Origin: Gymnopus androsaceus JB14
Lineage: Eukaryota > Basidiomycota > Agaricomycetes > Agaricales > Omphalotaceae
Reading direction: 5' to 3'
DNA: 64,000 bases
Assembly (NCBI GenBank): GCA_009733575.1
Contig: ML769570.1
Coordinates: forward strand, 62,001-126,000
This document shows positions 1 to 64,000 of the stretch, piece after piece. A model generated the notes under the pieces. It was given only the letters and a program-made list of their open reading frames with translations. It ran no database searches and had not been told where the DNA came from. The stretch's first letter is position 1. The number at the start of each line of letters is the position of its first letter. The position numbers and the translations under genes are program-made.

Positions 1-2915
1 TAGACTGATTTTGAAGTTGCAGCACTGGCACTTGAATGTTTAATGAATAAACAGCAAACAAACACACTCATTCAACTCATTTGTCATGTTCAACAAGGCT
101 TTGACCAATGTACTCTGAAGAACTATGATGAGCTACAGGAGATGTGGGATTCAGCAGCTGAAAAGTCTACAAAGGTTTGCTTGCAATTTCTTAATTCTTG
201 TTAGATAAGTTAACAACTAGATCCTAGTTTGTGCAAGAAGAAATCAAAGTTCCATATCGTGAACAAATTGAATCATTTGATCTCTTCTACCGTCCTCTTT
301 GGGACTGGGTCCGGGAATTGCTGTTAGATCCAAATGTGGTATCAAAGATGGAGTGGCATGCTCAACGTCAATTCCGCTTTGATGAAGCAAATGGTAAATG
401 GAAGCGGTTTATCAGTGAACCATGGACTGCAAATCGATGGTGGAAAATACAGGTAAGTTCAACTTGTTACCTTGATGTATATTATTAACAACATGCAGGA
501 TACCCTTCCAGCTAATGCAGTGCCACTCTGCATTATCTTTTATGCAGATAAAAGTAAACTTTCATCATTTGGGACAGCAAAGGGCTATCCTGTGATTGCC
601 TGCTTGGCAAATCTTCCTATCGATATCCGGAATGGTGTTGGTGCAGGTGGTGGATGTGTTGTTGGCTGGTACCCTATTGTGAGCTGATCACTAATCTCAC
701 TGCTTCCTGTTATCTGAAAACCTCATTTTTCAGGTTCCAGAAGACTCAGAATGCAGTGGGAAAACAGACTTTGTTGACTTCAAATGCATTGTTTGGCATG
801 AGTCTGCATCAAAGATCTTGGACTCATTGGTTGAATATTCTCAGACAGGCTATCATATGAGTTGCAGTGATCATGTTAAGCGCCTGTTGTACCCTTTAAT
901 CTTCTTCAAAACTGCAGATTTTGAAGAACAGTGGGTGTATCAGTGTTCCAGTGTTTCTCTCCCTTACACTAATTTCAGATGTGTTATGTGTCTTACTCGA
1001 GGACTTGGAGGTTTGTGCCCATGCACCCGTTGTTTGATACCAAAAGCCAACTTGGCAAAGTATACAATTGCTGAGCTACGGACACCTCAACTTGCCATTG
1101 AGATATTGGCTCGGGCCAATGCTGATTCAACCAGTGCTGAGAAAGAAGAAATCCTCAAAGAACATAGTTTGTGTCCAGTATTTGTATGCACCTCTGCATT
1201 GAAATGGGTACTTCTGCTGATGTGCAATCTGTAGAATGCATTTCTTAAACTTGCAAATGGTGATCCCTACTAGTCAGTCACATTTGATGATCTTCATTTT
1301 CAAGATGGTGGACTATGGGGAGATCATCTATTTGTTCAAGGAAAAGCATGAATTCTCAATCTTCCAAACCACCGTGCATTATCTACTAAAGTTGATCAAC
1401 GGTATTCTTGCAATTATTTCAGTCTACATACATTATAACTAATCTACATTCAGGTTCAAGGATTTCTCAAGATGGCGCAATATTCACCACTTTGCTGATG
1501 GTGTTTTTAAACTGTCATTTAATGATGGTTCAAAGCATCATGATATCTCAAAGGTAAATGGTTCCATTTCAATGAATTATGAAGCTCATCAGATATTATC
1601 AGACTTTCCTTTATAATGCTCATGATACCCTTCGAGAAGAAAACGATAAAGCAGGATATCAGTTACTAAAAGTCTTCCGTGTGTACATCAACATACTTAT
1701 GTATTCTGGTCTCGAAATTCAGTCAAGTGATACAATGTCAGCTGGACGAATAGCTGTCAAGCAAATATTTGAAGCCCTCGAGGTATCTTTTTTCTCATCC
1801 TTTTATATATTTACTTATATCCACCTATTTACTTGCCAGAAATATGATTCACTGGATGATGATTTCAACAAGTCCTGGGCCTTCATCAAACTGCATTACC
1901 ACCTGGATCTTTTTGATGACATACAGGACAAGGGTATTCTACATGGATTAAGTACAAGACCAAATGAAAAACTTCATGGGCCCCTCCGTAAAATTTATCT
2001 GAACCATACAAACTTCAAAGATACAGGAAGCCAGGTATGATATTGTCATTTAGCAATCTCTCTGTAAATTCTAACTCGTTCACAGATTACATGCATTGAG
2101 CACCAATGTGTTGTATCAGGCTTGATTCGTGGTGGGATAGAACTTCTTGATGAGCTTTTGAAGCCGCCAGTTGCTGAAGAAATACCTTTGGACATTGAAA
2201 ACCCAACCAACAATCTACATTTTTCAATTGGGTCCAAACTTCAAGCAATAACATTCGCCAAATTGGAGGAGTCAGGCATGCTTTTTGCCTGGTTTCATAT
2301 TCTTCTCTCCAAATTTATCTCTGAACTACTGCTGGCATCCAGTATTCCTCTTCCAGGTGGCCAGTACATCAAGTATACAGTCAATGATATGGTGAGTATC
2401 TGCTTTTGCATATCTGCAGACTATTCAATAAACCTCTTGAATCCTAGATCACGCCATACCAATACCTGAAGATTAACTATCATTCGCTGGACACTTGGCG
2501 AATTGAAGTGGACTATCTATGCTGCAATCCTTGCTTCAATGATTTCATTTTGTTCGATTCTATGAGTGGCCCCGTTTTTGCTCAGCTACACTACGTCTTC
2601 ACAACAATTGTTGGTGGAAAAATGTACCCCATTGCATTTATTCAGCCTTACAAAACTTTTCCAATTAACCAACAAAGTCGCACTGACAAAGACCTCGGCC
2701 TTCTTTGACTCCGTAAAGAGACAAAAACTGAATTTATTTCAGTTCATTCTATCATCCGTGGAGCAGTCATCGTTCCAACAGATTTGTCTGACAAGGCCAT
2801 TGTTCGGGATGCTTTGGATGAAGACATGTTTCTCCGAGTCCTCAAGCATTTCCCTGGCTATACTACTGGCTTTTACAACACTGAATTATTGGTGCATTTC
2901 AGTGCTGATTCCTGA
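1..2915 (+). CDS. Plavaka-type transposase, multi-exon, cut by the window start
   Basis: This is a DNA transposase of the fungal Plavaka group, a CACTA-related family. The first visible exon begins right after a TAG acceptor at 1-3, so the N-terminal exons lie outside the window. Exons I could follow include about 4-174, 228-452, 499-678, 734-940 and several more, with introns of 45-60 nt. Family hallmarks are the stretch WTANRWW, then AKGYPVIACLANLP and RNGVGAGGG followed by VGWYPIV, and the cysteine motif CPCTRCLIP. The C-terminal part (FILFDSMSG near 2545) runs to TGA 2913-2915. One in-frame TGA at 2706-2708 interrupts otherwise good coding sequence, since the same frame continues LRKETKTEF after it. 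It is therefore probably a recently inactivated copy. No terminal inverted repeats were recognised nearby. Confidence 0.8.
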
Positions 2916-3489
2916 ATAGTAGTCTGATATATCTTTTAAGGTGTAATACATATATCAATAAAGATTTCACTTTGTTTCTGATATATCTGTCAATCTGTAG
3001 ACAGCGCGCGCAACATCTTTACAGCTTGCGTGCACTCGGACTCTGGCATGTGTGCCATTCTGTGATGTGTAACTTGTTTATAGCTTGCTTTTAACCTTCA
3101 CCGTCATCAAACTCCCATGGATTCCGTGCATACTTACCACTCTTTAGCTTCATCTTTCTGACAAGCTCAAATTCAACCTCTAGCTCCACCGGTCCCAGAG
3201 GTTCTTCTTTTCCATTACCTCCCAATGCTATTGCTGGCACATTCAAAAGCACGATATCATTGGTACCGATTTGAAGTGCCAAATCCCCCCTAAACTGCTT
3301 TTTTCACTGTCTACCTACTACCGTTATGCTAACTTCAGCTAGAGGACAGCCTTATCTCAACGTTCATTCTCATTACGGAAACATGAGCATGACTACCCTA
3401 CAGTTGTCTTCCCATACGCCATGACGGCACCCGGAAGTGCAGGTATAGGGTAGGAAGATTATTGTCTGGCATCGCTCGGATGCCCGCAT
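2916..3489. other. Intergenic stretch between transposase and tubulin relics
   Basis: There is no recognisable gene here. A 63-codon minus-strand frame at 3091-3282 ends in KYARNPWEFDDGEG and contains an acidic, lysine-rich tail. It could be the last exon of an unrecognised gene, but nothing upstream supports a longer frame, so I did not call it as a CDS. Confidence 0.3.
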
Positions 3490-3582
3490 AGCCCTCATCT
3501 CCACTTCTTCATGCCTAGTTTTGCTCCATTAACTGCTAGCGGTGGCCAGCAATATCACGCCGTCATTGTTCCATACTCCTCA
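3490..3582 (+). pseudogene. Beta-tubulin fragment (mid-protein segment)
   Basis: This short block reads [19 protein letters not shown] and then AVIVP, matching the conserved beta-tubulin region around residues 265-290 (family: LHFFMPGFAPL...QQYR). It lacks flanking tubulin exons and lies about 270 bp before the start codon of the larger tubulin relic. It is one of three copies of this same segment in 3.5-6.1 kb, so it is most likely a by-product of local duplication. Confidence 0.7.
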
Positions 3583-3852
3583 TTACCTTCAATCCCAAGA
3601 CCAAGTGGAGTTTAAACTTTCTCGCAAGAAAAATTGTCAGGTTGTTCATTGTTCCACTTGTTTGCTGTCAACTCAGTGCTCAAATCCTTCCTCTATCCTC
3701 CATTAATTTCTCAGGTGAGGCTTGCCACTACCTTGTCCACGCAATTATCAGTATAATCTGTTTTGCCTGTTTCTCATAGCGCAAACATCTGTCACGTCTT
3801 TGTGTACCCTTGCTAATTTATTTTTGTGCTAACGCTTTGCTGCTTTCACAGA

Positions 3853-5059
3853 ATGCGTGAAATCGTCCACTTGCAGACCGGTCAAGTAAGCATTCTCTTG
3901 CTACATAACCTTTTGCTAGTGCGGTAACCAAATTGGAGCAAAATTTTGGGAGGTGACTCGCAGTTTTTCCTGACGCTAAAGTTGTACTGAAAAAGCTTTC
4001 TAGGTCGTGTCAGATGAGCATGGCATCGAGCCCAATGGTCTTTACAAGGGAAACAACGACCTTCAGCTAGAAAGGATCTCAGTCTACTACACTGAGACGG
4101 GTGCCAACAAGTACGTGCCTCGTGCCATCCTCGTTGATCTCAAGCCTGGAACCATGGTCTCTGTCCGCTTTGGTCCTCTGGGTGGTCTTTTCCATCCCAA
4201 AAACTTTGTATTTGGACAGTCTGGTGCTGGTAACAATTGGGCCAAAGGACGTGCATATATATCTTTTCCGAACTTCCCTTATTGACGTGTTTTTTACTTT
4301 GTTTAGATTACACGGAAGGTGCAGAGCTCATAGACTCGGTGCTGGACATTGTTTGCAAGGAGGCCGAGGCTACTGATTGCCTCCAAGGTAGGCCATCTTC
4401 CATCTGTCAAACCAACTGAGCTCATCAATTTCATTAGGCTTCCAGATCACCCATTCACTTGGTGGTGGTACTGGTGCCGGTATGGGTATGCTGCTGATCT
4501 CCAAGATTTGTGAGGAATACCCCAATCGTATGATGTGCATGTACTTGGTTGTTCCCAGTCCAAAAGTCTCCGACACTGTTGTTGAGTTATGAAAATTTCT
4601 TCTCTTCAAAAGGATGATTCTTACGATCTGTTGTTTTTAGCCTACAATGCCACACTTTCAGTCCACCAGCTTGTTGAAAACTCCGACGAAACTTTCTGTG
4701 TCAATAATGAAGCCCTTTATGACAATTGCTTCAGGACTCTCAAGCTTTTGACACCGACATACAGTGACCTCAACCACATTGTGTCTCTTGTCATGTCCGG
4801 TATTACAACCTGCTTGCGTTTCCCTGGTCAGCTTAACTCTGACTAAGAAAATTGGCCATGAACATGGGTGAGTGGTGATTTCAACCTCTGGCGTTGCTCA
4901 ACCTCACGGTCCCCAATAGTTCCCTTCCCTCGTCTCCACTTCTTCATGACCAGTTTTGCTCCATTAACTGCTCACGGTAGCCACCAATACCGTGCTGTCA
5001 CCATTCCCGAGCTCACCTCACAGATGTTCGATGCCAAGAACATAATGGCTGCCTTTCAG
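3853..5059 (+). pseudogene. Beta-tubulin pseudogene, 5' part (interrupted)
   Basis: Exon 1 at 3853 reads MREIVHLQTGQ, then an intron, CGNQIGAKFWE, a second intron, and [12 protein letters not shown] onwards. The GTP-binding loop is present (GGGTGAGMG near 4460), as is [13 protein letters not shown] near 4640, so the family is certain. The copy is damaged. The intron after VSDTVVE has lost its proper donor, leaving GAGTTATGA near 4585. A one-base deletion near 4842 turns the expected DLRK into a stop. Many normally invariant residues also differ, for example [15 protein letters not shown]. The match runs on through FPRLHFFM and [15 protein letters not shown] and then stops abruptly at about 5059, where a different gene begins. 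Tubulin resumes at about 5676. Confidence 0.88.
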
Positions 5060-5109
5060 CATCTCTTTGCTGTACACTCATCTCTCATTCATTCAACTTT
5101 ACTTCAGCC

Positions 5110-5679
5110 ATGGTCCGAATCATTAACATCACTGCCATCCTTGCTGCCTTGTTGTTCACCACCGTCACTTTGGCTGTACCAACTCCTGGGCTTGGATTAA
5201 GTTCTGTCCTCGAAGGCTTGCTCGATCAGACCTTTATCTTGGCAACGTCCTTCTCGACATTGAAGGGGAAAACTCCATGGAACGGTGGAAAACCCGGCTC
5301 GTGCTACAGTAGCAGTTCAACCCCTACTGGAGTTCCTAACCTGAAGGACTTGGTAAGCGTTTGAAGGCTTTCTCATAGTTGGGTGAATGCATGACTGACT
5401 TTTGCTTGTAGAATACTTGCACAACTCTGAAGAAAGCTGGGTCATCCAAGTGCATCCAGTGCCCGTCTGGAACCTCCAGATCTGGCTACACGGAGACATT
5501 CAGCAACCTGACCTGTGCGACTCAAGCTTCGTATTACATCACTTATGGACTCGTTGACACTGTCGCTGGTAAGTACATGTACGTTCCAATCATCTTCTAT
5601 GTGCTGACTGCTGTTCTTACAGATTGTACAACAATGTGTAACAGCGTTAGTGGCTGCACCTTCTTTAACATCTTCTCAG
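5110..5679 (+). CDS. Small secreted cysteine-rich protein, fruit-body-specific type, lodged inside tubulin
   Basis: ATG 5110 opens a signal peptide ([19 protein letters not shown]) followed by VPTPG. Exon 1 is 5110-5352, exon 2 is 5412-5568 and exon 3 starts at 5623, all with clean GT-AG boundaries. The mature region contains the cysteine-rich motif [17 protein letters not shown], which resembles the C-terminal motif of mushroom fruit-body-specific secreted proteins. I know that resemblance only from the family pattern. The reading frame then runs directly into tubulin sequence ([10 protein letters not shown]), so the natural C-terminus is missing and the encoded product would be a secreted-protein/tubulin chimera. 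The inserted block is about 620 bp and has TCAG at both junctions (5056-5059 and 5676-5679). Exons 1-3 show no stop or frameshift. Confidence 0.6.
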
Positions 5680-6160
5680 ATCCAAGACATGGTTGTTACC
5701 TTAATGTATGTCAAATCTTACAGCATCTAGCATTGATTCTGACCAAATTTATAGGTCACCGCTGTGTTCCGTGGAAAGGTGTCCATGAAGGAGGTTGAGG
5801 AACAGATGCGGAATGTCCAGAACAAGAACTCAGCTTACTTTGTCAAATGGATCATGGACAATGTCCTCAGCGCGCAGTGTAAGGTTGCTTTGGGGGGTCT
5901 TAAGATCACTGTTACTTTCTTGGGTAACCGCAGTTGCCAGCAATACCGTGCCATTACTGTTCCCGAGCTCACCTCACAGATGTTCAATGCCATGAACATG
6001 ATGACTGCCTCAGATCCAAGACCATACTGTATGTAAAATCTTACAGTGTCTAAAACTGATTCTGACCGATTCTATAGGTTGCCACTGTGTTTTACCACCA
6101 TTTTCAAGTGTAAGGCCTTCTTGCATTGGTACACTCAAGAGGGTATGGACGAGAGGTATT
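5676..6160 (+). pseudogene. Beta-tubulin pseudogene, 3' part with internal duplication
   Basis: Tubulin coding resumes at SDPRHG, passes an intron (about 5707-5754), and continues as [28 protein letters not shown] and [11 protein letters not shown]. The sequence then jumps back to an earlier part of the protein ([17 protein letters not shown] near 5938) instead of entering the expected C-terminal helix. This second segment repeats the same SDPR junction and the same intron sequence, then reads KCKAFLHWYTQEGMDE near 6110. The repeated intron shows that genomic DNA was duplicated, not a processed transcript. No functional C-terminus is present. Confidence 0.8.
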
Positions 6161-6304
6161 ATTGTGTATTTATTAGCATTGTCTTTTAGCAAAAACTTTC
6201 TGAAATTGGTGTGAGTAATAAGCTCTGATTGAATTCAATTGAAAAGTTTGCGAGGCGCGCAAAATGATCTCAACGGGACCTACAACTTCCTCTTTACCGT
6301 CACT

Positions 6305-8049
6305 ATGTCAAGCAGCAACGATGATGACAATCTCTCGGACATTTCTGCCAATGATAATTATGTCCCTTTTGTTCTTCCAACTACCAATCCCACAATGAAT
6401 GACTTTCGCAGGGTAAGAAATCTCCTAAAGTTTCTGCATTTGACTGAATTTTACAATGCTAGGCTCTCTCCACTAGTCAAGAATGCGAAGAAACACTTCT
6501 TCGGCACAATGAGAAGCTCCGAAATCAAGTCAGTCTCCTCAAAAATCAACTGAAGGATGCGAAGAGATTGAGTGGCACTGGCGGGCAAAATAGGAAGAGG
6601 AACAATCCCCTTCTAAACCATCATAAGATTGTTCTTTGGGGGAAGAAATACGCAGTGGTGATCAGTCCTTGGGTCCGCTCTAGCATGTTTATTGTCTCTC
6701 CTGCTCCAGATGCACTCGAGCCTGATTCAGTCAAACACTTTTCTTCCTTTGAAACCTACCAGTGTGGTGCTACATCCGAGCTGCTTGCTTATCTCTCAAG
6801 TGAGCCAGAGATGCAGGAACAAGCACAGTCCTATGCACCTTTCCGTGATGCAGTACATTCAAATAGCAGTGGATTTCCATTTACTAAAGTTATCTCTTGC
6901 CATAGTTACCTACTCAAGTGAATGGTTCTTGCAGTACCGCACTTCACAACATCCGTGCAAGTGCATCCATTATTTTTGGTAAGCTAGGGCTTCCAGCCGA
7001 TCTATGGGACCTCAGTTCAGGATCGACACGGAAGGACTCTCTGCTCTTCCGAAACTTGCTCTTTTTTGGAGGAGAAAATCGCCCCAAATCCCTGATTCCT
7101 CTCTATTACCCTGACTTGAAGAAGAATGACCATCTTGTCTTTATGGTTGAATATCTACCAACTGTGCGCTATTCGATTTAATGTCTGATTATATTTGACT
7201 AGCATTTCCATCAATGCAGCTGTTGAGATTAGTGCTTTTTGGTCGAGAGTCATTGACTGCAACAAAGTTCAAGTTTTCCGAGAGGTTGGTGGGAAGACAA
7301 TGGGGTGTGAAATCCGTCAATCCCTTGATGATTGCTTTTGCTGCCATTGCAGTAAGTTTATTCAATACAATGAAATACTTGATTAACATTGATATTATAT
7401 AGGCTAAATATATCATTTCCGACGACGTTAACTTTGTCGAGATAGGACAGGTCTTGAACATACCATATCATCAAGAGTTCTACAAGATTTGAAGATTTTT
7501 AAAGAGTGTTGAGAACTCGGATTATTATAAACAGCTGATTTTGTTTTGGAATCATCGCGTTTTCAAGGGCCTGCATGTATCAGTTGCCAAGGACAGCGAT
7601 GCTGGTGATGAAGATTCCGACGTTGATGATATGACTGCTGCAATGATGACAGTCACGCTTTCAAAAGGTATGTGACCATCGCTTCACTGGTTGAAGTTGA
7701 CACTGATAATCTTCAACTAACAGAACCTGCTGCATCCAGTTCAACTGATCAGGCTGCTGCTGTCATCGCCGGTTCTACTCAGGCTGTTGCTGTTGCCATC
7801 GGTTCTACTCAGGCTTCCTCCAGTCCAGTCACGGCTGCTGCTGCCAACTTGTCGGAAATAGAGCAGGAGGACGTGCCGGCTCTTCTTGCAGGTGTGGCGG
7901 CACGCACCAGTGATTCTGAAGCACCACCACGACATGGTAGTCGCGGTCGCAAAGCTCCGTCAGGCCGAGGGAGAAAGAAGGCAACACAAAGTGAAGTTAC
8001 TCCAGCAGAACCAAGGCCGCCTAGGCGCGCGACTCAGAAGGATAAGTGA
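6305..8049 (+). CDS. DUF6698 domain protein with AT-hook-like tail, one in-frame stop
   Basis: The gene starts at MSSSNDDDNLSD. It has an acidic N-terminus, then a short coiled-coil segment (EETLLRHNEKLRNQVSLL, read after splicing out the intron at about 6411-6461), and then the block HHKIVLWGKKYAVVISPWV. The pattern IRASASIIFGKLGLP and later VLFGRESL, KFKFSERLVGRQWGVKSV matches my recollection of fungal DUF6698 proteins, whose function is unknown. A TGA at 7490-7492 interrupts coding that continues as RFLKSVENSDYYKQLILFW. The last exon (from about 7672) is rich in Ala, Ser and Thr and ends in RGRK-type basic clusters that could bind AT-rich DNA. Such genes often sit in transposon-rich fungal regions. 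The single stop suggests recent decay. Confidence 0.6.
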
Positions 8050-8258
8050 TATGGACTTACTACTACTAGTCATTGTGCTTGCTTACATTAATATGCTCTC
8101 CTAACGAATCAAACTCAGCTCTTACCGTACATAACTACTCCTATTATCTAGAATGGAGATATATACTGATATGAAGTGAAGCAAGCCCAAAGTGAGCGAG
8201 CTACTGGACAAGCCCAGAATCTATGTCTGTTATAGAGCTAGGGCTCTCAGGTATATAT

Positions 8259-8360
8259 GGCGGCGTTACTTAGTGGTAAGTATGCTCAATGTGCTAATAT
8301 AAGCGCTCACGTTACCATAAGGTCTACCGTTCGAACCGGTCAGTAAATCACAAAAAAAAT
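8259..8360 (+). repeat. tRNA-derived SINE-like element, copy 1
   Basis: An A-box-like stretch (TTACTTAGTGGTAAG) is followed about 50 nt later by a B-box-like stretch (GGTCTACCGTTCGAACC) and soon after by a short A-rich run. The two boxes and their spacing fit a pol III promoter of tRNA origin, but no clean tRNA cloverleaf forms. A second piece with the same GGTCTACCGTTC block lies on the other strand near 38.55 kb. Confidence 0.4.
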
Positions 8361-8399
8361 TTCCAATATGACACTAATTTGCTTACATAATCCAACAGA

Positions 8400-8640
8400 C
8401 AACTACTGAAACAACTAATGAAGCAAAGTACTCAATAAAACAAGTAAGTAGTAGTATAGTAAAGTAACTACAAATAAGCATATACTAAAGTAACTACAAA
8501 AAGCGAAGTACAACTAGTAAAGCAACCACAAAAGCGCGAAGTACCACTAAAGTAACTACAAAAAAGCGAAGTTCGACTAGTAAAGCAACTACCAATAAAT
8601 AGTACAGTAAAGCAGTAATACAGTTGACCATTAGTAGCCC
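8400..8640. repeat. Imperfect tandem repeats rich in AAGTAACTACAAAA-type units
   Basis: Units of roughly 40 bp combine AAAGTAACTACAAA, AGCGAAGTAC and ACTAGTAAAGCAAC with small variations. The stretch is A-rich and has no coding potential. Confidence 0.6.
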
Positions 8641-8987
8641 TTATTATGACAGGCGACTATTAGAAGCCCTTATGACGATCCCAGTATGACAAAGTGAGCC
8701 TATATTAGGAATGCGACTGATTCATTACATGTCATTATAACGGCAGTTTCCATTATGGCCATTATAATGACTAATGACGCCTTGTCTGTAATTAATTAAA
8801 GTTCCGACACACAACAAGGTCTTTTCTCAAATAAATGCCCTTGTTGTTGTTCCATTGGCAATATACATTGCGCAAAGTCATGTGATACCAGAGGAAACTG
8901 TTCTGCGCATATCTTACCTTCCCTTGCACTTGTATGGATGAAGCTGTAACATCGTGCAAGAAAAATAATACTCACATAGCAAAATCC

Positions 8988-9082
8988 TGATCAGAGTGGG
9001 ATTTGAACCCACACCACAAATGACTAGAGGTAGATTACGAGAAACCTAAATCTAGTGCCTTAGACCACTCGGCCATAGTGTT
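8988..9082 (-). tRNA. tRNA-Leu (anticodon UAG) with intron, probably a pseudogene
   Basis: On the minus strand the D-arm reads GGCCGAGTGGTCTAAGGC. A perfect 5-bp anticodon stem (CTAGA with TCTAG) forms once an intron of about 15-16 nt is removed directly after TTTAGG. The loop then presents UAG. A T-arm (GTGGG, TTCAAAT, CCCAC) follows after a class II variable arm. The 3' acceptor strand TCTGATCA does not pair with the 5' side (AACACTA): only two of seven positions fit. The body is therefore a convincing tRNA-Leu, but the broken acceptor stem suggests a relic or a recombined 5' end. Confidence 0.65.
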
Positions 9083-9554
9083 TGAATGGGCAATATATAT
9101 AATGGACCAAATGATGTCAGGATTTAGGGAGGACTGGGCTTTCCTTATTTAGGGAGCTCCGGACGCGCAGCTCCACATCAAATCACGCGGATGCACATGA
9201 ATACGAATGATTCTTGCCCGGTTGAGTCATTGCCTTCGTTGAACTTTCGAGCTCTCGAGGTACAAGTCGTAACTACAGTACCTCGTCCGCAGCTCGGTCG
9301 ACGTCGTGGAGAGGAGAAATTACTTGAATAAATATTTTTAGCGCGTGCTCGACAGGAGCCGTCAATGCAATACAGTAAATTGACGGTTGTCTTGGCGATC
9401 GAAGGCCAAATAAGGCTTAGCGTGAAAAATTTCCCTTCATCTTCAACCACCACCTCTCCAGTCCAGATTCCGTCCACGAACGAAGAGCCTCGCTCTCCAA
9501 TCCATTCTTTTTTTCTTGAATACACTCTCTAACGAATCTTGGATCTCCTCAATA

Positions 9555-11461
9555 ATGCGAACAAGTACAACAACAACAACACTCGCAGCGCTTTCGCTGG
9601 CTTCACTCGCCGCCGCCAGCTCGCACCACAATAATGCAGCACTGCATAGGCGTACTATGCACAAGCTTCGTGCTCGTGCGTCCGAGGGAATTGCGTATTA
9701 TGGCTACCAGAATGGAACCACCAACGCCTGCGGAACCGTTTCTCAAGACACGGATATGATTGCTGGCCTCAGTGCCACCTATATCTCTGGCACAAGCACT
9801 GCTGATTGTTGGCAACACGTGTGTTGACTTGCGTTTGATTTTGGTTTTGATTTTTTCTTACTCGGCCTTAGTTGACCGTTACCAACACGGACACTGGAGC
9901 CTCTATCGACGTCACTGCCACCGATAACTGCAAGGTCTGTGGAGATAGCGACGTCTACTTGTCGACTAGCGCCTTCGAGGCGTTGAATGCCGGAACGTTG
10001 AACGGTGGTACCTGTAAGCATTCTTTTTTCCGACCGTCATTTCAGTGATTGACGAGTTTATTATTTCAGTAAACATCACCTGGGCTTGGGCGAGCTCCAG
10101 CGGCAGTAGCAGCAGCTCTGTCTCTGTCGCCTCTTCGAGCTCTGTTTCCGTCTCCAGCTCTTCAGCCGACTCCTCTTCTCCTACTTCCGTCAGCGTAGCC
10201 GAAGCCATTGCCCCTGCTCCAACCAGTTCTAGTGTCTCTTCCACCGTCGCTTCTACTTCCGCCTCGACCTCTGCTGCCTCTTCGACCTGTGAGTTGATAG
10301 CAATACATGTCTCCTGAATCAATGCACTGACTTGTTCTCTTTCAGCGAGTACTGCTTCCGCAGCAGCCACTGGCTCCTCTTCCAACGGCTGGACTCTCTC
10401 CCAGTCTCTCACCGGTCAGAACCTGATTAACTACTTTACTGCGTAAGCAACTCTCCGTTTCCCATAACCCGTCCGCCCCATACTCACTTCGTCTTTCCAC
10501 CGACAGTTCCTCCGGCGCCTCTGACAACAGCGGTGTCGCCAACTACGTCGACAACCTCATCTCTGTCAACTCTGATGGCGACGTTCTCATGTGGGTCGAT
10601 ACCACCGAAAACGTGAACCTCCGAAACTCGATGAAGTTGTCTTCCTCCGAGACCTTCAACGTTGGTACTATGATGATCTTTGATATCGTTCATATGCCTA
10701 CTGGATGCGGAACGTAAGTACCCTACCTCCCATCTCATCTCTAATACTGATTCCCTGTTCCAGCTGGCCCGCTCTCTGGCTCCTCGGTGGCGGAACCTGG
10801 CCCGCCGGAGGTGAAATCGACATCATCGAAGGTGTCAACGAATACGTCCACAACGTCATGTCCATCCACACCTCCGAAGGCTGCTCCATCACTCAGAACA
10901 ACGTCAACGCCCTCGTCGACTCCACCATTAACGTCGCTTCCGACCTCGACTGCTACGCTTACGCTGACCAAGATCAAACCTGCGCCGCTACCTCTTCCCA
11001 GACCAATTCCTATGGCTCTGGATTTAATGCTGGAGGAGGTACCTATGCCATTCAGATCATCGATGCGGGGATTTACATCAACTACTGGGCGGCCGGAAGT
11101 GTACCGAGTGATATTACCAGTGGAAGTCCCAACCCGAGCTCGTGGAGTGCTCAGACGTTCTTCTCGGCGACCAACTGTGCGATTGGGACGTACTTTCACC
11201 GATCTTGCGCTTATCATTGATACCAACCTTGGTGGAACGTTCACTGAGGGTGTTTGGTCTACGAGCGGAGCAGGTGGCCAACAGACTAGTTGCGCGTCTT
11301 CCACTGGATACTCTACTGCTGCGTCATACGTTCAGAACATGGGATCTGCTTTCTCTGAGGCATACTGGGTGAGTCTTCTGTTCTTTTTCTTCTGGTTCAA
11401 CGCTGACCTTGATCTTTTTTTTTCACAGCAAATCTCGAGTATCAACATCTACTCTCAGTAG
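9555..11461 (+). CDS. DPBB (expansin-like) plus GH16 beta-glucanase fusion, copy 1, one frameshift
   Basis: ATG 9555 starts a signal peptide (TTTTTLAALSLASLAAAS). An in-frame ATG lies upstream at 9516, but 9555 gives the better signal. An expansin/RlpA-like double-psi beta-barrel follows: GIAYYGYQNGTTNACG, the core CKVCGDSDVYLS, then LNITWAW. A Ser-rich linker of roughly 60-70 residues leads to a GH16 domain with WPALWLLG and the catalytic motif GEIDIIEG (Glu codons at 10813 and 10828). GH16 enzymes cleave beta-1,3(4)-glucans; the barrel may aid wall binding or loosening. At least six introns of 50-70 nt are visible. An extra base at 11191-11200 (TACTTTCACCGAT, against the in-frame versions in copies 2 and 3) shifts the frame before the C-terminal segment ending SSINIYSQ. 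The shift could be a real lesion or a sequencing error. Confidence 0.8.
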
Positions 11462-11940
11462 ATGGATGAAGAACCATTACTTTGATGAACACCCGTGGAC
11501 GTTTGATTCTGCCCTGACATACCAGTCCCTACATTTTTAATCACCTCCCCATCTTTACAGTACGATTTGATTGTATTCATGTGGAAGCTGCGCTTCCTGC
11601 TTCTTTTCTTTCCTAGTTGTTTTCTAGATCTGTCGCTACGTATGATGCTGCTTATGACCGATCTGCATACCACATACCTAGTACCTTTTAAACCTTGATT
11701 TCCTTTTACATAGCTGACTTGATCACTCGGAGTCGTATACCTACCGCGTCAATGACATCTAGCGGACGTTGCATATAGAAAGTAGAATCTGTCGCAGAAA
11801 AGTTGAAAGGCCCAGTTTGGATGTGATGTTGGCGCGTTATAGGAACGGGCTGACGAAGAATAGTACGATTCTATAGCTTCCAGCGAAAAGGCAAACGCAA
11901 GTGATAGCGTGCTGTACGCCATGGAGGAACGAGGATACCA
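11462..11940 (+). other. 3' flank of GH16 copy 1
   Basis: There is no gene here. The first 250 bp (for example GTACGATTTGATTGTATTCA near 11561) is repeated after GH16 copy 2 at about 19440-19740, so the duplicated unit includes the downstream flank. Confidence 0.6.
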
Positions 11941-12050
11941 CGAGAATGATGTTCAAAATCATGGCAGCGCCTCCCCACATCTCTCCCATCCATACCCTTC
12001 TCCAAAAACAATCACTTTCAGATTAATGGAGGAAACTTGAAATGGATGTA
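11940..12050 (+). repeat. Partial duplicate of the NACHT gene start
   Basis: The block with ACCACGAGAATGATGTTCA and CCATACCCTTCTCCAAAAAC followed by TTTCAGATTAATGGAGGA is a diverged copy of 12195-12360, which holds the presumed start codon and first codons of the NACHT gene. It lacks further exons. Confidence 0.55.
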
Positions 12051-12308
12051 AGGGATAGCATGTAGCGCGTTGGCTCGTTATTGATATATTGAGGAGAAAC
12101 GTTATAGAGTATATCGGTACTTACAGCAACAGTTAGATACAATGAGAAACAATGCAGTGACGGCGTGGTAGCATTGATCACGTCAGTGCTGCCAGATACC
12201 ACGAGGATGATGTCAGAATCGTAATCATGGCAGTACTGAGACGTTGCTGTTGAATCATCTCTCGCTCTATCCACATCTCTCTCCCCATCCACATCTTTCT
12301 CCCCATCC

Positions 12309-15300
12309 ATGCCCTTCTTCGAAAACAGTCAAGGCATTCAGATTAACGGAGGACACTTCATTGCTGCGGGTGGTGACGTAAATATCGAGCAGGATGCCCT
12401 GGCTGTCCGAGTCAATCAGCAGCAGTTAGTGCTCCCTCCAGACGAAGCAAGTCACTCATGGGATTGGGGAAGGCCAGTAGACAATATATGGACTGGCACC
12501 TCCAATGCAGGAGTATCTGGAGTCCAAAGAAGATTCGAAACACGGGACAGACTCGACACACGCCATATCGTGCGCTTTAGCCTTTGACTTGATTTGTATC
12601 TTAAATACTGATTAAACTCCCCTCTTGCAGATAATTCATCTCGGGGACAAATCACCTATCATGCCGCTCCTCATCACAGCGAGCACACCGAGACTATCTA
12701 TTGATCCCAATTTTCATCCGCAAGATTGGAGTCAACCATATCTCTCAGTTCCCATTCCGAGAATTCAGGGATTCAATAATTTTCCCATTCAGGGAACCGA
12801 ACGCTTGGGTGGATATCTACCTCCATTGTGGGGACCTCCACAGTTTGAACTGCCAACAACCATAAATGGTGGAACATTTGTGAGCCATAGCATACCAGTG
12901 CCAAGGTGAAAAAGGCATGTTGAGCCCTTAAATGAGATCCATCCCCACTAGAACTGAATACTGAGTACAGGAATCAACATACTACATAGTGTGGTAGCAT
13001 TGGAAGCTCTTCATGACTCGGTGGAGAGCTCTCCCCAACCAAGATGTCATCCCGAAACACGTGAGAAAATGCTCAAAGATCTGCAGAAATGGACACTGGG
13101 GACAGACCCAACAAGCAGTAATATTCTTTGGCTGTATGGTCCTGCAGGTGCAGGAAAGTCTGCTATTATGCAAACACTCTCCTGCCAATTGCAGGATGCA
13201 GGCAGGCTTGGAGGTTGCTTCTTTTTCAAACGAGGGCATGCTACACGTGGGAATGCAAGAGCACTATTTGCAACCATTGCTTATCAGCTTGCAATTGGTG
13301 TTCCCTGGCTGAAAGGTCCAATTTCCCAAATTGTGGAAAACAATCCATCTATTGTTGGCAGATCCATTGAAACTCAGCTCCGGGAGCTGATTTCTGAACC
13401 TTGTCGTACCTCTAAACATCGAGACCCTGTTACAATCCTCATTGATGGTCTGGATGAGTGTGAAGGTCATCATGTTCATCTGGAAATACTGCGTGCAATC
13501 AGGAACTCTCTTGCAGATCATCTCCCTCTTCGAGTTATCATTGCCAGCAGACCAGAAGCCCATATTCAGGAGATGTTTGAATCACCACTCTACCATGGTT
13601 CATTGCCATCTATTCAATGTGGAAAAGTCATTGAATGATGTCCGAAAATATCTCTGCAGTGAATTGCACACGAATTCATCGATGAGCACAGCAGAACCAT
13701 GGCCAATATTCCACACCCATGGCCTCTAGCCTGATGTCTTGGAATAAACTTGTGTGGAAGTCATCTGGCTATTTCATCTATGCATCCACCATCATAAAGT
13801 TCATTGATGACAGAAAATTATCGCCCAACAGAGCGTCTGGCTATTGTCACAGACCAAAACAGTACTGAATCAGATTCAGCATTTGGTTCACTGGACCAGC
13901 TTTACATGACAATCCTTTCTACTGCTCCCAGGCAGGCCCAACTAATTCCTATCCTATGTGCTCTGGCAAACTTTTGATTTGACTCCTCTTGTCCTTGATC
14001 GACTGTTTGAGATGGAAAGTGTGGATGCACAGCTGGTACTGCGTGGCCTTTCTTCAGTGTTCGAAGTGCCACTAGATGATGATGATGATGAAATTTCTAC
14101 ACACCATGCATCATTCTATGATTTCCTGCGTGATTCAAGGCGCTCCCAGATTTTCTATGTTGGTAGCTTGGACCATCAGATGGATCTGGCTCGTTCCTTT
14201 CTGAAATTATTTGCTTGTCGCTATCGAGTATGAATGTATTGAAGAGTACACTCGGGAAGGGTAAGTCTTTTTCACAAAGATATTGAACTTCATGGTTTAA
14301 TTATCCTTTAAGATCTCCCCTATACCGCTTGATCCCATTTATCACCTCATTGCCTCCATCTGCGGAACTATTGCCTCTGATTCAAGCTATGAATCCAGAT
14401 TATATTTTTCGGCTTCAAGAACTGGAAATGATGATACCTTGGATGAAAGTTAGTTTCATACCTTTCAGTGTGCATAACAATTCTGACATGCACCTAGAAC
14501 ATTCATCCAGCACCCAAAGATTTGATAGGACTTTGGGAGGACTATCTTTATATGGATTTCATTTGGCTGACAACAGAGTGGATGCGAACTGATCCCATGG
14601 GCTGCATAGTGATGTGTCTGTTTCACTTGCTCACCATATTCAATTGGAGTCTCCTTTAGTCTTTCGTCTTCTTCAAGTCCAAATGTTGGAGCCTCATATT
14701 GACTATCTCAACGATCTCCGTTGGCTGTTAGATATCTCCTGGATTGACCTCAAGACAGCTATTTGTGGCCTTCGCTCAATCATTGGCAGAGATGACACAA
14801 AGCTTAGTGAACTTTATTATTCCTTGCCACATCCATCACTCCCTGGGGAGCCTTTCCCTTGGCCATCGGTATCCCGGGACATAGCATGTCGATGTATCCA
14901 CATTGCAAAGGATGTTCATGCTGGTGAGCTACCAAAGGAAACGCTCAGGTTGGTGGTGATATTGCGGAAACAAAATTTTCCTCATAATCCTATAGATGTT
15001 TCAGTATCTATAAATGGAGTTTACAAGTTAGATTATCCCCGCCCAGCCCTGAACTCCTTCGCGATCTCCGGAGCTTCCAACCGTTGGTCCACGAATGTGG
15101 TGCAGATGATATCTACCATGTTTTAAAGTGGCTCGAGGTGAGAGACAAGTATGTTCAGGCACTGTGATTGTTATTGAAAGCATTTTTTGACTCAGTCATT
15201 TCCTGATCCCCCACTTGAAGTAATCGTAGATTGGACACAATACTTGTCCGATATCCAGGTCATGCACCCATATTACAAGTTCGATCCATCTACAGCTGAA

Positions 15301-15396
15301 GACAAGTGGACACGTAGACAGAAATGGATTAATGATATAAAGTTATCCTTTCAGCATTGCCGCAGTCCGGTTCAGAAGACTCTTACAAATGTCTAG
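12309..15396 (+). pseudogene. NACHT-domain STAND NTPase, frameshifted
   Basis: The N-terminus (GIQINGGHFIAAGGDVNIEQD) is the short motif common at the start of basidiomycete NACHT proteins. The NTPase begins near 12991. It has Walker A GPAGAGKS near 13140, FFFKRG, and Walker B-like ILIDGLDECEGH near 13438, followed by VIIASRPE. NACHT proteins are intracellular signalling ATPases implicated in fungal non-self recognition and programmed cell death. Near 13615 the frame breaks and NVEKSLNDVRKYL continues in another frame. Several stops follow up to 13950. A later block (VDAQLVLRGLSSVFEVP and HHASFYDFLRDSRRSQIFYVG) matches the usual region after the NTPase. The C-terminal part to 15396 is only partly open and shows no recognised repeat domain. 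Copies of this family are numerous in mushroom genomes; this one is dead. Confidence 0.78.
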
Positions 15397-15720
15397 GGTC
15401 CGCTTTGATTCAAAGCCTACTATAGTCTACTACAAATACATGGAACCATGTAGCACCAATGTATAAAGCATTGCAAAGGACTTGACCACTGGCTCATTAT
15501 AAGTTGGTTATACGTTTATGATATGGATATCCGATACTGGTACACACAACTTGTCGACGGACAACGATTGAGATTCTACGGTTTCAAGGTATAGTACCAA
15601 CGCGACGAGAAGCAATGCAAGTGACTTTTTAATCTCTCCCTTCTAACGCTATATCATTTGTTCGCAATTTCGGGAAAGGGGACTCTAGGTAGGGTTCTGC
15701 ACCGTAGCATATACTGTTAT
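15397..15720. other. Spacer with no recognised feature
   Basis: This is ordinary mixed-composition sequence between the NACHT relic and the degenerate minus-strand gene. I saw no frames, hairpins or tRNA-like patterns in it. Confidence 0.4.
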
Positions 15721-15749
15721 GGCTGTATACTTTACACTGTATCATGAGA

Positions 15750-16860
15750 TTGAAGCCAGAGCATCTCATCTGGACGAAAAGGTATTGGTAGTTCTATCCG
15801 AGCACGGTGTGATGCTCCTCCTTTCCTTCCTCCTCTGCATCAACCTCATTCATGTTAAATTCATCTCGTCAGTTATTGCCATCAGTCGCAAGAAATTAAA
15901 ACTTCAAAAGCGATACCCACCGACTCACTATAGGTTTTGAACAATACCTTAATCCTCTCTCCAATAGTCATCCCTTGGATTATCGCACTGCCAGTGATGA
16001 AAAGGAATATGTAAGTCATGAATTTCATGTGCCACACGCTTCATCATCTCATACATCCGTTTCCTCGCGGAGTCAACCAAGGGAATACTATTGAGAGATC
16101 TAGAGATCGAAATTTCAACACCTTATCCCTGGTCACTGCAGAGAAAGCTAGCCAAATAATCACTATCCTCATCCTTGTTAGGCAAAAATTTCTTCACAAC
16201 GCGGACTAACGAGAAACCAAAAGTATACGCATGAACGGCATCGTCCCAGTCAATGGAAGAAAATGCTTGGGCATCTATCTACAAAATTTGATTCTGTCCT
16301 CCATCGATGCCAAACCATCCCGTATAGTGTATAAGAATATTCAATATCATTGCGTGAGCCAGAAACCAGATATCAATGAAAATAGAGTCAGAAAAAAGAA
16401 ATTATGTACGGAACTCGGACTGCTCACGATGCCCCAGATAAGTAATGCGCACCCTCAGGCTTGGCCGAGTTGATTCGGGAATGCCTTCAGGTTCGATAGA
16501 GGCCCGTGAGTCTTCTCTAGCTCGGGACATTTTCTCGAAGACTTTGTTGTACAGTTCAGGAATACTAGAACGAATGACAAAGTTTCCAGGGAATCGCCAG
16601 ATATCTTTGAATGAAGCCATGATCTGTACCGAGTGAATGCGGGCGCTCTAGATAATGGATTGTGAAAAAGACTCTGGTTTGGAAAACTGGATAGTCCACT
16701 TCGAAATCGTGACGATAGACGGTGTTGTTCCATCCGAAGTGATATGCCTATCTCGACTGCGGCCGTGATTGGGACTAGTCTGAACGGTGTAGCTCGTCTC
16801 TTCATTCGAGAAAGCATCGAGTTGATTGTTAAGGGCGTGAAATACGCAATCATGCGAGCT
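15750..16860 (-). pseudogene. Unrecognised gene, degenerate copy (paralog of 20426-21575)
   Basis: On the minus strand the first exon region (16853 downward) contains KDIWRFPGNFVIRSSIP, YNKVFEKMSRAREDSRAS and IEPEGIPESTRPSLRV. This is nearly the same as the better-preserved paralog at 20.4-21.6 kb. The second-exon region (about 15950-16300) is recognisable by homology but has stops and indels. The function is unknown. The gene lies head-to-head with GH16 copy 2. Confidence 0.55.
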
Positions 16861-16919
16861 GTATTCTTTTAAGAGGCTGAAGGATAATCTGGAATGTTCG
16901 CGTGTACGATGCTGCTGGT

Positions 16920-17420
16920 GCCATCATGGAATTAAGTTTGAATTAAACGTGCCAATTCTAGCGGGTTTTCTCTGCTAGTTAATCCATTGAATTTATCGCC
17001 CGGTTTCAAGCTTCATACAAAATTTCTCGTCCAGTGGCCACAAGTCATCGAATCAAAGGCATCCAATTTTAAGCGCTGGGCTTCCTTCATCTTCACTCTT
17101 CAGTCTTCTTCCCTTGTTGTTCAGATCTTTTATTCTACGTGTCCGATACTCAACGGATAATTCTTCTATTATTCTCAATATACAGACTCTAAACATCGAC
17201 GGAAATCAAGTTTTCCTCCTGGCAAGTTTGAAACTTTTCGCTGGGATTCGTTTGTAGGGCTCAGGTGAGTTTCTGTCTTCTGCCTCTACCACTGCCACTT
17301 TTCTTCACAGATCGGGTCAATTCAATCAATATTAGTTGCGTCGCATTGAAAATTTGTTTCGCTTAGTGCGCTAAATCCTACCATCCAAAATCTCTTCATT
17401 CTCAAAGAATTAATCTTACT
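16920..17420 (+). repeat. GH16 5' flanking unit, copy a
   Basis: This flank contains TCTTTTATTCTACGTGTCCG, GCTGGGATTCGTTTGTAGGG and the block TCTGTCTTCTGCCTCTACC. Diverged copies occur at about 21600-22010 and 26560-27032. The unit bridges the head-to-head minus-strand gene and GH16, and may contain both promoters. Confidence 0.6.
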
Positions 17421-17599
17421 CGATGGAACTTGTGTCTGCTATGCCTCTCTTGCTATCGATAGCGCGCGGACGATCCGATAATCTAACGTTCAATATCACA
17501 GCTTCAACAACCACCTTCCCTCCAGTCCAGACTCTGTCCATGAATGAAGAGTTTTCCTCATTATTTCACTCTCACTCCCTCACGAATCTTGGATTATTT

Positions 17600-19429
17600 T
17601 CTCTAATCGCATTGCGAAAAGTACAACAACACTCGGAGTTGCAGCGCTTTCGTTGGTTTCACTCGTGGCAGCCAGTTCGCACCACTACAATGCCGGACTG
17701 CATACACAACTTGCTTCGTGCTCGTGCATCTGAGAGAATCGCGTATTATGGGTACCAGAATTGAACCATCAACGCATGCGCAACCGTGTCTCAAAACACC
17801 GATATGATTGCTGGCCTCAGTGCCACCTATATCTCTGGCTGATTGTTGGCAACACGTACGTGTGTTTGACTGGCTCATGTTTTTGTTATTTTCTAACCCG
17901 GCTTTAGCTGACCGTCACCAACACGGACACGGGTGCCTCTATCGACGTCACTGCGACGGATAACTGGAAGGTCTATGGAGACAGCGACCTCTACTTGTCA
18001 ACAGGTGCTTTTGAGGCGTTGAATGCCGGAACGTTGAACGATGGTACTTGTAAGCACTTTATCTCCGACCAGCGTTTCGTTTCAGTGGCTGACTTTGTTT
18101 AGTAAACATCACCTGGGCGCGGGTGAGCTCCAGCTCCAGCAGCTCTTTCTCTGTCGCCTCTTCGAGCTCTGTTTCTGTCTCCAGCTCTTCCGCCGACTCC
18201 TCTTCTCCTACTTCCATCAGCGTAGCCGAAGCCATTACCCCAGCTCCCACCTTCAGCGCCTCATCCGCCGTCGCTTCTACTTCCACCTCAACTTCTGTTG
18301 CCTCTTCGACTTGTGACTCGGTAGCCATGCATGACTGCTGAATCAAGGCCTCAACTTGTTCTTTTTGCAGCGAGTTCCGCTTCCGCAGCAGCCACTGGCT
18401 CCTCTTCCAATGGCTGGAATCCCTCCCAGCCTTTCACTGGTCAAAACCGGATCAACTACTTTACTGCGTGAGCAGCCTTTCGTTTCCCATACCCTGCCCT
18501 GCCTCATACCTATTCCCTCCGCCAACAGCTCCTCCGAAGCCTCCGTCAGCTTTGATGGTAATGTGAGCATGTGGATCGACACAACTGAGTCCGCGAGCCT
18601 CCGAAACTCAATGAAGTTGTCTTTTTCCAAAACCTTCAAATGATGATCTTCGATATCGTCCATATGCGTACTGGATGTGGAACGTAAGTACCCTACCTCC
18701 CATCCTCACTGTGATACTTAATATTTTGATTAGCTAGTCCCTCTGGCTCCTGGGCAGCGGAACTTGGCCCGCTGGAGGCGAAATCTACATCATTTGAAGT
18801 CGTCAATGAATACATTCACAACCTCATGTCCATCTACACCTCCAAAGGCTGCTCCATCACGCAAAACAACGTCAGTGCCCTTATCAATTCCACCATCAGC
18901 GTTGCCTTCGACCTCGATTGCTACGCTTACGCTGACCAAGATCAAACCTGCGCCGCTACCTCTACCCAGACCAACTCCTACGGCTCTGGTTTCAACGCCC
19001 AAGGTGGTACTTGTGTCGTTCAGATCATCGATTCGGGTATCTACATCAACTACTGGGCGCAGGAAGTGTGTCGAGTGATATTACCAGTAGAAGTCCCAAC
19101 CCGAGCTCGTGGAGTGCTCAGACGTTCTTCTTGGCAACCAACTGTGCGATTGGGACGTACTTTACTGATCTTGCGCTTGTAATCGATAGCAACCTTAGTG
19201 GAACGTTCACTGAGGGCGTCTGGTCTACGAGCGGAGCAAGTGGCCAACAGACTAGTTGCGTGTCTTCCACTGAATACTCTACTGCTGCGTCATACGTTCA
19301 GAACGTGGGATCTGATTTCTCCGATGCTTACTAGGTGAGTCTTCCGTTCTTTTTCCTCTGGTTCGACACTGACCTCGATCTCTTTCTTTTTCGCAGCAGA
19401 TCTCGAGTATCAACATCTACTCTCAGTAG
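17600..19429 (+). pseudogene. DPBB-GH16 fusion gene, copy 2, inactivated
   Basis: This is a full-length but dead paralog of the gene at 9555. The start codon position reads ATTGCGAAA at 17611. The N-terminal domain has a TGA where copy 1 has Gly in YQNG-T. A few more residues are lost before the first intron. The catalytic stretch reads GAAATCTACATCATTTGA near 18780: the central Asp is Tyr and the second catalytic Glu is a stop, so the active site is destroyed. Downstream sequence retains the GH16 framework (SINYW-like region and the TYFTDLALVID segment near 19155) and the final SSINIYSQ. The exon-intron layout matches copy 1. At the frameshift position of copy 1, this copy is in frame (TACTTTACTGAT). 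Confidence 0.85.
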
Positions 19430-20425
19430 ATGATGAACCTATTACTTTGACGAACACTCGTGGACGTTTGACCTGACATACCAGTCCCTGCGTTTTTAAT
19501 CATCTCCCATCTCTACAGTATGGTTTGATTGTATCCATGTGGAAGCTGTGCTTCCTGCTCTCTTTTCTTTCCATTCTTCCTCGCTGCGTATCGATGCCAG
19601 TTGTTTTCTATGACTGATCTGCATACCACATACCTATTTTACCAATTTCCTACTTTTCAAACCCTTTACATAGTTGAATTGATCATCCGGAGTCGTCTAC
19701 CTACGTCAATGGTATTTAGCATTTAGCAGTCTGTGAACGTCGCACATAAAATAAAACGATTACTAACAGCCCAATTGCATAGTACCAAGGATGCATTTCT
19801 TTCTGAACTCTTTGATTGGAAATGCGCAAGCTGTTGAAGTTGGCGACTCAGTGCTCAGTACTCGGGCTCCATCACGATTCAAATATTCACCGGCTCTCTA
19901 GACTCTGACAGATCCTATCCAGTTTTCGCAATGTAAGTAAGTATGTAATAGTTTTTTTCTTCGTTTTCTCTACATCAAAAGTTCTGACAGATCCTGTAAT
20001 ACTGCCAAATTTACTTAACCCAACATACTGTAAGTAATGTTTTTTTGCACTTGCTGGGAATAGAATTCATACTTGGTATTAGTAACTTACTTGCGTTCGT
20101 CCTTAATTTGGAGAATACCCAAGTGTATGGTACGTCCATCCAAACGTTGACGAGGCGCAGAATTCGATCTTCGGGCGGTCTTGAATTTGTCAATCAGGTC
20201 TTTATTCTCTTCTTTTCATCTGTCAGTGTTCGGTCGAATTGTTCCACTTCCTCCTGGACAACGTAGAGTCAAAACGGTGCTCCACCTTCTTTCACCCTAC
20301 ACCCTATACCAGCGACAGCAGATGCCAAGGCTGCTCACTAGCACACTGGCCTATGTAATCATATTACCGTATATACTTCATTCTTGCTCTTCGTCTGTGC
20401 CAGTGTGAGGCACCTCCTTTCCTTC
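19430..20425. other. 3' flank of GH16 copy 2 and spacer
   Basis: The first 300 bp duplicates the flank of copy 1. From about 19760 to 20425 I see no coding sequence. Two near-repeats of TCTGACAGATCCT lie near 19905 and 19983. Confidence 0.5.
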
Positions 20426-21575
20426 CTACGCACCGACCTGATTCACCTTCGTCAAAATGCTCCCCAGCTGCTCGATTATTGGCATCAGCCACAAGATCAT
20501 ATGAGAATCTTCAAGAACGATATCCGTCAACTCGTCGCAGGCTTTCAACAATACCCAGTATACTTCATCCCCTCTCCAAAAGTCATCCCCTGGATTATCG
20601 TACTGCCAGCGATGAAAAGGAATCAATAGATCATGAACTTCATGTGCCGCACGCTTCATCGTCTCATGCATCCGTTTCCTTGCGGATTCAACCGAGGGAA
20701 TAAAAGTGTCTCTATTGAGTGCACCATGGACCTCTACTGGCAAGAGATCAAAATCAAAAATGGTCCTTTTCAACGCCTCACGGGCCTTATCATCCTCGCC
20801 AGAGCACATTGTAAAACCAAGCACGAGGTTTGTGAGTTTATCTGTCTTGTCGGACCCAAGTTCTCGCGCAATGCGGGAGGGCCCAAAAAGAAGCAGAAAG
20901 TACACCGCAGTCTGAATGGGATCATCCCAGTCAATGGAGGGAAATGCTTGGGCATCTATTTGCGAAATTCGATTATGTTCTTCATCGATGTTAAATCGAT
21001 GGTGCAGTGTGTATACGAATACTAAATATCATTGCGTGAGCCAGAAACCAGATAAATGAAAATGGAGCCAGAAGAAAGAAATCATGTACGTACTCAGACT
21101 GCTCACGATGCCAGACAATGCGCACCCTCAGGCTTGGCCGAGTCGATTCGGGAATGCCTTCAGGTTCGATGGAGGCCTGGGAATTTTCTCTAGCTCGGAA
21201 TATTTTCTCGAAGACTTTGTTGGACAATCCATGAATGCTAGAACCAGTGGCGAAATTTCCAGTGAATTTCCTGAAGTCTTTAAATGAAGACCATGATATG
21301 TATCGAGTGAATGTGGGTTGTCTAGATGATGGATTGTGGAAAAGACTTCGGTTTGGAAAGCTAGATAGTCCACTTTGAAATCGTGACGATAGACGGTGTT
21401 GTGACAACCGAAGTGATGCTGACTCTACTGGGGCTGTGATTGGGACTAGTCTGAACGGTGCAGTTCGTCCCCTCGTTCGAGAAAGCATCGAGTTGATGGT
21501 TGAGGGCGTAGAGTACACAACTATTGCGAGCTGTAGTCTTCTTTTATGAGGTTGAAGGATGTTCTGGAAAGGCAC
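20426..21575 (-). CDS. Unrecognised conserved gene, better-preserved copy
   Basis: The second exon (20905 downward, with upstream residues QAFPSIDWDDPIQTAVYF) is a clean 160-codon frame: LLLFGPSRIARELGSDKTDK, LTNLVLGFTMCSGEDDKAR, and a C-terminal part with HRWQYDNPGDDFWRGDEVYW. The first exon region (about 21290-21100) reads FKDFRKFTGNF, NKVFEKIFRARENSQAS and IEPEGIPESTRPSLRV. It joins the second across an intron of roughly 100-140 nt. Its N-terminal boundary is uncertain. I recognise no domain. The protein looks soluble, alpha-helical and without signal or membrane segments. It stands head-to-head with a GH16 5' flank, as its degenerate paralog does, so the two may have shared a bidirectional promoter. 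Confidence 0.5.
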
Positions 21576-21599
21576 ACGGCACCGTACGCGCGTACGATG

Positions 21600-22010
21600 C
21601 TGCCGGTGCCATCAAGCAAGAATTGAGTTTAAATTAAACGTGCCAATTCCAGTAATCTTTCTGCTAGTTAACCTGTTGCATTTATTGCCCGGTCTCGAGC
21701 TTCTCGCAGAACGAGTCGAATCAAAGGCAATTTTAAGCGCTAAGTGCTAAATGGGCAAGGGCGTCTACATAAACGATGACTTCATATCCCTTCTTGTTGT
21801 TTAGTTCTTTTATTCTACGCGTCCGATACTCAGCGAATAATTCTTTGAAACTTTTTGCTGGGATTCGTTTGCTCGCTGCTTGTATGGCCTAGCTAGCACT
21901 TTTCTTCCTAGAGTTGCATTGCGGGTTCCTTCAGAATTCAATCGATATCTGACCGCGTCACATTGAAAAGTTGCTCCAAGTCTAAACAGGCTATTTATCC
22001 CTTTTCCAGG
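21600..22010 (+). repeat. GH16 5' flanking unit, copy b (GH16 gene missing)
   Basis: TTTTATTCTACGCGTCCGAT and TTTTTGCTGGGATTCGTTTG match copy a. The homology ends near 22010 before any GH16 coding sequence, so the unit was truncated here. Confidence 0.6.
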
Positions 22011-22491
22011 ACCATCTACGCTTGTTCTCCCCAATGTCCTTGTTTCCAGAAACCATGAGGGACTTCCTCCTCACATGCCAACGTTATACATCTCTATGCC
22101 GCGTTCTTCGCTCCAATATTCACAACCTACAACTCCGGCATTTGCTCTCTTCTGGCCCAAGAACACCCGGCACATTCTCCGATACACCAGGCTAGCGAGG
22201 GGGGCTATCTCCCCACCCCCGACTGGGAGGGAGGCACGTACTGACTCGTTGACCCGTTACAGTTACTTTTGACTCACTCTCTCCCTTTTAACCTCAACCA
22301 GCGCTCCTCTACACCCCGGCACACCTCTTCTCCGATTCTTCACCGCCGACTCCAGTACCCACATCTTTCTATGACCCCCAAAATACTCTCTCCTCTCTCC
22401 CAATAGCCAAACCGAACCCGCTAACAAAAAAAAGTGCCAATCCCGGGTCTGATCCGTAATGTAATCCCACTTTTAGATCTCGGCTAAGGTT
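22011..22491. other. C-rich spacer without recognised gene
   Basis: The sequence is pyrimidine-rich, with runs such as CTCACTCTCTCCCTTTTAAC and a short palindromic CCCCACCCCCGACTGGGAGGG region. I found no convincing coding frame or repeat family in it. Confidence 0.4.
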
Positions 22492-22836
22492 ATGACTCTG
22501 TATTCTAGCTACAACGCAGCACGACATAGGCTGGAGTATGATCTATCTATATATTTCAAGGCTCCGAATCTATTGGTTTCTCTGGTTAATACCCAGGTTT
22601 TGTTGATGCTAGTAAAGCCGAGTTCATGTCTTAAAGACATGGTAGATCTTTGTGCGGGAGTCTCAAGTACTAATGGGGAGGTTGATTTCAGTGATAAGGA
22701 ATTTTTTGCGGCGCATACCCAAGAGAGACTACAGGATTGGGTTTTGGCAATGCACTTAGTATTCAACTACTATATGTCTCCACAGCCTCGAAGCTGGATA
22801 ATGCGTAAAGGATGCAGCGTGCGCTATGATACGTAA
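22492..22836 (+). CDS. Hypothetical 114-codon frame
   Basis: This is a single open frame starting MTLYSSYNAARHRLEYD. It has an acidic middle (NGEVDFSDKEFFAAHTQERL) and a hydrophobic, Trp-containing C-terminal part. No domain was recognised and there is no clear splice context. It may be chance or a fragment of a larger gene. Confidence 0.2.
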   Translation: MTLYSSYNAARHRLEYDLSIYFKAPNLLVSLVNTQVLLMLVKPSSCLKDMVDLCAGVSSTNGEVDFSDKEFFAAHTQERLQDWVLAMHLVFNYYMSPQPRSWIMRKGCSVRYDT

Positions 22837-23159
22837 GATGAACGGGTCTCGCGATTCCTTTTAATTCCCAATCTCTCTTAGTGTATGCTATCTTTCTATC
22901 CTCGACCCTCAGCCGCAACATCACAGTAATCAGTCTAAAAAACAATGACCGTAATATCTGTGGATCCTTCTTACAACTCAATCGAAACTCCAGAGCTTAA
23001 CTGCAAAAACACCAACTTACGAATCCCTCGTCTCGGTGCGTGAGGCAGAATCATGAAGCATGTTTCCTCCTAACTCAACAGATATTACAGTACTTTCTAG
23101 GTTCGTATTATCAACACTACACAACACAACACTGATAAAACCTCAATATTAAATATTTC

Positions 23160-24370
23160 TTTAGTATCAACTGCCACTCTGCTCGTTTATGATTATTGCT
23201 TGACCTTGGATCTGGAATGTGAATTTGTATGGTCTAACCTGCGCAGATGGTCCAATGCTTTGTATCTGATACAAAGATACCTGCCCTTTCTTGACATGAT
23301 GCTATTGCTCACAAGTGAGAGCTGAGGGCACAATTTGAAGTGACGGCTAGTGACTCAATTTACTACTAGGCACCTTTTGCATCTGACCTCGACGAAAAGT
23401 ACTGCTACATTGTGCTCGACGCCGGTCTCTGTGCGTGACTTTCTTTGATAGGCTACCAATACTGATAACTGTGTCCAGGGATGCATATCGGAGGAATATG
23501 TTTATCGGAAGGTAGCTAAGTGCTCTGTTATCATTCCCTATTATGTTCTCTTGAATTCAATCATACATAGTGGTGCTATCGATGCGAGTGTGGGCCATAT
23601 CCAGAGATCGCTTTCGACACCATTTTGCCTATATCTTATCTGCCTCACTTCGTTGGTGTTTTCATTGCGACATTAACTGTAACAGGTATATTCTCCAACA
23701 GAACAGACTGTATGTCATTCTTTACAATTCTCCTTTTTTTCTTTGACACCGTATGCACAGATGCTCCGCTTCCGCTCCCAGAACCACTGCGAGGTTGTCT
23801 GCACACACAGAACCCCATAGGATATGCATTAGTATTTGGAATATTAGTGCTATATGAATGCGGTGCGTGGCCGGTAGCTTCTGCATTCCGTCAAAAACTA
23901 ACCTGTATACAATACTATGAAGGCTGTTTCCTGTTCATCATCCATCCTGCGATTTCGCAATGTGAGTAATAGCTTACCTGTGTCCAACTTATCATCTGAG
24001 CCAGACGAACATATAAGTCAAAAACAAAAAAACTGTTGCTATCTTTATAACCCTGTGTATCGGGACGGTGAGTAGCTATCTTCTTGATACACCGCCCTAA
24101 ATTTATTTTTTAGGTGTATTTCAGTATATTCTCCTTTTTGGTAAGTTCTGAACCTTGCTCGACTGTTAGCCTCCTTTTTGACTCGCAGCCGCCTATACAA
24201 GTATTGGCCAGTATCAACATTGCCCTGGTCTTCGGTATATCGGTATGATACGTTACATCTCATGGCACATCTCTAATGTACCTTGATATTCAGATTGGTC
24301 TGGGCTACGTCTGCATGCCGTAGGAGTACTCATATAAGCTGCAGACTTCACCAGCTGATGAAATTTTTCA
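23160..24370 (+). pseudogene. DUF6533-type seven-TM protein relic
   Basis: Conceptual exons show the usual order of this fungal membrane family. The first helix and loop read LRRWSNALYLIQRYLPFLDM near 23235. Next comes a segment like ASDLDEKYCYIVLDA, then the motif LRVWAISRDRF-like (MRVWAISRDRF near 23585), then PLPLPEPLRGCL followed by a hydrophobic helix (YALVFGILVLYECG). DUF6533 proteins are Agaricomycete membrane proteins of unknown role, often in large families. The exons are in different frames, several splice sites are poor, and the C-terminal half dissolves after about 24000. I call it a relic. Confidence 0.5.
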
Positions 24371-24634
24371 TACTAGCTTGAGGCGTGTCTTACATTCCAT
24401 TACAACCAGTCGAATGGTGCTTCACATCCGCCAAGCAATGGACACCTCAGTGACCTACTCTGATGGAGGATCCCCTGTCTTCAATATCTCTAGCCAATCT
24501 GATGTTACCAGGAGTATCCATTTTAGGGCAGTACATCCAACGGAAACGGAAGCTTGATAAAATGCAGGTTAAAATTTGCTAGCTACTAGTACAGTTTTGA
24601 TCGATTCATGACTTTGTAAATACACTATACTTTT

Positions 24635-25745
24635 AATAATCCCAAGATAGCATAACACGGTAACGAATCTTCCCGTCTTTAAGCTTCTGAATCGCTTCGT
24701 TAATGCCTTCTTCGGACATTGGAAATTTCTCAATCATAGGCTTAACGTTGTTTCGGTCAGCGAACTCGAGCATTTTGTTGCTGGTATTCATTCGTGTGAG
24801 TGTTTGTGTTTAACGAGAAGGAAGAACTCAGTGGATGTAATGCGTCGCAAGAATAGTTCCAACATTTTTGGTTCGCGATTAATAGTCTGCTGATGAGTGC
24901 AGTCGAGCTGTGCCTCTGGAACAGTCAAAGGCATGGATTGTGGCCTCCTGAGCTAAGATAGGATAGTATTGTCCAAGGTCAACCAAGGACGAAGTCGTTC
25001 ATGATCAAACGGTCTATCAGTTTGGAGCTCAACACCTTTTGTCACATAAAATTCCTTCGCGCCCAGAGATAATACTTCGTCCTACTTTGAATCGGTTACC
25101 AGAGAATGCAACGATATCGCAACCCATTTTCGTGGATCGCAAGATGACCAAGACCACTGATACCCACAATCCCGACTCGATCGATAGGCCTGCAGTATTC
25201 AATTAAAGGCGTGAAGACAGTTGCGCTGCCGCACATGAGTGGGCCAGCGTATTTGGATGGGAGCCCATCAGGTATGCGGAACAACCAACCTTTCTTTCCA
25301 CACGCCGATGTCGCTGAAGGAGCCTTGATCAAAGTCGCTTTGACCGTACATCTTTGCGTCTGGGCAGTAACGATTGCTCCCGGAGAGGCACTGTGAGCAG
25401 ACACCACACGCCTTGGGCTCATATCCCCAACCTACTCGGTCACCTTCTTTGAGCAAGGTACAGGAGGTTCCCACAGCTTTGACAATTCCGACAGCTAAAG
25501 AAAGCGCAGGTAGGTCAGGCGGATGCGTCGAACAGAACCTTGAATCTCACCTTCGTGCCCCAGTGCTATATCTTGATTCAGATAATGCAAGTCTCTGCCA
25601 CAGAGTCCCCTTTGTGACGGAGAGGTTAGTTTATACGCTTGATAATGGTAAACACGATGCCACTCACGAATGGGTGACTTGAACAAGGACTTCATCAGAC
25701 TCTAGTTTTCCACAAGTTGAAGAAGATTTTACGACCTTCCCTTCC
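24635..25745 (-). pseudogene. Zinc-dependent alcohol dehydrogenase (cinnamyl-ADH type) relic
   Basis: Read on the minus strand, the N-terminal catalytic zinc region is LCGRDLHYLNQDIALGHE near 25560. The structural zinc loop is GDRVGWGYEPKACGVC-QCLSGSNRYC near 25400. The nucleotide-binding region is PLMCGSATVFTPLIEYC and RVGIVGISGLGHLAI near 25150-25230. The C-terminus is SEEGINEAIQKLKDGKIRYR and VMLSWDY near 24640-24720. This is the medium-chain NADP-dependent ADH family, which reduces aromatic or aliphatic aldehydes in the cytosol. About 300 bp of the Rossmann fold between 24800 and 25090 is unreadable, and frames shift repeatedly, so it is not functional. Confidence 0.75.
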
Positions 25746-26559
25746 TTCGATCCGTGAAAAGTTATTGGGTAGTGAAGAGTTCTTGGAAGAATCGCTAATC
25801 TCTTACAAGCGCTTCTGCCGTGATGTCATGAATCGATCGGGGCATCTTCAGCGTGCTCAAGCAGCCATAAATTCCTAAGAGCAGAAATGACAAGTACAGT
25901 GGAATGATACTGGCAAGTGTTTCATCGCGTCCTGATATTTAAATTCGGAAATTCGCACAGGTGCCCCTTTTGAGAATTGAGGCTCTTCACCGAGATACCC
26001 AGTAAATTTATACTTCTTGATGGAGAGGAATCAATAGTTTCTGCTCCAGGATTGAGATGCCAAGAGGCGAACACTGTATCACCGGATATGGGATATGATA
26101 TTGTGTAAGAGTCAGGGAATGTCCGAGTTTCGTACAGATGCCCTTTTCGTTGCCTTTTCGAAAGTTGAGGCTCACCGAGATACTCAGTGAACTACCGGAT
26201 ATGATATCGAAGACCAGCTCGCAGACTTGAAGTTGTTGGATAGCCAAAGTTCTTGCAATTTGAATGCTGGGACGAGTCCAGCTGCAAGTATATCATCAGC
26301 TCATCTTCACTGGTCTGTCGCATAAAGACCAGCGTTACTACGACTTTGTCTACTATGTCGACTGCCTGTGAATAACAGGAGAAAATGACACGCATGGGTG
26401 AACGCCTACGTGTGGCCAGATTTCTATAAGATTGAGAACGGTGGTGTCAATACAGTAGTAGGCTGGGGTAGACGAAGCGGCAGGCGACCAAATATCATGA
26501 ATTTTGATTCTTTGCGTCTACTTTCGACAAGTTATCCGTAAACCAAGCTTCTAATTCAC
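25746..26559. other. Spacer with a diverged tandem duplication
   Basis: Two diverged copies of GAGGCTCTTCACCGAGATAC or GAGGCTCACCGAGATACTCA lie about 175 bp apart (25980 and 26165), each preceded by a GATGCCC-like block. No gene was recognised. Confidence 0.45.
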
Positions 26560-27032
26560 GTAGGCGACGATGCATGCAATTGAAAGGCAAAGCGTTCAAT
26601 TCTAAGCGCTAAACAAATGAACAAGGGCGTCTAAACTAGAATTGAACATGACCTCATTCATCACTAGCACTTGTTTCTTGCTCTTAAACAATTCCTTCTT
26701 TCGATTCTACAGTGATATCCAGACTAGTTCTCTGTCTTCCGCCTCTACCACTGCCCTCCTTCTTTCGCAGATCAGGTCGAGTCCTTCGGAATTCAATGGA
26801 TATTTAGTCTTGTCGCGTTGAAGAGTCGGGAGCAAAGTGCGTTGAAAAATTACTCCGAGTCTGCGAGTTAACCTGAAGTGCATTAAATCACAGCTTCCAA
26901 GCATTCTCGAGTAACCCCTGGAGCTTGTGTTCTCTTGCTACCATTTGTCCTCGCGTTGGCGCATTCAAGTATATCTCGACATCATAATTCAACACCATCC
27001 TGAGCCTTGCCGTGGGCGATCCAATAATCTAA
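26560..27032 (+). repeat. GH16 5' flanking unit, copy c (left flank of the giant element)
   Basis: TCTGTCTTCCGCCTCTACCA, AAGCGCTAAAC and the terminal block GGGCGATCCAATAATCTAA match copy a. The homology stops exactly at 27032, and its continuation (TAACGTTCAATATCACAG) is found at 51122. Confidence 0.75.
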
Positions 27033-27646
27033 CACTGCGGGGATGAGAGCATAAACGGACCGAAAATATACTGAAAATATGACGAGGATATAGACTATTT
27101 CCGCCACGTATTCAGCGCCTGAATAAGGTGAAGAAATACGAAGGTTATTGTTAAAATCTGCACAATTTTATTTGCGTATGAGCGCCGCCGAAAGGGGAAA
27201 GAAATTTAAAAAATTTATCACTTTTCATCCAGCCGTTTATTGAAAGTATTCCTTAATTAACCTGGCTATGGTTAGGGTAATAATAATAACAAATTTCTTA
27301 TGTTTTACGCGCCCAGGTTATGTTAATGTTTTTCGGAACAGTCTCAAAATAAGGTCATAAAAGTTACATGAACAAAATTTAAAATTTTCTCTCAATTTCC
27401 TTATCATTTCCCCCCCCATAAAAATTTGAAGAAATTGTGAGTATTTTTTGAAAAAACTTGGAGAGAATATTTGCAACGATATCGTGGACGTCGAGACGTC
27501 GCGGATCCACGATTTCTGGATATCGAGAACGATATTTACACGATATCCACGATGTCACAAATTTCGTTACTATCTGTATATTGCAGGCGGAAACTGACAC
27601 TGCAAAAAGGATGTTATGATTATCAAAAGAAATCCAGGAGAGATGA
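27033..27646 (+). repeat. Left terminal inverted repeat of the giant element
   Basis: This AT-rich repeat ends internally at CCAGGAGAGATGA. Its inner 170 bp (27470-27640) is rich in nested palindromes such as ATATCGTGG with CCACGAT, and GACGTCGAGACGTC. The partner is 50509-51121, and a partial third copy lies at 53196-53586. Confidence 0.85.
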
Positions 27647-27708
27647 ATTTGATATTGATATTTTTGCATATAAAGATCCTTATATAACACCTTTTGAGTT
27701 CGCCCATT

Positions 27709-29460
27709 TCAAGTCAATGATGTGCGTGTTCCGGGACATCTCTGTTCTCTAAGGTGGCGCTGACGAGCTTGCACAAGTGAGAATGTCGTCCCGCAACCAC
27801 GCAGACAGGTGAACCGTTGCGTTTTATCATGAGCGCGAATGTGGCCTATTTCACCGTAATTGTCAATAGGATCAATTGGAAAAGACAGCAACTGTCCAAC
27901 ACTACCTTGCAAAGTTTGTTTGGTTCCCAACTCCGCGAAGCAAATGTGACAAAGAAAACTCTTTGAGCTCTTACTCAACGATGGGCTCAGGGGAACCTGT
28001 AGGATGTCCCGGAATTGACGGTATGACAAGATGGAAGGACTGTGATTGCCTAAAGTAACTAGCATGTATCAGACAACTCGTCACACAGAACACTTTCAAG
28101 TACTCACAAGCCTATGGCTTCCCCGTCACGTTGTATCGTCGCTCGATCGCTCCGTTAAGTCTCTAAATGCGAACCCCCAATTAAATAACCCCGACGGGCC
28201 GATGTTGTGCGGTAGTTTACGTCGGGGAGATGACCTTGTTGAGATCGCGAGGTATGTGAATATTCATCGGGAGATGGAGACCGATGGGTCGAAGTTGTGC
28301 GCTAACATGTAGGTTAGAACATTTCGCTGGAAACAAAATTATAAAACCCACCATGGAACTACTTCTATGGAGTTCCCCTCCGTGCATCGATGGAGGGTTA
28401 GGACTAGTGAACCCACTCATGGCTTCCGGAATCACACTCATCGGGCTGATATTGGCCATCATGCTATGCGGCTCCGCCAGCATGTCGAATTGTGATATGG
28501 CAGTAGAGTTTGATTCAGGTGAGGACTGGCCACGGTAGGTGTGCCCTGGATGGTAATCCGAGTACGAGACGTACATCGAAGCGCGTTGGGGTACTGAAGG
28601 AGGAAAAATCCGAGGTTCCTCTTCAGGGATCGGTCGGGAAGGAGGAGGTAGTGCCATGATTGGAGGCATAGGTGACAGTTCGTGGGGAGGGGGAATTGTG
28701 AACCCAACAAACGGTCCGTCAGCTGGAATCATGCCATCGGGTGGGATGTTTATTGGAGGATGGCGAGGGGACGGCGGAATATTGTGGACGATAACGGGAT
28801 ATATCTGACCTGTCGTAGTGCTTGGCAGAGGAGGGGCAACTGGGGCAGTCTGGATGGGTGCAGAAGGATGTGGCGGATGTGGCGGAGGTGGAGGTGGAGG
28901 ATAATCTTGTGGCTGAGGTGACGAGCGACGGGTACTGCTAGAAGGTTCAAATGGCATGGGATGTGGCAAAGGAGGTTCCGATTCTAGGTCATCACCCTCG
29001 GTATAAGAAGTCTCTCCATCTCCAATAGCAGCACTTTGCAACGCATGAGCCCTTTTTTCACTTGTTTGACTACGCCATGCTTCGAAACTGGGCGGTTCGA
29101 CCTCCGTTCCATTGCTGCCCGTACCGGTTATGTCTATGTAGGCGGAGAAATAAACAGACTGCTACTCACCAACTGCGCCATTCGAAGAGAAAGTCGAAAC
29201 AATACTGGTAAAACGGATCCAGATCTTGAATATCACTCAATAACCTGAAAATAATTGTCATTTAGAAAGCTGAACGATCGAGAGCTAGATCTAGAACAAC
29301 TTACCCGTCCATGAGACAAGATGAAGGAAGTTGCGGAAGAGCGAGGCTGTTCAGTGGCACACACATCAATCAATTTTTGAACACACAACGGTTCATACTT
29401 TCTATCATTAGTGCGAGAACATCTCCAGAAAATCAAATGTATTACATCATTACGATTCAA
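27709..29460 (-). CDS. Proline-rich protein with C-terminal C2H2-like zinc finger
   Basis: Reading from 29460 down, the N-terminal exon has RKYEPLCVQKLIDVCATEQ and SSATSFILSHG. The next reads SDIQDLDPFYQYCFDFLFEW, and the third carries SFEAWRSQTSEKRAHALQ. A long proline-rich exon follows (29041-28330). The last exons contain FLCHICFAELGTKQTL, then FTCLRGCGTTFSLVQARQ and RHLREQRC, a C2H2 or atypical zinc-finger arrangement. This suggests a nuclear DNA-binding regulator. The intron at 29247-29305 leaves the frame uncertain and some acceptors are non-ideal, so the model is approximate. It lies just inside the left TIR. It may be cargo or a host gene engulfed by the element. Confidence 0.5.
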
Positions 29461-29586
29461 CGCTTTGACATGATGGAATTAAGTACTTTGCTCAATATTG
29501 AGTTTTAAGTATAGGTTAGCCAAAACTCGGACCGAAGGTCCTTAAACCAGAAATCAAAAAGAAAAGTCAGCAATTTGAGTTTCGAG

Positions 29587-32165
29587 TCATCCTGGAAAAA
29601 GACGATCATCGTTCGGAATGTGAATTCGAAGTAATGATGCACGAAATGCATCGTGGAGACCTCGTTGCTCTAGTCTCGAAGGTATGTCCATCCTAAAGGT
29701 GGAATTTCCGACAGGAATGAGCGGGGCATACGGCTGATGTTCAGTTGACCCGTCGGTTTCAGGGTGATATGCACTGGACATTTTTAGTTTAGTGCCAATC
29801 AAATTATGCAAGTGAGTCCAAAACGTGCTCGTAAATACTGAGTCGCGATCACTGATAATGTTCTTAGGGAGTCCGTGATGTTTATAGACTTCGGAGAAGA
29901 CTAGTTCTGCAATTTGTTTAGCCTTGTAGGTTGTTTTACTGGGGATACAGTGTACCATTCCCGTTAGAAGATCAATGATAACCGTTATCATGTCGTATGT
30001 TCCGTTTCGGTCCTTCGACTCAGGCAGGGGACCAACAAAGTCCATTGCAATAGATTCCCAGGGATAGCTTGGGACCGGTAAGGGATTCAGTAATCCATAT
30101 GGGTGAGCATTGTTCGGTTTTGTACGCTTGCATGTGGGACAAGATTTACAGTATGAATCCACATCTGATATTAGGTCTTTCCACCAAACATGGTCTCGAA
30201 GGTAATCCATTGTTTTCTTTGGCCCGAGATGGGCTAGAAGCGAGTGAGCTTCATCAATAATGCATTCTCTAATGTTTCGGCCATTTACGGTGAGTTTCGG
30301 GATGCATAGGACTTTCCTGTCCCGTAATTTCAGATACACAAGACCGTCAGATACTTCAAAGTTTCGGAAGTCCTTAGGTTTGTCAATAATTTTCTTGAAT
30401 ATTGAATCGTTCTTGTACTGATTCTTTAGGATAACTTCTAAATCCAGTTTGGATCGACTTGCCGCCAATGCTGCAAGTAGGGATGTGTTTGTCGATTCTC
30501 GTGGAACATCATCCGTTTCTACTGGTTCAGGGTCAGGTCCTGAATTCTGGGATTCGCTTGGTGTTTCCAAATGTTCAAGTTCCTGTTCCTTTTCAGGGTT
30601 GGTAGGGGGAGTTTCAGGCAAAGTGAGATCTAGATGGGTACTCACGCCCTCCTTTCGTTCTTCACGGGGACCGTGCAAGACGAAACGTTTATTTTTCATC
30701 CGGCGAGCAAATTCCCAGCTATTTTCAACCCTTTTTCCAGCATTACAAGTACTCATTGCGAATAATTCAGGTATCAATGATGCAGCCTCAAGATCAACAA
30801 GCACGGGCATTGTCACATTGTGCACTAAAAGTGCGTCGTTATCAACAACATCATGGTATGTGTACTCACTGCGAGCACGCACAGTTCCTGGCTGATCATT
30901 TGAGTAGATTCGCGATAAGGCATCAGCAAGGATGTTATCTTCACCAGGTACATATTCAACTTCAAAGTTGAACTCGGCAATTTTTTCAAGCCATCGAGCT
31001 TGTCTGCCGGACAAGTCTTTCTGCTTCAGTAGGTGTATAAGACCTTTATGGTCTGTAACCCATTTAAATTGCACACCTTGTAATATGTCGCGATGGCGTA
31101 GCATTGTTTCGACACCAGCCAACATTTCAATTTCATGAACAGGGTAATTTTGCTGAGCTGAATTCAGCTTGGCAGAATAGAATGCTGCTGCTTTGGCAGT
31201 TTTCCGATTATCACCCTGACATATAGCGCCACCAATCCCAGTTGCGCACCCATCAGTAATCATCCATACAGGGGGCGCGTCCTCAGCATAATTCAGAGGT
31301 ACACGATGGTGGTCTTTGGCACCACCTGCAAGATGTTTGACATCCTCGAAGGCTCGTTGTTCAACGTAAGTCCATCGGAAAGGCACAGTATCTCCTGGTG
31401 ATTGAACTAAGATGGCCCATCGGTACCCGTACCAGGCCAATGTCATCGGCAAGATATCCGACAGAGCCCAAAAAGCCTCGGAGGAGATCACGATTGGTCG
31501 GGGTTGGCCATTTCAGAATGGCATCGATTTTATGTGGGTCCATCCGGATACCCTTGTCATCAATTATGCAGCCTAATAACTTTAGTTCTTTAGGCAAGAA
31601 ATTGAGTTTTCCTTCACTCAGGTAAAGCTTTTCTCGTTTCAAAATGTCAATTATTATTTTAACATGTTTTACATGATCTTCTAGTGTTTCTGAATAGATA
31701 ACAATATCATCAAGATACACATCCATGAAACGACCAATGTATTCTGAGAAAATATAGTCCATGAGTCCCTGGTAAGTTACCGGGCCATTACAATCCCCTT
31801 GTTGTATAACAAGACTCACCATGTTACCATCCGGCGTAGTTACAGCTGTGCGTGGTACATGTTCTGGGACAATTGGGATCTGTTCATAGGCATCTTTGCC
31901 GTCAATAATTGAACGATATTTTGCACGGGCAACTCGCCTTTTGATCCTTTCAATATCCGGCATAGGAGAGGAAAGTTTGCGAGTGTTAGCATTTCGTGCA
32001 CGCAAGTCGACAACGACGCGCATTTTAGTACTGCCAGGTTTCGGGATTAGTAACATGGGTACCGTATTACCAGAACTGCTCATTTTCCACCTACCCGAAC
32101 CCAAGTACGCATCGCGTTTCCCGGCCCATTCGCTCCGGAACTTTTCTGGGCACTTTGACTGGCCT
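29587..32165 (-). mobile_element. Ty3/gypsy retrotransposon pol, truncated at both ends
   Basis: The minus strand encodes reverse transcriptase, starting at SEWAGKRDAYLG near 32130. It contains VVDLRARNANT, the active site YLDDIVIYSE near 31700 and LLGCIIDDKGI. RNase H follows (WMITDGCATGIGGA and VTDHKGLIHLL), then the zinc-binding HLGPKKTMDYL with CKSCPTCKRTKP and the integrase core (MDFVGPLPES, IISDRDSVF, SSAYHPETDGSTE). A frame break separates RT and RNase H near 31400. Directly after GSTE the sequence jumps to the extreme C-terminal LRIHIPNDDRLFPG, so an internal deletion has removed the third catalytic residue of the integrase. Gag, protease and both LTRs are missing. At 32165 it is cut by a TIR element. 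It is inactive. Confidence 0.88.
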
Positions 32166-33105
32166 CCAGGGTGCGGTAGGCGGGAACTGCCAGGCTCGAT
32201 TTAAAAATATTTTCAAGTCCCATCCCGGTTGCAAGGCCGAACTGCCTGGTGGACCCGTGTAACTTAACTAATATGCTGCCTTCACAAATGATATCAAGGG
32301 ATTAACAGAAGCAAAGCGAAGCTATGGAACACTGTCTCACTGAACGTAGACGACTATCGAAAGGCCTAGCTGCGGAGACCATACAGCCTGCAGGTAGCCA
32401 AGAAGTTGTCACTGATATCCTTCAGGGTAAGTAGGTTGCTTCAAAGTATTGATCATTTTCTGGCCAGTCTACTAGAGGTTATGAACCGGGTTTCAATGAC
32501 AAGAGTATTTAAGATTTAAGTATGTGTCAATGTGAAGTATGGAACTAAGAAAGGAGCAGTAAGTAGACTAATTGATTCTGAAGTAGTAGTGGTTAATCTG
32601 AAACAGAGCAAGATCCTTCATATATCTGTAAGTAAATTAATGCTCGGTCAAGCTCCCGAGGTCGATTGCGTAGTTGTGAGACGCATATATGCGTGCAGAG
32701 TGGACAGGGGCATCAGCAAAACCTGGGTGAACTATGGATTGCTATGGATTGCTATGAGTTGCTCTACAGCACTGTACAGAAGCTCCAATACAATCCATAG
32801 CAGTCATAGAACTGTCCAGTTCTGGACAGATGGGGACCTTGCTATGGGACCACCCAGGTTTTGCTGATGAGGTACGAGCAGGTGAGCTTTTTGGAAGGCA
32901 AGGTAAGGTGGTCGGATGAATTGTAATGCCTCATGCAGGGAATGGCATCACAGAGCGCGGTATAGCCCAGTTTTTCAGTATAAGTAGACCTTAGAGTACT
33001 TCAGTTTAATCAGGCTATCCGGGTTGTTCAGCCTCGTAACTCGGCCAGGATTAGAAAAATATTTTTTAATTGAACCTGGCAGTTCCCGCCTACTGCATCC
33101 AGGGT
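32160..33105. mobile_element. Non-autonomous TIR element of about 945 bp
   Basis: GTAGGCGGGAACTGCCAGG at about 32175 is matched in inverse at 33075-33093. Homology of the inverted arms extends about 90 bp inward. The element has no transposase and interrupts the gypsy reverse transcriptase at its left edge. Its exact tips and target duplication are not resolved. Confidence 0.6.
32709..32871. mobile_element. Nested MITE of about 163 bp
   Basis: CATCAGCAAAACCTGGGTG on the left is a perfect inverse of CACCCAGGTTTTGCTGATG on the right. The inside also folds on itself (CTATGGATTGCTATG with CAATCCATAGCAG). It sits inside the 945-bp element and has no coding capacity. Confidence 0.65.
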
Positions 33106-33139
33106 AAGATTTTCGACTCATCGATTAGTGGGATTGTAT

Positions 33140-33690
33140 GATTTATCTACGACTGCGACAGCAAGTTACAAGAAGATAAAACTGACTCGTTGAAATAGCT
33201 TATAGGGAACTCTCCAGTCTTCCATCCGGGAAACTCAAGGGAACCAGCAAATGTCTCTCCAATGATATTGACCATATTGGGAGCGGTCCATTCGAGTCCA
33301 GTATGTTCAGAATAGAGACAGGGTTTCCCATTAAAGCTTCTGCTGGAATTTCTCAAATCTACCGAACTGCACCTCTTTCGAAGTGCCTGAACATATCACT
33401 TCATTGTACTTAGTCTGGGATATGATACACTCGAATAGGGGGGAGCTCGATTCATTCATCAAGAAAACAATGGCGCGTGCACGATTTATTGAAGCGGTAG
33501 AGGAAGAGAAACAGAAACAGCATTCGAACGAATACAGATATTGTAATGGCAGAGCCATCCGAGACTCCAACTCCAACAGCAGCAACAGTGTTATTCGAGG
33601 ATTCGGAAGGTAGCAGCGAGGAAGATTCAGAAGATAGCGGTGAAGAGGCATTACGATTCACGGAGAATACCTCGTCTCTCAGTCTTCTTT
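33140..33690. other. Stretch with short acidic frame, unassigned
   Basis: A plus-strand frame at 33546-33761 contains an acidic run (EDSEGSSEEDSEDSGEE), and an overlapping frame has KKTMARARFIEAVEEEKQK. Neither is linked to a recognisable gene. The acidic frame ends within the repeat family that starts near 33690. Confidence 0.25.
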
Positions 33691-34690
33691 TCGCGGCCTT
33701 TAGCCATCTTAAAGATTCGGAAATATGTGCATTGTTTTCTAACTACGAGTACTCGACATAAGTTGGACTTACCAGGACTACGTTGAAGTTGAGACGAGAG
33801 AGTAAAAGGGTGTGACATAACGCTTGACTGACATGGTATGCTGTAACGACTGCTTTGTGCTGACGTTTATCGATAAACGTCAGCACAAAGCAGTCAGTTA
33901 CAGCATACCATGTCAGTCAAGCGTTATGTCACACCCTTTTACTCTCTCAGTCTCAACTTTGACATCAGCGGATCCAATACAGTATTCCGCTACGGCTCTT
34001 CGATGCGGTCAGTGCCCTTACGTACGTTAAATGCACTCGTATAAGCGTCCTCAAGAAACTCCGCAGTTACGAAAATCATGCATATTGGCGAACAGCAATA
34101 CGCGCTTCTCCGCTGGTACAAACAGCATGAAGAGGAAGAGCTCCTTAAACCTCTCGAAGAAATTGAAAGCTAGCGTTAGTGTCTCTCGAAAAACAGAATC
34201 GATACCCGCATATCCTAAATGTGTTCCGTATCATTATCCTCCTTCGACGCCGGTAAGACAAGGGGGCAATTGCACGATTTATTTATTTTTGCTGACAAAC
34301 GTTTGCAGACGGAATCTAAGTGCGACTCTCAAACAAGCAGCCGAGCCTCGTTGGGAATCCGAGGCAGCAGAAGCACATTATCTCCTGCAGCTAACGAACA
34401 CGTCGTCTTGAACCAGCAGGAACATGTAAGTGCTATGTTATTCCTCGCGAGCTATCCAGATATACTGAGTCCTTATGTCAATGACTTCCACTACTACTAC
34501 TACTACTACTACTATCAGAACCAGGGACCTAGGCCAAATCCTCAAGTACGCGCTCTCGCATCTTGGGGTGGGATGATCTGAAAGGGAAAGGAATTTGGGG
34601 ATGTCGGGTTTACAGGGATAATAATTGTTGCATGCTGTCTCGAGAACATTAAATGCAGCCTATTGATACAAATTCTAGGAGAATCTGAAA
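33690..34690 (+). repeat. Fold-back element family, copy 1
   Basis: Homologous to 47040-48520. The shared order is GGCCTTTAGCC, AAATATGT, a long palindrome, GATCCAATACAGTATTC, ATGCACTCGTATAAGCG, a short conserved frame (GEQQYALLRWYKQHEEEELL), and TGCATGCTGTCTCGAGAACA. A CTA microsatellite lies at 34492-34515. The conserved frame suggests a decayed gene carried by the repeat. Confidence 0.65.
33786..33960. repeat. Long near-perfect palindrome (about 87-bp arms)
   Basis: The arms run from AAGTTGAGAC through GACATAACGCTTGACTGAC and CTGCTTTGTGCTGACG to a centre at TTTATCGATAAA, with almost no spacer. Only a few bases mismatch. It would extrude as a cruciform. Confidence 0.9.
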
Positions 34691-34859
34691 GGTTTTGTTC
34701 TCAAAGTAAAGAGTGAATAAAGAGAACAAGATAATTTAACTGTACCTCACAGCACCGTCATATAGTGGGTCGGCCTGTCTTTCCGTCAAACACCTATAGG
34801 TGAAAGTTAGACACTGAGATAGAAGAGTAGATATGCGTATACCTTTGGATAAGGAAGTA

Positions 34860-37800
34860 CATGCATAACGGTCTGACCTTCAATGAGAAGGTCAGTTTTG
34901 ACGAAGTGGCAGACGACGTGTGATAGAGGCACAATTTCCGTGGCAAGAGGCTCCGGTTTACACAACCACCCCATCTGTAGTTCTCGATATAGATCGCCGC
35001 TTGCATCTATGGGCTCCAGAACAGAAAGTTCCACAAATGTTTCCGTCGCCGTCAAGGTCGTTTTTGGATGGGGGTATACATGGGAAAAGATGCGCAAAAT
35101 CTGCCCCGCCTTGAAGGGAGCCCTTCCGCTGATTCGGCGCTCTTCCTTAACTACAACATAGCTGTTTTCGAGTTTGATTCTAGCGGGGGAGAAAATGACT
35201 CAGCCGAGAGCGATTCCCTCCATCTCTGTCACTCCTGAAGTAACTTTTCCAGTCCAGTGGGATGACGGCACACTGTGTATGCGAGATAGCCACCTTGATA
35301 TTTGGTGCAGCTCGGCAAGGGTGACAACGGAATGTTTGGACTTGAATACAGTGGATGACCAGGCAGTAAGATCTGTCTCTGCAAACATACCACAGATGAT
35401 CTTCTCCGTCAATAACTTTCAGTTTCTCCAAGGCCTCCGGGATGATATCGTGGATTTCGTCATGACCATCAAGTAATGCTTCAAGATTAGCTTGAAGGCA
35501 ATATGTCTTCAACATTGTTGTCTCCATCTCACCTGCTGGTTGTAAGTATTTCATTCATGCGTATTTCTATCAAGAGTTGAACTTACCCGCATGCCGATTT
35601 TTCTTAATCATCTGAAGCACATGATTTGTTTGTTCAAAGACAGGAGTGCTCCGAGAATGTCCAGGACCCATGCTTTCCAGAAATTCGGACATATGCATAC
35701 TGTAGTGGTGATTTGGTGTGAAGCCTACATCGGGAAAAAGTTCTTGTACGCCCCTGAGGTATTTGAGAATCCAGAAGTCATATTCTTCCCTGAGTTTGGG
35801 GGTGGTTACTCGAAGCAAAAGGATGTGGGTGGCCTTCACTAGATCCACGAAATTCAAAAGCATCCTGCGTCTTCGTTCCCCTGCTTCCCCATAACCCCAA
35901 ATGCGAATCAATGTGACCACTAAATGAATGGTGCCGACTATTTTCCATTCGTTGCCACCCAGTTTTCCTGTTCGAGCGAGACCCCAATGTACCGGTGCAG
36001 GACTTATCCAGCTGGGGTGAATAGTGCGCATCATGTCTGCCCAGGCCGCTTCTAGCACATCCCTTCCTATTACCTTGCGCGAAGATAAGTCCACAGATAA
36101 ATTGCTGGGACGATGTTCATCGCGCTGGAATAGCATGTAGTGTCAGAACAGTGGTTTTGTTTCTAATGAAGACATTTACCCAAAGCTGGAGCCACTGCAC
36201 CATATTTAACTTATGAGAGTCCGCAGGGATTAAAAGGTCGGAGCATAGTTGTACTAGGAACTTCGAAGGGATTCGTTCAAGAGATCTCGAGCTCATCCCA
36301 TCTTTCAGAAATTTCTCTCTGAATGTCGCATATTTGACTGCATCGATAGCTGCAGATGCTCCCCCTTGCTCTTCACGCTAAACTAAGTGTGAATAATTGG
36401 ATCATCATAGAATGGATCACATTACACCTCACCCATTTGTTTAGCCGCTGGAGAAGGTCCTTTTTGTCGTCCCTCGAATTGACACTGATAGAGAGATCGA
36501 AACAGAGAGCCTTAAGACGGGGGAGTCTCTCCCTTTGTGGTACGTCCTTAAGAAGCTGTGCTCTCCGTAAGAGTTCATCGTATGGCTGTTCCTTCTCTTT
36601 GTTCAGACTTGAACGGTCATCTATATCCATGGTGCCTTCAGCAGGACGTAGCGAGTGCTCAGAGGTCGTGCTCGATGCGCGTGACGAACTCGAACGTGTC
36701 TCCGATATGTTAGACTCGGCATCCGAAGCATCCGAAGTATCCATACTATACAAATCTCCTGTTTCTTCATTTTCGGCTGCACCTCCTTGATTTGCATGCT
36801 AAAAAGTATAAATGGGTGTCCATCTGTAAAAAAAAATTGGCTGAACTCACCCAGAGATCAATGTGAGCCAAAAGATGCTTAATTTGATCTGTAGGATGAG
36901 TCGGGATAGATAAATCATAGCACAGAGCCTGCAAGCGATCTTTCCTTTGTCGTTTTAAGGATGGTGGAAGCCCCGTTGTGTGGTCCTTTACCTGTCTTAG
37001 CAGCTCTGTGTATGAGATCAAGTCCTTTGGATGATCCAACGATGAACGATCTACTTCCGATGGGCCCATTTGCGGATCCTGACAGTTAAATTAGGAGATA
37101 CAAAGACAAACCGTAAAAAGCAACAGCATACTCTATCTTTTTGCCTCGACTGCATAAATTCCAGCGGAGGTATTACTGGAATATCTTCTGAGGATATGGA
37201 AGTTCGCTATAGAGTGATCGACCTCAATAAATAGGAAACCAGCTTTTGATCCACTTACCCATTTCAAAAGCGCTTCAACATGCTTTGCCTTTGTACCTGC
37301 TGTGCCGAGCTGCAGGTAGAAACATAGATACCAGAGTAGAGGTTTCTGCTGTGATAGCAGGAATCTTTCCAGGTCTGAATCATTATCCACATTGCGGATC
37401 ATGTTCCACACCTGGCGTAACAGAGAATTCGGTGGCTTCTGATAATCTTTCCGTGCTTTTGTCTGACCGAGCCCTCCCTCCGCGTCCTCATCTATGCCCC
37501 AGATATCGCGAATGTGGGTTTCAATAAGACCCAAAAGGCACATGTGCAAGTCGTCAATGACAGTGAATGCAATAGGGTCAAAGCCTGGTAGACGTAGGAG
37601 CTCAGACCAACGTACTCCATATTTCTTGTAAATATCATTACGTATCTTTTGAGTAGCCGCATCCCGCCATTCAGTCGCACGTATTCTATGCTGCTCGGGA
37701 TCGCGCCTAGGCCAAGAAGTTCTGTCGAGGTTACTGATATCGCTTTTGGGAAGCAAACAGCGTGTGCAAAACAATGTGTGTGTAGGTGAAGGAAATCCTA

Positions 37801-38239
37801 CGAGTTGGTGTGCACCCAGTGAATCACAGACAATAGGGACTACGACCAGCGATACATTACGCCCGAATGGATATTTGGCAGTCTGGAGGTAGTGTAGGCC
37901 TTCCTCTAGTGGCAAAAGAAGATTCACCACCCGATTCAGGATGTTGTTGATTAGATGCTGTTTGGGTTCGCCAGGAAGTACCGCTAGTAGCAGCATGTTC
38001 TTCTTCTGGAACCTCATGCGCTCAGGAAGGACGAGTAAGTACATGTATAGAGCTGTAGATTGAACAACGGCATGGGCCGTTTTCGATTGGAATGGATTGA
38101 ATGCATCACAACCTAGACTGGCTACGACACGTAAGGGGGAAATACCAGTGCCTGATCTGCCGAACTGAGCAAATGTCTTGGAATCCGTTAAATCCTCCTC
38201 CCTGTCTGGAATTAGGCGACGCTTCTGGTATTCAACCAT
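34860..38239 (-). CDS. Tnp2-type (CACTA) transposase with four SAP-like modules
   Basis: The first exon visible (38239-37244) has the Tnp2 fold of basidiomycete CACTA elements. It reads LGCDAFNPFQSKTAHAVVQS, the polar block PLEEGLHYLQTAKYPFGR, then VVPIVCDSLGAHQLVGF, FCTRCLLPKSDI and VIDDLHMCLLGL. The usual N-terminal region is missing or very short, so the 5' end may be truncated. Four small modules follow, each with the pattern L-x2-LC-x-DL and ending in W exactly at an exon end. C-terminal exons contain DVLEAAWADMMRTIHPSW, HYSMHMSEFLESMGPGH and VVVKEERRISGRAPFKAGQI near 35140, then HVVCHFVKTDLLIEG near 34890. Frames near 35200-35380 are ambiguous. This is the only DNA transposase gene inside the giant TIR element and its likely mobility gene. 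Confidence 0.72.
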
Positions 38240-38500
38240 CAGCCTTAGCTGTTATCCTGACTGCTTGAACTTGGGATATAACCACAAGTTCCAAACTCTT
38301 CACCAGGGATAAGACCATAGCCCTCAATGCACAAAGGGATATTACCATGCACCCTTAATGAAGAGCAGTTATGGATAAATCCCTAGTGCCTACCACAGTC
38401 ACATGTACTCAAGTACTCGTGACTTTCCCCGCTCCTTCCCAAATGGGACATGGTGCGCCTCTTCCCGATTGGGAAGGAGCGCTCCCGGGCACGGTCGCTG
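38240..38500. other. Spacer 5' of the Tnp2 gene with a hairpin
   Basis: GCTCCTTCCCAAATGGG and CCCGATTGGGAAGGAGC form an inverted repeat around 38429-38490. It lies about 190 bp upstream of the presumed transposase start. No coding sequence was recognised. Confidence 0.45.
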
Positions 38501-38632
38501 GCCGAAATGGCCATAATTCAGACCAAAATTAATGGCACCTTAACTACTTGAACGGTAGACCTCTAGGATGCACACCAATGAAGCGCCAGGCAACAAACAG
38601 TAAGTTGCTTAATCCACTAGACCATTGCAGCG
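38500..38632 (-). repeat. tRNA-derived SINE-like element, copy 2
   Basis: On the minus strand CAATGGTCTAGTGGATTAAG (A-box-like) is followed by AGAGGTCTACCGTTCAAGTA (B-box-like) about 45 nt later. The layout and the GGTCTACCGTTC block match the element near 8.3 kb. Confidence 0.4.
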
Positions 38633-39430
38633 ATAATATACGCCTCATGAATGTCCTCCATTAACCTTTCTCCATTTCTCCAACCCAGTGGGTATGCAGC
38701 CATAGATCTGTTCGCGTGATATATAGCTTTGTATTCCTTCCTAGAGCAACCGGTTATCGAATTATTTATACAATGTGTTGTACAAACCTCTATAAACGTA
38801 AAAGCACGGACCAGAAGTTTGGTTCCATCGGGAGAAAACCTCGGACAGGCATAAAAGTCGGCTCCAGATACGAGAGGCGTTACAACCTGTTTCTCGGTAT
38901 CAATGATCACCAATGTGTTCACCACAGTGGAGGGTGTGTCGTTAGTGTGATCTTTGAGGATAGAGACAAGGATCCGTGGATTTGTGGGATGAACGTCAAA
39001 GAAAGCGTAACGAAACGCCTTGTTATCTGCAAGTTTTGGTTAGTAAATCCAAAGCGATGAATAAAGAACATACCAGGTGTAACTGGCTCGGCTTGACTGC
39101 CCTCCTTCACTGCAACTTTGTACAATCGATTATCGCTAAAATCGGAATAATGTGCGATTCTATCGTGAAGGATTGCTGCTGCTCCACCGTATTCATGCAC
39201 TCCAGTCCGTACATTGACCTCTTTCCCTAAAATTTCTCGGCCAGTTTCAGAGTGTACGAGAACACATTGGCCTTTTTATGCAGGACGCCCTTCCAAGTGG
39301 TATATCTCAGAAGTAAAATCATCGAGTATTATCTCTTCCGTTGAAGCTGTCTATGAGAATTCTGGATCAGTATGGTCGAAGACAAGCGATGAAATAACTG
39401 ACGCTGCCAGTGATGCGCTCTGCGGACTTC
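38617..39430 (-). pseudogene. S9-family (prolyl oligopeptidase type) peptidase, N-terminal relic
   Basis: The minus strand starts YGTWKSAE near 39420, shifts frame, and continues ISSLVFDHTDPEF, IYHLEGRPA, VHSETGREILGKEVNVRTG and VHEYGGAAAILHD. It crosses an intron (39072 to about 39026) and goes on ILVSI, NTLVIIDTEKQ, and YACPRFSPDGTKL. This is the beta-propeller half that in intact enzymes precedes an alpha/beta-hydrolase catalytic domain. Two stops and a frameshift occur before 39200, and the catalytic domain is absent, so no peptidase can be made. It stands immediately next to a P450 relic in the same orientation. Confidence 0.75.
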
Positions 39431-39654
39431 CAAGTACCGTACGGGGCGCGGTACACACCAAAAATTTCAAACCGGCAAGCACATATGTAGCGTTGTAGAC
39501 CTAAACCTATTGACGTGACAGCTGCTGCGAGGGAAGAAGACGCAGGTGACTCGACAAAACAGAGGTAGACAGTGGATCCGAGATGCTCAAAATCGATGTG
39601 GAGATGAAATGGACGCAAGTCCCGTGCGGAAAGTCGAACTGGAACAATCATACA

Positions 39655-40790
39655 GGAAGTAAGACCTCCGCCGCAAGAGCATCAGGAAGGTATCGTTCAG
39701 GTTTGAATTCCACGGGATTGTGATATGCTCGTGGATCATGTGTTAGTTTCCTGAGACGCAGCAATAAGCATAAGATGGTAAAGAAATGGTAACATATACC
39801 ATACCATAGATTAGGAATGAGCAACGACCCTTTGGGGATGAAGTATCCATTGTAAAAGTCATCCTGTGTCGCTCGGTGAGGGACCGCCAAAGGCGTAACA
39901 ACATTCCACCGAAACACCTAAGAGATAGATTCGATTTCATGCAGTATTCGAATACCTCTTTGACCAATGCATCCATGTATGGCAGCAGCTTGTGATCTGC
40001 GAATGTGGGGAGTCTGTCATTTCCTACTACCGCATCGATCTCAGCTTGCGCTTTACGCGCAACATCGGGGTAGAGTGCCATGGCGAGGAAAAACAAGTAG
40101 ATGGCCGAGACGGTTGTATCAGTGGCGCCTTGGGACGGAGAAGGGATTAGTAAAACATTGACTAAGGAGAAGGCTCAGTTACTTACCGCTATACAAAGAA
40201 GCTGCGGACCATTTCAGATCAAACTCCTCCTCCTCGGTGAGCTGTTTGCTTTCAAGTAGTGAGCTGGTGAAGGAGATTATTGCCGTGCCAGCAATCTATG
40301 AATTATAACAATTCATTAATCAGAGTAACGGGATGAATAATAGGGCAGAGGAAGGTAGTGAAGGATTAACAAATTCCTAGGAACTTCAAATTAAAACAGA
40401 GGACTTACGATCTGCTGCTTGCAGAAGTTGTGAGGCAGTTCGACAAGTTCGACGAGAGTGCCAGCCCATTGTTTCGCATTTCTTTTGAAATCTGCACCAG
40501 GCATCCAGTCGGGGACGTGTCGGACTATAGCATCATCGAATAGTCAGCTTCAGAGGTCATTTACCGTGTAAACAGAGAAAGAGGAGTAGTGGTAATAAGA
40601 CGTGGAAGAAGAGGTAGAAAAAATAAGGATAAAGTAGACTTACGAGCGGGAATACAATCAACCATAAACTGCCCAGTCGATGTTGCGAGCGAAAACTGTT
40701 CAGTAGCGGCATTGGCTAGTGTAACGAATGGTCCTTGTGTTCTTGCACTTCATAGCCGTGCGAGATACGAAGAATCACTGCACCGGCGGT
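39655..40790 (-). pseudogene. Cytochrome P450, internal fragment without N-terminus or heme-binding region
   Basis: Exons on the minus strand read RISHGYEVQEHKDPFVTLAN, then STGQFMVDCIPA, VRHVPDWMPGADFKRNAKQ and IAGTAIISFTSSLLESKQL. The I-helix follows with GATDTT near 40130, then KAQAEIDAVVGNDRLPTF, the ExxR motif across an intron (KEVF joined to RW), VPHRATQDDFYNGYFIPKG, and FKPERYLPD near 39690. The order and introns are those of a fungal CYP monooxygenase. The N-terminal membrane anchor is missing before 40790. The sequence also leaves the family just before the heme-binding cysteine, so it cannot bind heme. Confidence 0.82.
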
Positions 40791-40794
40791 CCTA

Positions 40795-41240
40795 AACATA
40801 TTGCAAGTTAGCGTCCATACTTCGCGGGAACACCCATCGTTCAGAAGCGGACCAGGCTGAAGAGTCTCGTAATGACACACCAGAATAGTTGTGCAAACAA
40901 CTTGCCCAGTACTTCAGATCACCCTCAAAGCTTGAGATAGACACATTAACTGCCTCGTCTGTGAACTCGGGGAACTCGTTCAAGCAGTTGACAAATGTTG
41001 TGACCTCCTCTGCGAGTGCTTCGAACTGGTTAGAGAGATCCTCTAGTTCTATAGTCGTGTCAACCGTAGGACGCGCAACGTGCGGAAGAGCTCGATGTTT
41101 TCCAGACAAATCCAAGCCAGCACTCCTGTCTTATATATTTGGAGATGCGTGCAAGGAGAAAGAGTCTGAACACTTACTTCCACATCTCCAGAGCCTTGAA
41201 CGACAGGCTTTGAGCTTTTCTTCGGTGAGATCTCCGTTGT
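40795..41240 (-). pseudogene. Unrecognised gene 5' fragment fused to the P450 relic
   Basis: The minus strand begins MFNNGDLTEEKLKACRSRL with a donor after it. A second exon reads LEDLSNQFEALAEEVTTFVN, CLNEFPEFTDEAVNVSISSF and EGDLKYWASCL. This helical segment is reminiscent of a conserved N-terminal region of uncharacterised Agaricomycete proteins, but I cannot name a family. The frame stops near 40800, where P450 sequence begins, so it looks like two gene fragments joined. Confidence 0.4.
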
Positions 41241-41329
41241 TAAACATGGGGAATATGAGAGTTTGTCAGAGAGTGTCAGAGGTACTGAAACAAAAGACGC
41301 AATCAACGAAGCTTCGGAATTACGGCTGA

Positions 41330-42340
41330 TTCAAATTGGGCTGAGTCACATGGTGTGAAAATGTCGTCCCAGATATGAAGGACGCTACGAGTGTGAAGGA
41401 CGCCACACTCATAGTCCTCTCGTTCCTCGTCGGAGTCTCATCCTTTCGAATTTTGAAACTGGATGTAAAAGATAAAATACACGACAAGTAAAGGCCAAAG
41501 CGGTCAAAGCGGTCAAAGCGGTCCCAATTCAAACTCTATCTACATAAACCATCTCATTCAGTTACTCCGATCGTGATTGATCAGAGGTTGCGATACTTAC
41601 TCAAGCGCACCTCTCCTCCTAGTAACAACCAGCTTAATCTGCGCTTTTCTTCAACAAGACATTTCGTCTGTAGCAGGTATGCAACAATGTCAATTCGTCA
41701 CTCATACTAATCAATTCAGTTTATGTTGCAGTTGAGCACTATGCCACATATCGCTCCAGTCTTCCTCAGATACTCTCGATAGCGTGCTTACAGTTTCAGA
41801 AGGTTTCAATCTCGCTCTCAGCTTGTGCATCCTTAGATGAATATTTAATTCACCATTGGACTCTATGCATTCCGGAACGCATAATGAACTGTACGAACTT
41901 GTTCTGCTCTTATTCGGCACCATGAACTTTACTTAGATATCCTCCATCCAATATGCCAACGATATCTCGAAATGACAGGCTGACTTGTCCGACAAATTCT
42001 TGAGTAAATGGACCTAAGTTTTCCCCGCGGGAGAGCAGAATTGTGTCCACCCAGAAGCGTTGGTAGAAGAAAAGGTAAGCATTTGACCAACACCTACCAC
42101 TGCATTGTTTGAGGTTAATTTTCCAACAAATAAATTATGGAAATGATACCACATATGCTCATATGGCTTTACAAATATGCTCGGAAAAGAACTCCAAGAC
42201 TCACCGATATTTGGCTCTAGTTCATTGCTTAGAACAACGGACTCGATTCTAGATGTACAGTACTTATTCAGAATGAAATATAATTTTATGAATGTTATTG
42301 TGTTCAGTACATACAATTTCTGCATAATACAGACTAGAAA
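41330..42340. other. Spacer without recognised gene
   Basis: Three copies of AAAGCGGTC sit in tandem at about 41497-41523. The rest is mixed AT-rich sequence without coding signals that I can support. Confidence 0.4.
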
Positions 42341-42379
42341 CATGTATTGAAGCGAGTCCAGAGCATCCGGATGATATCT

Positions 42380-42830
42380 GTCATCATTTCATTGCAAGAG
42401 GCTGTCGTTTCAAACGACGAGCTCGAAGTTAAGCGCCTACGGACCGCGCTTCCGAGCGTGATTCTTTTGCGATCTCATGGTTTGCTCTTGACGTTCACTC
42501 AACACGCCGAATTACCATCCAAAACTTTCTTAAACCTCTTCAGGCTCGTGGTACGTGTTTTTTCTTCATCTTTGGTAATTATCTGGAAGTTTTCTGACTT
42601 CTTTCTTAGCTACAGCTTCATATTCTCTCAAAATCGATCCCTCTTCTCGTGAGGCGGCTTGACCTGGCAATCTTCCTCAGCAATACATCTGGCAGACTCG
42701 ATATTGATGCGTAGACCTCCTCTGTACGCTATCGCTAATACATGAGTGCCCCGAGAAAGGACAGTTGTGGATGCAATGGAGGACCATAACGACGTTGTAG
42801 AGATACTCACAAAGCAAGGCATTCAATAGC
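42380..42830 (+). pseudogene. Possible ankyrin-repeat protein fragment
   Basis: The plus strand reads LQEAVVSNDELEVKRLRTAL at the start, and after an apparent intron the end reads VVDAMEDHNDVVEILTKQGI, which fits the second helix pair of an ankyrin repeat. Several stops fall between them. The call rests on these two short matches only. Confidence 0.3.
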
Positions 42831-43629
42831 GATTGTAGCAAGTGGCAGTTGGGATAAAGGTATGTACATGCCTTTGAAGTACTTTTGCCTACTCTCAGTT
42901 GTTTATCGGCTCATTATCAAAACAGGAGACTTGTCCAGATCGAAAAATACACCATTTTTACAATCGTAGCCGTTCAAACTTTCCTCCACGAAGAGGACAT
43001 TCACCTCGAAGGGACCATTCTCCGACTCCTGCGTTCGAAGAAGAAACTGTTACAGATGTATTCATTCGTGCTGTAGCTGTCGAGGTAAAGGCCATGGTCT
43101 TGGTTACGAAGAAAACCCACGAAACAGAGAAGAGAATAATCCCAAGTATGCCTTTCTCGGACGAGATGTGAGCGTTCTTTTGTCATCCCAAGGTCCATTG
43201 CTGATCATGAACTAGGGCTGACGTTACAATTTCTACCGAAATCTTATCGAAGACGAACAAACAACCCATGTCACCTAAATTTGATAATGAAGTGAGCTGA
43301 ACTTTTTTAAATCAGACTCTTCGTGCTTGATTAATGAATACAATTTGGCTACTCGACTGATTCTGCAGAAGAGTCTGAACACGAACGGATACGCCAAAGT
43401 ACTCTGGGAAGATTGGCGCGGAAGAGATTCGAGGCAATGTTACGAGCTCTTTCTGGGAAACGTGGTGAAATCGTCCGAGGGTGCCATGGCAGTCTTGAGC
43501 TCTGTTTACTTCAACATCGATGGCTAAGAAAGCGTTGGAATCTCAGCTCTTGGACCTTATCTTCAGTCCTTTTTTCGGTGCGTTTTTTTCACTGCGTGCA
43601 CGAGTGACGGACTCTGATCTTGACCTTTT

Positions 43630-44460
43630 TTTGAGACACCTTCTATTCCAACAAGGAGTTCTTTCTTCATGAACTCATCTCCACGCCTCCGACGCTCTCG
43701 ATAGAATCCGATACACGTCTTTAACCGACCCTTCAGACTTCCGTGCGAAGGATTTATCATTTGTCTTGTCCCAAACGAAGAAGCAATTCTTCTCCGTTAT
43801 TGATACTGGGCTACCCTCTTCATCCACAAAAACCCGATACGCGTCTTCGATCGATCCTACACTGGGAAGGACTTGATCATCCGTCTCGTTCCCAACACGG
43901 AAGCGAATGTCCTCTCCATCATCAATACTGGTATCGGTATGACCAAGGCTGATATGGTCAACAACCTTGGTACCATCGCAAAATCTGGAACAAAGGTCAG
44001 TGGTTTTTTCGTTCTTGTTTTTCATTCATTCACTCATTTTCACTGCGATTTTAGGGTTTCATGGAAGAGCCTTGATATCTTTATGATCGGTCAATTCGGT
44101 GTCGGTTTCTACTCTGCCTACCGTGTCGCCGAGCGCGTACAGGTCATCTCCAAGCACAACGACGGTGAACAGTACGTCTGGGAGTCGGCTGCTGGCGGTA
44201 CCTTCACCATCACTCAAGACACCGACAACCCTCCTCTTGGCCGTGGTACCGAGATCCATCTTTACCTCAAGGAAGACCAATTCGAATACCATGAGGAGAA
44301 GATGATCAAGGACATCGTGAAGAAGCACTCACTCGGAATTCATCTCCTGCTCTATCCAACTTGCCGTCACCAAGGAGGTTGAGAAGGTAAACTTTCTTCG
44401 TAACGTTTAGTACGCGTCGAGCTAACTTTGTTCCTTTGTAGGAGGCAGAGGCAGAGGCCG
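43630..44460 (+). pseudogene. Hsp90 N-terminal ATPase domain relic with internal duplication
   Basis: The sequence starts like DTFYSNKEFFLHELIS near 43636, loses one base, and continues ASDALDRIRYTSLTDPSDF. It then repeats part of the same region ([14 protein letters not shown] near 43831) before [20 protein letters not shown] and KSGTK. An intron follows, then [36 protein letters not shown] and [17 protein letters not shown]. These are the signature segments of the Hsp90 nucleotide-binding domain. A frameshift follows KKHS near 44330, and a final piece resembles VTKEVEK then an acidic EAEAEADAE. The middle and C-terminal domains are missing. It is not functional. Confidence 0.85.
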
Positions 44461-44927
44461 ACGCCGAATGGAGAACTTATCATTTGTATTGAATCTATGA
44501 ATCTGAATGTAGGCTACATGGCCCGGCGTAGAAGTGACATAATTCAATTAGTGTATTTAACTTATGTACATCGTTCGCATGAACAAGTGGTTAGTGCGCA
44601 CCGTGAGCGTTTACTGCATTGATTAGGCGCTGGAGTATTCCTAGAGCACAGGGTTCGATTCCTTGCTACGACATTTTACTCCGGCTCCATGTCGGTCCGG
44701 TGAATGATTCCGGTGTCCCCGTTGCACTTATCTTTGTCAGCGCGTACCTCCGCCTCGGTGACTCATCATCCCGACGCTATGGGTGCTGGGGAAAACTGGT
44801 GCATGGGATATATCCCTTGGTCATGTTGGTGCTACGGATTTATCCCGTAGCGCCATTCCAGAGGCATTGGCTCTTCTGTGGTTATATCCTTGCTGAAGCA
44901 TTTGCAAAGTAGGGATGTAGCCTAGTG

Positions 44928-46896
44928 TCAAGCCTTCAGGATAACAGTTACAGGTGGGTCATCGTCAACATCACCTTGATACGCAGTTTCTACACCCTCA
45001 CGATTAAAACGGATGTCTTCAACGCGCAGACAGATGGGCATGATTAGATCGTTCGACTCCACCGCCGGCAGTGGTTGACGCTTAACTTTTTGACTCTTTT
45101 GCGACCATGCGTTTTCGTTGGGGTACCTGTAGTTGAAGAATCTACGATAGATAAGCCCTGGCACAGTTCGCAAATAAGCAGCGAGCTTGGTGTTTTTGGG
45201 TAGCATGCTATGTGCTTGAATATATATATATCCCGATCTCGGATAGCGTGACTTGAATGCACCTCGAAGGACACTGGGATGAATTTTATTAGCTTCGAAA
45301 TCAGCCCATATCTTTTCAACGGCCTCGGTTTCGCTACCGCGCTTCAATGCAAGTCAGACCAGTCAAATTATGAAATAGATATAAAAATGCGCTTACCATG
45401 CACCGTATAGCGAAAATCTGGTAATCTTGGGTGGTAGTCCCGCTGTAGTTACTCGCTATCCAGGCTGCCAGAAGTTTCTGTTCTGATGTGTGCTCCTCTT
45501 CCATCTCTACCTCTTCTTCCTCGTCGTTTATGGTAGATCGATGTTTGTCCACACTTATCATTGCGGCATCCTCAACCAAGCCCATCTTCGCTTCGAGTTC
45601 CTTCACAGTCTCGCTTGTCATTGCGCTGTCCTCAACCAAACCCATCTTCGCTTCGAGTTCCTTCGCAATCTCGCTTGTCCGCTCATCCCATTCATCGGGA
45701 TCCATGTCATTGATTTTGCAACACATAGCCCAAACGTCGTTCTCGTAGTCATTGCCAAACACTTTCTGGAGCTCTATTCGTGCGTCAGGAAGCGACAAAG
45801 TGGTCGTAAGCATCCTCTGCGCAATTCGCCACCCTTGCAAAATGCGGGAATTACTAAAAAAAACTCCGTAAGACCTTTACAGCTGATAATAAAAAATAGT
45901 GACTTGCCAATTGGAAAGTTTATCTGTTTCGCCAACGTTGATATCGTTTGATGGTGCAGGAGAGTCGCCATCTGTTTCAGGCAAAAAGAGAGGAAGAGGA
46001 GCAAGAGGTGGCGCTTGTAAGGGAGAAAGTGAACGACACACGGGAGTTGTGACTCCTCCAGCAGCTCCACCAAGCCATTCATCCGATAAGAACGAACTTG
46101 GAGGTGCTTGTGAGAGGGAACGCGAGTGTTGAGTAGGAGTTGCGCCTGCAGCAGGTGTGGGGGCACCGTCATGCCATGGCGAGAGCGGAACGGGAGGCGT
46201 TTGCGAGCGAGAAGGTGATTGAATAGGTGTACCTCCTGCAGGTGTAGGAGCACTCAAAGGCCATTCCTCCGCAATCTCATGCGACGGGGCTGCTGGAGGC
46301 GTTTGTCCAGGAGGGAAGCAAAGCTGATGATTTCGAATGTCTGCTACCATTCTGGCAAGTTCTTTGCTCTCAGCCTCACGCAAGATACATTGAGATATAT
46401 CGTAGGCGCGTATTTCGTACTGTAACTCGTTCTCTCCAGATATCACTGGAATGTGGGTGAGAACGGTACCGGTACAGGTCTGCACTTTGAGCGGGATCGT
46501 GTTGGGCGGAGGAGATGAGGATGGCTTTGCACGAGCCCGTTTTTCAGGACGAGGCAGGGATGATAGATCTGTTTGCGCTTTGCGCTTGTTCTGTCGCGAT
46601 TTCTCTGGTTTCCGTTGTATCTCCTGCCTTGCCCACTCTCCTTGAACCGCATAATGTTCCCATCTTTTCGCAACTTCTAAAACTCCGTAGACCTCGTCTC
46701 GTCTCCGCAACGGTACACTCTCAGCAGCCTGGCGTGCTCGTTCAGCGGCCATCAATTCGTCGTCGTCCGAATCGTCCAATTCATCGTCGGATTGCTGAGC
46801 TTCTACATCGACTAATATTGAGCGGGATAACTGTAGGAAATTAGTGTTATATATTATACATGTAATATGATATACCTTAAGCTTAGACGAATCCAT
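44928..46896 (-). CDS. Spt5-like protein with NGN-type domain, TE-associated
   Basis: A short first exon (MDSSKLK at 46896) splices to an acidic exon (SILVDVEAQQSDDELDDSDD) as in Spt5 N-termini. A long Pro/Ser-rich segment follows. The next exon reads LQGWRIAQRMLTTTLSLPDA and NDYENDVWAMCCKINDMDP, then two tandem copies of ELEAKMGLVEDSAM. The last exons give YQIFAIRCM then RGSETEAVEKIWADFEANK and SGYIYIQAHSMLPKNTKLAA, which fit the NGN fold (CRxGxE ... GYIYIxA). They end in a basic region and DPPVTVILKA. Spt5 is a transcription elongation factor; shorter Spt5-like proteins of unknown role occur in mushroom genomes. The exon 2/3 junction near 45905 is unclear. A paralog lies at 62961. Confidence 0.5.
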
Positions 46897-47039
46897 GTTT
46901 CGAATACCGAGTGCCGAGCTGCTGGCGACTGCCACAACGCTAACTGCTATTGGAATCGTCAGCATACCATTCAAGAGCATAGCTCATCTAACATCTCTCC
47001 GTTTCTGCTTTTTTTGATAACTTCTCACTTTTTTTGTAG

Positions 47040-48520
47040 GCCTTTAGCCGTTTCAAGCATTCCGAAATATGTACATTGTTTCTATTAACTATACGAACTA
47101 AAGACGACTTACCAGCAGACGACTTGACTTACCAGCAAAGTCGAACTTGAGAACAGAGAGTCAAATAGCGTGACATAACGCCTGACAGCCATTGATATGA
47201 CAGTAACGACTGCTTTGTGCTGACGTCTCGATAACACATCAGAAAGCGCTGACGTGTTATCAAGACGTCAGCACAAAGCAGTCGTTACTGTCATATCAAT
47301 GGCTGTCAGGCGTTATGTCACGCTATTTGACTCTCTGTTCGTCAGCTAACGTGTGCACTAGTACTGGCAAAGATGCGCTAATGCCTTTTAACAGAATTTG
47401 ATGGATGTTCCTGAGCTGGAGGAAGCCTTTAACACAATGTCGACGGTGAGATTGACGAAATGGGACGTCGCAGAGCTCCTGAGCGATACGATTCTGCTTG
47501 ACACACTTTTAGCAAAGATACCTTCGTAAATCCAGATTGCGTTTCGCTCAGCGATCCATCGATTTGGCGTTCCTTAGATATGCTCTAAATTTGAAGATTG
47601 CTGACAATGTCCGATGAGCAGGAAGAGGAGGATCAATGGTCGCGTCAATGACCTCTCCCGCATGAATCCAACCTATTCCGATACTCAATCCAGTCATATG
47701 TTGAAGCTCAAGATTGATTCCTCTTTCAAAGTCCCTTTGTCCCCGGATCCAATACAGTATTCGCGCTACGGCTCTTCGATGCGGTCAGTGCCCTACGTAC
47801 GTTAAATGCACTCGTATAAGCGTCCTCAAGAAACTCCGTGTTACGAAAAACACATATCGGCGAACAGCAATACGCGCTTCTCCGCTAGTACAAACAGCAT
47901 GAAGAGGAAGAGCTCCTTAAACCTCTCGAAGAAATTGAAAGCTAGCGTTGGTGTCTCTCGAAAAACAAAATCGATACCCGCATATCCTAAGTGTGTTCCG
48001 TATCATTATCCTCCTTCGACGCCGGTAAGACAAGGGGGCAATTGCACGATTTATCATCTCCTGTAGCTAACGAACACGTCGTCTTGAACCAACAGGAACA
48101 TGTAAGTGCTATGTTACTCCTCGCGAGCTATCCAGATATACTGAGTCTAAGATCATGAGCCCGGGCCCTTATGTCAATGACTTCCACTATGGCTACTATT
48201 ACTATCAGAACCAGGGACCTAGGCCAAATCCTCAAGTACGCGCTCGATCGCATCTTGGGGTAGGATGATCTGAAAGGGAAAGGAATTTGGGGATCATGAA
48301 GTCCAAGGGACATTTATTACCGATTGATTTCAATGTCGGGTTCATAGGGATAATAATCGTTGCATGCTGTCTCGAGAACATTAGATGCAGTCTACTGATA
48401 CATAAATATGAGATACCCGGAACAATGAGCATGGCAATCTTCCTTTGTATCAACATTCGGGAATCCTCCGAGAAGCGTCCGAGATTTAGAGTACTCAAGT
48501 CTGCTGTTATAGAGCCAGCT
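47040..48520 (+). repeat. Fold-back element family, copy 2
   Basis: The same order of blocks as 33690-34690 is present, plus about 400 bp extra between the palindrome and GATCCAATACAGTATTC. The extra part contains frames such as ELEEAFNTMSTVRLTKWDVA and SRKRRINGRVNDLS, so this copy preserves more of the original gene. Both copies end with TGCATGCTGTCTCGAGAACA. Confidence 0.65.
47152..47341. repeat. Long palindrome (about 90-bp arms, 6-nt loop)
   Basis: GAACAGAGAGTCAAATAGCG at the left matches CGCTATTTGACTCTCTGTTC at the right in inverse. The loop is AAAGCG. The arm core CTGCTTTGTGCTGACG is shared with the 33.8-kb palindrome. Confidence 0.9.
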
Positions 48521-49330
48521 GGAGACTAGAATTCGAACCCATTTCTTATATCTCTGGTCGCTCCCATTCCTCTCATTGGCTCCATTTCTCCGCTGGCACC
48601 AAAATAATGTGATCACAATGGAGCATGAGCACGAGCATCTCGTTCCTGCCGCATGTTGTATGAGTTTGAATTTTCTATCCGAATTTTGGGATATAGTTCT
48701 ATCTCCTTCATTCCCATGTTGAGGACGACTGATGGAGATTCAGAAGGTTCGACGCGGTACGAAATCCTATTGGAAGCAGTTTCTCGTTAAATCATGCTAC
48801 ATTGAGGCCCACAAGCACATACAATGATGTGGTTGACTGCAATGCCTCCAATGTCGCCGCAAGGAATAATTATCACCCTTATTCAATCATCCAAACATAC
48901 GTACATGGTTGGATGACTCGACTGAGCCATCTCATCGCATCGTTACCTTACACGAATATAGACATTTTGCATGATCATGGTGTGCTTCGATCGCACCGAG
49001 AACCTCGAAAATGTTGACATGGTGGTATGCCCCCATATCAATCAAATCTCACTGAAATTTTTTCAGAGGTGTCAGTCGGCACCGTCCCAGGAATCCCATG
49101 ATCTTCCAATTTTGTTCTTAAAGAAGCATTTTACAGTCAGAAATGGAGTGTTAATCTCTCCGCAAGTGAAATCGTTTTCTCTATCCTCACCACCACGCAC
49201 ATTGAAAATGAATGATGCTGTATCTGCTTCTTATAGATTTGTCTCCGTCACTACAAGTAGGTTCTGTCCAGCATCCAAGAATAATTCTTGACCTTAGTAC
49301 TCCCTCATCATAGAATCGATAAATTTCTCT
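48521..49330. other. Spacer with no recognised gene
   Basis: There are short open frames only. I see no conserved motif, tRNA pattern or repeat shared with other parts of the window. Confidence 0.4.
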
Positions 49331-49419
49331 TCAACTGAGAAAAAGTCTCGGACGTCGCGCGAGCCTTACTGTCTCCGAGGTCAGTCATTTCTTATTTAAT
49401 TGGGTAACTCGGATGGATA

Positions 49420-49690
49420 AATTTATAATTTGCTTACCCGTCGTCATCCTCAGCCTGTGATTTCTGCCACAGGCGAAGACGCAAATGTATCAAAAGTGAC
49501 AACGGCGATGAAAAATGTTTAAGATGCAAGAAGGAACACCGAGGTTAGTTTTTTCTTTCTTGGTAAATTACCTTGACTGATTTCGAAACACTGAAGAATG
49601 TTCGTATACTCGCCAGCGAATGCTTGGCGACCCTTCTATTATCAAACGAATAAAGTTGACTGTTACCGCTAAGCAAAATAAGGTTCGAAT
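49420..49690 (+). pseudogene. Zn(II)2Cys6 fungal transcription factor DNA-binding domain, fragment
   Basis: After a plausible acceptor the frame reads SACDFCHRRRRKC, then CLRCKKEHR, and across an intron (49544 to about 49597) reaches the sixth cysteine in ECSYTRQRM. The spacing C-x2-C-x6-C-x9-C-x2-C-x6-C is the canonical binuclear zinc cluster of Gal4-type regulators. No regulatory or fungal-specific transcription factor domain is seen downstream before the right TIR, so the gene is partial. Confidence 0.7.
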
Positions 49691-49699
49691 ATTCTGTTA

Positions 49700-50508
49700 T
49701 CTCACACAACAGTTGCTCAGCATATACACCAACTTCGTCGGCTCAGCCACAATGTACCCTGCTTAGCTGTATCGCAAGGTCCTCCAATCATAGATCCTGG
49801 CACCCGAAAACGCCTTACAGCCCGAATTGCATGACATTGAATCGAATTCTACCTCTCCCAGCTCCCTTTTGCATTCCTCCCGTACCCTCTCTGGCTACGT
49901 ACTCGCTTGCAGAAAATAGATCAGATCGGCTTGCGCCCATTTTTGTCGGGCCACAGCCATCATCCTTACCTCCGCTCAAGGCATTACTCGCAGAATTGTA
50001 GAAAATCGTTGAACTTTTGTATGTAATCTTGCTCATCGATAATAAATACTTTTATGCATATAACACAGATCGATACGATGATATCAAATAACACGCAAAG
50101 ATAGTAGCCACCCGGGTGCAAATAAAATTTAGGTAGCAAGGACAGCAACTTCAAGAAAGCAGTGATATGTAGATATATAGTATATGCGCGTATAGAAGGA
50201 TTCTGGAAGCTCAACTCTGAGTGTGAGCATGCGCCAAAAGATAGAAGCAGTTGATTAAGCCTGCAATTTCGAAACTGTATATGTACTGCGACGTCGACGA
50301 CGTCAAGATGGCATGACCCATCTATACAAGCAGCGAGATGAGCGAATTATGGTGCTTTTAGATGAGAAAACTGTACATGGTCCGAATCTTAATATCCCGC
50401 GGAAACTTTCCCGTCGTTATAATCAGGGATCATTGACGGCTTAGGGGACAAACTCGAGGCACCCTGCAAGACACCATAATCAGCACTGGAGACCGAGCGA
50501 AAAAAGTA
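49700..50508. other. Spacer between Zn2Cys6 fragment and right TIR
   Basis: No convincing gene is visible. Short frames on both strands lack motifs. The stretch is of mixed composition up to the TIR edge at 50509. Confidence 0.4.
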
Positions 50509-51121
50509 TCATCTCTCCTGGATTTCTTTTGATAATCATAACATCCTTTTTGCGGTGTCAGTTTCCGCCTGCAATATATAGATAGTAACGAAATTTGTGA
50601 CATCGTGGATATCGTGTAAATATCGTTCTCGATATCCAGAAATCGTGGATCCGCGACGTCTCGACGTCCACGATATCGTTACAAATATTCTCTCCAAGTT
50701 TTTTCAAAAAATACTCACAATTTCTTCAAATTTTTATGGGGGGGAAATGATAAGGAAATTGAGAGAAAATTTTAAATTTTGTTCATGTAACTTTTATGAC
50801 CTTATTTTGAGACTGTTCCGAAAAACGTTAACATAACCTGGGCGCGTAAAACAGAAGAAAATTGTTATTATTATTACCCTAACCATAGCCAGGTTAATTA
50901 AGGAATACTTTCAATAAACGGCTGGATGAAAAGTGATAAATTTTTTAAATTTCTTTCCCTTTTTGGCGGCGCTCATACGCAAATAAAATTGTGCAGATTT
51001 TAACAATAACCTTCGTATTTCTTCACCTTATTCAGGCGCTGAATACGTGGCGGAAATAGTCTATATCCTCGTCATATTTTCAGTATATTTTCGGTCCGTT
51101 TATGCTCTCATCCCCGCAGTG
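50509..51121 (-). repeat. Right terminal inverted repeat of the giant element
   Basis: This is the inverse of 27033-27646. It starts TCATCTCTCCTGG inside and ends CCCCGCAGTG at 51121. Immediately after it come TAACGTTCAATATCACAG and GH16 copy 3. Confidence 0.85.
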
Positions 51122-53184
51122 TAACGTTCAATATCACAGCTTGACCAACCACCATCCCTCCAGTCCAGATTCCATCCACGAACGAAGAGCCTCGCTCTCC
51201 AATCCATTGTCTTTTTTCTTGTTATTCCACTCTCACTCCCTCTGCGGAATTGTCGCTCAAGACACGGATACGATTGTTGGCCTCAGGGCCACCTACATCT
51301 CTGGTACCAACACTGCTGATTGTTGGCAACACGTACGTGTGTTGCTTGCTCATGATTTTGATGTTTCTAACTCGGCTTTAGCTGACCGTCACCAACACGG
51401 ACACTGGTGCCTCTATTGACGTCACTGTCACCGATAAATGCTTGTCTCCCGTAGGCAGACTCTCGCAAGCAAGCTTGCTATATTTAGAGTCTGCACAAAT
51501 TCACGCCGCGTCACCAGGACCTCGATTTTCAAGTGCCTGCCGTTTCCTTTTTTATCGAGTATTTCCTTTTATATCGAGTATTCCCTTTGTGGATGATGGC
51601 TCATCGCCAGTAAGCGCCAGCTCCTTGCTCATTTATTTCCATCCTCTGTGAGCGTAAGATTCACTTTCAATGATGATTTCTTCACATGTACATGTATGGC
51701 TATCATTAGAAGTAAATTGGTTAGATAGTGAGCCCATTAACGTGCTCACATAGGACTCGCGTCGAAAATTTTCTCAAATTAGGCGCTCACACGTGAGTGA
51801 AAAATCGAACTACGGTCAGGGCCCATTAATCTTGATCAGACTAGATAAATGCAAGGTCTGTGGAGGTAGCGACCTCTACTTGTCGACTGGCGCTTTCGAG
51901 GCGTTGAATGCCGTAACGTTGAACGGTGGTACCTGTAAGCACCCTTTTTTCCGACCGCCATTTCAGTGATTGACGACTTTATTATTTCAGTAAACATCAC
52001 CTGGGCTTGGGCGAGCTCCAGCGGCAGTAGCAGCAGCTCTGTCTCTGTCGCCTCTTCGAGCTCTGTTTCCGTCTCCAGCTCTTCAGCCGACTCCTCTTCT
52101 CCTACCTCCGTCAGCGTAGCCGAAGCCATTGCCCCTGCTCCAACCAGTTCTAGTGTCTCTTCCACCGTCGCTTCTACTTCCACCTCGTCCTCTGTTGCCT
52201 CTTCGACCTGTGAGTTAATAGCTATACGTGTCTCCTGAATCAACCCACTGACTTGTTCTCTTTCCAGCGAGTACCGCTTCCGCAGCAGCCACTGGCTCCT
52301 CTTCCAACGGCTGGACTCTCTCCCAGTCTCTCACCGGTCAGAACCTGATCAACTACTTTACTGCGTAAGCAACTCTCCATTTCCCATAACCCGTCCGCCC
52401 CATACTCACTTCGTCTTTCCACCGACAGTCCCTCCGGGGCCTCTGACAACAGCGGTGTCGCCAACTACGTCGACAACCTCATCTCCGTCAACTCTGATGG
52501 CGACGTTCTCATGTGGGTCGACATCACCGAGAACGTGAACCTCCGAAACTCGATGAAGTTGTCTTCCTCCGAGACCTTCAACGTTGGTACTATGATGATC
52601 TTTGATATCGTTCATATGCCTACTGGATGCGGAACGTAAGTACCCTACCTCCCATCTCATCTCTAATACTGATCCCTGTTCCAGCTGGCCCGCTCTCTGG
52701 CTCCTCGGTGGCGGAACCTGGCCCGCCGCCCGCCGGAGGTGAAATCGGCATCATCGAAGGTGTCAACGAATACGTCCACAACGTCATGTCCATCCACACC
52801 TCCGAAGGCTGCTCCATCACTCAGAACAACGTCAACGCACTCGTTGACTCCACCATTAACGTCGCTTCCGACCTCGACTGCTACGCTTACGCCGACCAAG
52901 ATCAAACCTGCGCCGCTACCTCTTCCCAGACCAATTCCTATGGGTCTGGATTCAATGCCGGAGGAGGTACCTATGCTATTCAGATCATCGATGCGGGGAT
53001 CTACATCAACTACTGGGCGGCCGGAAGTGTGCCCAGTGATATTCCCAGTGGAAGTCCCAACCCGAGCTCGTGGAGTGCTCAGACGTTCTTCTCGGCGACC
53101 AACTGTGCGATCGGGACGTACTTCACCGATCTTGCGCTTATCATTGATACCAACCTTGGTGGAACGTTCACTGAGGGTGTTTAA
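51122..53184 (+). pseudogene. DPBB-GH16 fusion gene, copy 3, interrupted and truncated
   Basis: The 5' region lacks the signal peptide and starts recognisably at DTDTIVGLRATYISGTNTAD. The DPBB domain is split by a 402-bp insertion (51442-51843), after which CKVCGGSDLYLS resumes. The linker and GH16 domain are well preserved: WPALWLLG, the active-site stretch GEIGIIEG near 52740 and the TYFTDLALIID segment in frame. The central catalytic-motif Asp is replaced by Gly (GAAATCGGCATCATCGAA), and a CCCGCCG duplication adds two residues before it. The gene ends at GGTFTEGV, where TIR-like repeat sequence begins (53188), so the C-terminal 60 or so residues are lost. Despite being truncated, it is closer to copy 1 than copy 2 is. 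Confidence 0.85.
51442..51843. mobile_element. Short insertion (about 402 bp) with 9-bp direct repeats in GH16 copy 3
   Basis: GATAAATGC occurs at 51433-51441 and again at 51844-51852. Copy 1 has a single GATAACTGC at this point. The insert starts TTGTCTCCCGTAGGCAGACT and ends GATCAGACTA. It has no long terminal inverted repeats and no coding frame. It contains an internal GCAAGCAAGCTTGC palindrome. Confidence 0.7.
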
Positions 53185-53187
53185 AAA

Positions 53188-53586
53188 AAGGAAAGGAGAG
53201 AAATTTTGAAAATGATAAGGAAATTGAGAGAAAATTTTAAATTTTGTTCATGTAACTTTTATGACCTTATTTTGAGACTGTTCCGAAAAACGTTAACATA
53301 ACCTGGGCACGTAAAACAGAAGAAAATTGTTATTATTATTACCCTAACCATAGCCAGGTTAATTAAGGAATACTTTCAATAAACGGCTGGATGAAAAGTG
53401 ATAAATTTTTTAAATTTCTTTCCCTTTTTGGCGGCGCTCATACGCAAATAAAATTGTGCAGATTTTAACAATAACCTTCGTATTTCTTCACCTTATTCAG
53501 GCGCTGAATACGTGGCGGAAATAGTCTATATCCTCGTCATATTTTCAGTATATTTTCGGTCCGTTTATGCTCTCATCCCCGCAGTG
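53188..53586 (-). repeat. Partial third copy of the giant-element TIR
   Basis: From AAATGATAAGGAAATTGAG to CCCCGCAGTG this is nearly identical to 50745-51121, i.e. the outer 390 bp of the TIR. It replaces the end of GH16 copy 3 on its left and cuts the DDE_3 transposase on its right. No matching left end was found in the window. Confidence 0.85.
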
Positions 53587-55111
53587 TAGCAATCCTTGAT
53601 CAGTTCTTGCACCTCTTCTGCATGATGGATATTGCAGTTGTCTAGTATGATAATACTCCGGGCCCTGGATAAGGGTTTGTCAAAGGCATCTATAGATATG
53701 TAGTGAGAATACATCAGCACAGCAGCAAGAGAAAACATACTACATGCCTAGTGATGTGCTGGCTGGGGCTCAGAGCCCTTGAGCCCTCTGAGCTGGGCCT
53801 GATTGAGCCGGAACTGGCCCCAGCCGTCTCTAGGGCTCAGGAGGGCTCAAGGCCCGGCTCAGATTCTTGAAAGCCCTGAGCCGGAGTCTTGAGCCGGGGC
53901 TCAGGGCACTTTATTTTACCAGCAGAATGCATCATAAAAAGAAGCTTTATTCTGTTGTTAAATGTCATGTAAGTGGTTGTAAATATTTATAAATTTTAGT
54001 CCATTGCATTCTCTGGCTGCTTTCAAGGTTGTACATGCACTCGCAATGGATTTTATGCTTGGGTGTATGATTTACATTGAATTGACATTGAACATGACAT
54101 TATTTGCAGATAAAAAATGGGATTTCATATATGTACCTTGTTGGTACCTTGAGCTGGGGCCTGAGCCTGAGCCGGGCCCTAGCCGAGCCCCAGCCGCCAT
54201 GTAGGGCCCGGCTCAACATTTTGATCAGCCCTGGCCGGGGCTATCTGAGCCGTGGCTGGGGCTTTTGAGCTGGGCCCCAGCTGGCACATCACTATGTAAC
54301 ATGCCGTTCAAGGAACTTTAGAAACTTTCAGGATGTCACTGAACCTGGAATAACATACTTGGCTTTTGGAAATTAATCATATCCTCTCCTCTCATACCGG
54401 GTTTAAGATTTTCCTTATCTTCCCTTCTCTTGTAGGCGACAATTCTATTGATATTTATTGCAGGCAGAACAGATACTCGTTCCCCACGGATAAACTGCCT
54501 TTGTTGTACACAGCGGTGACCACACTTAGCACGGCCAAATTTTTGTAACACTGTCTTGGCATTACAGGCTGCTTCATCAATGAACAGAAGCATATCTAGC
54601 CATGGAGCAAGCTTTGCTATGCAAAGCATGTAATATGATCATTTGAGATCATTTTGTTCAAGTGCTCAAATTGAGACCTGTTTCCAAGAGATATTGAGCT
54701 TCCAGAGTGCTCAAATGAGCAAAGTGAGAGAAACACAGATTCGGCATTTTGAAGCTCAAATTGGATCTCATTAAGGTACAAGCAGGGATGCAGGTCAATG
54801 AGGGCTGAGATGAAGCAAATATCAGTTTTGTTGAGAAAATAGGGCCAGCCTTGTCCCCGCAATGCAGGTTTGACCTTGCAAAGCTCACAATATTGGGTAA
54901 GGATAGTATAAACTAGTGATTTCTTTATCTCAAGATAAGTGCAGATATGTCTGACAGGGAGACCCAGCTCCCAGAACATTTCTGGGACCCTTGAGTGCAA
55001 GTCATCAGAGAACCAATGCATGAACATGTGGATGAACCAAGGATGACATGTGATTTCAACACAGCCACTCAGATTTTTCAAATTTTTTGAATTCCATATA
55101 ATTTCGCGCAC
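53587..55111 (-). pseudogene. DDE_3 (Tc1/mariner-like) transposase relic
   Basis: On the minus strand an N-terminal helix-turn-helix region reads ELGLPVRHICTYLEIKKSLV near 54940. The catalytic domain follows with MLLFIDEAACNAKTVLQKFG, GHRCVQQRQFIRGERVSVLP (first Asp near 54590), and after a 540-bp interruption the second Asp region IIILDNCNIHHAEEVQELIK near 53650. The expected third catalytic block (PPYSPDLNPIE type) is missing because the frame ends at 53587, where the TIR fragment begins. It is a cut-and-paste transposase relic, broken twice by other elements. Confidence 0.8.
53750..54293. mobile_element. hAT-like MITE of about 544 bp inside the DDE_3 relic
   Basis: AGTGATGTGCTGGCTGGGGC at the left is inverted at the right as GCCCCAGCTGGCACATCACT. 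The ends (TAGTGATGTGCY) resemble hAT tips. Subterminal GGGCTC and GAGCC motifs recur in both orientations. ACATGCC lies next to both ends, a possible imperfect target duplication. It has no transposase. Confidence 0.7.
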
Positions 55112-55204
55112 AGTTGTAAGCCTTTTGCAGATGGTTCAAACTTCAATTTGTCTGAATCCATTTTCTTCTTTAGTTCTTTGAGTTATTTATTTTCCACAAT
55201 CCTC

Positions 55205-55470
55205 CGAAGAAGCAAGAAAAAGTGTGTTGCAGGAAATGGGGCATTTGGGGCATATTGGGGTGTATTGGGGCATATATGCCCCAGGCCGATTGTAGTGAGC
55301 TCCAGGAGACCGGAAGTAAAATAATATCTATGGGACTCTTATGGGGCACCGGCCCTGGGGTGGCCACGGCGCATGGTGCGTTGGGGAAACCTAGGTTGCC
55401 CCAAACCCCTTCCTTTTTTCTGCCACGAGCCCACTGTGTCACAGTGCTTCTGCTGCACGGGGCCTTCTCT
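55205..55470. repeat. GGGGCAT-rich repeat block
   Basis: TTGGGGCATATTGGGG and GGGGCATATATGCCCC occur near 55230-55277, and an inverted GTTGCCCCAAACCCC near 55393. It may be the terminal region of an unidentified element. No gene is present. Confidence 0.4.
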
Positions 55471-55524
55471 TTCTCCTTCTATAATAGTTTCAGTTTCCTT
55501 TAAACACTCAAGGTCAGACCCAAA

Positions 55525-55715
55525 ATTATTTAAACACAATTAAACATTGAGATTGGTAGCAATAACCAAACAAATAACATGCTCTAATTAAACAAGGCTA
55601 CTGCACAACAATTAAACAACAGATTTAAACAACCTTTCTAAACAAGGTGAGTTTGTTGAACAATTAAACAAAACCCAAATTCATTCAACTTTTGCCAGTC
55701 TTTAAACAAAGTACT
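55525..55715. repeat. Clustered TTAAACAA motifs at the 3' side of the KDZ gene
   Basis: At least eight occurrences of AATTAAACAA or TTTAAACAA variants occur in 190 bp, directly after the KDZ stop. Clustered short direct repeats of this kind are often subterminal transposase-binding sites in DNA transposons. Confidence 0.55.
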
Positions 55716-58700
55716 TCAAATCATTAATGTTAAAGATAGGGTCCTCCGATGTATCTCCTCCCTCATCATCCTCGTCTTCATCTTCACCCACATTGCCGTG
55801 TTCAAAAAGCAACCCACCAGCAATCTTGGGGTCAGATGTTGAAAAGCCCACTCGAGTCATGTTCCAGAGATTGCCCTCAGTCACTTGGGAATCTCCAGGT
55901 GTCCGGCGTTTCTCTGTCGACTTTCTAAACGTGTCTTTCACCATCAAAGGTCGCCATTTCACTTCATCAAGCGCTCCAAGTGCATGGAGAGCATCGCGGA
56001 ATAGCATGTAGTCCGCAATGAGGGTCTCCCACTTAGCTTCAATTGAATGAATCTCTTGATTCAAACGCGTATTGGCATCTTGACCTCGAGCATGTTTGAT
56101 CTTGTGCTCGTATGCAGCTGTCAGAGTCTTGCAGGTTGTCTGAAGTGTGTTGATAATGTCACCCAGAGCAACTTCCAGCATCTGGACTTGTTTGTTGCCC
56201 AAACCGAGCAGATGAAACTTCTGACGGTCTGAAGCTGAGAAGTCCGAAGGCAGGAAAAGACATTGATCCTTGGGTTCTTCGGCAGATTGCCCAACAAGTT
56301 GCAGTGCGATGGAACACATAAAACGTGTCTGTTCTTTGTGCCATTTGTCGATACGTGTGGACAGCTTAGTGCAACGAGACCGGACCTCTGTTGTAGGATT
56401 CGCTTTACAAGTTTTGGCTATGCGGCATATACAAGCTCTAGACATATCTAAATTAGCATTGAGTAGAATTGTATAGCACAACACGCACTGTAGTTGAGCA
56501 AGGGCCAGTCCCTCTTGTAGCCATGAAACCGCTGCTCCAACTTTCACGTCTCCTGAGCTAACAGTAATTGTATCTTTTGATGACATCAACCTGTCCACGA
56601 GCGCTTTGAGGATTGGTGCTACAGATATCATTAGATCATATGAATGATAACAAGTTGTCCAAAAGCTCACCTTTCTCATGGTTGTGTTCATATACACTCA
56701 TTACACTCCTTTTATTGCGAGGATCCACATGAGGCGATCTATCCATGGCGCTCCATGCCACTACTCGGGATTCGTTTAGTTCACATAGGCTGATAAAATG
56801 GTTGCGCTTCTCGATGTACTGTTTCTTCGCATGGTTGAGGACCTTAACAAGTTGTCGTGCTGTGAATTTTCTTGTTAGCATCTCCGCTATGCCAGAGGGT
56901 GTAATCACATACCCAAACCAACCGTCTTCCTCCAGTTCCAATCCCCGTAGTGGATAACCAACATATCAATACGATGGCCAGGATTCATCTGCAATACAGA
57001 GGGACCCACGCCATTAAACACTGCCCAGCCATACTCCACCATCTCCGCATGAAAATGGCTGGTACATGGCTTGTAAACATAGCAGTATAGAGGCACGCAT
57101 CCTGGTCCATGATTTTTGATGTGGCATGCAGGTATCAACCACCGTGACTTGTCTATCTGATAAGCAAAACACTTATGGTACTTGTGCCAACATTGTGAGA
57201 TGTTTGGAGTGAGACCGCACATGTTGTCGTAACTCCAGATACAGTTGGGTTCATGACCTTTGTCGAAAATTGCGGCCTCTAAATCGAGCTCCATGGCGAG
57301 GTCTACAAGTGCATGACTGAATGAGAAATGCTCACAGTTAGCACAAAACAAAGTATTTCTGTGTTAGTCTACATACCGTTCCCCGTAGGTCATGTCCACA
57401 CTAGATCTGACAAAGATGTGTTCGCACTGAACATTGATATTTCCAGTAATTCACTGGTTCTTGAACTTTGCATGATTGACACTGTTGGCCACGTTGAGAT
57501 GGTTGCAAGTCATTTTCTGATATGGCAATTAGTCACGATACAATTGATACAAGGGCACGCACCTCCTTCTGCAGCTGCAGAACCGTCTCTAGGTAGTGCT
57601 GATAGCGTTGTTCCGAAGGCATGTAGGCTCTCCCACCAAACAGAGAGACATCATTGGTATTGTTCTTCTTGTCGTAGTTCCTGGTCTTAAAGTTTCCGTC
57701 AACAGTCCTTTTGAGTGAATTTAGGTGACTAGAGCACAGTAAGAGTGAGTATGATACCGAGAATGTTTGTGCAACTTATCAAAGATGAGACGGAGTTCTC
57801 TCCCAACCAGATTCCATATTAACATCTGGCTCTGGACAGGCAGGGCAGTACAGCATGAGATTACCTTTTGGACGATGAGGGAAAAGTTCATTCATGCCGT
57901 CGCTGTGAAGCCTCCCAAATTGCTTCTTGGCTTCCAGCAAGGGCCATATGCGGGTGACAAATATGAATTGTTTGTATGGATCCTAGAGCAGGTTCACTTG
58001 TAAGAATCTCGAAGTGGAAATCAAGTAGGACATACAGGCACATTTCCAGTGAATACATTGTCTGTGAGACGACGTAAAGCACGGATGTAATGATAGGTGG
58101 TGATTTTTGACTGTAAAGTCATAATCTGCCAGTCTTGCAGTAAGTGAAAAGTAAATGCAGTTTGTGGTTCCACGACTGTAGCAGGGAAGAGATCTGCATC
58201 AAAAAGCTGGCGCCATCTGCCATTATCCCCGCACTGACAAGTAGTAATTTTTGTGGCGTGAACACCGTTGAGATCCACGACAGTCATCAGAATGGCCTTC
58301 AAAGCTTTGGGACAATGTTCGCCGTCATGTCCGAGTGGAATGCCATAGTCTGAGTCAAGTAAGACGGATATGTCTTGCCGAACGAAGTAACCTTGCTCAT
58401 GGCTCCAGAATTTGGCCCAGTGAAAAGGGTGATGCTTGTGAGCATTGACCCAGCACGACCGACATAAAGGTGAGAACTGCGTACAGTCCAAGCACCGTAC
58501 TTCACGAATGGCGTTCCCGCATGCACACGGAGTCCCAATGCGAACATCAGCCTCCTTCATCATCAGTAGCTTCGCTGCGACTGGAAATATTTTGCTGTAA
58601 TCAGCGAGGAGCTTCGCGTGCTTGAAATTATTGGTCATAAACAAGGTTAGATCCTCATAATACATTGACGACTCACTTTAGACCGTGTTTCCTCTGAAAA

Positions 58701-59036
58701 GTCTGGTGAAGGCTCTTCATCATCTACTTCCATTGGCTCCGTGGATTAAATGAGCGGAGCCATAGCCTGAGGAGGAGGTGGGTGAGGAGAAGGTTTCTGC
58801 GAGGTACTTGGGGGCCCAATGATAGTCGTTTATGTGGTTGAGCGCGAACCATTCACAAAAGTCATGGTTTGGCGCGGTGCAGAGAGGCTGGCAAACATTT
58901 TGGTGTCCCGCACCATCTGTTTGAGGTGTTTGTTCTTGCTCATGTCGGCTGATGAACAACGTTTGCGTAGACTAGATGAGGGTAAGAGGCAAAGTGGCAC
59001 AGGTTGCACACTGTGGCGAAACCTGAGCTTTGACAA
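55702..59036 (-). CDS. KDZ transposase with CxC2-type cysteine cluster
   Basis: The minus-strand gene starts at MSKLRFRHSVQPVPLCL with a short Pro/Ser-rich region. The cysteine cluster follows: CACGNAIREVRCLDC, FSPLCRSCWVNAHKHHPFHW near 58470-58560 and ATKITTCQCG. This arrangement is the CxC2-like cluster that accompanies Kyakuja-Dileera-Zisupton transposases. The catalytic region contains CIWSYDNMCGLTPNI, then PACHIKNHGPGC, and EMVEYGWAVFNGVGPSVLQ with MNPGHRIDMLVIHYGDWNW (57350-56940). A long helical C-terminal domain ends EDPIFNINDLKYFV at 55702, after an acidic DEDEDDEGGD run. About ten short introns are needed. No stop was found in the exons I followed, but the exon chain at 57.4-58.0 kb is not fully resolved. 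Confidence 0.75.
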
Positions 59037-59124
59037 ATTAGATGAACAATAAAACTTATGACAGTGCTACCCGGTCCAAATTTTTGTCCACCCTGAGCCT
59101 ATCTTCCTCAGACAATGCCAATCC

Positions 59125-59149
59125 TAGATTAAGGTCATTTCGGACCAAT
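59125..59149 (-). promoter_or_regulatory. Shared upstream motif, KDZ gene
   Basis: AGATTAAGGTCATTTCGGAC lies about 90-110 bp upstream of the KDZ start. Close variants precede the other two genes of the cluster at 60669 and 61631. A nearby AGGTCAAAGCG also recurs. Confidence 0.55.
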
Positions 59150-59322
59150 TTGGAGTTCTTGTTTGCTTAAAAGGATAGATCAAAGCGTACTTGTGTAGGT
59201 CAAAGCGTAATTGATAACGAAAAGTCAAAACTAATATTTTACGTAGAAGAGTAATGTACAGTTTACAACGGAAAAAAACGTCAAAAAAAGAACAAGCTTT
59301 CGAACATATTACTCGGTTGAGG

Positions 59323-60522
59323 TCAATTATTGAAAATATGCGGAGCATGAATGTGCCAATCCTTCAATGTAACGTTCGATGGCTTCAAAGCAATAATTGA
59401 ACCATTCCTGACAACAAACGGGGTGTTCCACTTGATCTCCCTCCAAACACCAGTCACCGCAATATATCGGTCAATTGAGCGCGCTGATTTCAACCCAACC
59501 AATTGTTTCTCCAAATATGCCCCCAACGAGATAAAGGAGCCAGGTGCTATACCCAGCTTAACGTCAATTGGGCACAGGTCGCTTTTTGTCTAGAAATCGA
59601 GTCAGTGGGACAGTAGACATGATTTGAAAACAACTGTTTACATCGGTGAAGACATATAAAGTGACGGAGGTTTGCGCCACTGCCTTAGTCCTGAGATGTT
59701 GTTCAACTTCATCCTTATCACTGCTAACAGGTGAACTAGACATTGCCTCAGCAATGAATCTGTCACGCTGAGCATTTGAAGTGGCATCTCGAAGCAGCTT
59801 GCATTTAGGCGCAGGGCTTGAGTCGGCAGGTAAAGAGCTAAGTGTAGCCCGCCGCATCAATACGTTAGAAACGTCAACAATTTCGATGTTGGAGTCACCA
59901 TCATCGTCTGAGATGACCAGTGTTGTCATAGCAGATCTCCTATCACGACTACTGGAAGCCACAGAGTTGGAGGAACGGCTCGAAGGATTGGTGTTCGAAT
60001 GAGATACACTGGCAGCGGAAGTCAAGGAAGATGATCCTTCCTTCTCTTTTGACTTTGAACCTGTCCTCGGAATAGCTCTCAACAGTTCGCAAGCAAGGAG
60101 GAGGCTGAGCAGCTCATCACTGGCTTGCAGATGGCACAATGGAATCCATTGTGGTTCCCATATCAATCGGAACAGCTGGTTAGAACGAAGAACCTATCAA
60201 GAAATCAATCCCTGTAGAGACAAGAACGGCCATTAATACACACCGGGTAGTACAATCGCCCGAGATCAGCGAAGTGTGGATGATCAGAGCTGTTAAAATT
60301 ATCCGTGTCTCCTGTGAACACGAGTGGTTTGAACTTTGCATATTCTCCGTTGCCTAGAACAGGACGCCTGAAAGATTTAGTCAGTCCTGCAGTGCGGCGG
60401 ATGTTGTACAACAGCTGCTGAATATTGTCTCTGTTTGCTCTGCGCTGGGCTGTCTTTGTGGCAGGATTAGGAGTGACATGCGAACGCAAATTTGGGGTCC
60501 GCGGAGTAGCGACTTTAGGCAT
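59323..60522 (-). CDS. KDZ-element companion gene B, function unknown
   Basis: Exon 1 (60522 downward) reads MPKVATPRTPNLRSHVTPN and is basic, with FRRPVLGNGEYAKFKPLVF and DLGRLYYPV. Exon 2 carries LIWEPQWIPLCHLQASDELL, a Ser-rich stretch, and an acidic patch VISDDDGDSNIEIVDV. The last exon contains LGAYLEKQLVGLKSARSIDR and WHIHAPHIFNN to the stop at 59323. The acidic patch resembles SUMO-interacting or chromatin-binding motifs, but this is only a pattern. It lies in the same orientation between the KDZ gene and companion A and shares their upstream motif. No known domain was recognised. Confidence 0.6.
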
Positions 60523-60668
60523 TGGAGAGAGTTGATAGTGAAAATCTAAGTGAGAGCGTTTGATTTGAGTCGAGTGATTGTTTAGATAGCAGAAAAACCT
60601 ACCTGATTACAGCCAGCCCACTTTATAACTCTGCGCAGCACAATATCCAGCCATTGTCATCCTAAGCC

Positions 60669-60691
60669 TTAGTTTAACGTCATTTTGGACG
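60669..60691 (-). promoter_or_regulatory. Shared upstream motif, companion gene B
   Basis: AGTTTAACGTCATTTTGGAC is about 150 bp upstream of the start at 60522. It matches the motifs at 59125 and 61631, and GGTCAAAGC follows nearby. Confidence 0.55.
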
Positions 60692-60844
60692 TTGCATTGT
60701 TCTTGCTAGCCCAAAAAGGTCGGTCAAAGCAGCTATTCTCAGCCACAAAGGGCAATCAAATTTCAAAACAAAACCAATGACAAGATTTTCTAAGGAGATA
60801 AGGAAGCACTTAATTTTGTACATAAGGATAAGTACTACTTCGAA

Positions 60845-61423
60845 TTATAGATATTTATCACCATATAAATCTCCAAATACATCGGGAACTGCATTAACTA
60901 TCCTGATTATCTCTAATTCGTCACAATGACATGTCATCTCTTCCAGGCAGAACCTCTCTCCGAAAATGGTGTAGTAGTCCTCAACCCGATTTTCCCAAAC
61001 GTTGTCGACGACAGAGATAAGCTTGGAAAGAGTCTGCTGGAGGATAGCGTAGCGCCATCGGGTTATATGGCCATCAACAAGAGAGTCTGACGTCGCTTCC
61101 ACTGGGAGAAGTTCGAGAGCCTCCCTTTCGGCGTTGAAATGGTCTACAATCAGCCTCGTCACCGCTGGATTCTTTTCTTTTGCCAAAGGTACCAGCTCTA
61201 CGACTCTGGCACGTGCCGCTATGAAGTTGTCACGAAAAGTGGACTGGTGGGTGTGGTTGATAGGAATGGATGAGATAGACGAAGCGGTGTTATGGAGAGG
61301 AAAGCTTTTGAGACCACCAGCGTCAACCTGTGCAGGAGGCGCGACTCAAGCGGTCACAATCTTTGGTTTATGACCACCAGAGCTCATTTGAGCCGTTTGA
61401 GTTTGACGGGGTTGACGAGACAT
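60845..61423 (-). CDS. KDZ-element companion gene A, function unknown, one in-frame stop
   Basis: The gene starts MSRQPRQTQTAQMSSGGHK at 61423 and reads in one frame to the stop at 60845. A TGA at 61346-61348 interrupts it, after which the same frame continues VAPPAQVDAGGLKSFP. The C-terminal half is helical and acidic: NPAVTRLIVDHFNAEREALE, RYAILQQTLSKLISVVDNVW, RFCLEEMTCHCDELEIIRIV. No domain was recognised. The stop may be an edited or decayed Arg codon. It lies in tandem, same strand, upstream of companion B and the KDZ gene. Confidence 0.6.
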
Positions 61424-61630
61424 AGCTTCTGTCAGATATTACATTAGATAGAATTCTAGGAAGCGAATTGCAAACATACTTGGATAGTTCAGCGTTGGAC
61501 TTGATAGAACGGGGGGAGCTGGTAAATCGAAGGTGAGATGTTATAAGATTTAAAAGGAAACATCACACACCTCCTCATGGATGACTGAACATGCATTGTT
61601 TGCTTACCACACTATTGTTCCACCATTTCG

Positions 61631-61655
61631 TAGTTTAAAGTCATTGCGGACCATG
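61631..61655 (-). promoter_or_regulatory. Shared upstream motif, companion gene A
   Basis: AGTTTAAAGTCATTGCGGAC lies about 210 bp upstream of the start at 61423. It is the third member of the motif set, with the core GTCATT-x2-GGAC constant in all. Confidence 0.55.
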
Positions 61656-62079
61656 TCTCACTCCCTAAAATGGTATCAGTGTGGCAGCTTTGACAATCCT
61701 TTTTCAGTCATTTCATTCAGATAAGGATTCAATTTGAACTACGTATGTAGAATGTTAAGAATTACGACTTGAGAGGAATACAGCTACTACATAAGAAACT
61801 ATGAAGCTCAAAAAAGGACAAAAGGAAAACGAGGAAATCCCAATTGCTAGTGCAATTCTTGGCACATAAAGACCATTCCCGTGTACGAGAATAGTGCTGG
61901 TGGCATTTGATTTCGCTCCAAAGTCTCTGGAGTTAAGCAGTCGGATGAGGGTTCGGTCGAGTGGAAAGGCGGAAAGTCTACTTGACTAAAATGGAAGGAT
62001 TGTTTGTCAGTCGTCGGCAGTGGGATAAGGAGGCAAAAGACCTAATCGAGTACAGTAGAGTACCGTGATATTTGGAGGA
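61656..62079. other. Flank of the KDZ cluster
   Basis: No gene was recognised. I looked here for the outer tip of the KDZ element and found no clear inverted match to the region near 55.5 kb. Confidence 0.35.
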
Positions 62080-62109
62080 GGAAGGAATAGCAGCACTGCG
62101 GTCCGAAGT

Positions 62110-62490
62110 AGATCACCGATACATTGTTAATAAAATGGAAATTTGGAGGATTAGGTCACATACCTTTGCAGTACTCCTTGGCGTTGGCTCCATTGTCGGT
62201 GAGCGGTGTTTGGGGACTTGGGTGCACCAGAATAAAGGATGTGGTCAACGGCACCTCTTGTTACTCTTCGGCGTTGCCTATGGCGTCGTCCAGCGGCGTT
62301 TGGGGACGTTGGGCACACAGGGCACAGCAATGGATTTGCAACTAAAGCGTGTTGTTTAGGGCAAGGGAAATTTAGATGATTAATGGGCTTACCTTCGCAG
62401 CACTCTTCGGCGTCAGCTGTGGCGTCGTCCAGGAGCATTGGTGGACGTTGGACGCACAGGGCGCACGACATGGAAGTAAAGCTGGAAGAG
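62110..62490. repeat. Three tandem units of about 110-125 bp
   Basis: Each unit carries a variant of ACTC-TTCGGCGTTGGCT or ACTCTTCGGCGTCAGCTG, then GGCGTCGTCC, then GCGTTTGGGGACGTTGG and a CACAGGGC-like end. The copies are diverged and no gene was recognised. Confidence 0.6.
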
Positions 62491-62637
62491 ACGAAAGGCT
62501 TACTAATCATTTGGTTGGTGCGGTTACTCTGGCCAAGAAAAAAAACAATGACCTCATGGTTTTTTTTCTCGGCCAGAGTAACCGGGCCAACCCAATGATT
62601 AGTAAGCCTTTTGTCTCTTCCAACTTTTTACTTCCAC
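62471..62637. repeat. Fold-back element of about 167 bp
   Basis: GGAAGTAAAGCTGGAAGAG at the left pairs with CTCTTCCAACTTTTTACTTCC at the right, and GGTTACTCTGGCC pairs with GGCCAGAGTAACC. The loop is about 12 nt. The structure is a near-perfect hairpin. Confidence 0.85.
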
Positions 62638-62960
62638 GTATGTCGGCGCGCGCGCTAGGTAAGTCGTGCTCCCGCTCGTACCTACCGTAGATCACTGTAG
62701 TCAGTATATAAATAAACAAATTGAGAATGGCTCAAAGCCAAATGTTGAATGGAATGGCTGGAAATTCACGTAGAGGCCATGCTCAACGTAGGGAGAACTT
62801 ATGCATTCCATTTTTTCGGCTGTGGACACCGTTCTTCCACTTACTGACATTGTTAAATGTCCCTAGGCCTTATAATTGATCCCTAATAGCCCAACCATTG
62901 CGTAATGATGCTTTGAATTTGGTACGTACATCCATATTTCGCATAACTACTTAACTTGTT

Positions 62961-63885
62961 ATGCAGGCTCATTCATTTATCATTACCAAGGCTGATAAAG
63001 ACAGTGAGGCTGAGGATTTCGAGTCGGACGACGAACATTATGACCAATCTCAACAGCAAGAGGAGGATCTTCGCAGGCAAAAAGCTGAATCCGTACATCT
63101 GCGTGCTCAAAACTACGATCCGTTTGCTGAAATCTGCGATTGTTGGTCACGACAGGAAGCCCAGCCTTGTCCTTTCAAAGGCAATGCTCTCTCCCAGCTA
63201 AACGACTACGGCTCCGACTCTGATTCCGGTACATTTGTACCTCCGACAGCATCTCCTGCCCCCCCTGCTGTAATTTCTTCTGTTTCCGCACCTCCTGCTG
63301 TTCCTCCTGCTTCCGCGGGACCTCCGGGAGCATTTTCTACAGCTCCAGTCGTACTTGCACCACCTTACACTGCTCTTACTCCGTCTTCTCCAAACCACGA
63401 TTGAGAGATGGAGGCGTGGGTGCTCCTTGACAAGTACTTGACTTCTGATTCCGGTCAAGGTGGCCAAGTTCATGCCGCCTTGGAGAAACTCTGCGTTGGA
63501 GCTAAATGGGATGATGTGTGGGGTCGGATTACTGGCATGGAACCGGGTGATGAAGACGCAGCAACTGCTGTCAGGAATGCTTTAGATTCAATAAAACCTA
63601 CAGTCCCTGGTCCTACTTTACTTTCCGATCACGTCGATTCTGCTCATTTGGAAGACCTTGAAGTCGGTGAAGGTGAAGAACTTACCAAGGAGCCGAAGGA
63701 ATTGGCAGAGTATCTGAATAAGTTCTCTGACAGTGTGATGCTAGAAGAATATGGTATCTATTACGTCCAGTGTTGAGTAAGTTTCATAGATTTTTTGACG
63801 TTATAACTGTACTGATAATTTATTCCAAAAGAGAGGGAAGGAATCCGAGATAATGCAGCAAATCCAGCGCGACATTAACAGCTGA
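62961..63885 (+). pseudogene. Spt5-like gene, second copy, with in-frame stops
   Basis: After an acceptor at 62966 the frame reads AHSFIITKADKDSEAEDFES with an acidic run like Spt5 N-termini and RRQKAESVHLRAQNYDPF. A Pro/Ala/Ser-rich stretch follows. After TGA 63402-63404 the same frame continues EMEAWVLLDKYL, KWDDVWGRITGMEP, then EEYGIYYVQC. A second TGA at 63775-63777 precedes an intron, after which RGKESEIMQQIQRDINS resumes the NGN-type segment and soon stops at 63885. It is a paralog of 44928-46896 and shares the W-x8-L and DVW-x6-M-x-P pattern. The first exon (MDSSKLK-like) was not found. Confidence 0.55.
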
Positions 63886-64000
63886 TTCTGCCAGCTTAAT
63901 GCAAAAAATCACGATAAGTGTCGTGGGCCGTTTTGCAAAAGATTCCGATAACTTTTAGCACTGATATTTTGGAAGCATTCACCGAATATTTGGAATAGGT

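Follow-up and report, generated by a model that had tools for sequence, protein, structure and literature searches.

Cut-and-paste transposition by a DDE enzyme is established for elements of the CMC superfamily, and many large repeats in basidiomycete genomes stay unclassified. CNIRT6 of Cryptococcus neoformans is described, in the accessible part of its account, as a CACTA element of about 7.5 kb with 24-bp terminal inverted repeats, or TIRs (PMC12810828). In other mushroom transposons, TET/JBP genes are thought to help the element, according to the available sections of the report concerned (PMC12730594). A repeat library of Marasmius holds elements of up to about 42 kb, whose kind is unstated in the portion of the source at hand, and Starships, which use another enzyme, have been reported from a basidiomycete, again in a source available in part.

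The window analyzed here is a stretch of 64,000 nucleotides of contig C188 (ML769570.1, assembly GCA_009733575.1) from Gymnopus androsaceus JB14, and all coordinates are window positions unless another contig is named. Positions 27033-51121 are a single DNA transposon of 24,089 bp in the genome of this litter-decomposing mushroom. It has a TIR of 613 bp at either end, the left one at 27033-27645 (plus strand) and the right one at 50509-51121 (minus strand); aligned as 27032-27646 against the inverse of 50509-51122, they are 98.5% alike over 615 alignment columns. The outer tips are CACTG...CAGTG, and a TAA target-site duplication lies on either side (27030-27032 and 51122-51124), so that the left boundary reads TAA followed by CACTGCGGGG and the right boundary CCCCGCAGTG followed by TAA. 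One 24-kb transposon with these ends had been proposed in a sequence-only reading of the same DNA, and our analysis bears this out.

When the flanks were joined with a single TAA, they aligned across the junction to a GH16 paralogue within the window (87 bp, 87%). Genome-wide, the joined flanks gave 13 matches, six of which extended across the junction by 20 bases or more in both directions; the best of them, on C247, was 95% alike. As these GH16 relatives have TAA once and the element has it on both sides, the 24,089 bp were inserted in a single piece and duplicated 3 bp of the target. The ORF at 52606-53181, for which Pfam gave no match, resembles chains of solved structure from beta-1,3-1,4-glucanase and from laminarinase (best E 1.8e-20), as GH16 predicts. 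The element thus entered a GH16 5' region at TAA as a unit, and the outside flanks are indeed the consecutive halves of that region, as had been suggested. No run of five or more N was present in the 82.6 kb of contig read, and the exact empty sites also speak against an assembly join, the first of two findings that the sequence-only reading had named as fatal to it.

The second, TIR sequence occurring elsewhere mainly as solo 600-bp ends, was not observed either. A genome search with the left TIR gave 14 matches, of which three lie on C188, nine are ends on other contigs and two are fragments (C308, C858). Allowing up to three mismatches, the tip pattern occurs at 11 places, and its reversed control at none. 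A TIR core of about 540 bp, common to all subfamilies, is kept across all 11 ends compared, which fall into four clades with identities of 66-81% between clades and 93-99% inside the two multi-member clades. The triplets flanking the tips vary (TAA, ATA, TAT, GCA, TGA, TCA, GAA and others). The ends on C76 and C459, which are alike in the flank too, may be one insertion seen twice. Inner DNA beyond 2 kb is available for five of the ends on other contigs, and four of these (C66 at 218875, C207, C101 and C284) are followed by body or transposase sequence; the fifth, C66 at 207479, gave short matches only, and the remaining four of the nine are readable only about 2 kb inward. The bodies are 92-98% alike with those on C66, C207 and C101 over several kb, with breaks. 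The long TIRs with CACTG tips therefore define a family in this genome whose members carry the same bodies. The search for other copies proposed by the sequence-only reading thus yielded nine ends outside the contig, but none with both ends: the second end was not found on C284 (N from 22364), on C207 (up to the contig end) or on C66 (to 255000). Since only the window copy has both ends, the 3-bp duplication rests on a single insertion.

Within the TIR, a palindromic cluster at about positions 440-520 forms a better DNA fold than its shuffled versions (z -2.8). The idea that the tip (positions 1-40) and this cluster (taken as positions 421-500) are extra-conserved blocks over the 11 ends was dropped, because neither exceeds block shuffles: with one representative per clade, shuffles did as well for the tip in 1193 of 2000 cases and for the cluster in 1961 or more.

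A DDE transposase gene of several exons, with its N-terminal part missing, occupies 34810-38243 on the minus strand. Its motifs are SLGCDAF (38119-38090), VCDSL (37831-37805), C-x2-C (37771-37757), NHHYSMH (35713-35693) and VFEQTN (35641-35624). Eight sequences agree without exception in both D columns, in the C-x2-C and in two H columns, and the later H-H and E were read by eye in the window copy and in C187. The gene shows the CMC/CMCT arrangement, in which C(2)C and H(3-4)H precede the E of the D, D, E triad. Among the eight database relatives listed, four have PF02992 and one of these has PF18759 as well; when P0006 and P0008 were re-scanned with Pfam, the relative P0008 passed the PF18759 cut-off, for which the family's own ORFs gave no match. 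PF02992 had no direct match in the family's own transposase ORFs, and none of its 33 places in the genome is a locus of the family, so that this link runs through relatives 30-41% alike, those bearing the domain being 30-35% alike. Judged by its motifs and relatives, the enzyme belongs with the DDE transposases of EnSpm/Plavaka (CMC) type. An internal gene of Tnp2 type had been predicted; it is Tnp2-related by way of these relatives, but its N-terminal part, present in C66 and C284, is missing from the window copy.

The ends, the triplet duplication and the transposase fit cut-and-paste by a DDE enzyme. The family's transposase would pair both ends, cut at the C of CACTG, and join the cut element to a target staggered by 3 bp.

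Homology of the window copy to its relatives breaks off at 38243/38244 and again at 44956/44957. The DNA between, 38244-44956, has no assigned strand and is a nested composite with weak inverted ends (38246-38320 and 44876-44950) that are repeated genome-wide. Its 6.7 kb are a mosaic: 24 of the 77 genome matches listed stop at or near its right edge, and four of those listed show the inverted left edge. Two pieces of host genes lie in it, one of a cytochrome P450 (39746-40174) and one of an Hsp90 (43804-44379), the extra in-frame residues of the latter looking like an unspliced intron. A prolyl-oligopeptidase label considered for 38620-39275 was borne out by no tool. No target duplication was seen around the composite, and the sequence that flanks this place in C66 and C101 is absent on either side of it, which indicates that the nested DNA occupies an internal deletion. 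The host-like relics noted earlier in the interior are thus present, although most of them belong to this separate nested element. The transposase and the Spt5-like gene described below are both cut at its edges, so that the copy can hardly be autonomous; it would now move only by means of an enzyme supplied in trans by a relative. Rather than a 24-kb type element, the window copy is a derivative that has been rearranged internally and is defective.

A second nested piece, a Gypsy-type retroelement with reverse transcriptase, RNase H and integrase (29590-32200, minus strand), lies at matching places in the C66 and window copies with 98% identity in DNA; its next best protein match elsewhere is 56%, and it is unmatched in the 40 kb of C207 read. 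The simplest reading is that an element already holding the retroelement gave rise to both the C66 and the window copies, which would mean that the element multiplied with its passenger. The size of the parent can be estimated from two diverged copies. C66 matches C284 up to a point 26.4 kb from the C66 left tip and 9.4 kb from the C284 tip, a sum of about 36 kb, and a shared block (23.7-24.9 kb of the C66 arm) is placed in a different order in C284. The parent element would accordingly have measured about 35 kb or more.

Two transcription factor genes had been suggested for the interior. The left-end gene (28158-29161, minus strand) gives no support to this, since it resembles a host protein without known function; its relatives are one protein each from Lentinula, Rhodocollybia and Collybiopsis, and it has no meaningful Pfam match. 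The C66 and C207 copies contain it as well, and a further match, at 93%, lies on C38, which gave no TIR; the gene is likely a piece of a host gene captured by the ancestor of the C188, C207 and C66 copies. The stretch 27712-28068 may resemble a zinc finger.

The other gene is supported as Spt5-like through its relatives. Only its N-terminal part is left in the window (44957-46983, minus strand), corresponding to residues 17-502 of a Lentinula relative of 1331 residues, and the KOW1-like part falls beyond the cut. Family members are listed from Gymnopus, Lentinula and Rhodocollybia, and the UniRef name of one record is chromatin elongation protein. A profile of 11 members gave four PDB matches at E <= 1, all of them SPT5 or RDM3 and all at the first KOW domain, the best with E 2.9e-4. 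Single members scored below the cut-off or not at all against the Pfam KOW and SPT5 models, and a search with 141 residues of the window's own piece found no Spt5 chain. The N-terminal part may be NGN-like, to judge by its look.

In this genome, Spt5-like genes stand beside such transposases more often than uniform placement predicts. Linkage was counted with two Spt5-like and two transposase queries, merged by script; the searches score the best candidates only, so that all counts are lower bounds. A transposase match was present within 10 kb at five of the 41 Spt5-like loci, compared with 0.9 expected under uniform placement, and in all five (C187, C335, C410, C76 and the window) the Spt5-like gene is upstream on the same strand. 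A Gypsy control, from which the window's own retroelement was excluded, gave one linked locus of 62 with 1.3 expected, and that one is inside the C66 element. Because their Spt5 scores are identical, C335 and C76 are probably copies of a single sequence, and the five linked loci, the window included, represent about three lineages. On C187 an Spt5-like frame of 946 residues, whose DNA matches the arms of the window copy and of C101 at 78-80%, is followed on the same strand by transposase frames 41% alike, and no recognizable TIR was found in 36001-54200 of that contig. The C66 element may have the gene too: P0022 matches C66 at 219560-221397 and shares a contig of 268,751 bases with the Spt5-like P0011, their locus tags being 16 apart, and if both are on the scaffold of C66 (256,353 bases), the C66 element would also bear an Spt5-like gene, in DNA beyond the part of C66 covered here.

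What this gene does for the element is a less sure part of our reading. It could be a chance passenger without any role in transposition, like the P450 and Hsp90 pieces, and we give this explanation a substantial chance, if one short of probable. The element demonstrably carries other host material, 36 of the 41 Spt5-like loci have no such transposase match within 10 kb, and in the divergent relative on C284 the readable 22 kb gave no match of Spt5-like kind. Against a passenger, however, order and strand are alike in all five linked loci, across transposases that outside the window family are 28-41% alike, the family of relatives extends through Lentinula and Rhodocollybia, and the open frames of the Spt5-like relatives are still long, at 837 to 1331 residues, whereas only fragments remain of the host genes in the nested composite. 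The gene may instead be a working part that helps the element's genes to be transcribed in silenced chromatin, an idea that leans on the analogy with TET/JBP; of the possible roles we consider this the likeliest, though we hold it with less assurance than the rest and as something short of probable. More broadly, we propose only tentatively a lineage of giant mushroom transposons in which an Spt5-like factor of the element's own, placed beside the transposase, has been conserved as a functional component; this factor would allow the element's genes to be read through host silencing, perhaps with the long TIRs holding binding sites for it or for the transposase. The closest solved match is RDM3, the Spt5-like protein of plant RNA-directed DNA methylation, which makes a link to silencing worth testing. 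If the gene is a working part, this transposon supplies a core transcription-elongation factor in a version of its own and would allow a direct approach to the way in which DNA transposons achieve transcription when chromatin is silenced.

One more copy of the end lies 2.5 kb from the element. This third copy is truncated (53210-53587, minus strand), has 99.7% identity to the right TIR and is followed by TAG; GH16 homology ends near it, at 53182. We count it against our main reading. Together with the mosaic interior, it would suit a composite of two independent smaller insertions, or a recombination between end copies, in which the 24 kb never moved as one. Such an origin is very improbable, given that TAA matches on both sides, that the relatives of the target are uninterrupted and that the bodies are joined to the same ends at other places. 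Polintons typically have long TIRs and measure tens of kb, so that size and TIRs might recall an integrated virus or Polinton-like element, but with a 3-bp target duplication, CACTG tips, a CMC-type transposase and no viral hallmark gene in the 22 of 34 interior ORFs (of at least 110 residues) scanned with Pfam, this is scarcely credible. The same scan found no Starship tyrosine-recombinase captain (DUF3435).

In summary, we consider it very likely that 27033-51121 is a cut-and-paste CMC (CACTA/EnSpm-Plavaka) transposon that inserted as a unit at TAA in a GH16 5' region, belongs to a family with long TIRs and is represented here by a defective copy, the Spt5-like gene as a working part being the less sure component of this explanation. 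It has the CAC..GTG termini (commonly CACTA or CACTG) of CACTA/EnSpm elements and their 3-bp target-site duplication, the latter in one insertion with both ends compared with uninterrupted relatives. It departs from the short TIRs of tens of bp with subterminal repeats that are usual for CACTA/EnSpm and not strictly defining, its TIR core measuring about 540 bp in all 11 ends compared. The termini differ from those given for Plavaka (TGT..ACA or CATCA..TGATG, with 2-3 bp duplications) in the sections available of PMC12730594. The literature surveyed, with partial coverage that took in few subscription journals, yielded no TIRs of hundreds of bases and no Spt5-like gene for the CMC superfamily, no Spt5 gene in a DNA transposon and no long-TIR CACTA giant in mushrooms. 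The element is a real, giant, long-TIR, Spt5-bearing variant of a known superfamily, and its end sequence CACTGCGGGGATGAGA, long TIRs, target duplication and gene list are a means to look for the family elsewhere.

Size and TIRs had both been called unusual, and this applies to the TIRs; CACTA elements of 20 kb are already known (PMC2613891 and PMC6431247, as far as the accessible parts go), which makes TIR length the more unusual feature, and with other big elements also on record, size alone is not new. Soybean Tgmt* is likewise a CACTA element, of 20.5 kb, with a 3-bp duplication and a Tnp2 transposase plus a second protein, but it has 13-bp TIRs and asymmetric subterminal repeats, and the available text mentions no Spt5-like gene (PMC2613891). 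In the red alga Chondrus crispus, enlarged En/Spm families of 16-20 kb with 4-5 ORFs, for which the part of the source at hand gives no TIR length, resemble it in scale and belong to another lineage (PMC6431247). Fungal EnSpm elements, in the excerpts available, share with it the CAC..GTG termini and 3-bp target duplications, and both EnSpm and Plavaka share the C(2)C and H(3-4)H between the second D and the last E and, on some elements, an accessory gene; PlavakaA ends in TGT..ACA and PlavakaB in CATCA..TGATG, however, and the accessory gene is TET/JBP rather than Spt5-like (PMC12730594). Nearest by its ends is CNIRT6, a basidiomycete element whose partly available description gives TIRs starting with CACTG, variable 3-bp duplications and a CMC transposase with DDE; compared with it, the window element has 24 kb (the parent probably about 35 kb or more), TIRs of 613 bp and an Spt5-like gene (PMC12810828).

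Each arm of the element carries a palindrome, at window positions 33786–33959 in the first arm (within 33766–34602) and 47148–47344 in the second (within 47126–48294). In both cases several hundred bp of related sequence, 86–96% alike, come after it. The palindrome and the related stretch were found as well in C66, C101 and C207, three other JB14 contigs with relatives of the element, and together they constitute a repeated internal module. On C66 (207479–218875), two ends of different subfamilies were observed in the same orientation at a spacing of 11.4 kb, which may reflect the insertion of one giant element within a second. On C101 (183216–198079), the region of the gene resembling the transcription-elongation factor Spt5 is tandemly duplicated, with copies 95–98% alike, and adjoins a 4-kb N gap; this duplication is either real or an assembly effect.

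Beside the element, at window 53182–53587, the right TIR is matched at 99.7% over 378 bp by a third end copy, which also truncates the interrupted GH16 gene, 2.5 kb from the element. About 28 bp of DNA without a match lies at its inner break. This copy perhaps represents an aborted or one-ended event.

GH16 is an expanded family in Gymnopus androsaceus JB14. A cluster of GH16 paralogues occupies window 9523–21703 and is repeated on contigs C247, C582 and C158 of the same genome. Upstream of the window, the contig to which it belongs, C188, has a tandem array whose unit recurs about every 200 bp (contig positions 57472–59893). The 3′ part of the interrupted gene (window 51844–53182) is 96% alike to a paralogue (9923–11255), whereas the 5′ part is 84% alike. 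Gene conversion is a possible explanation.
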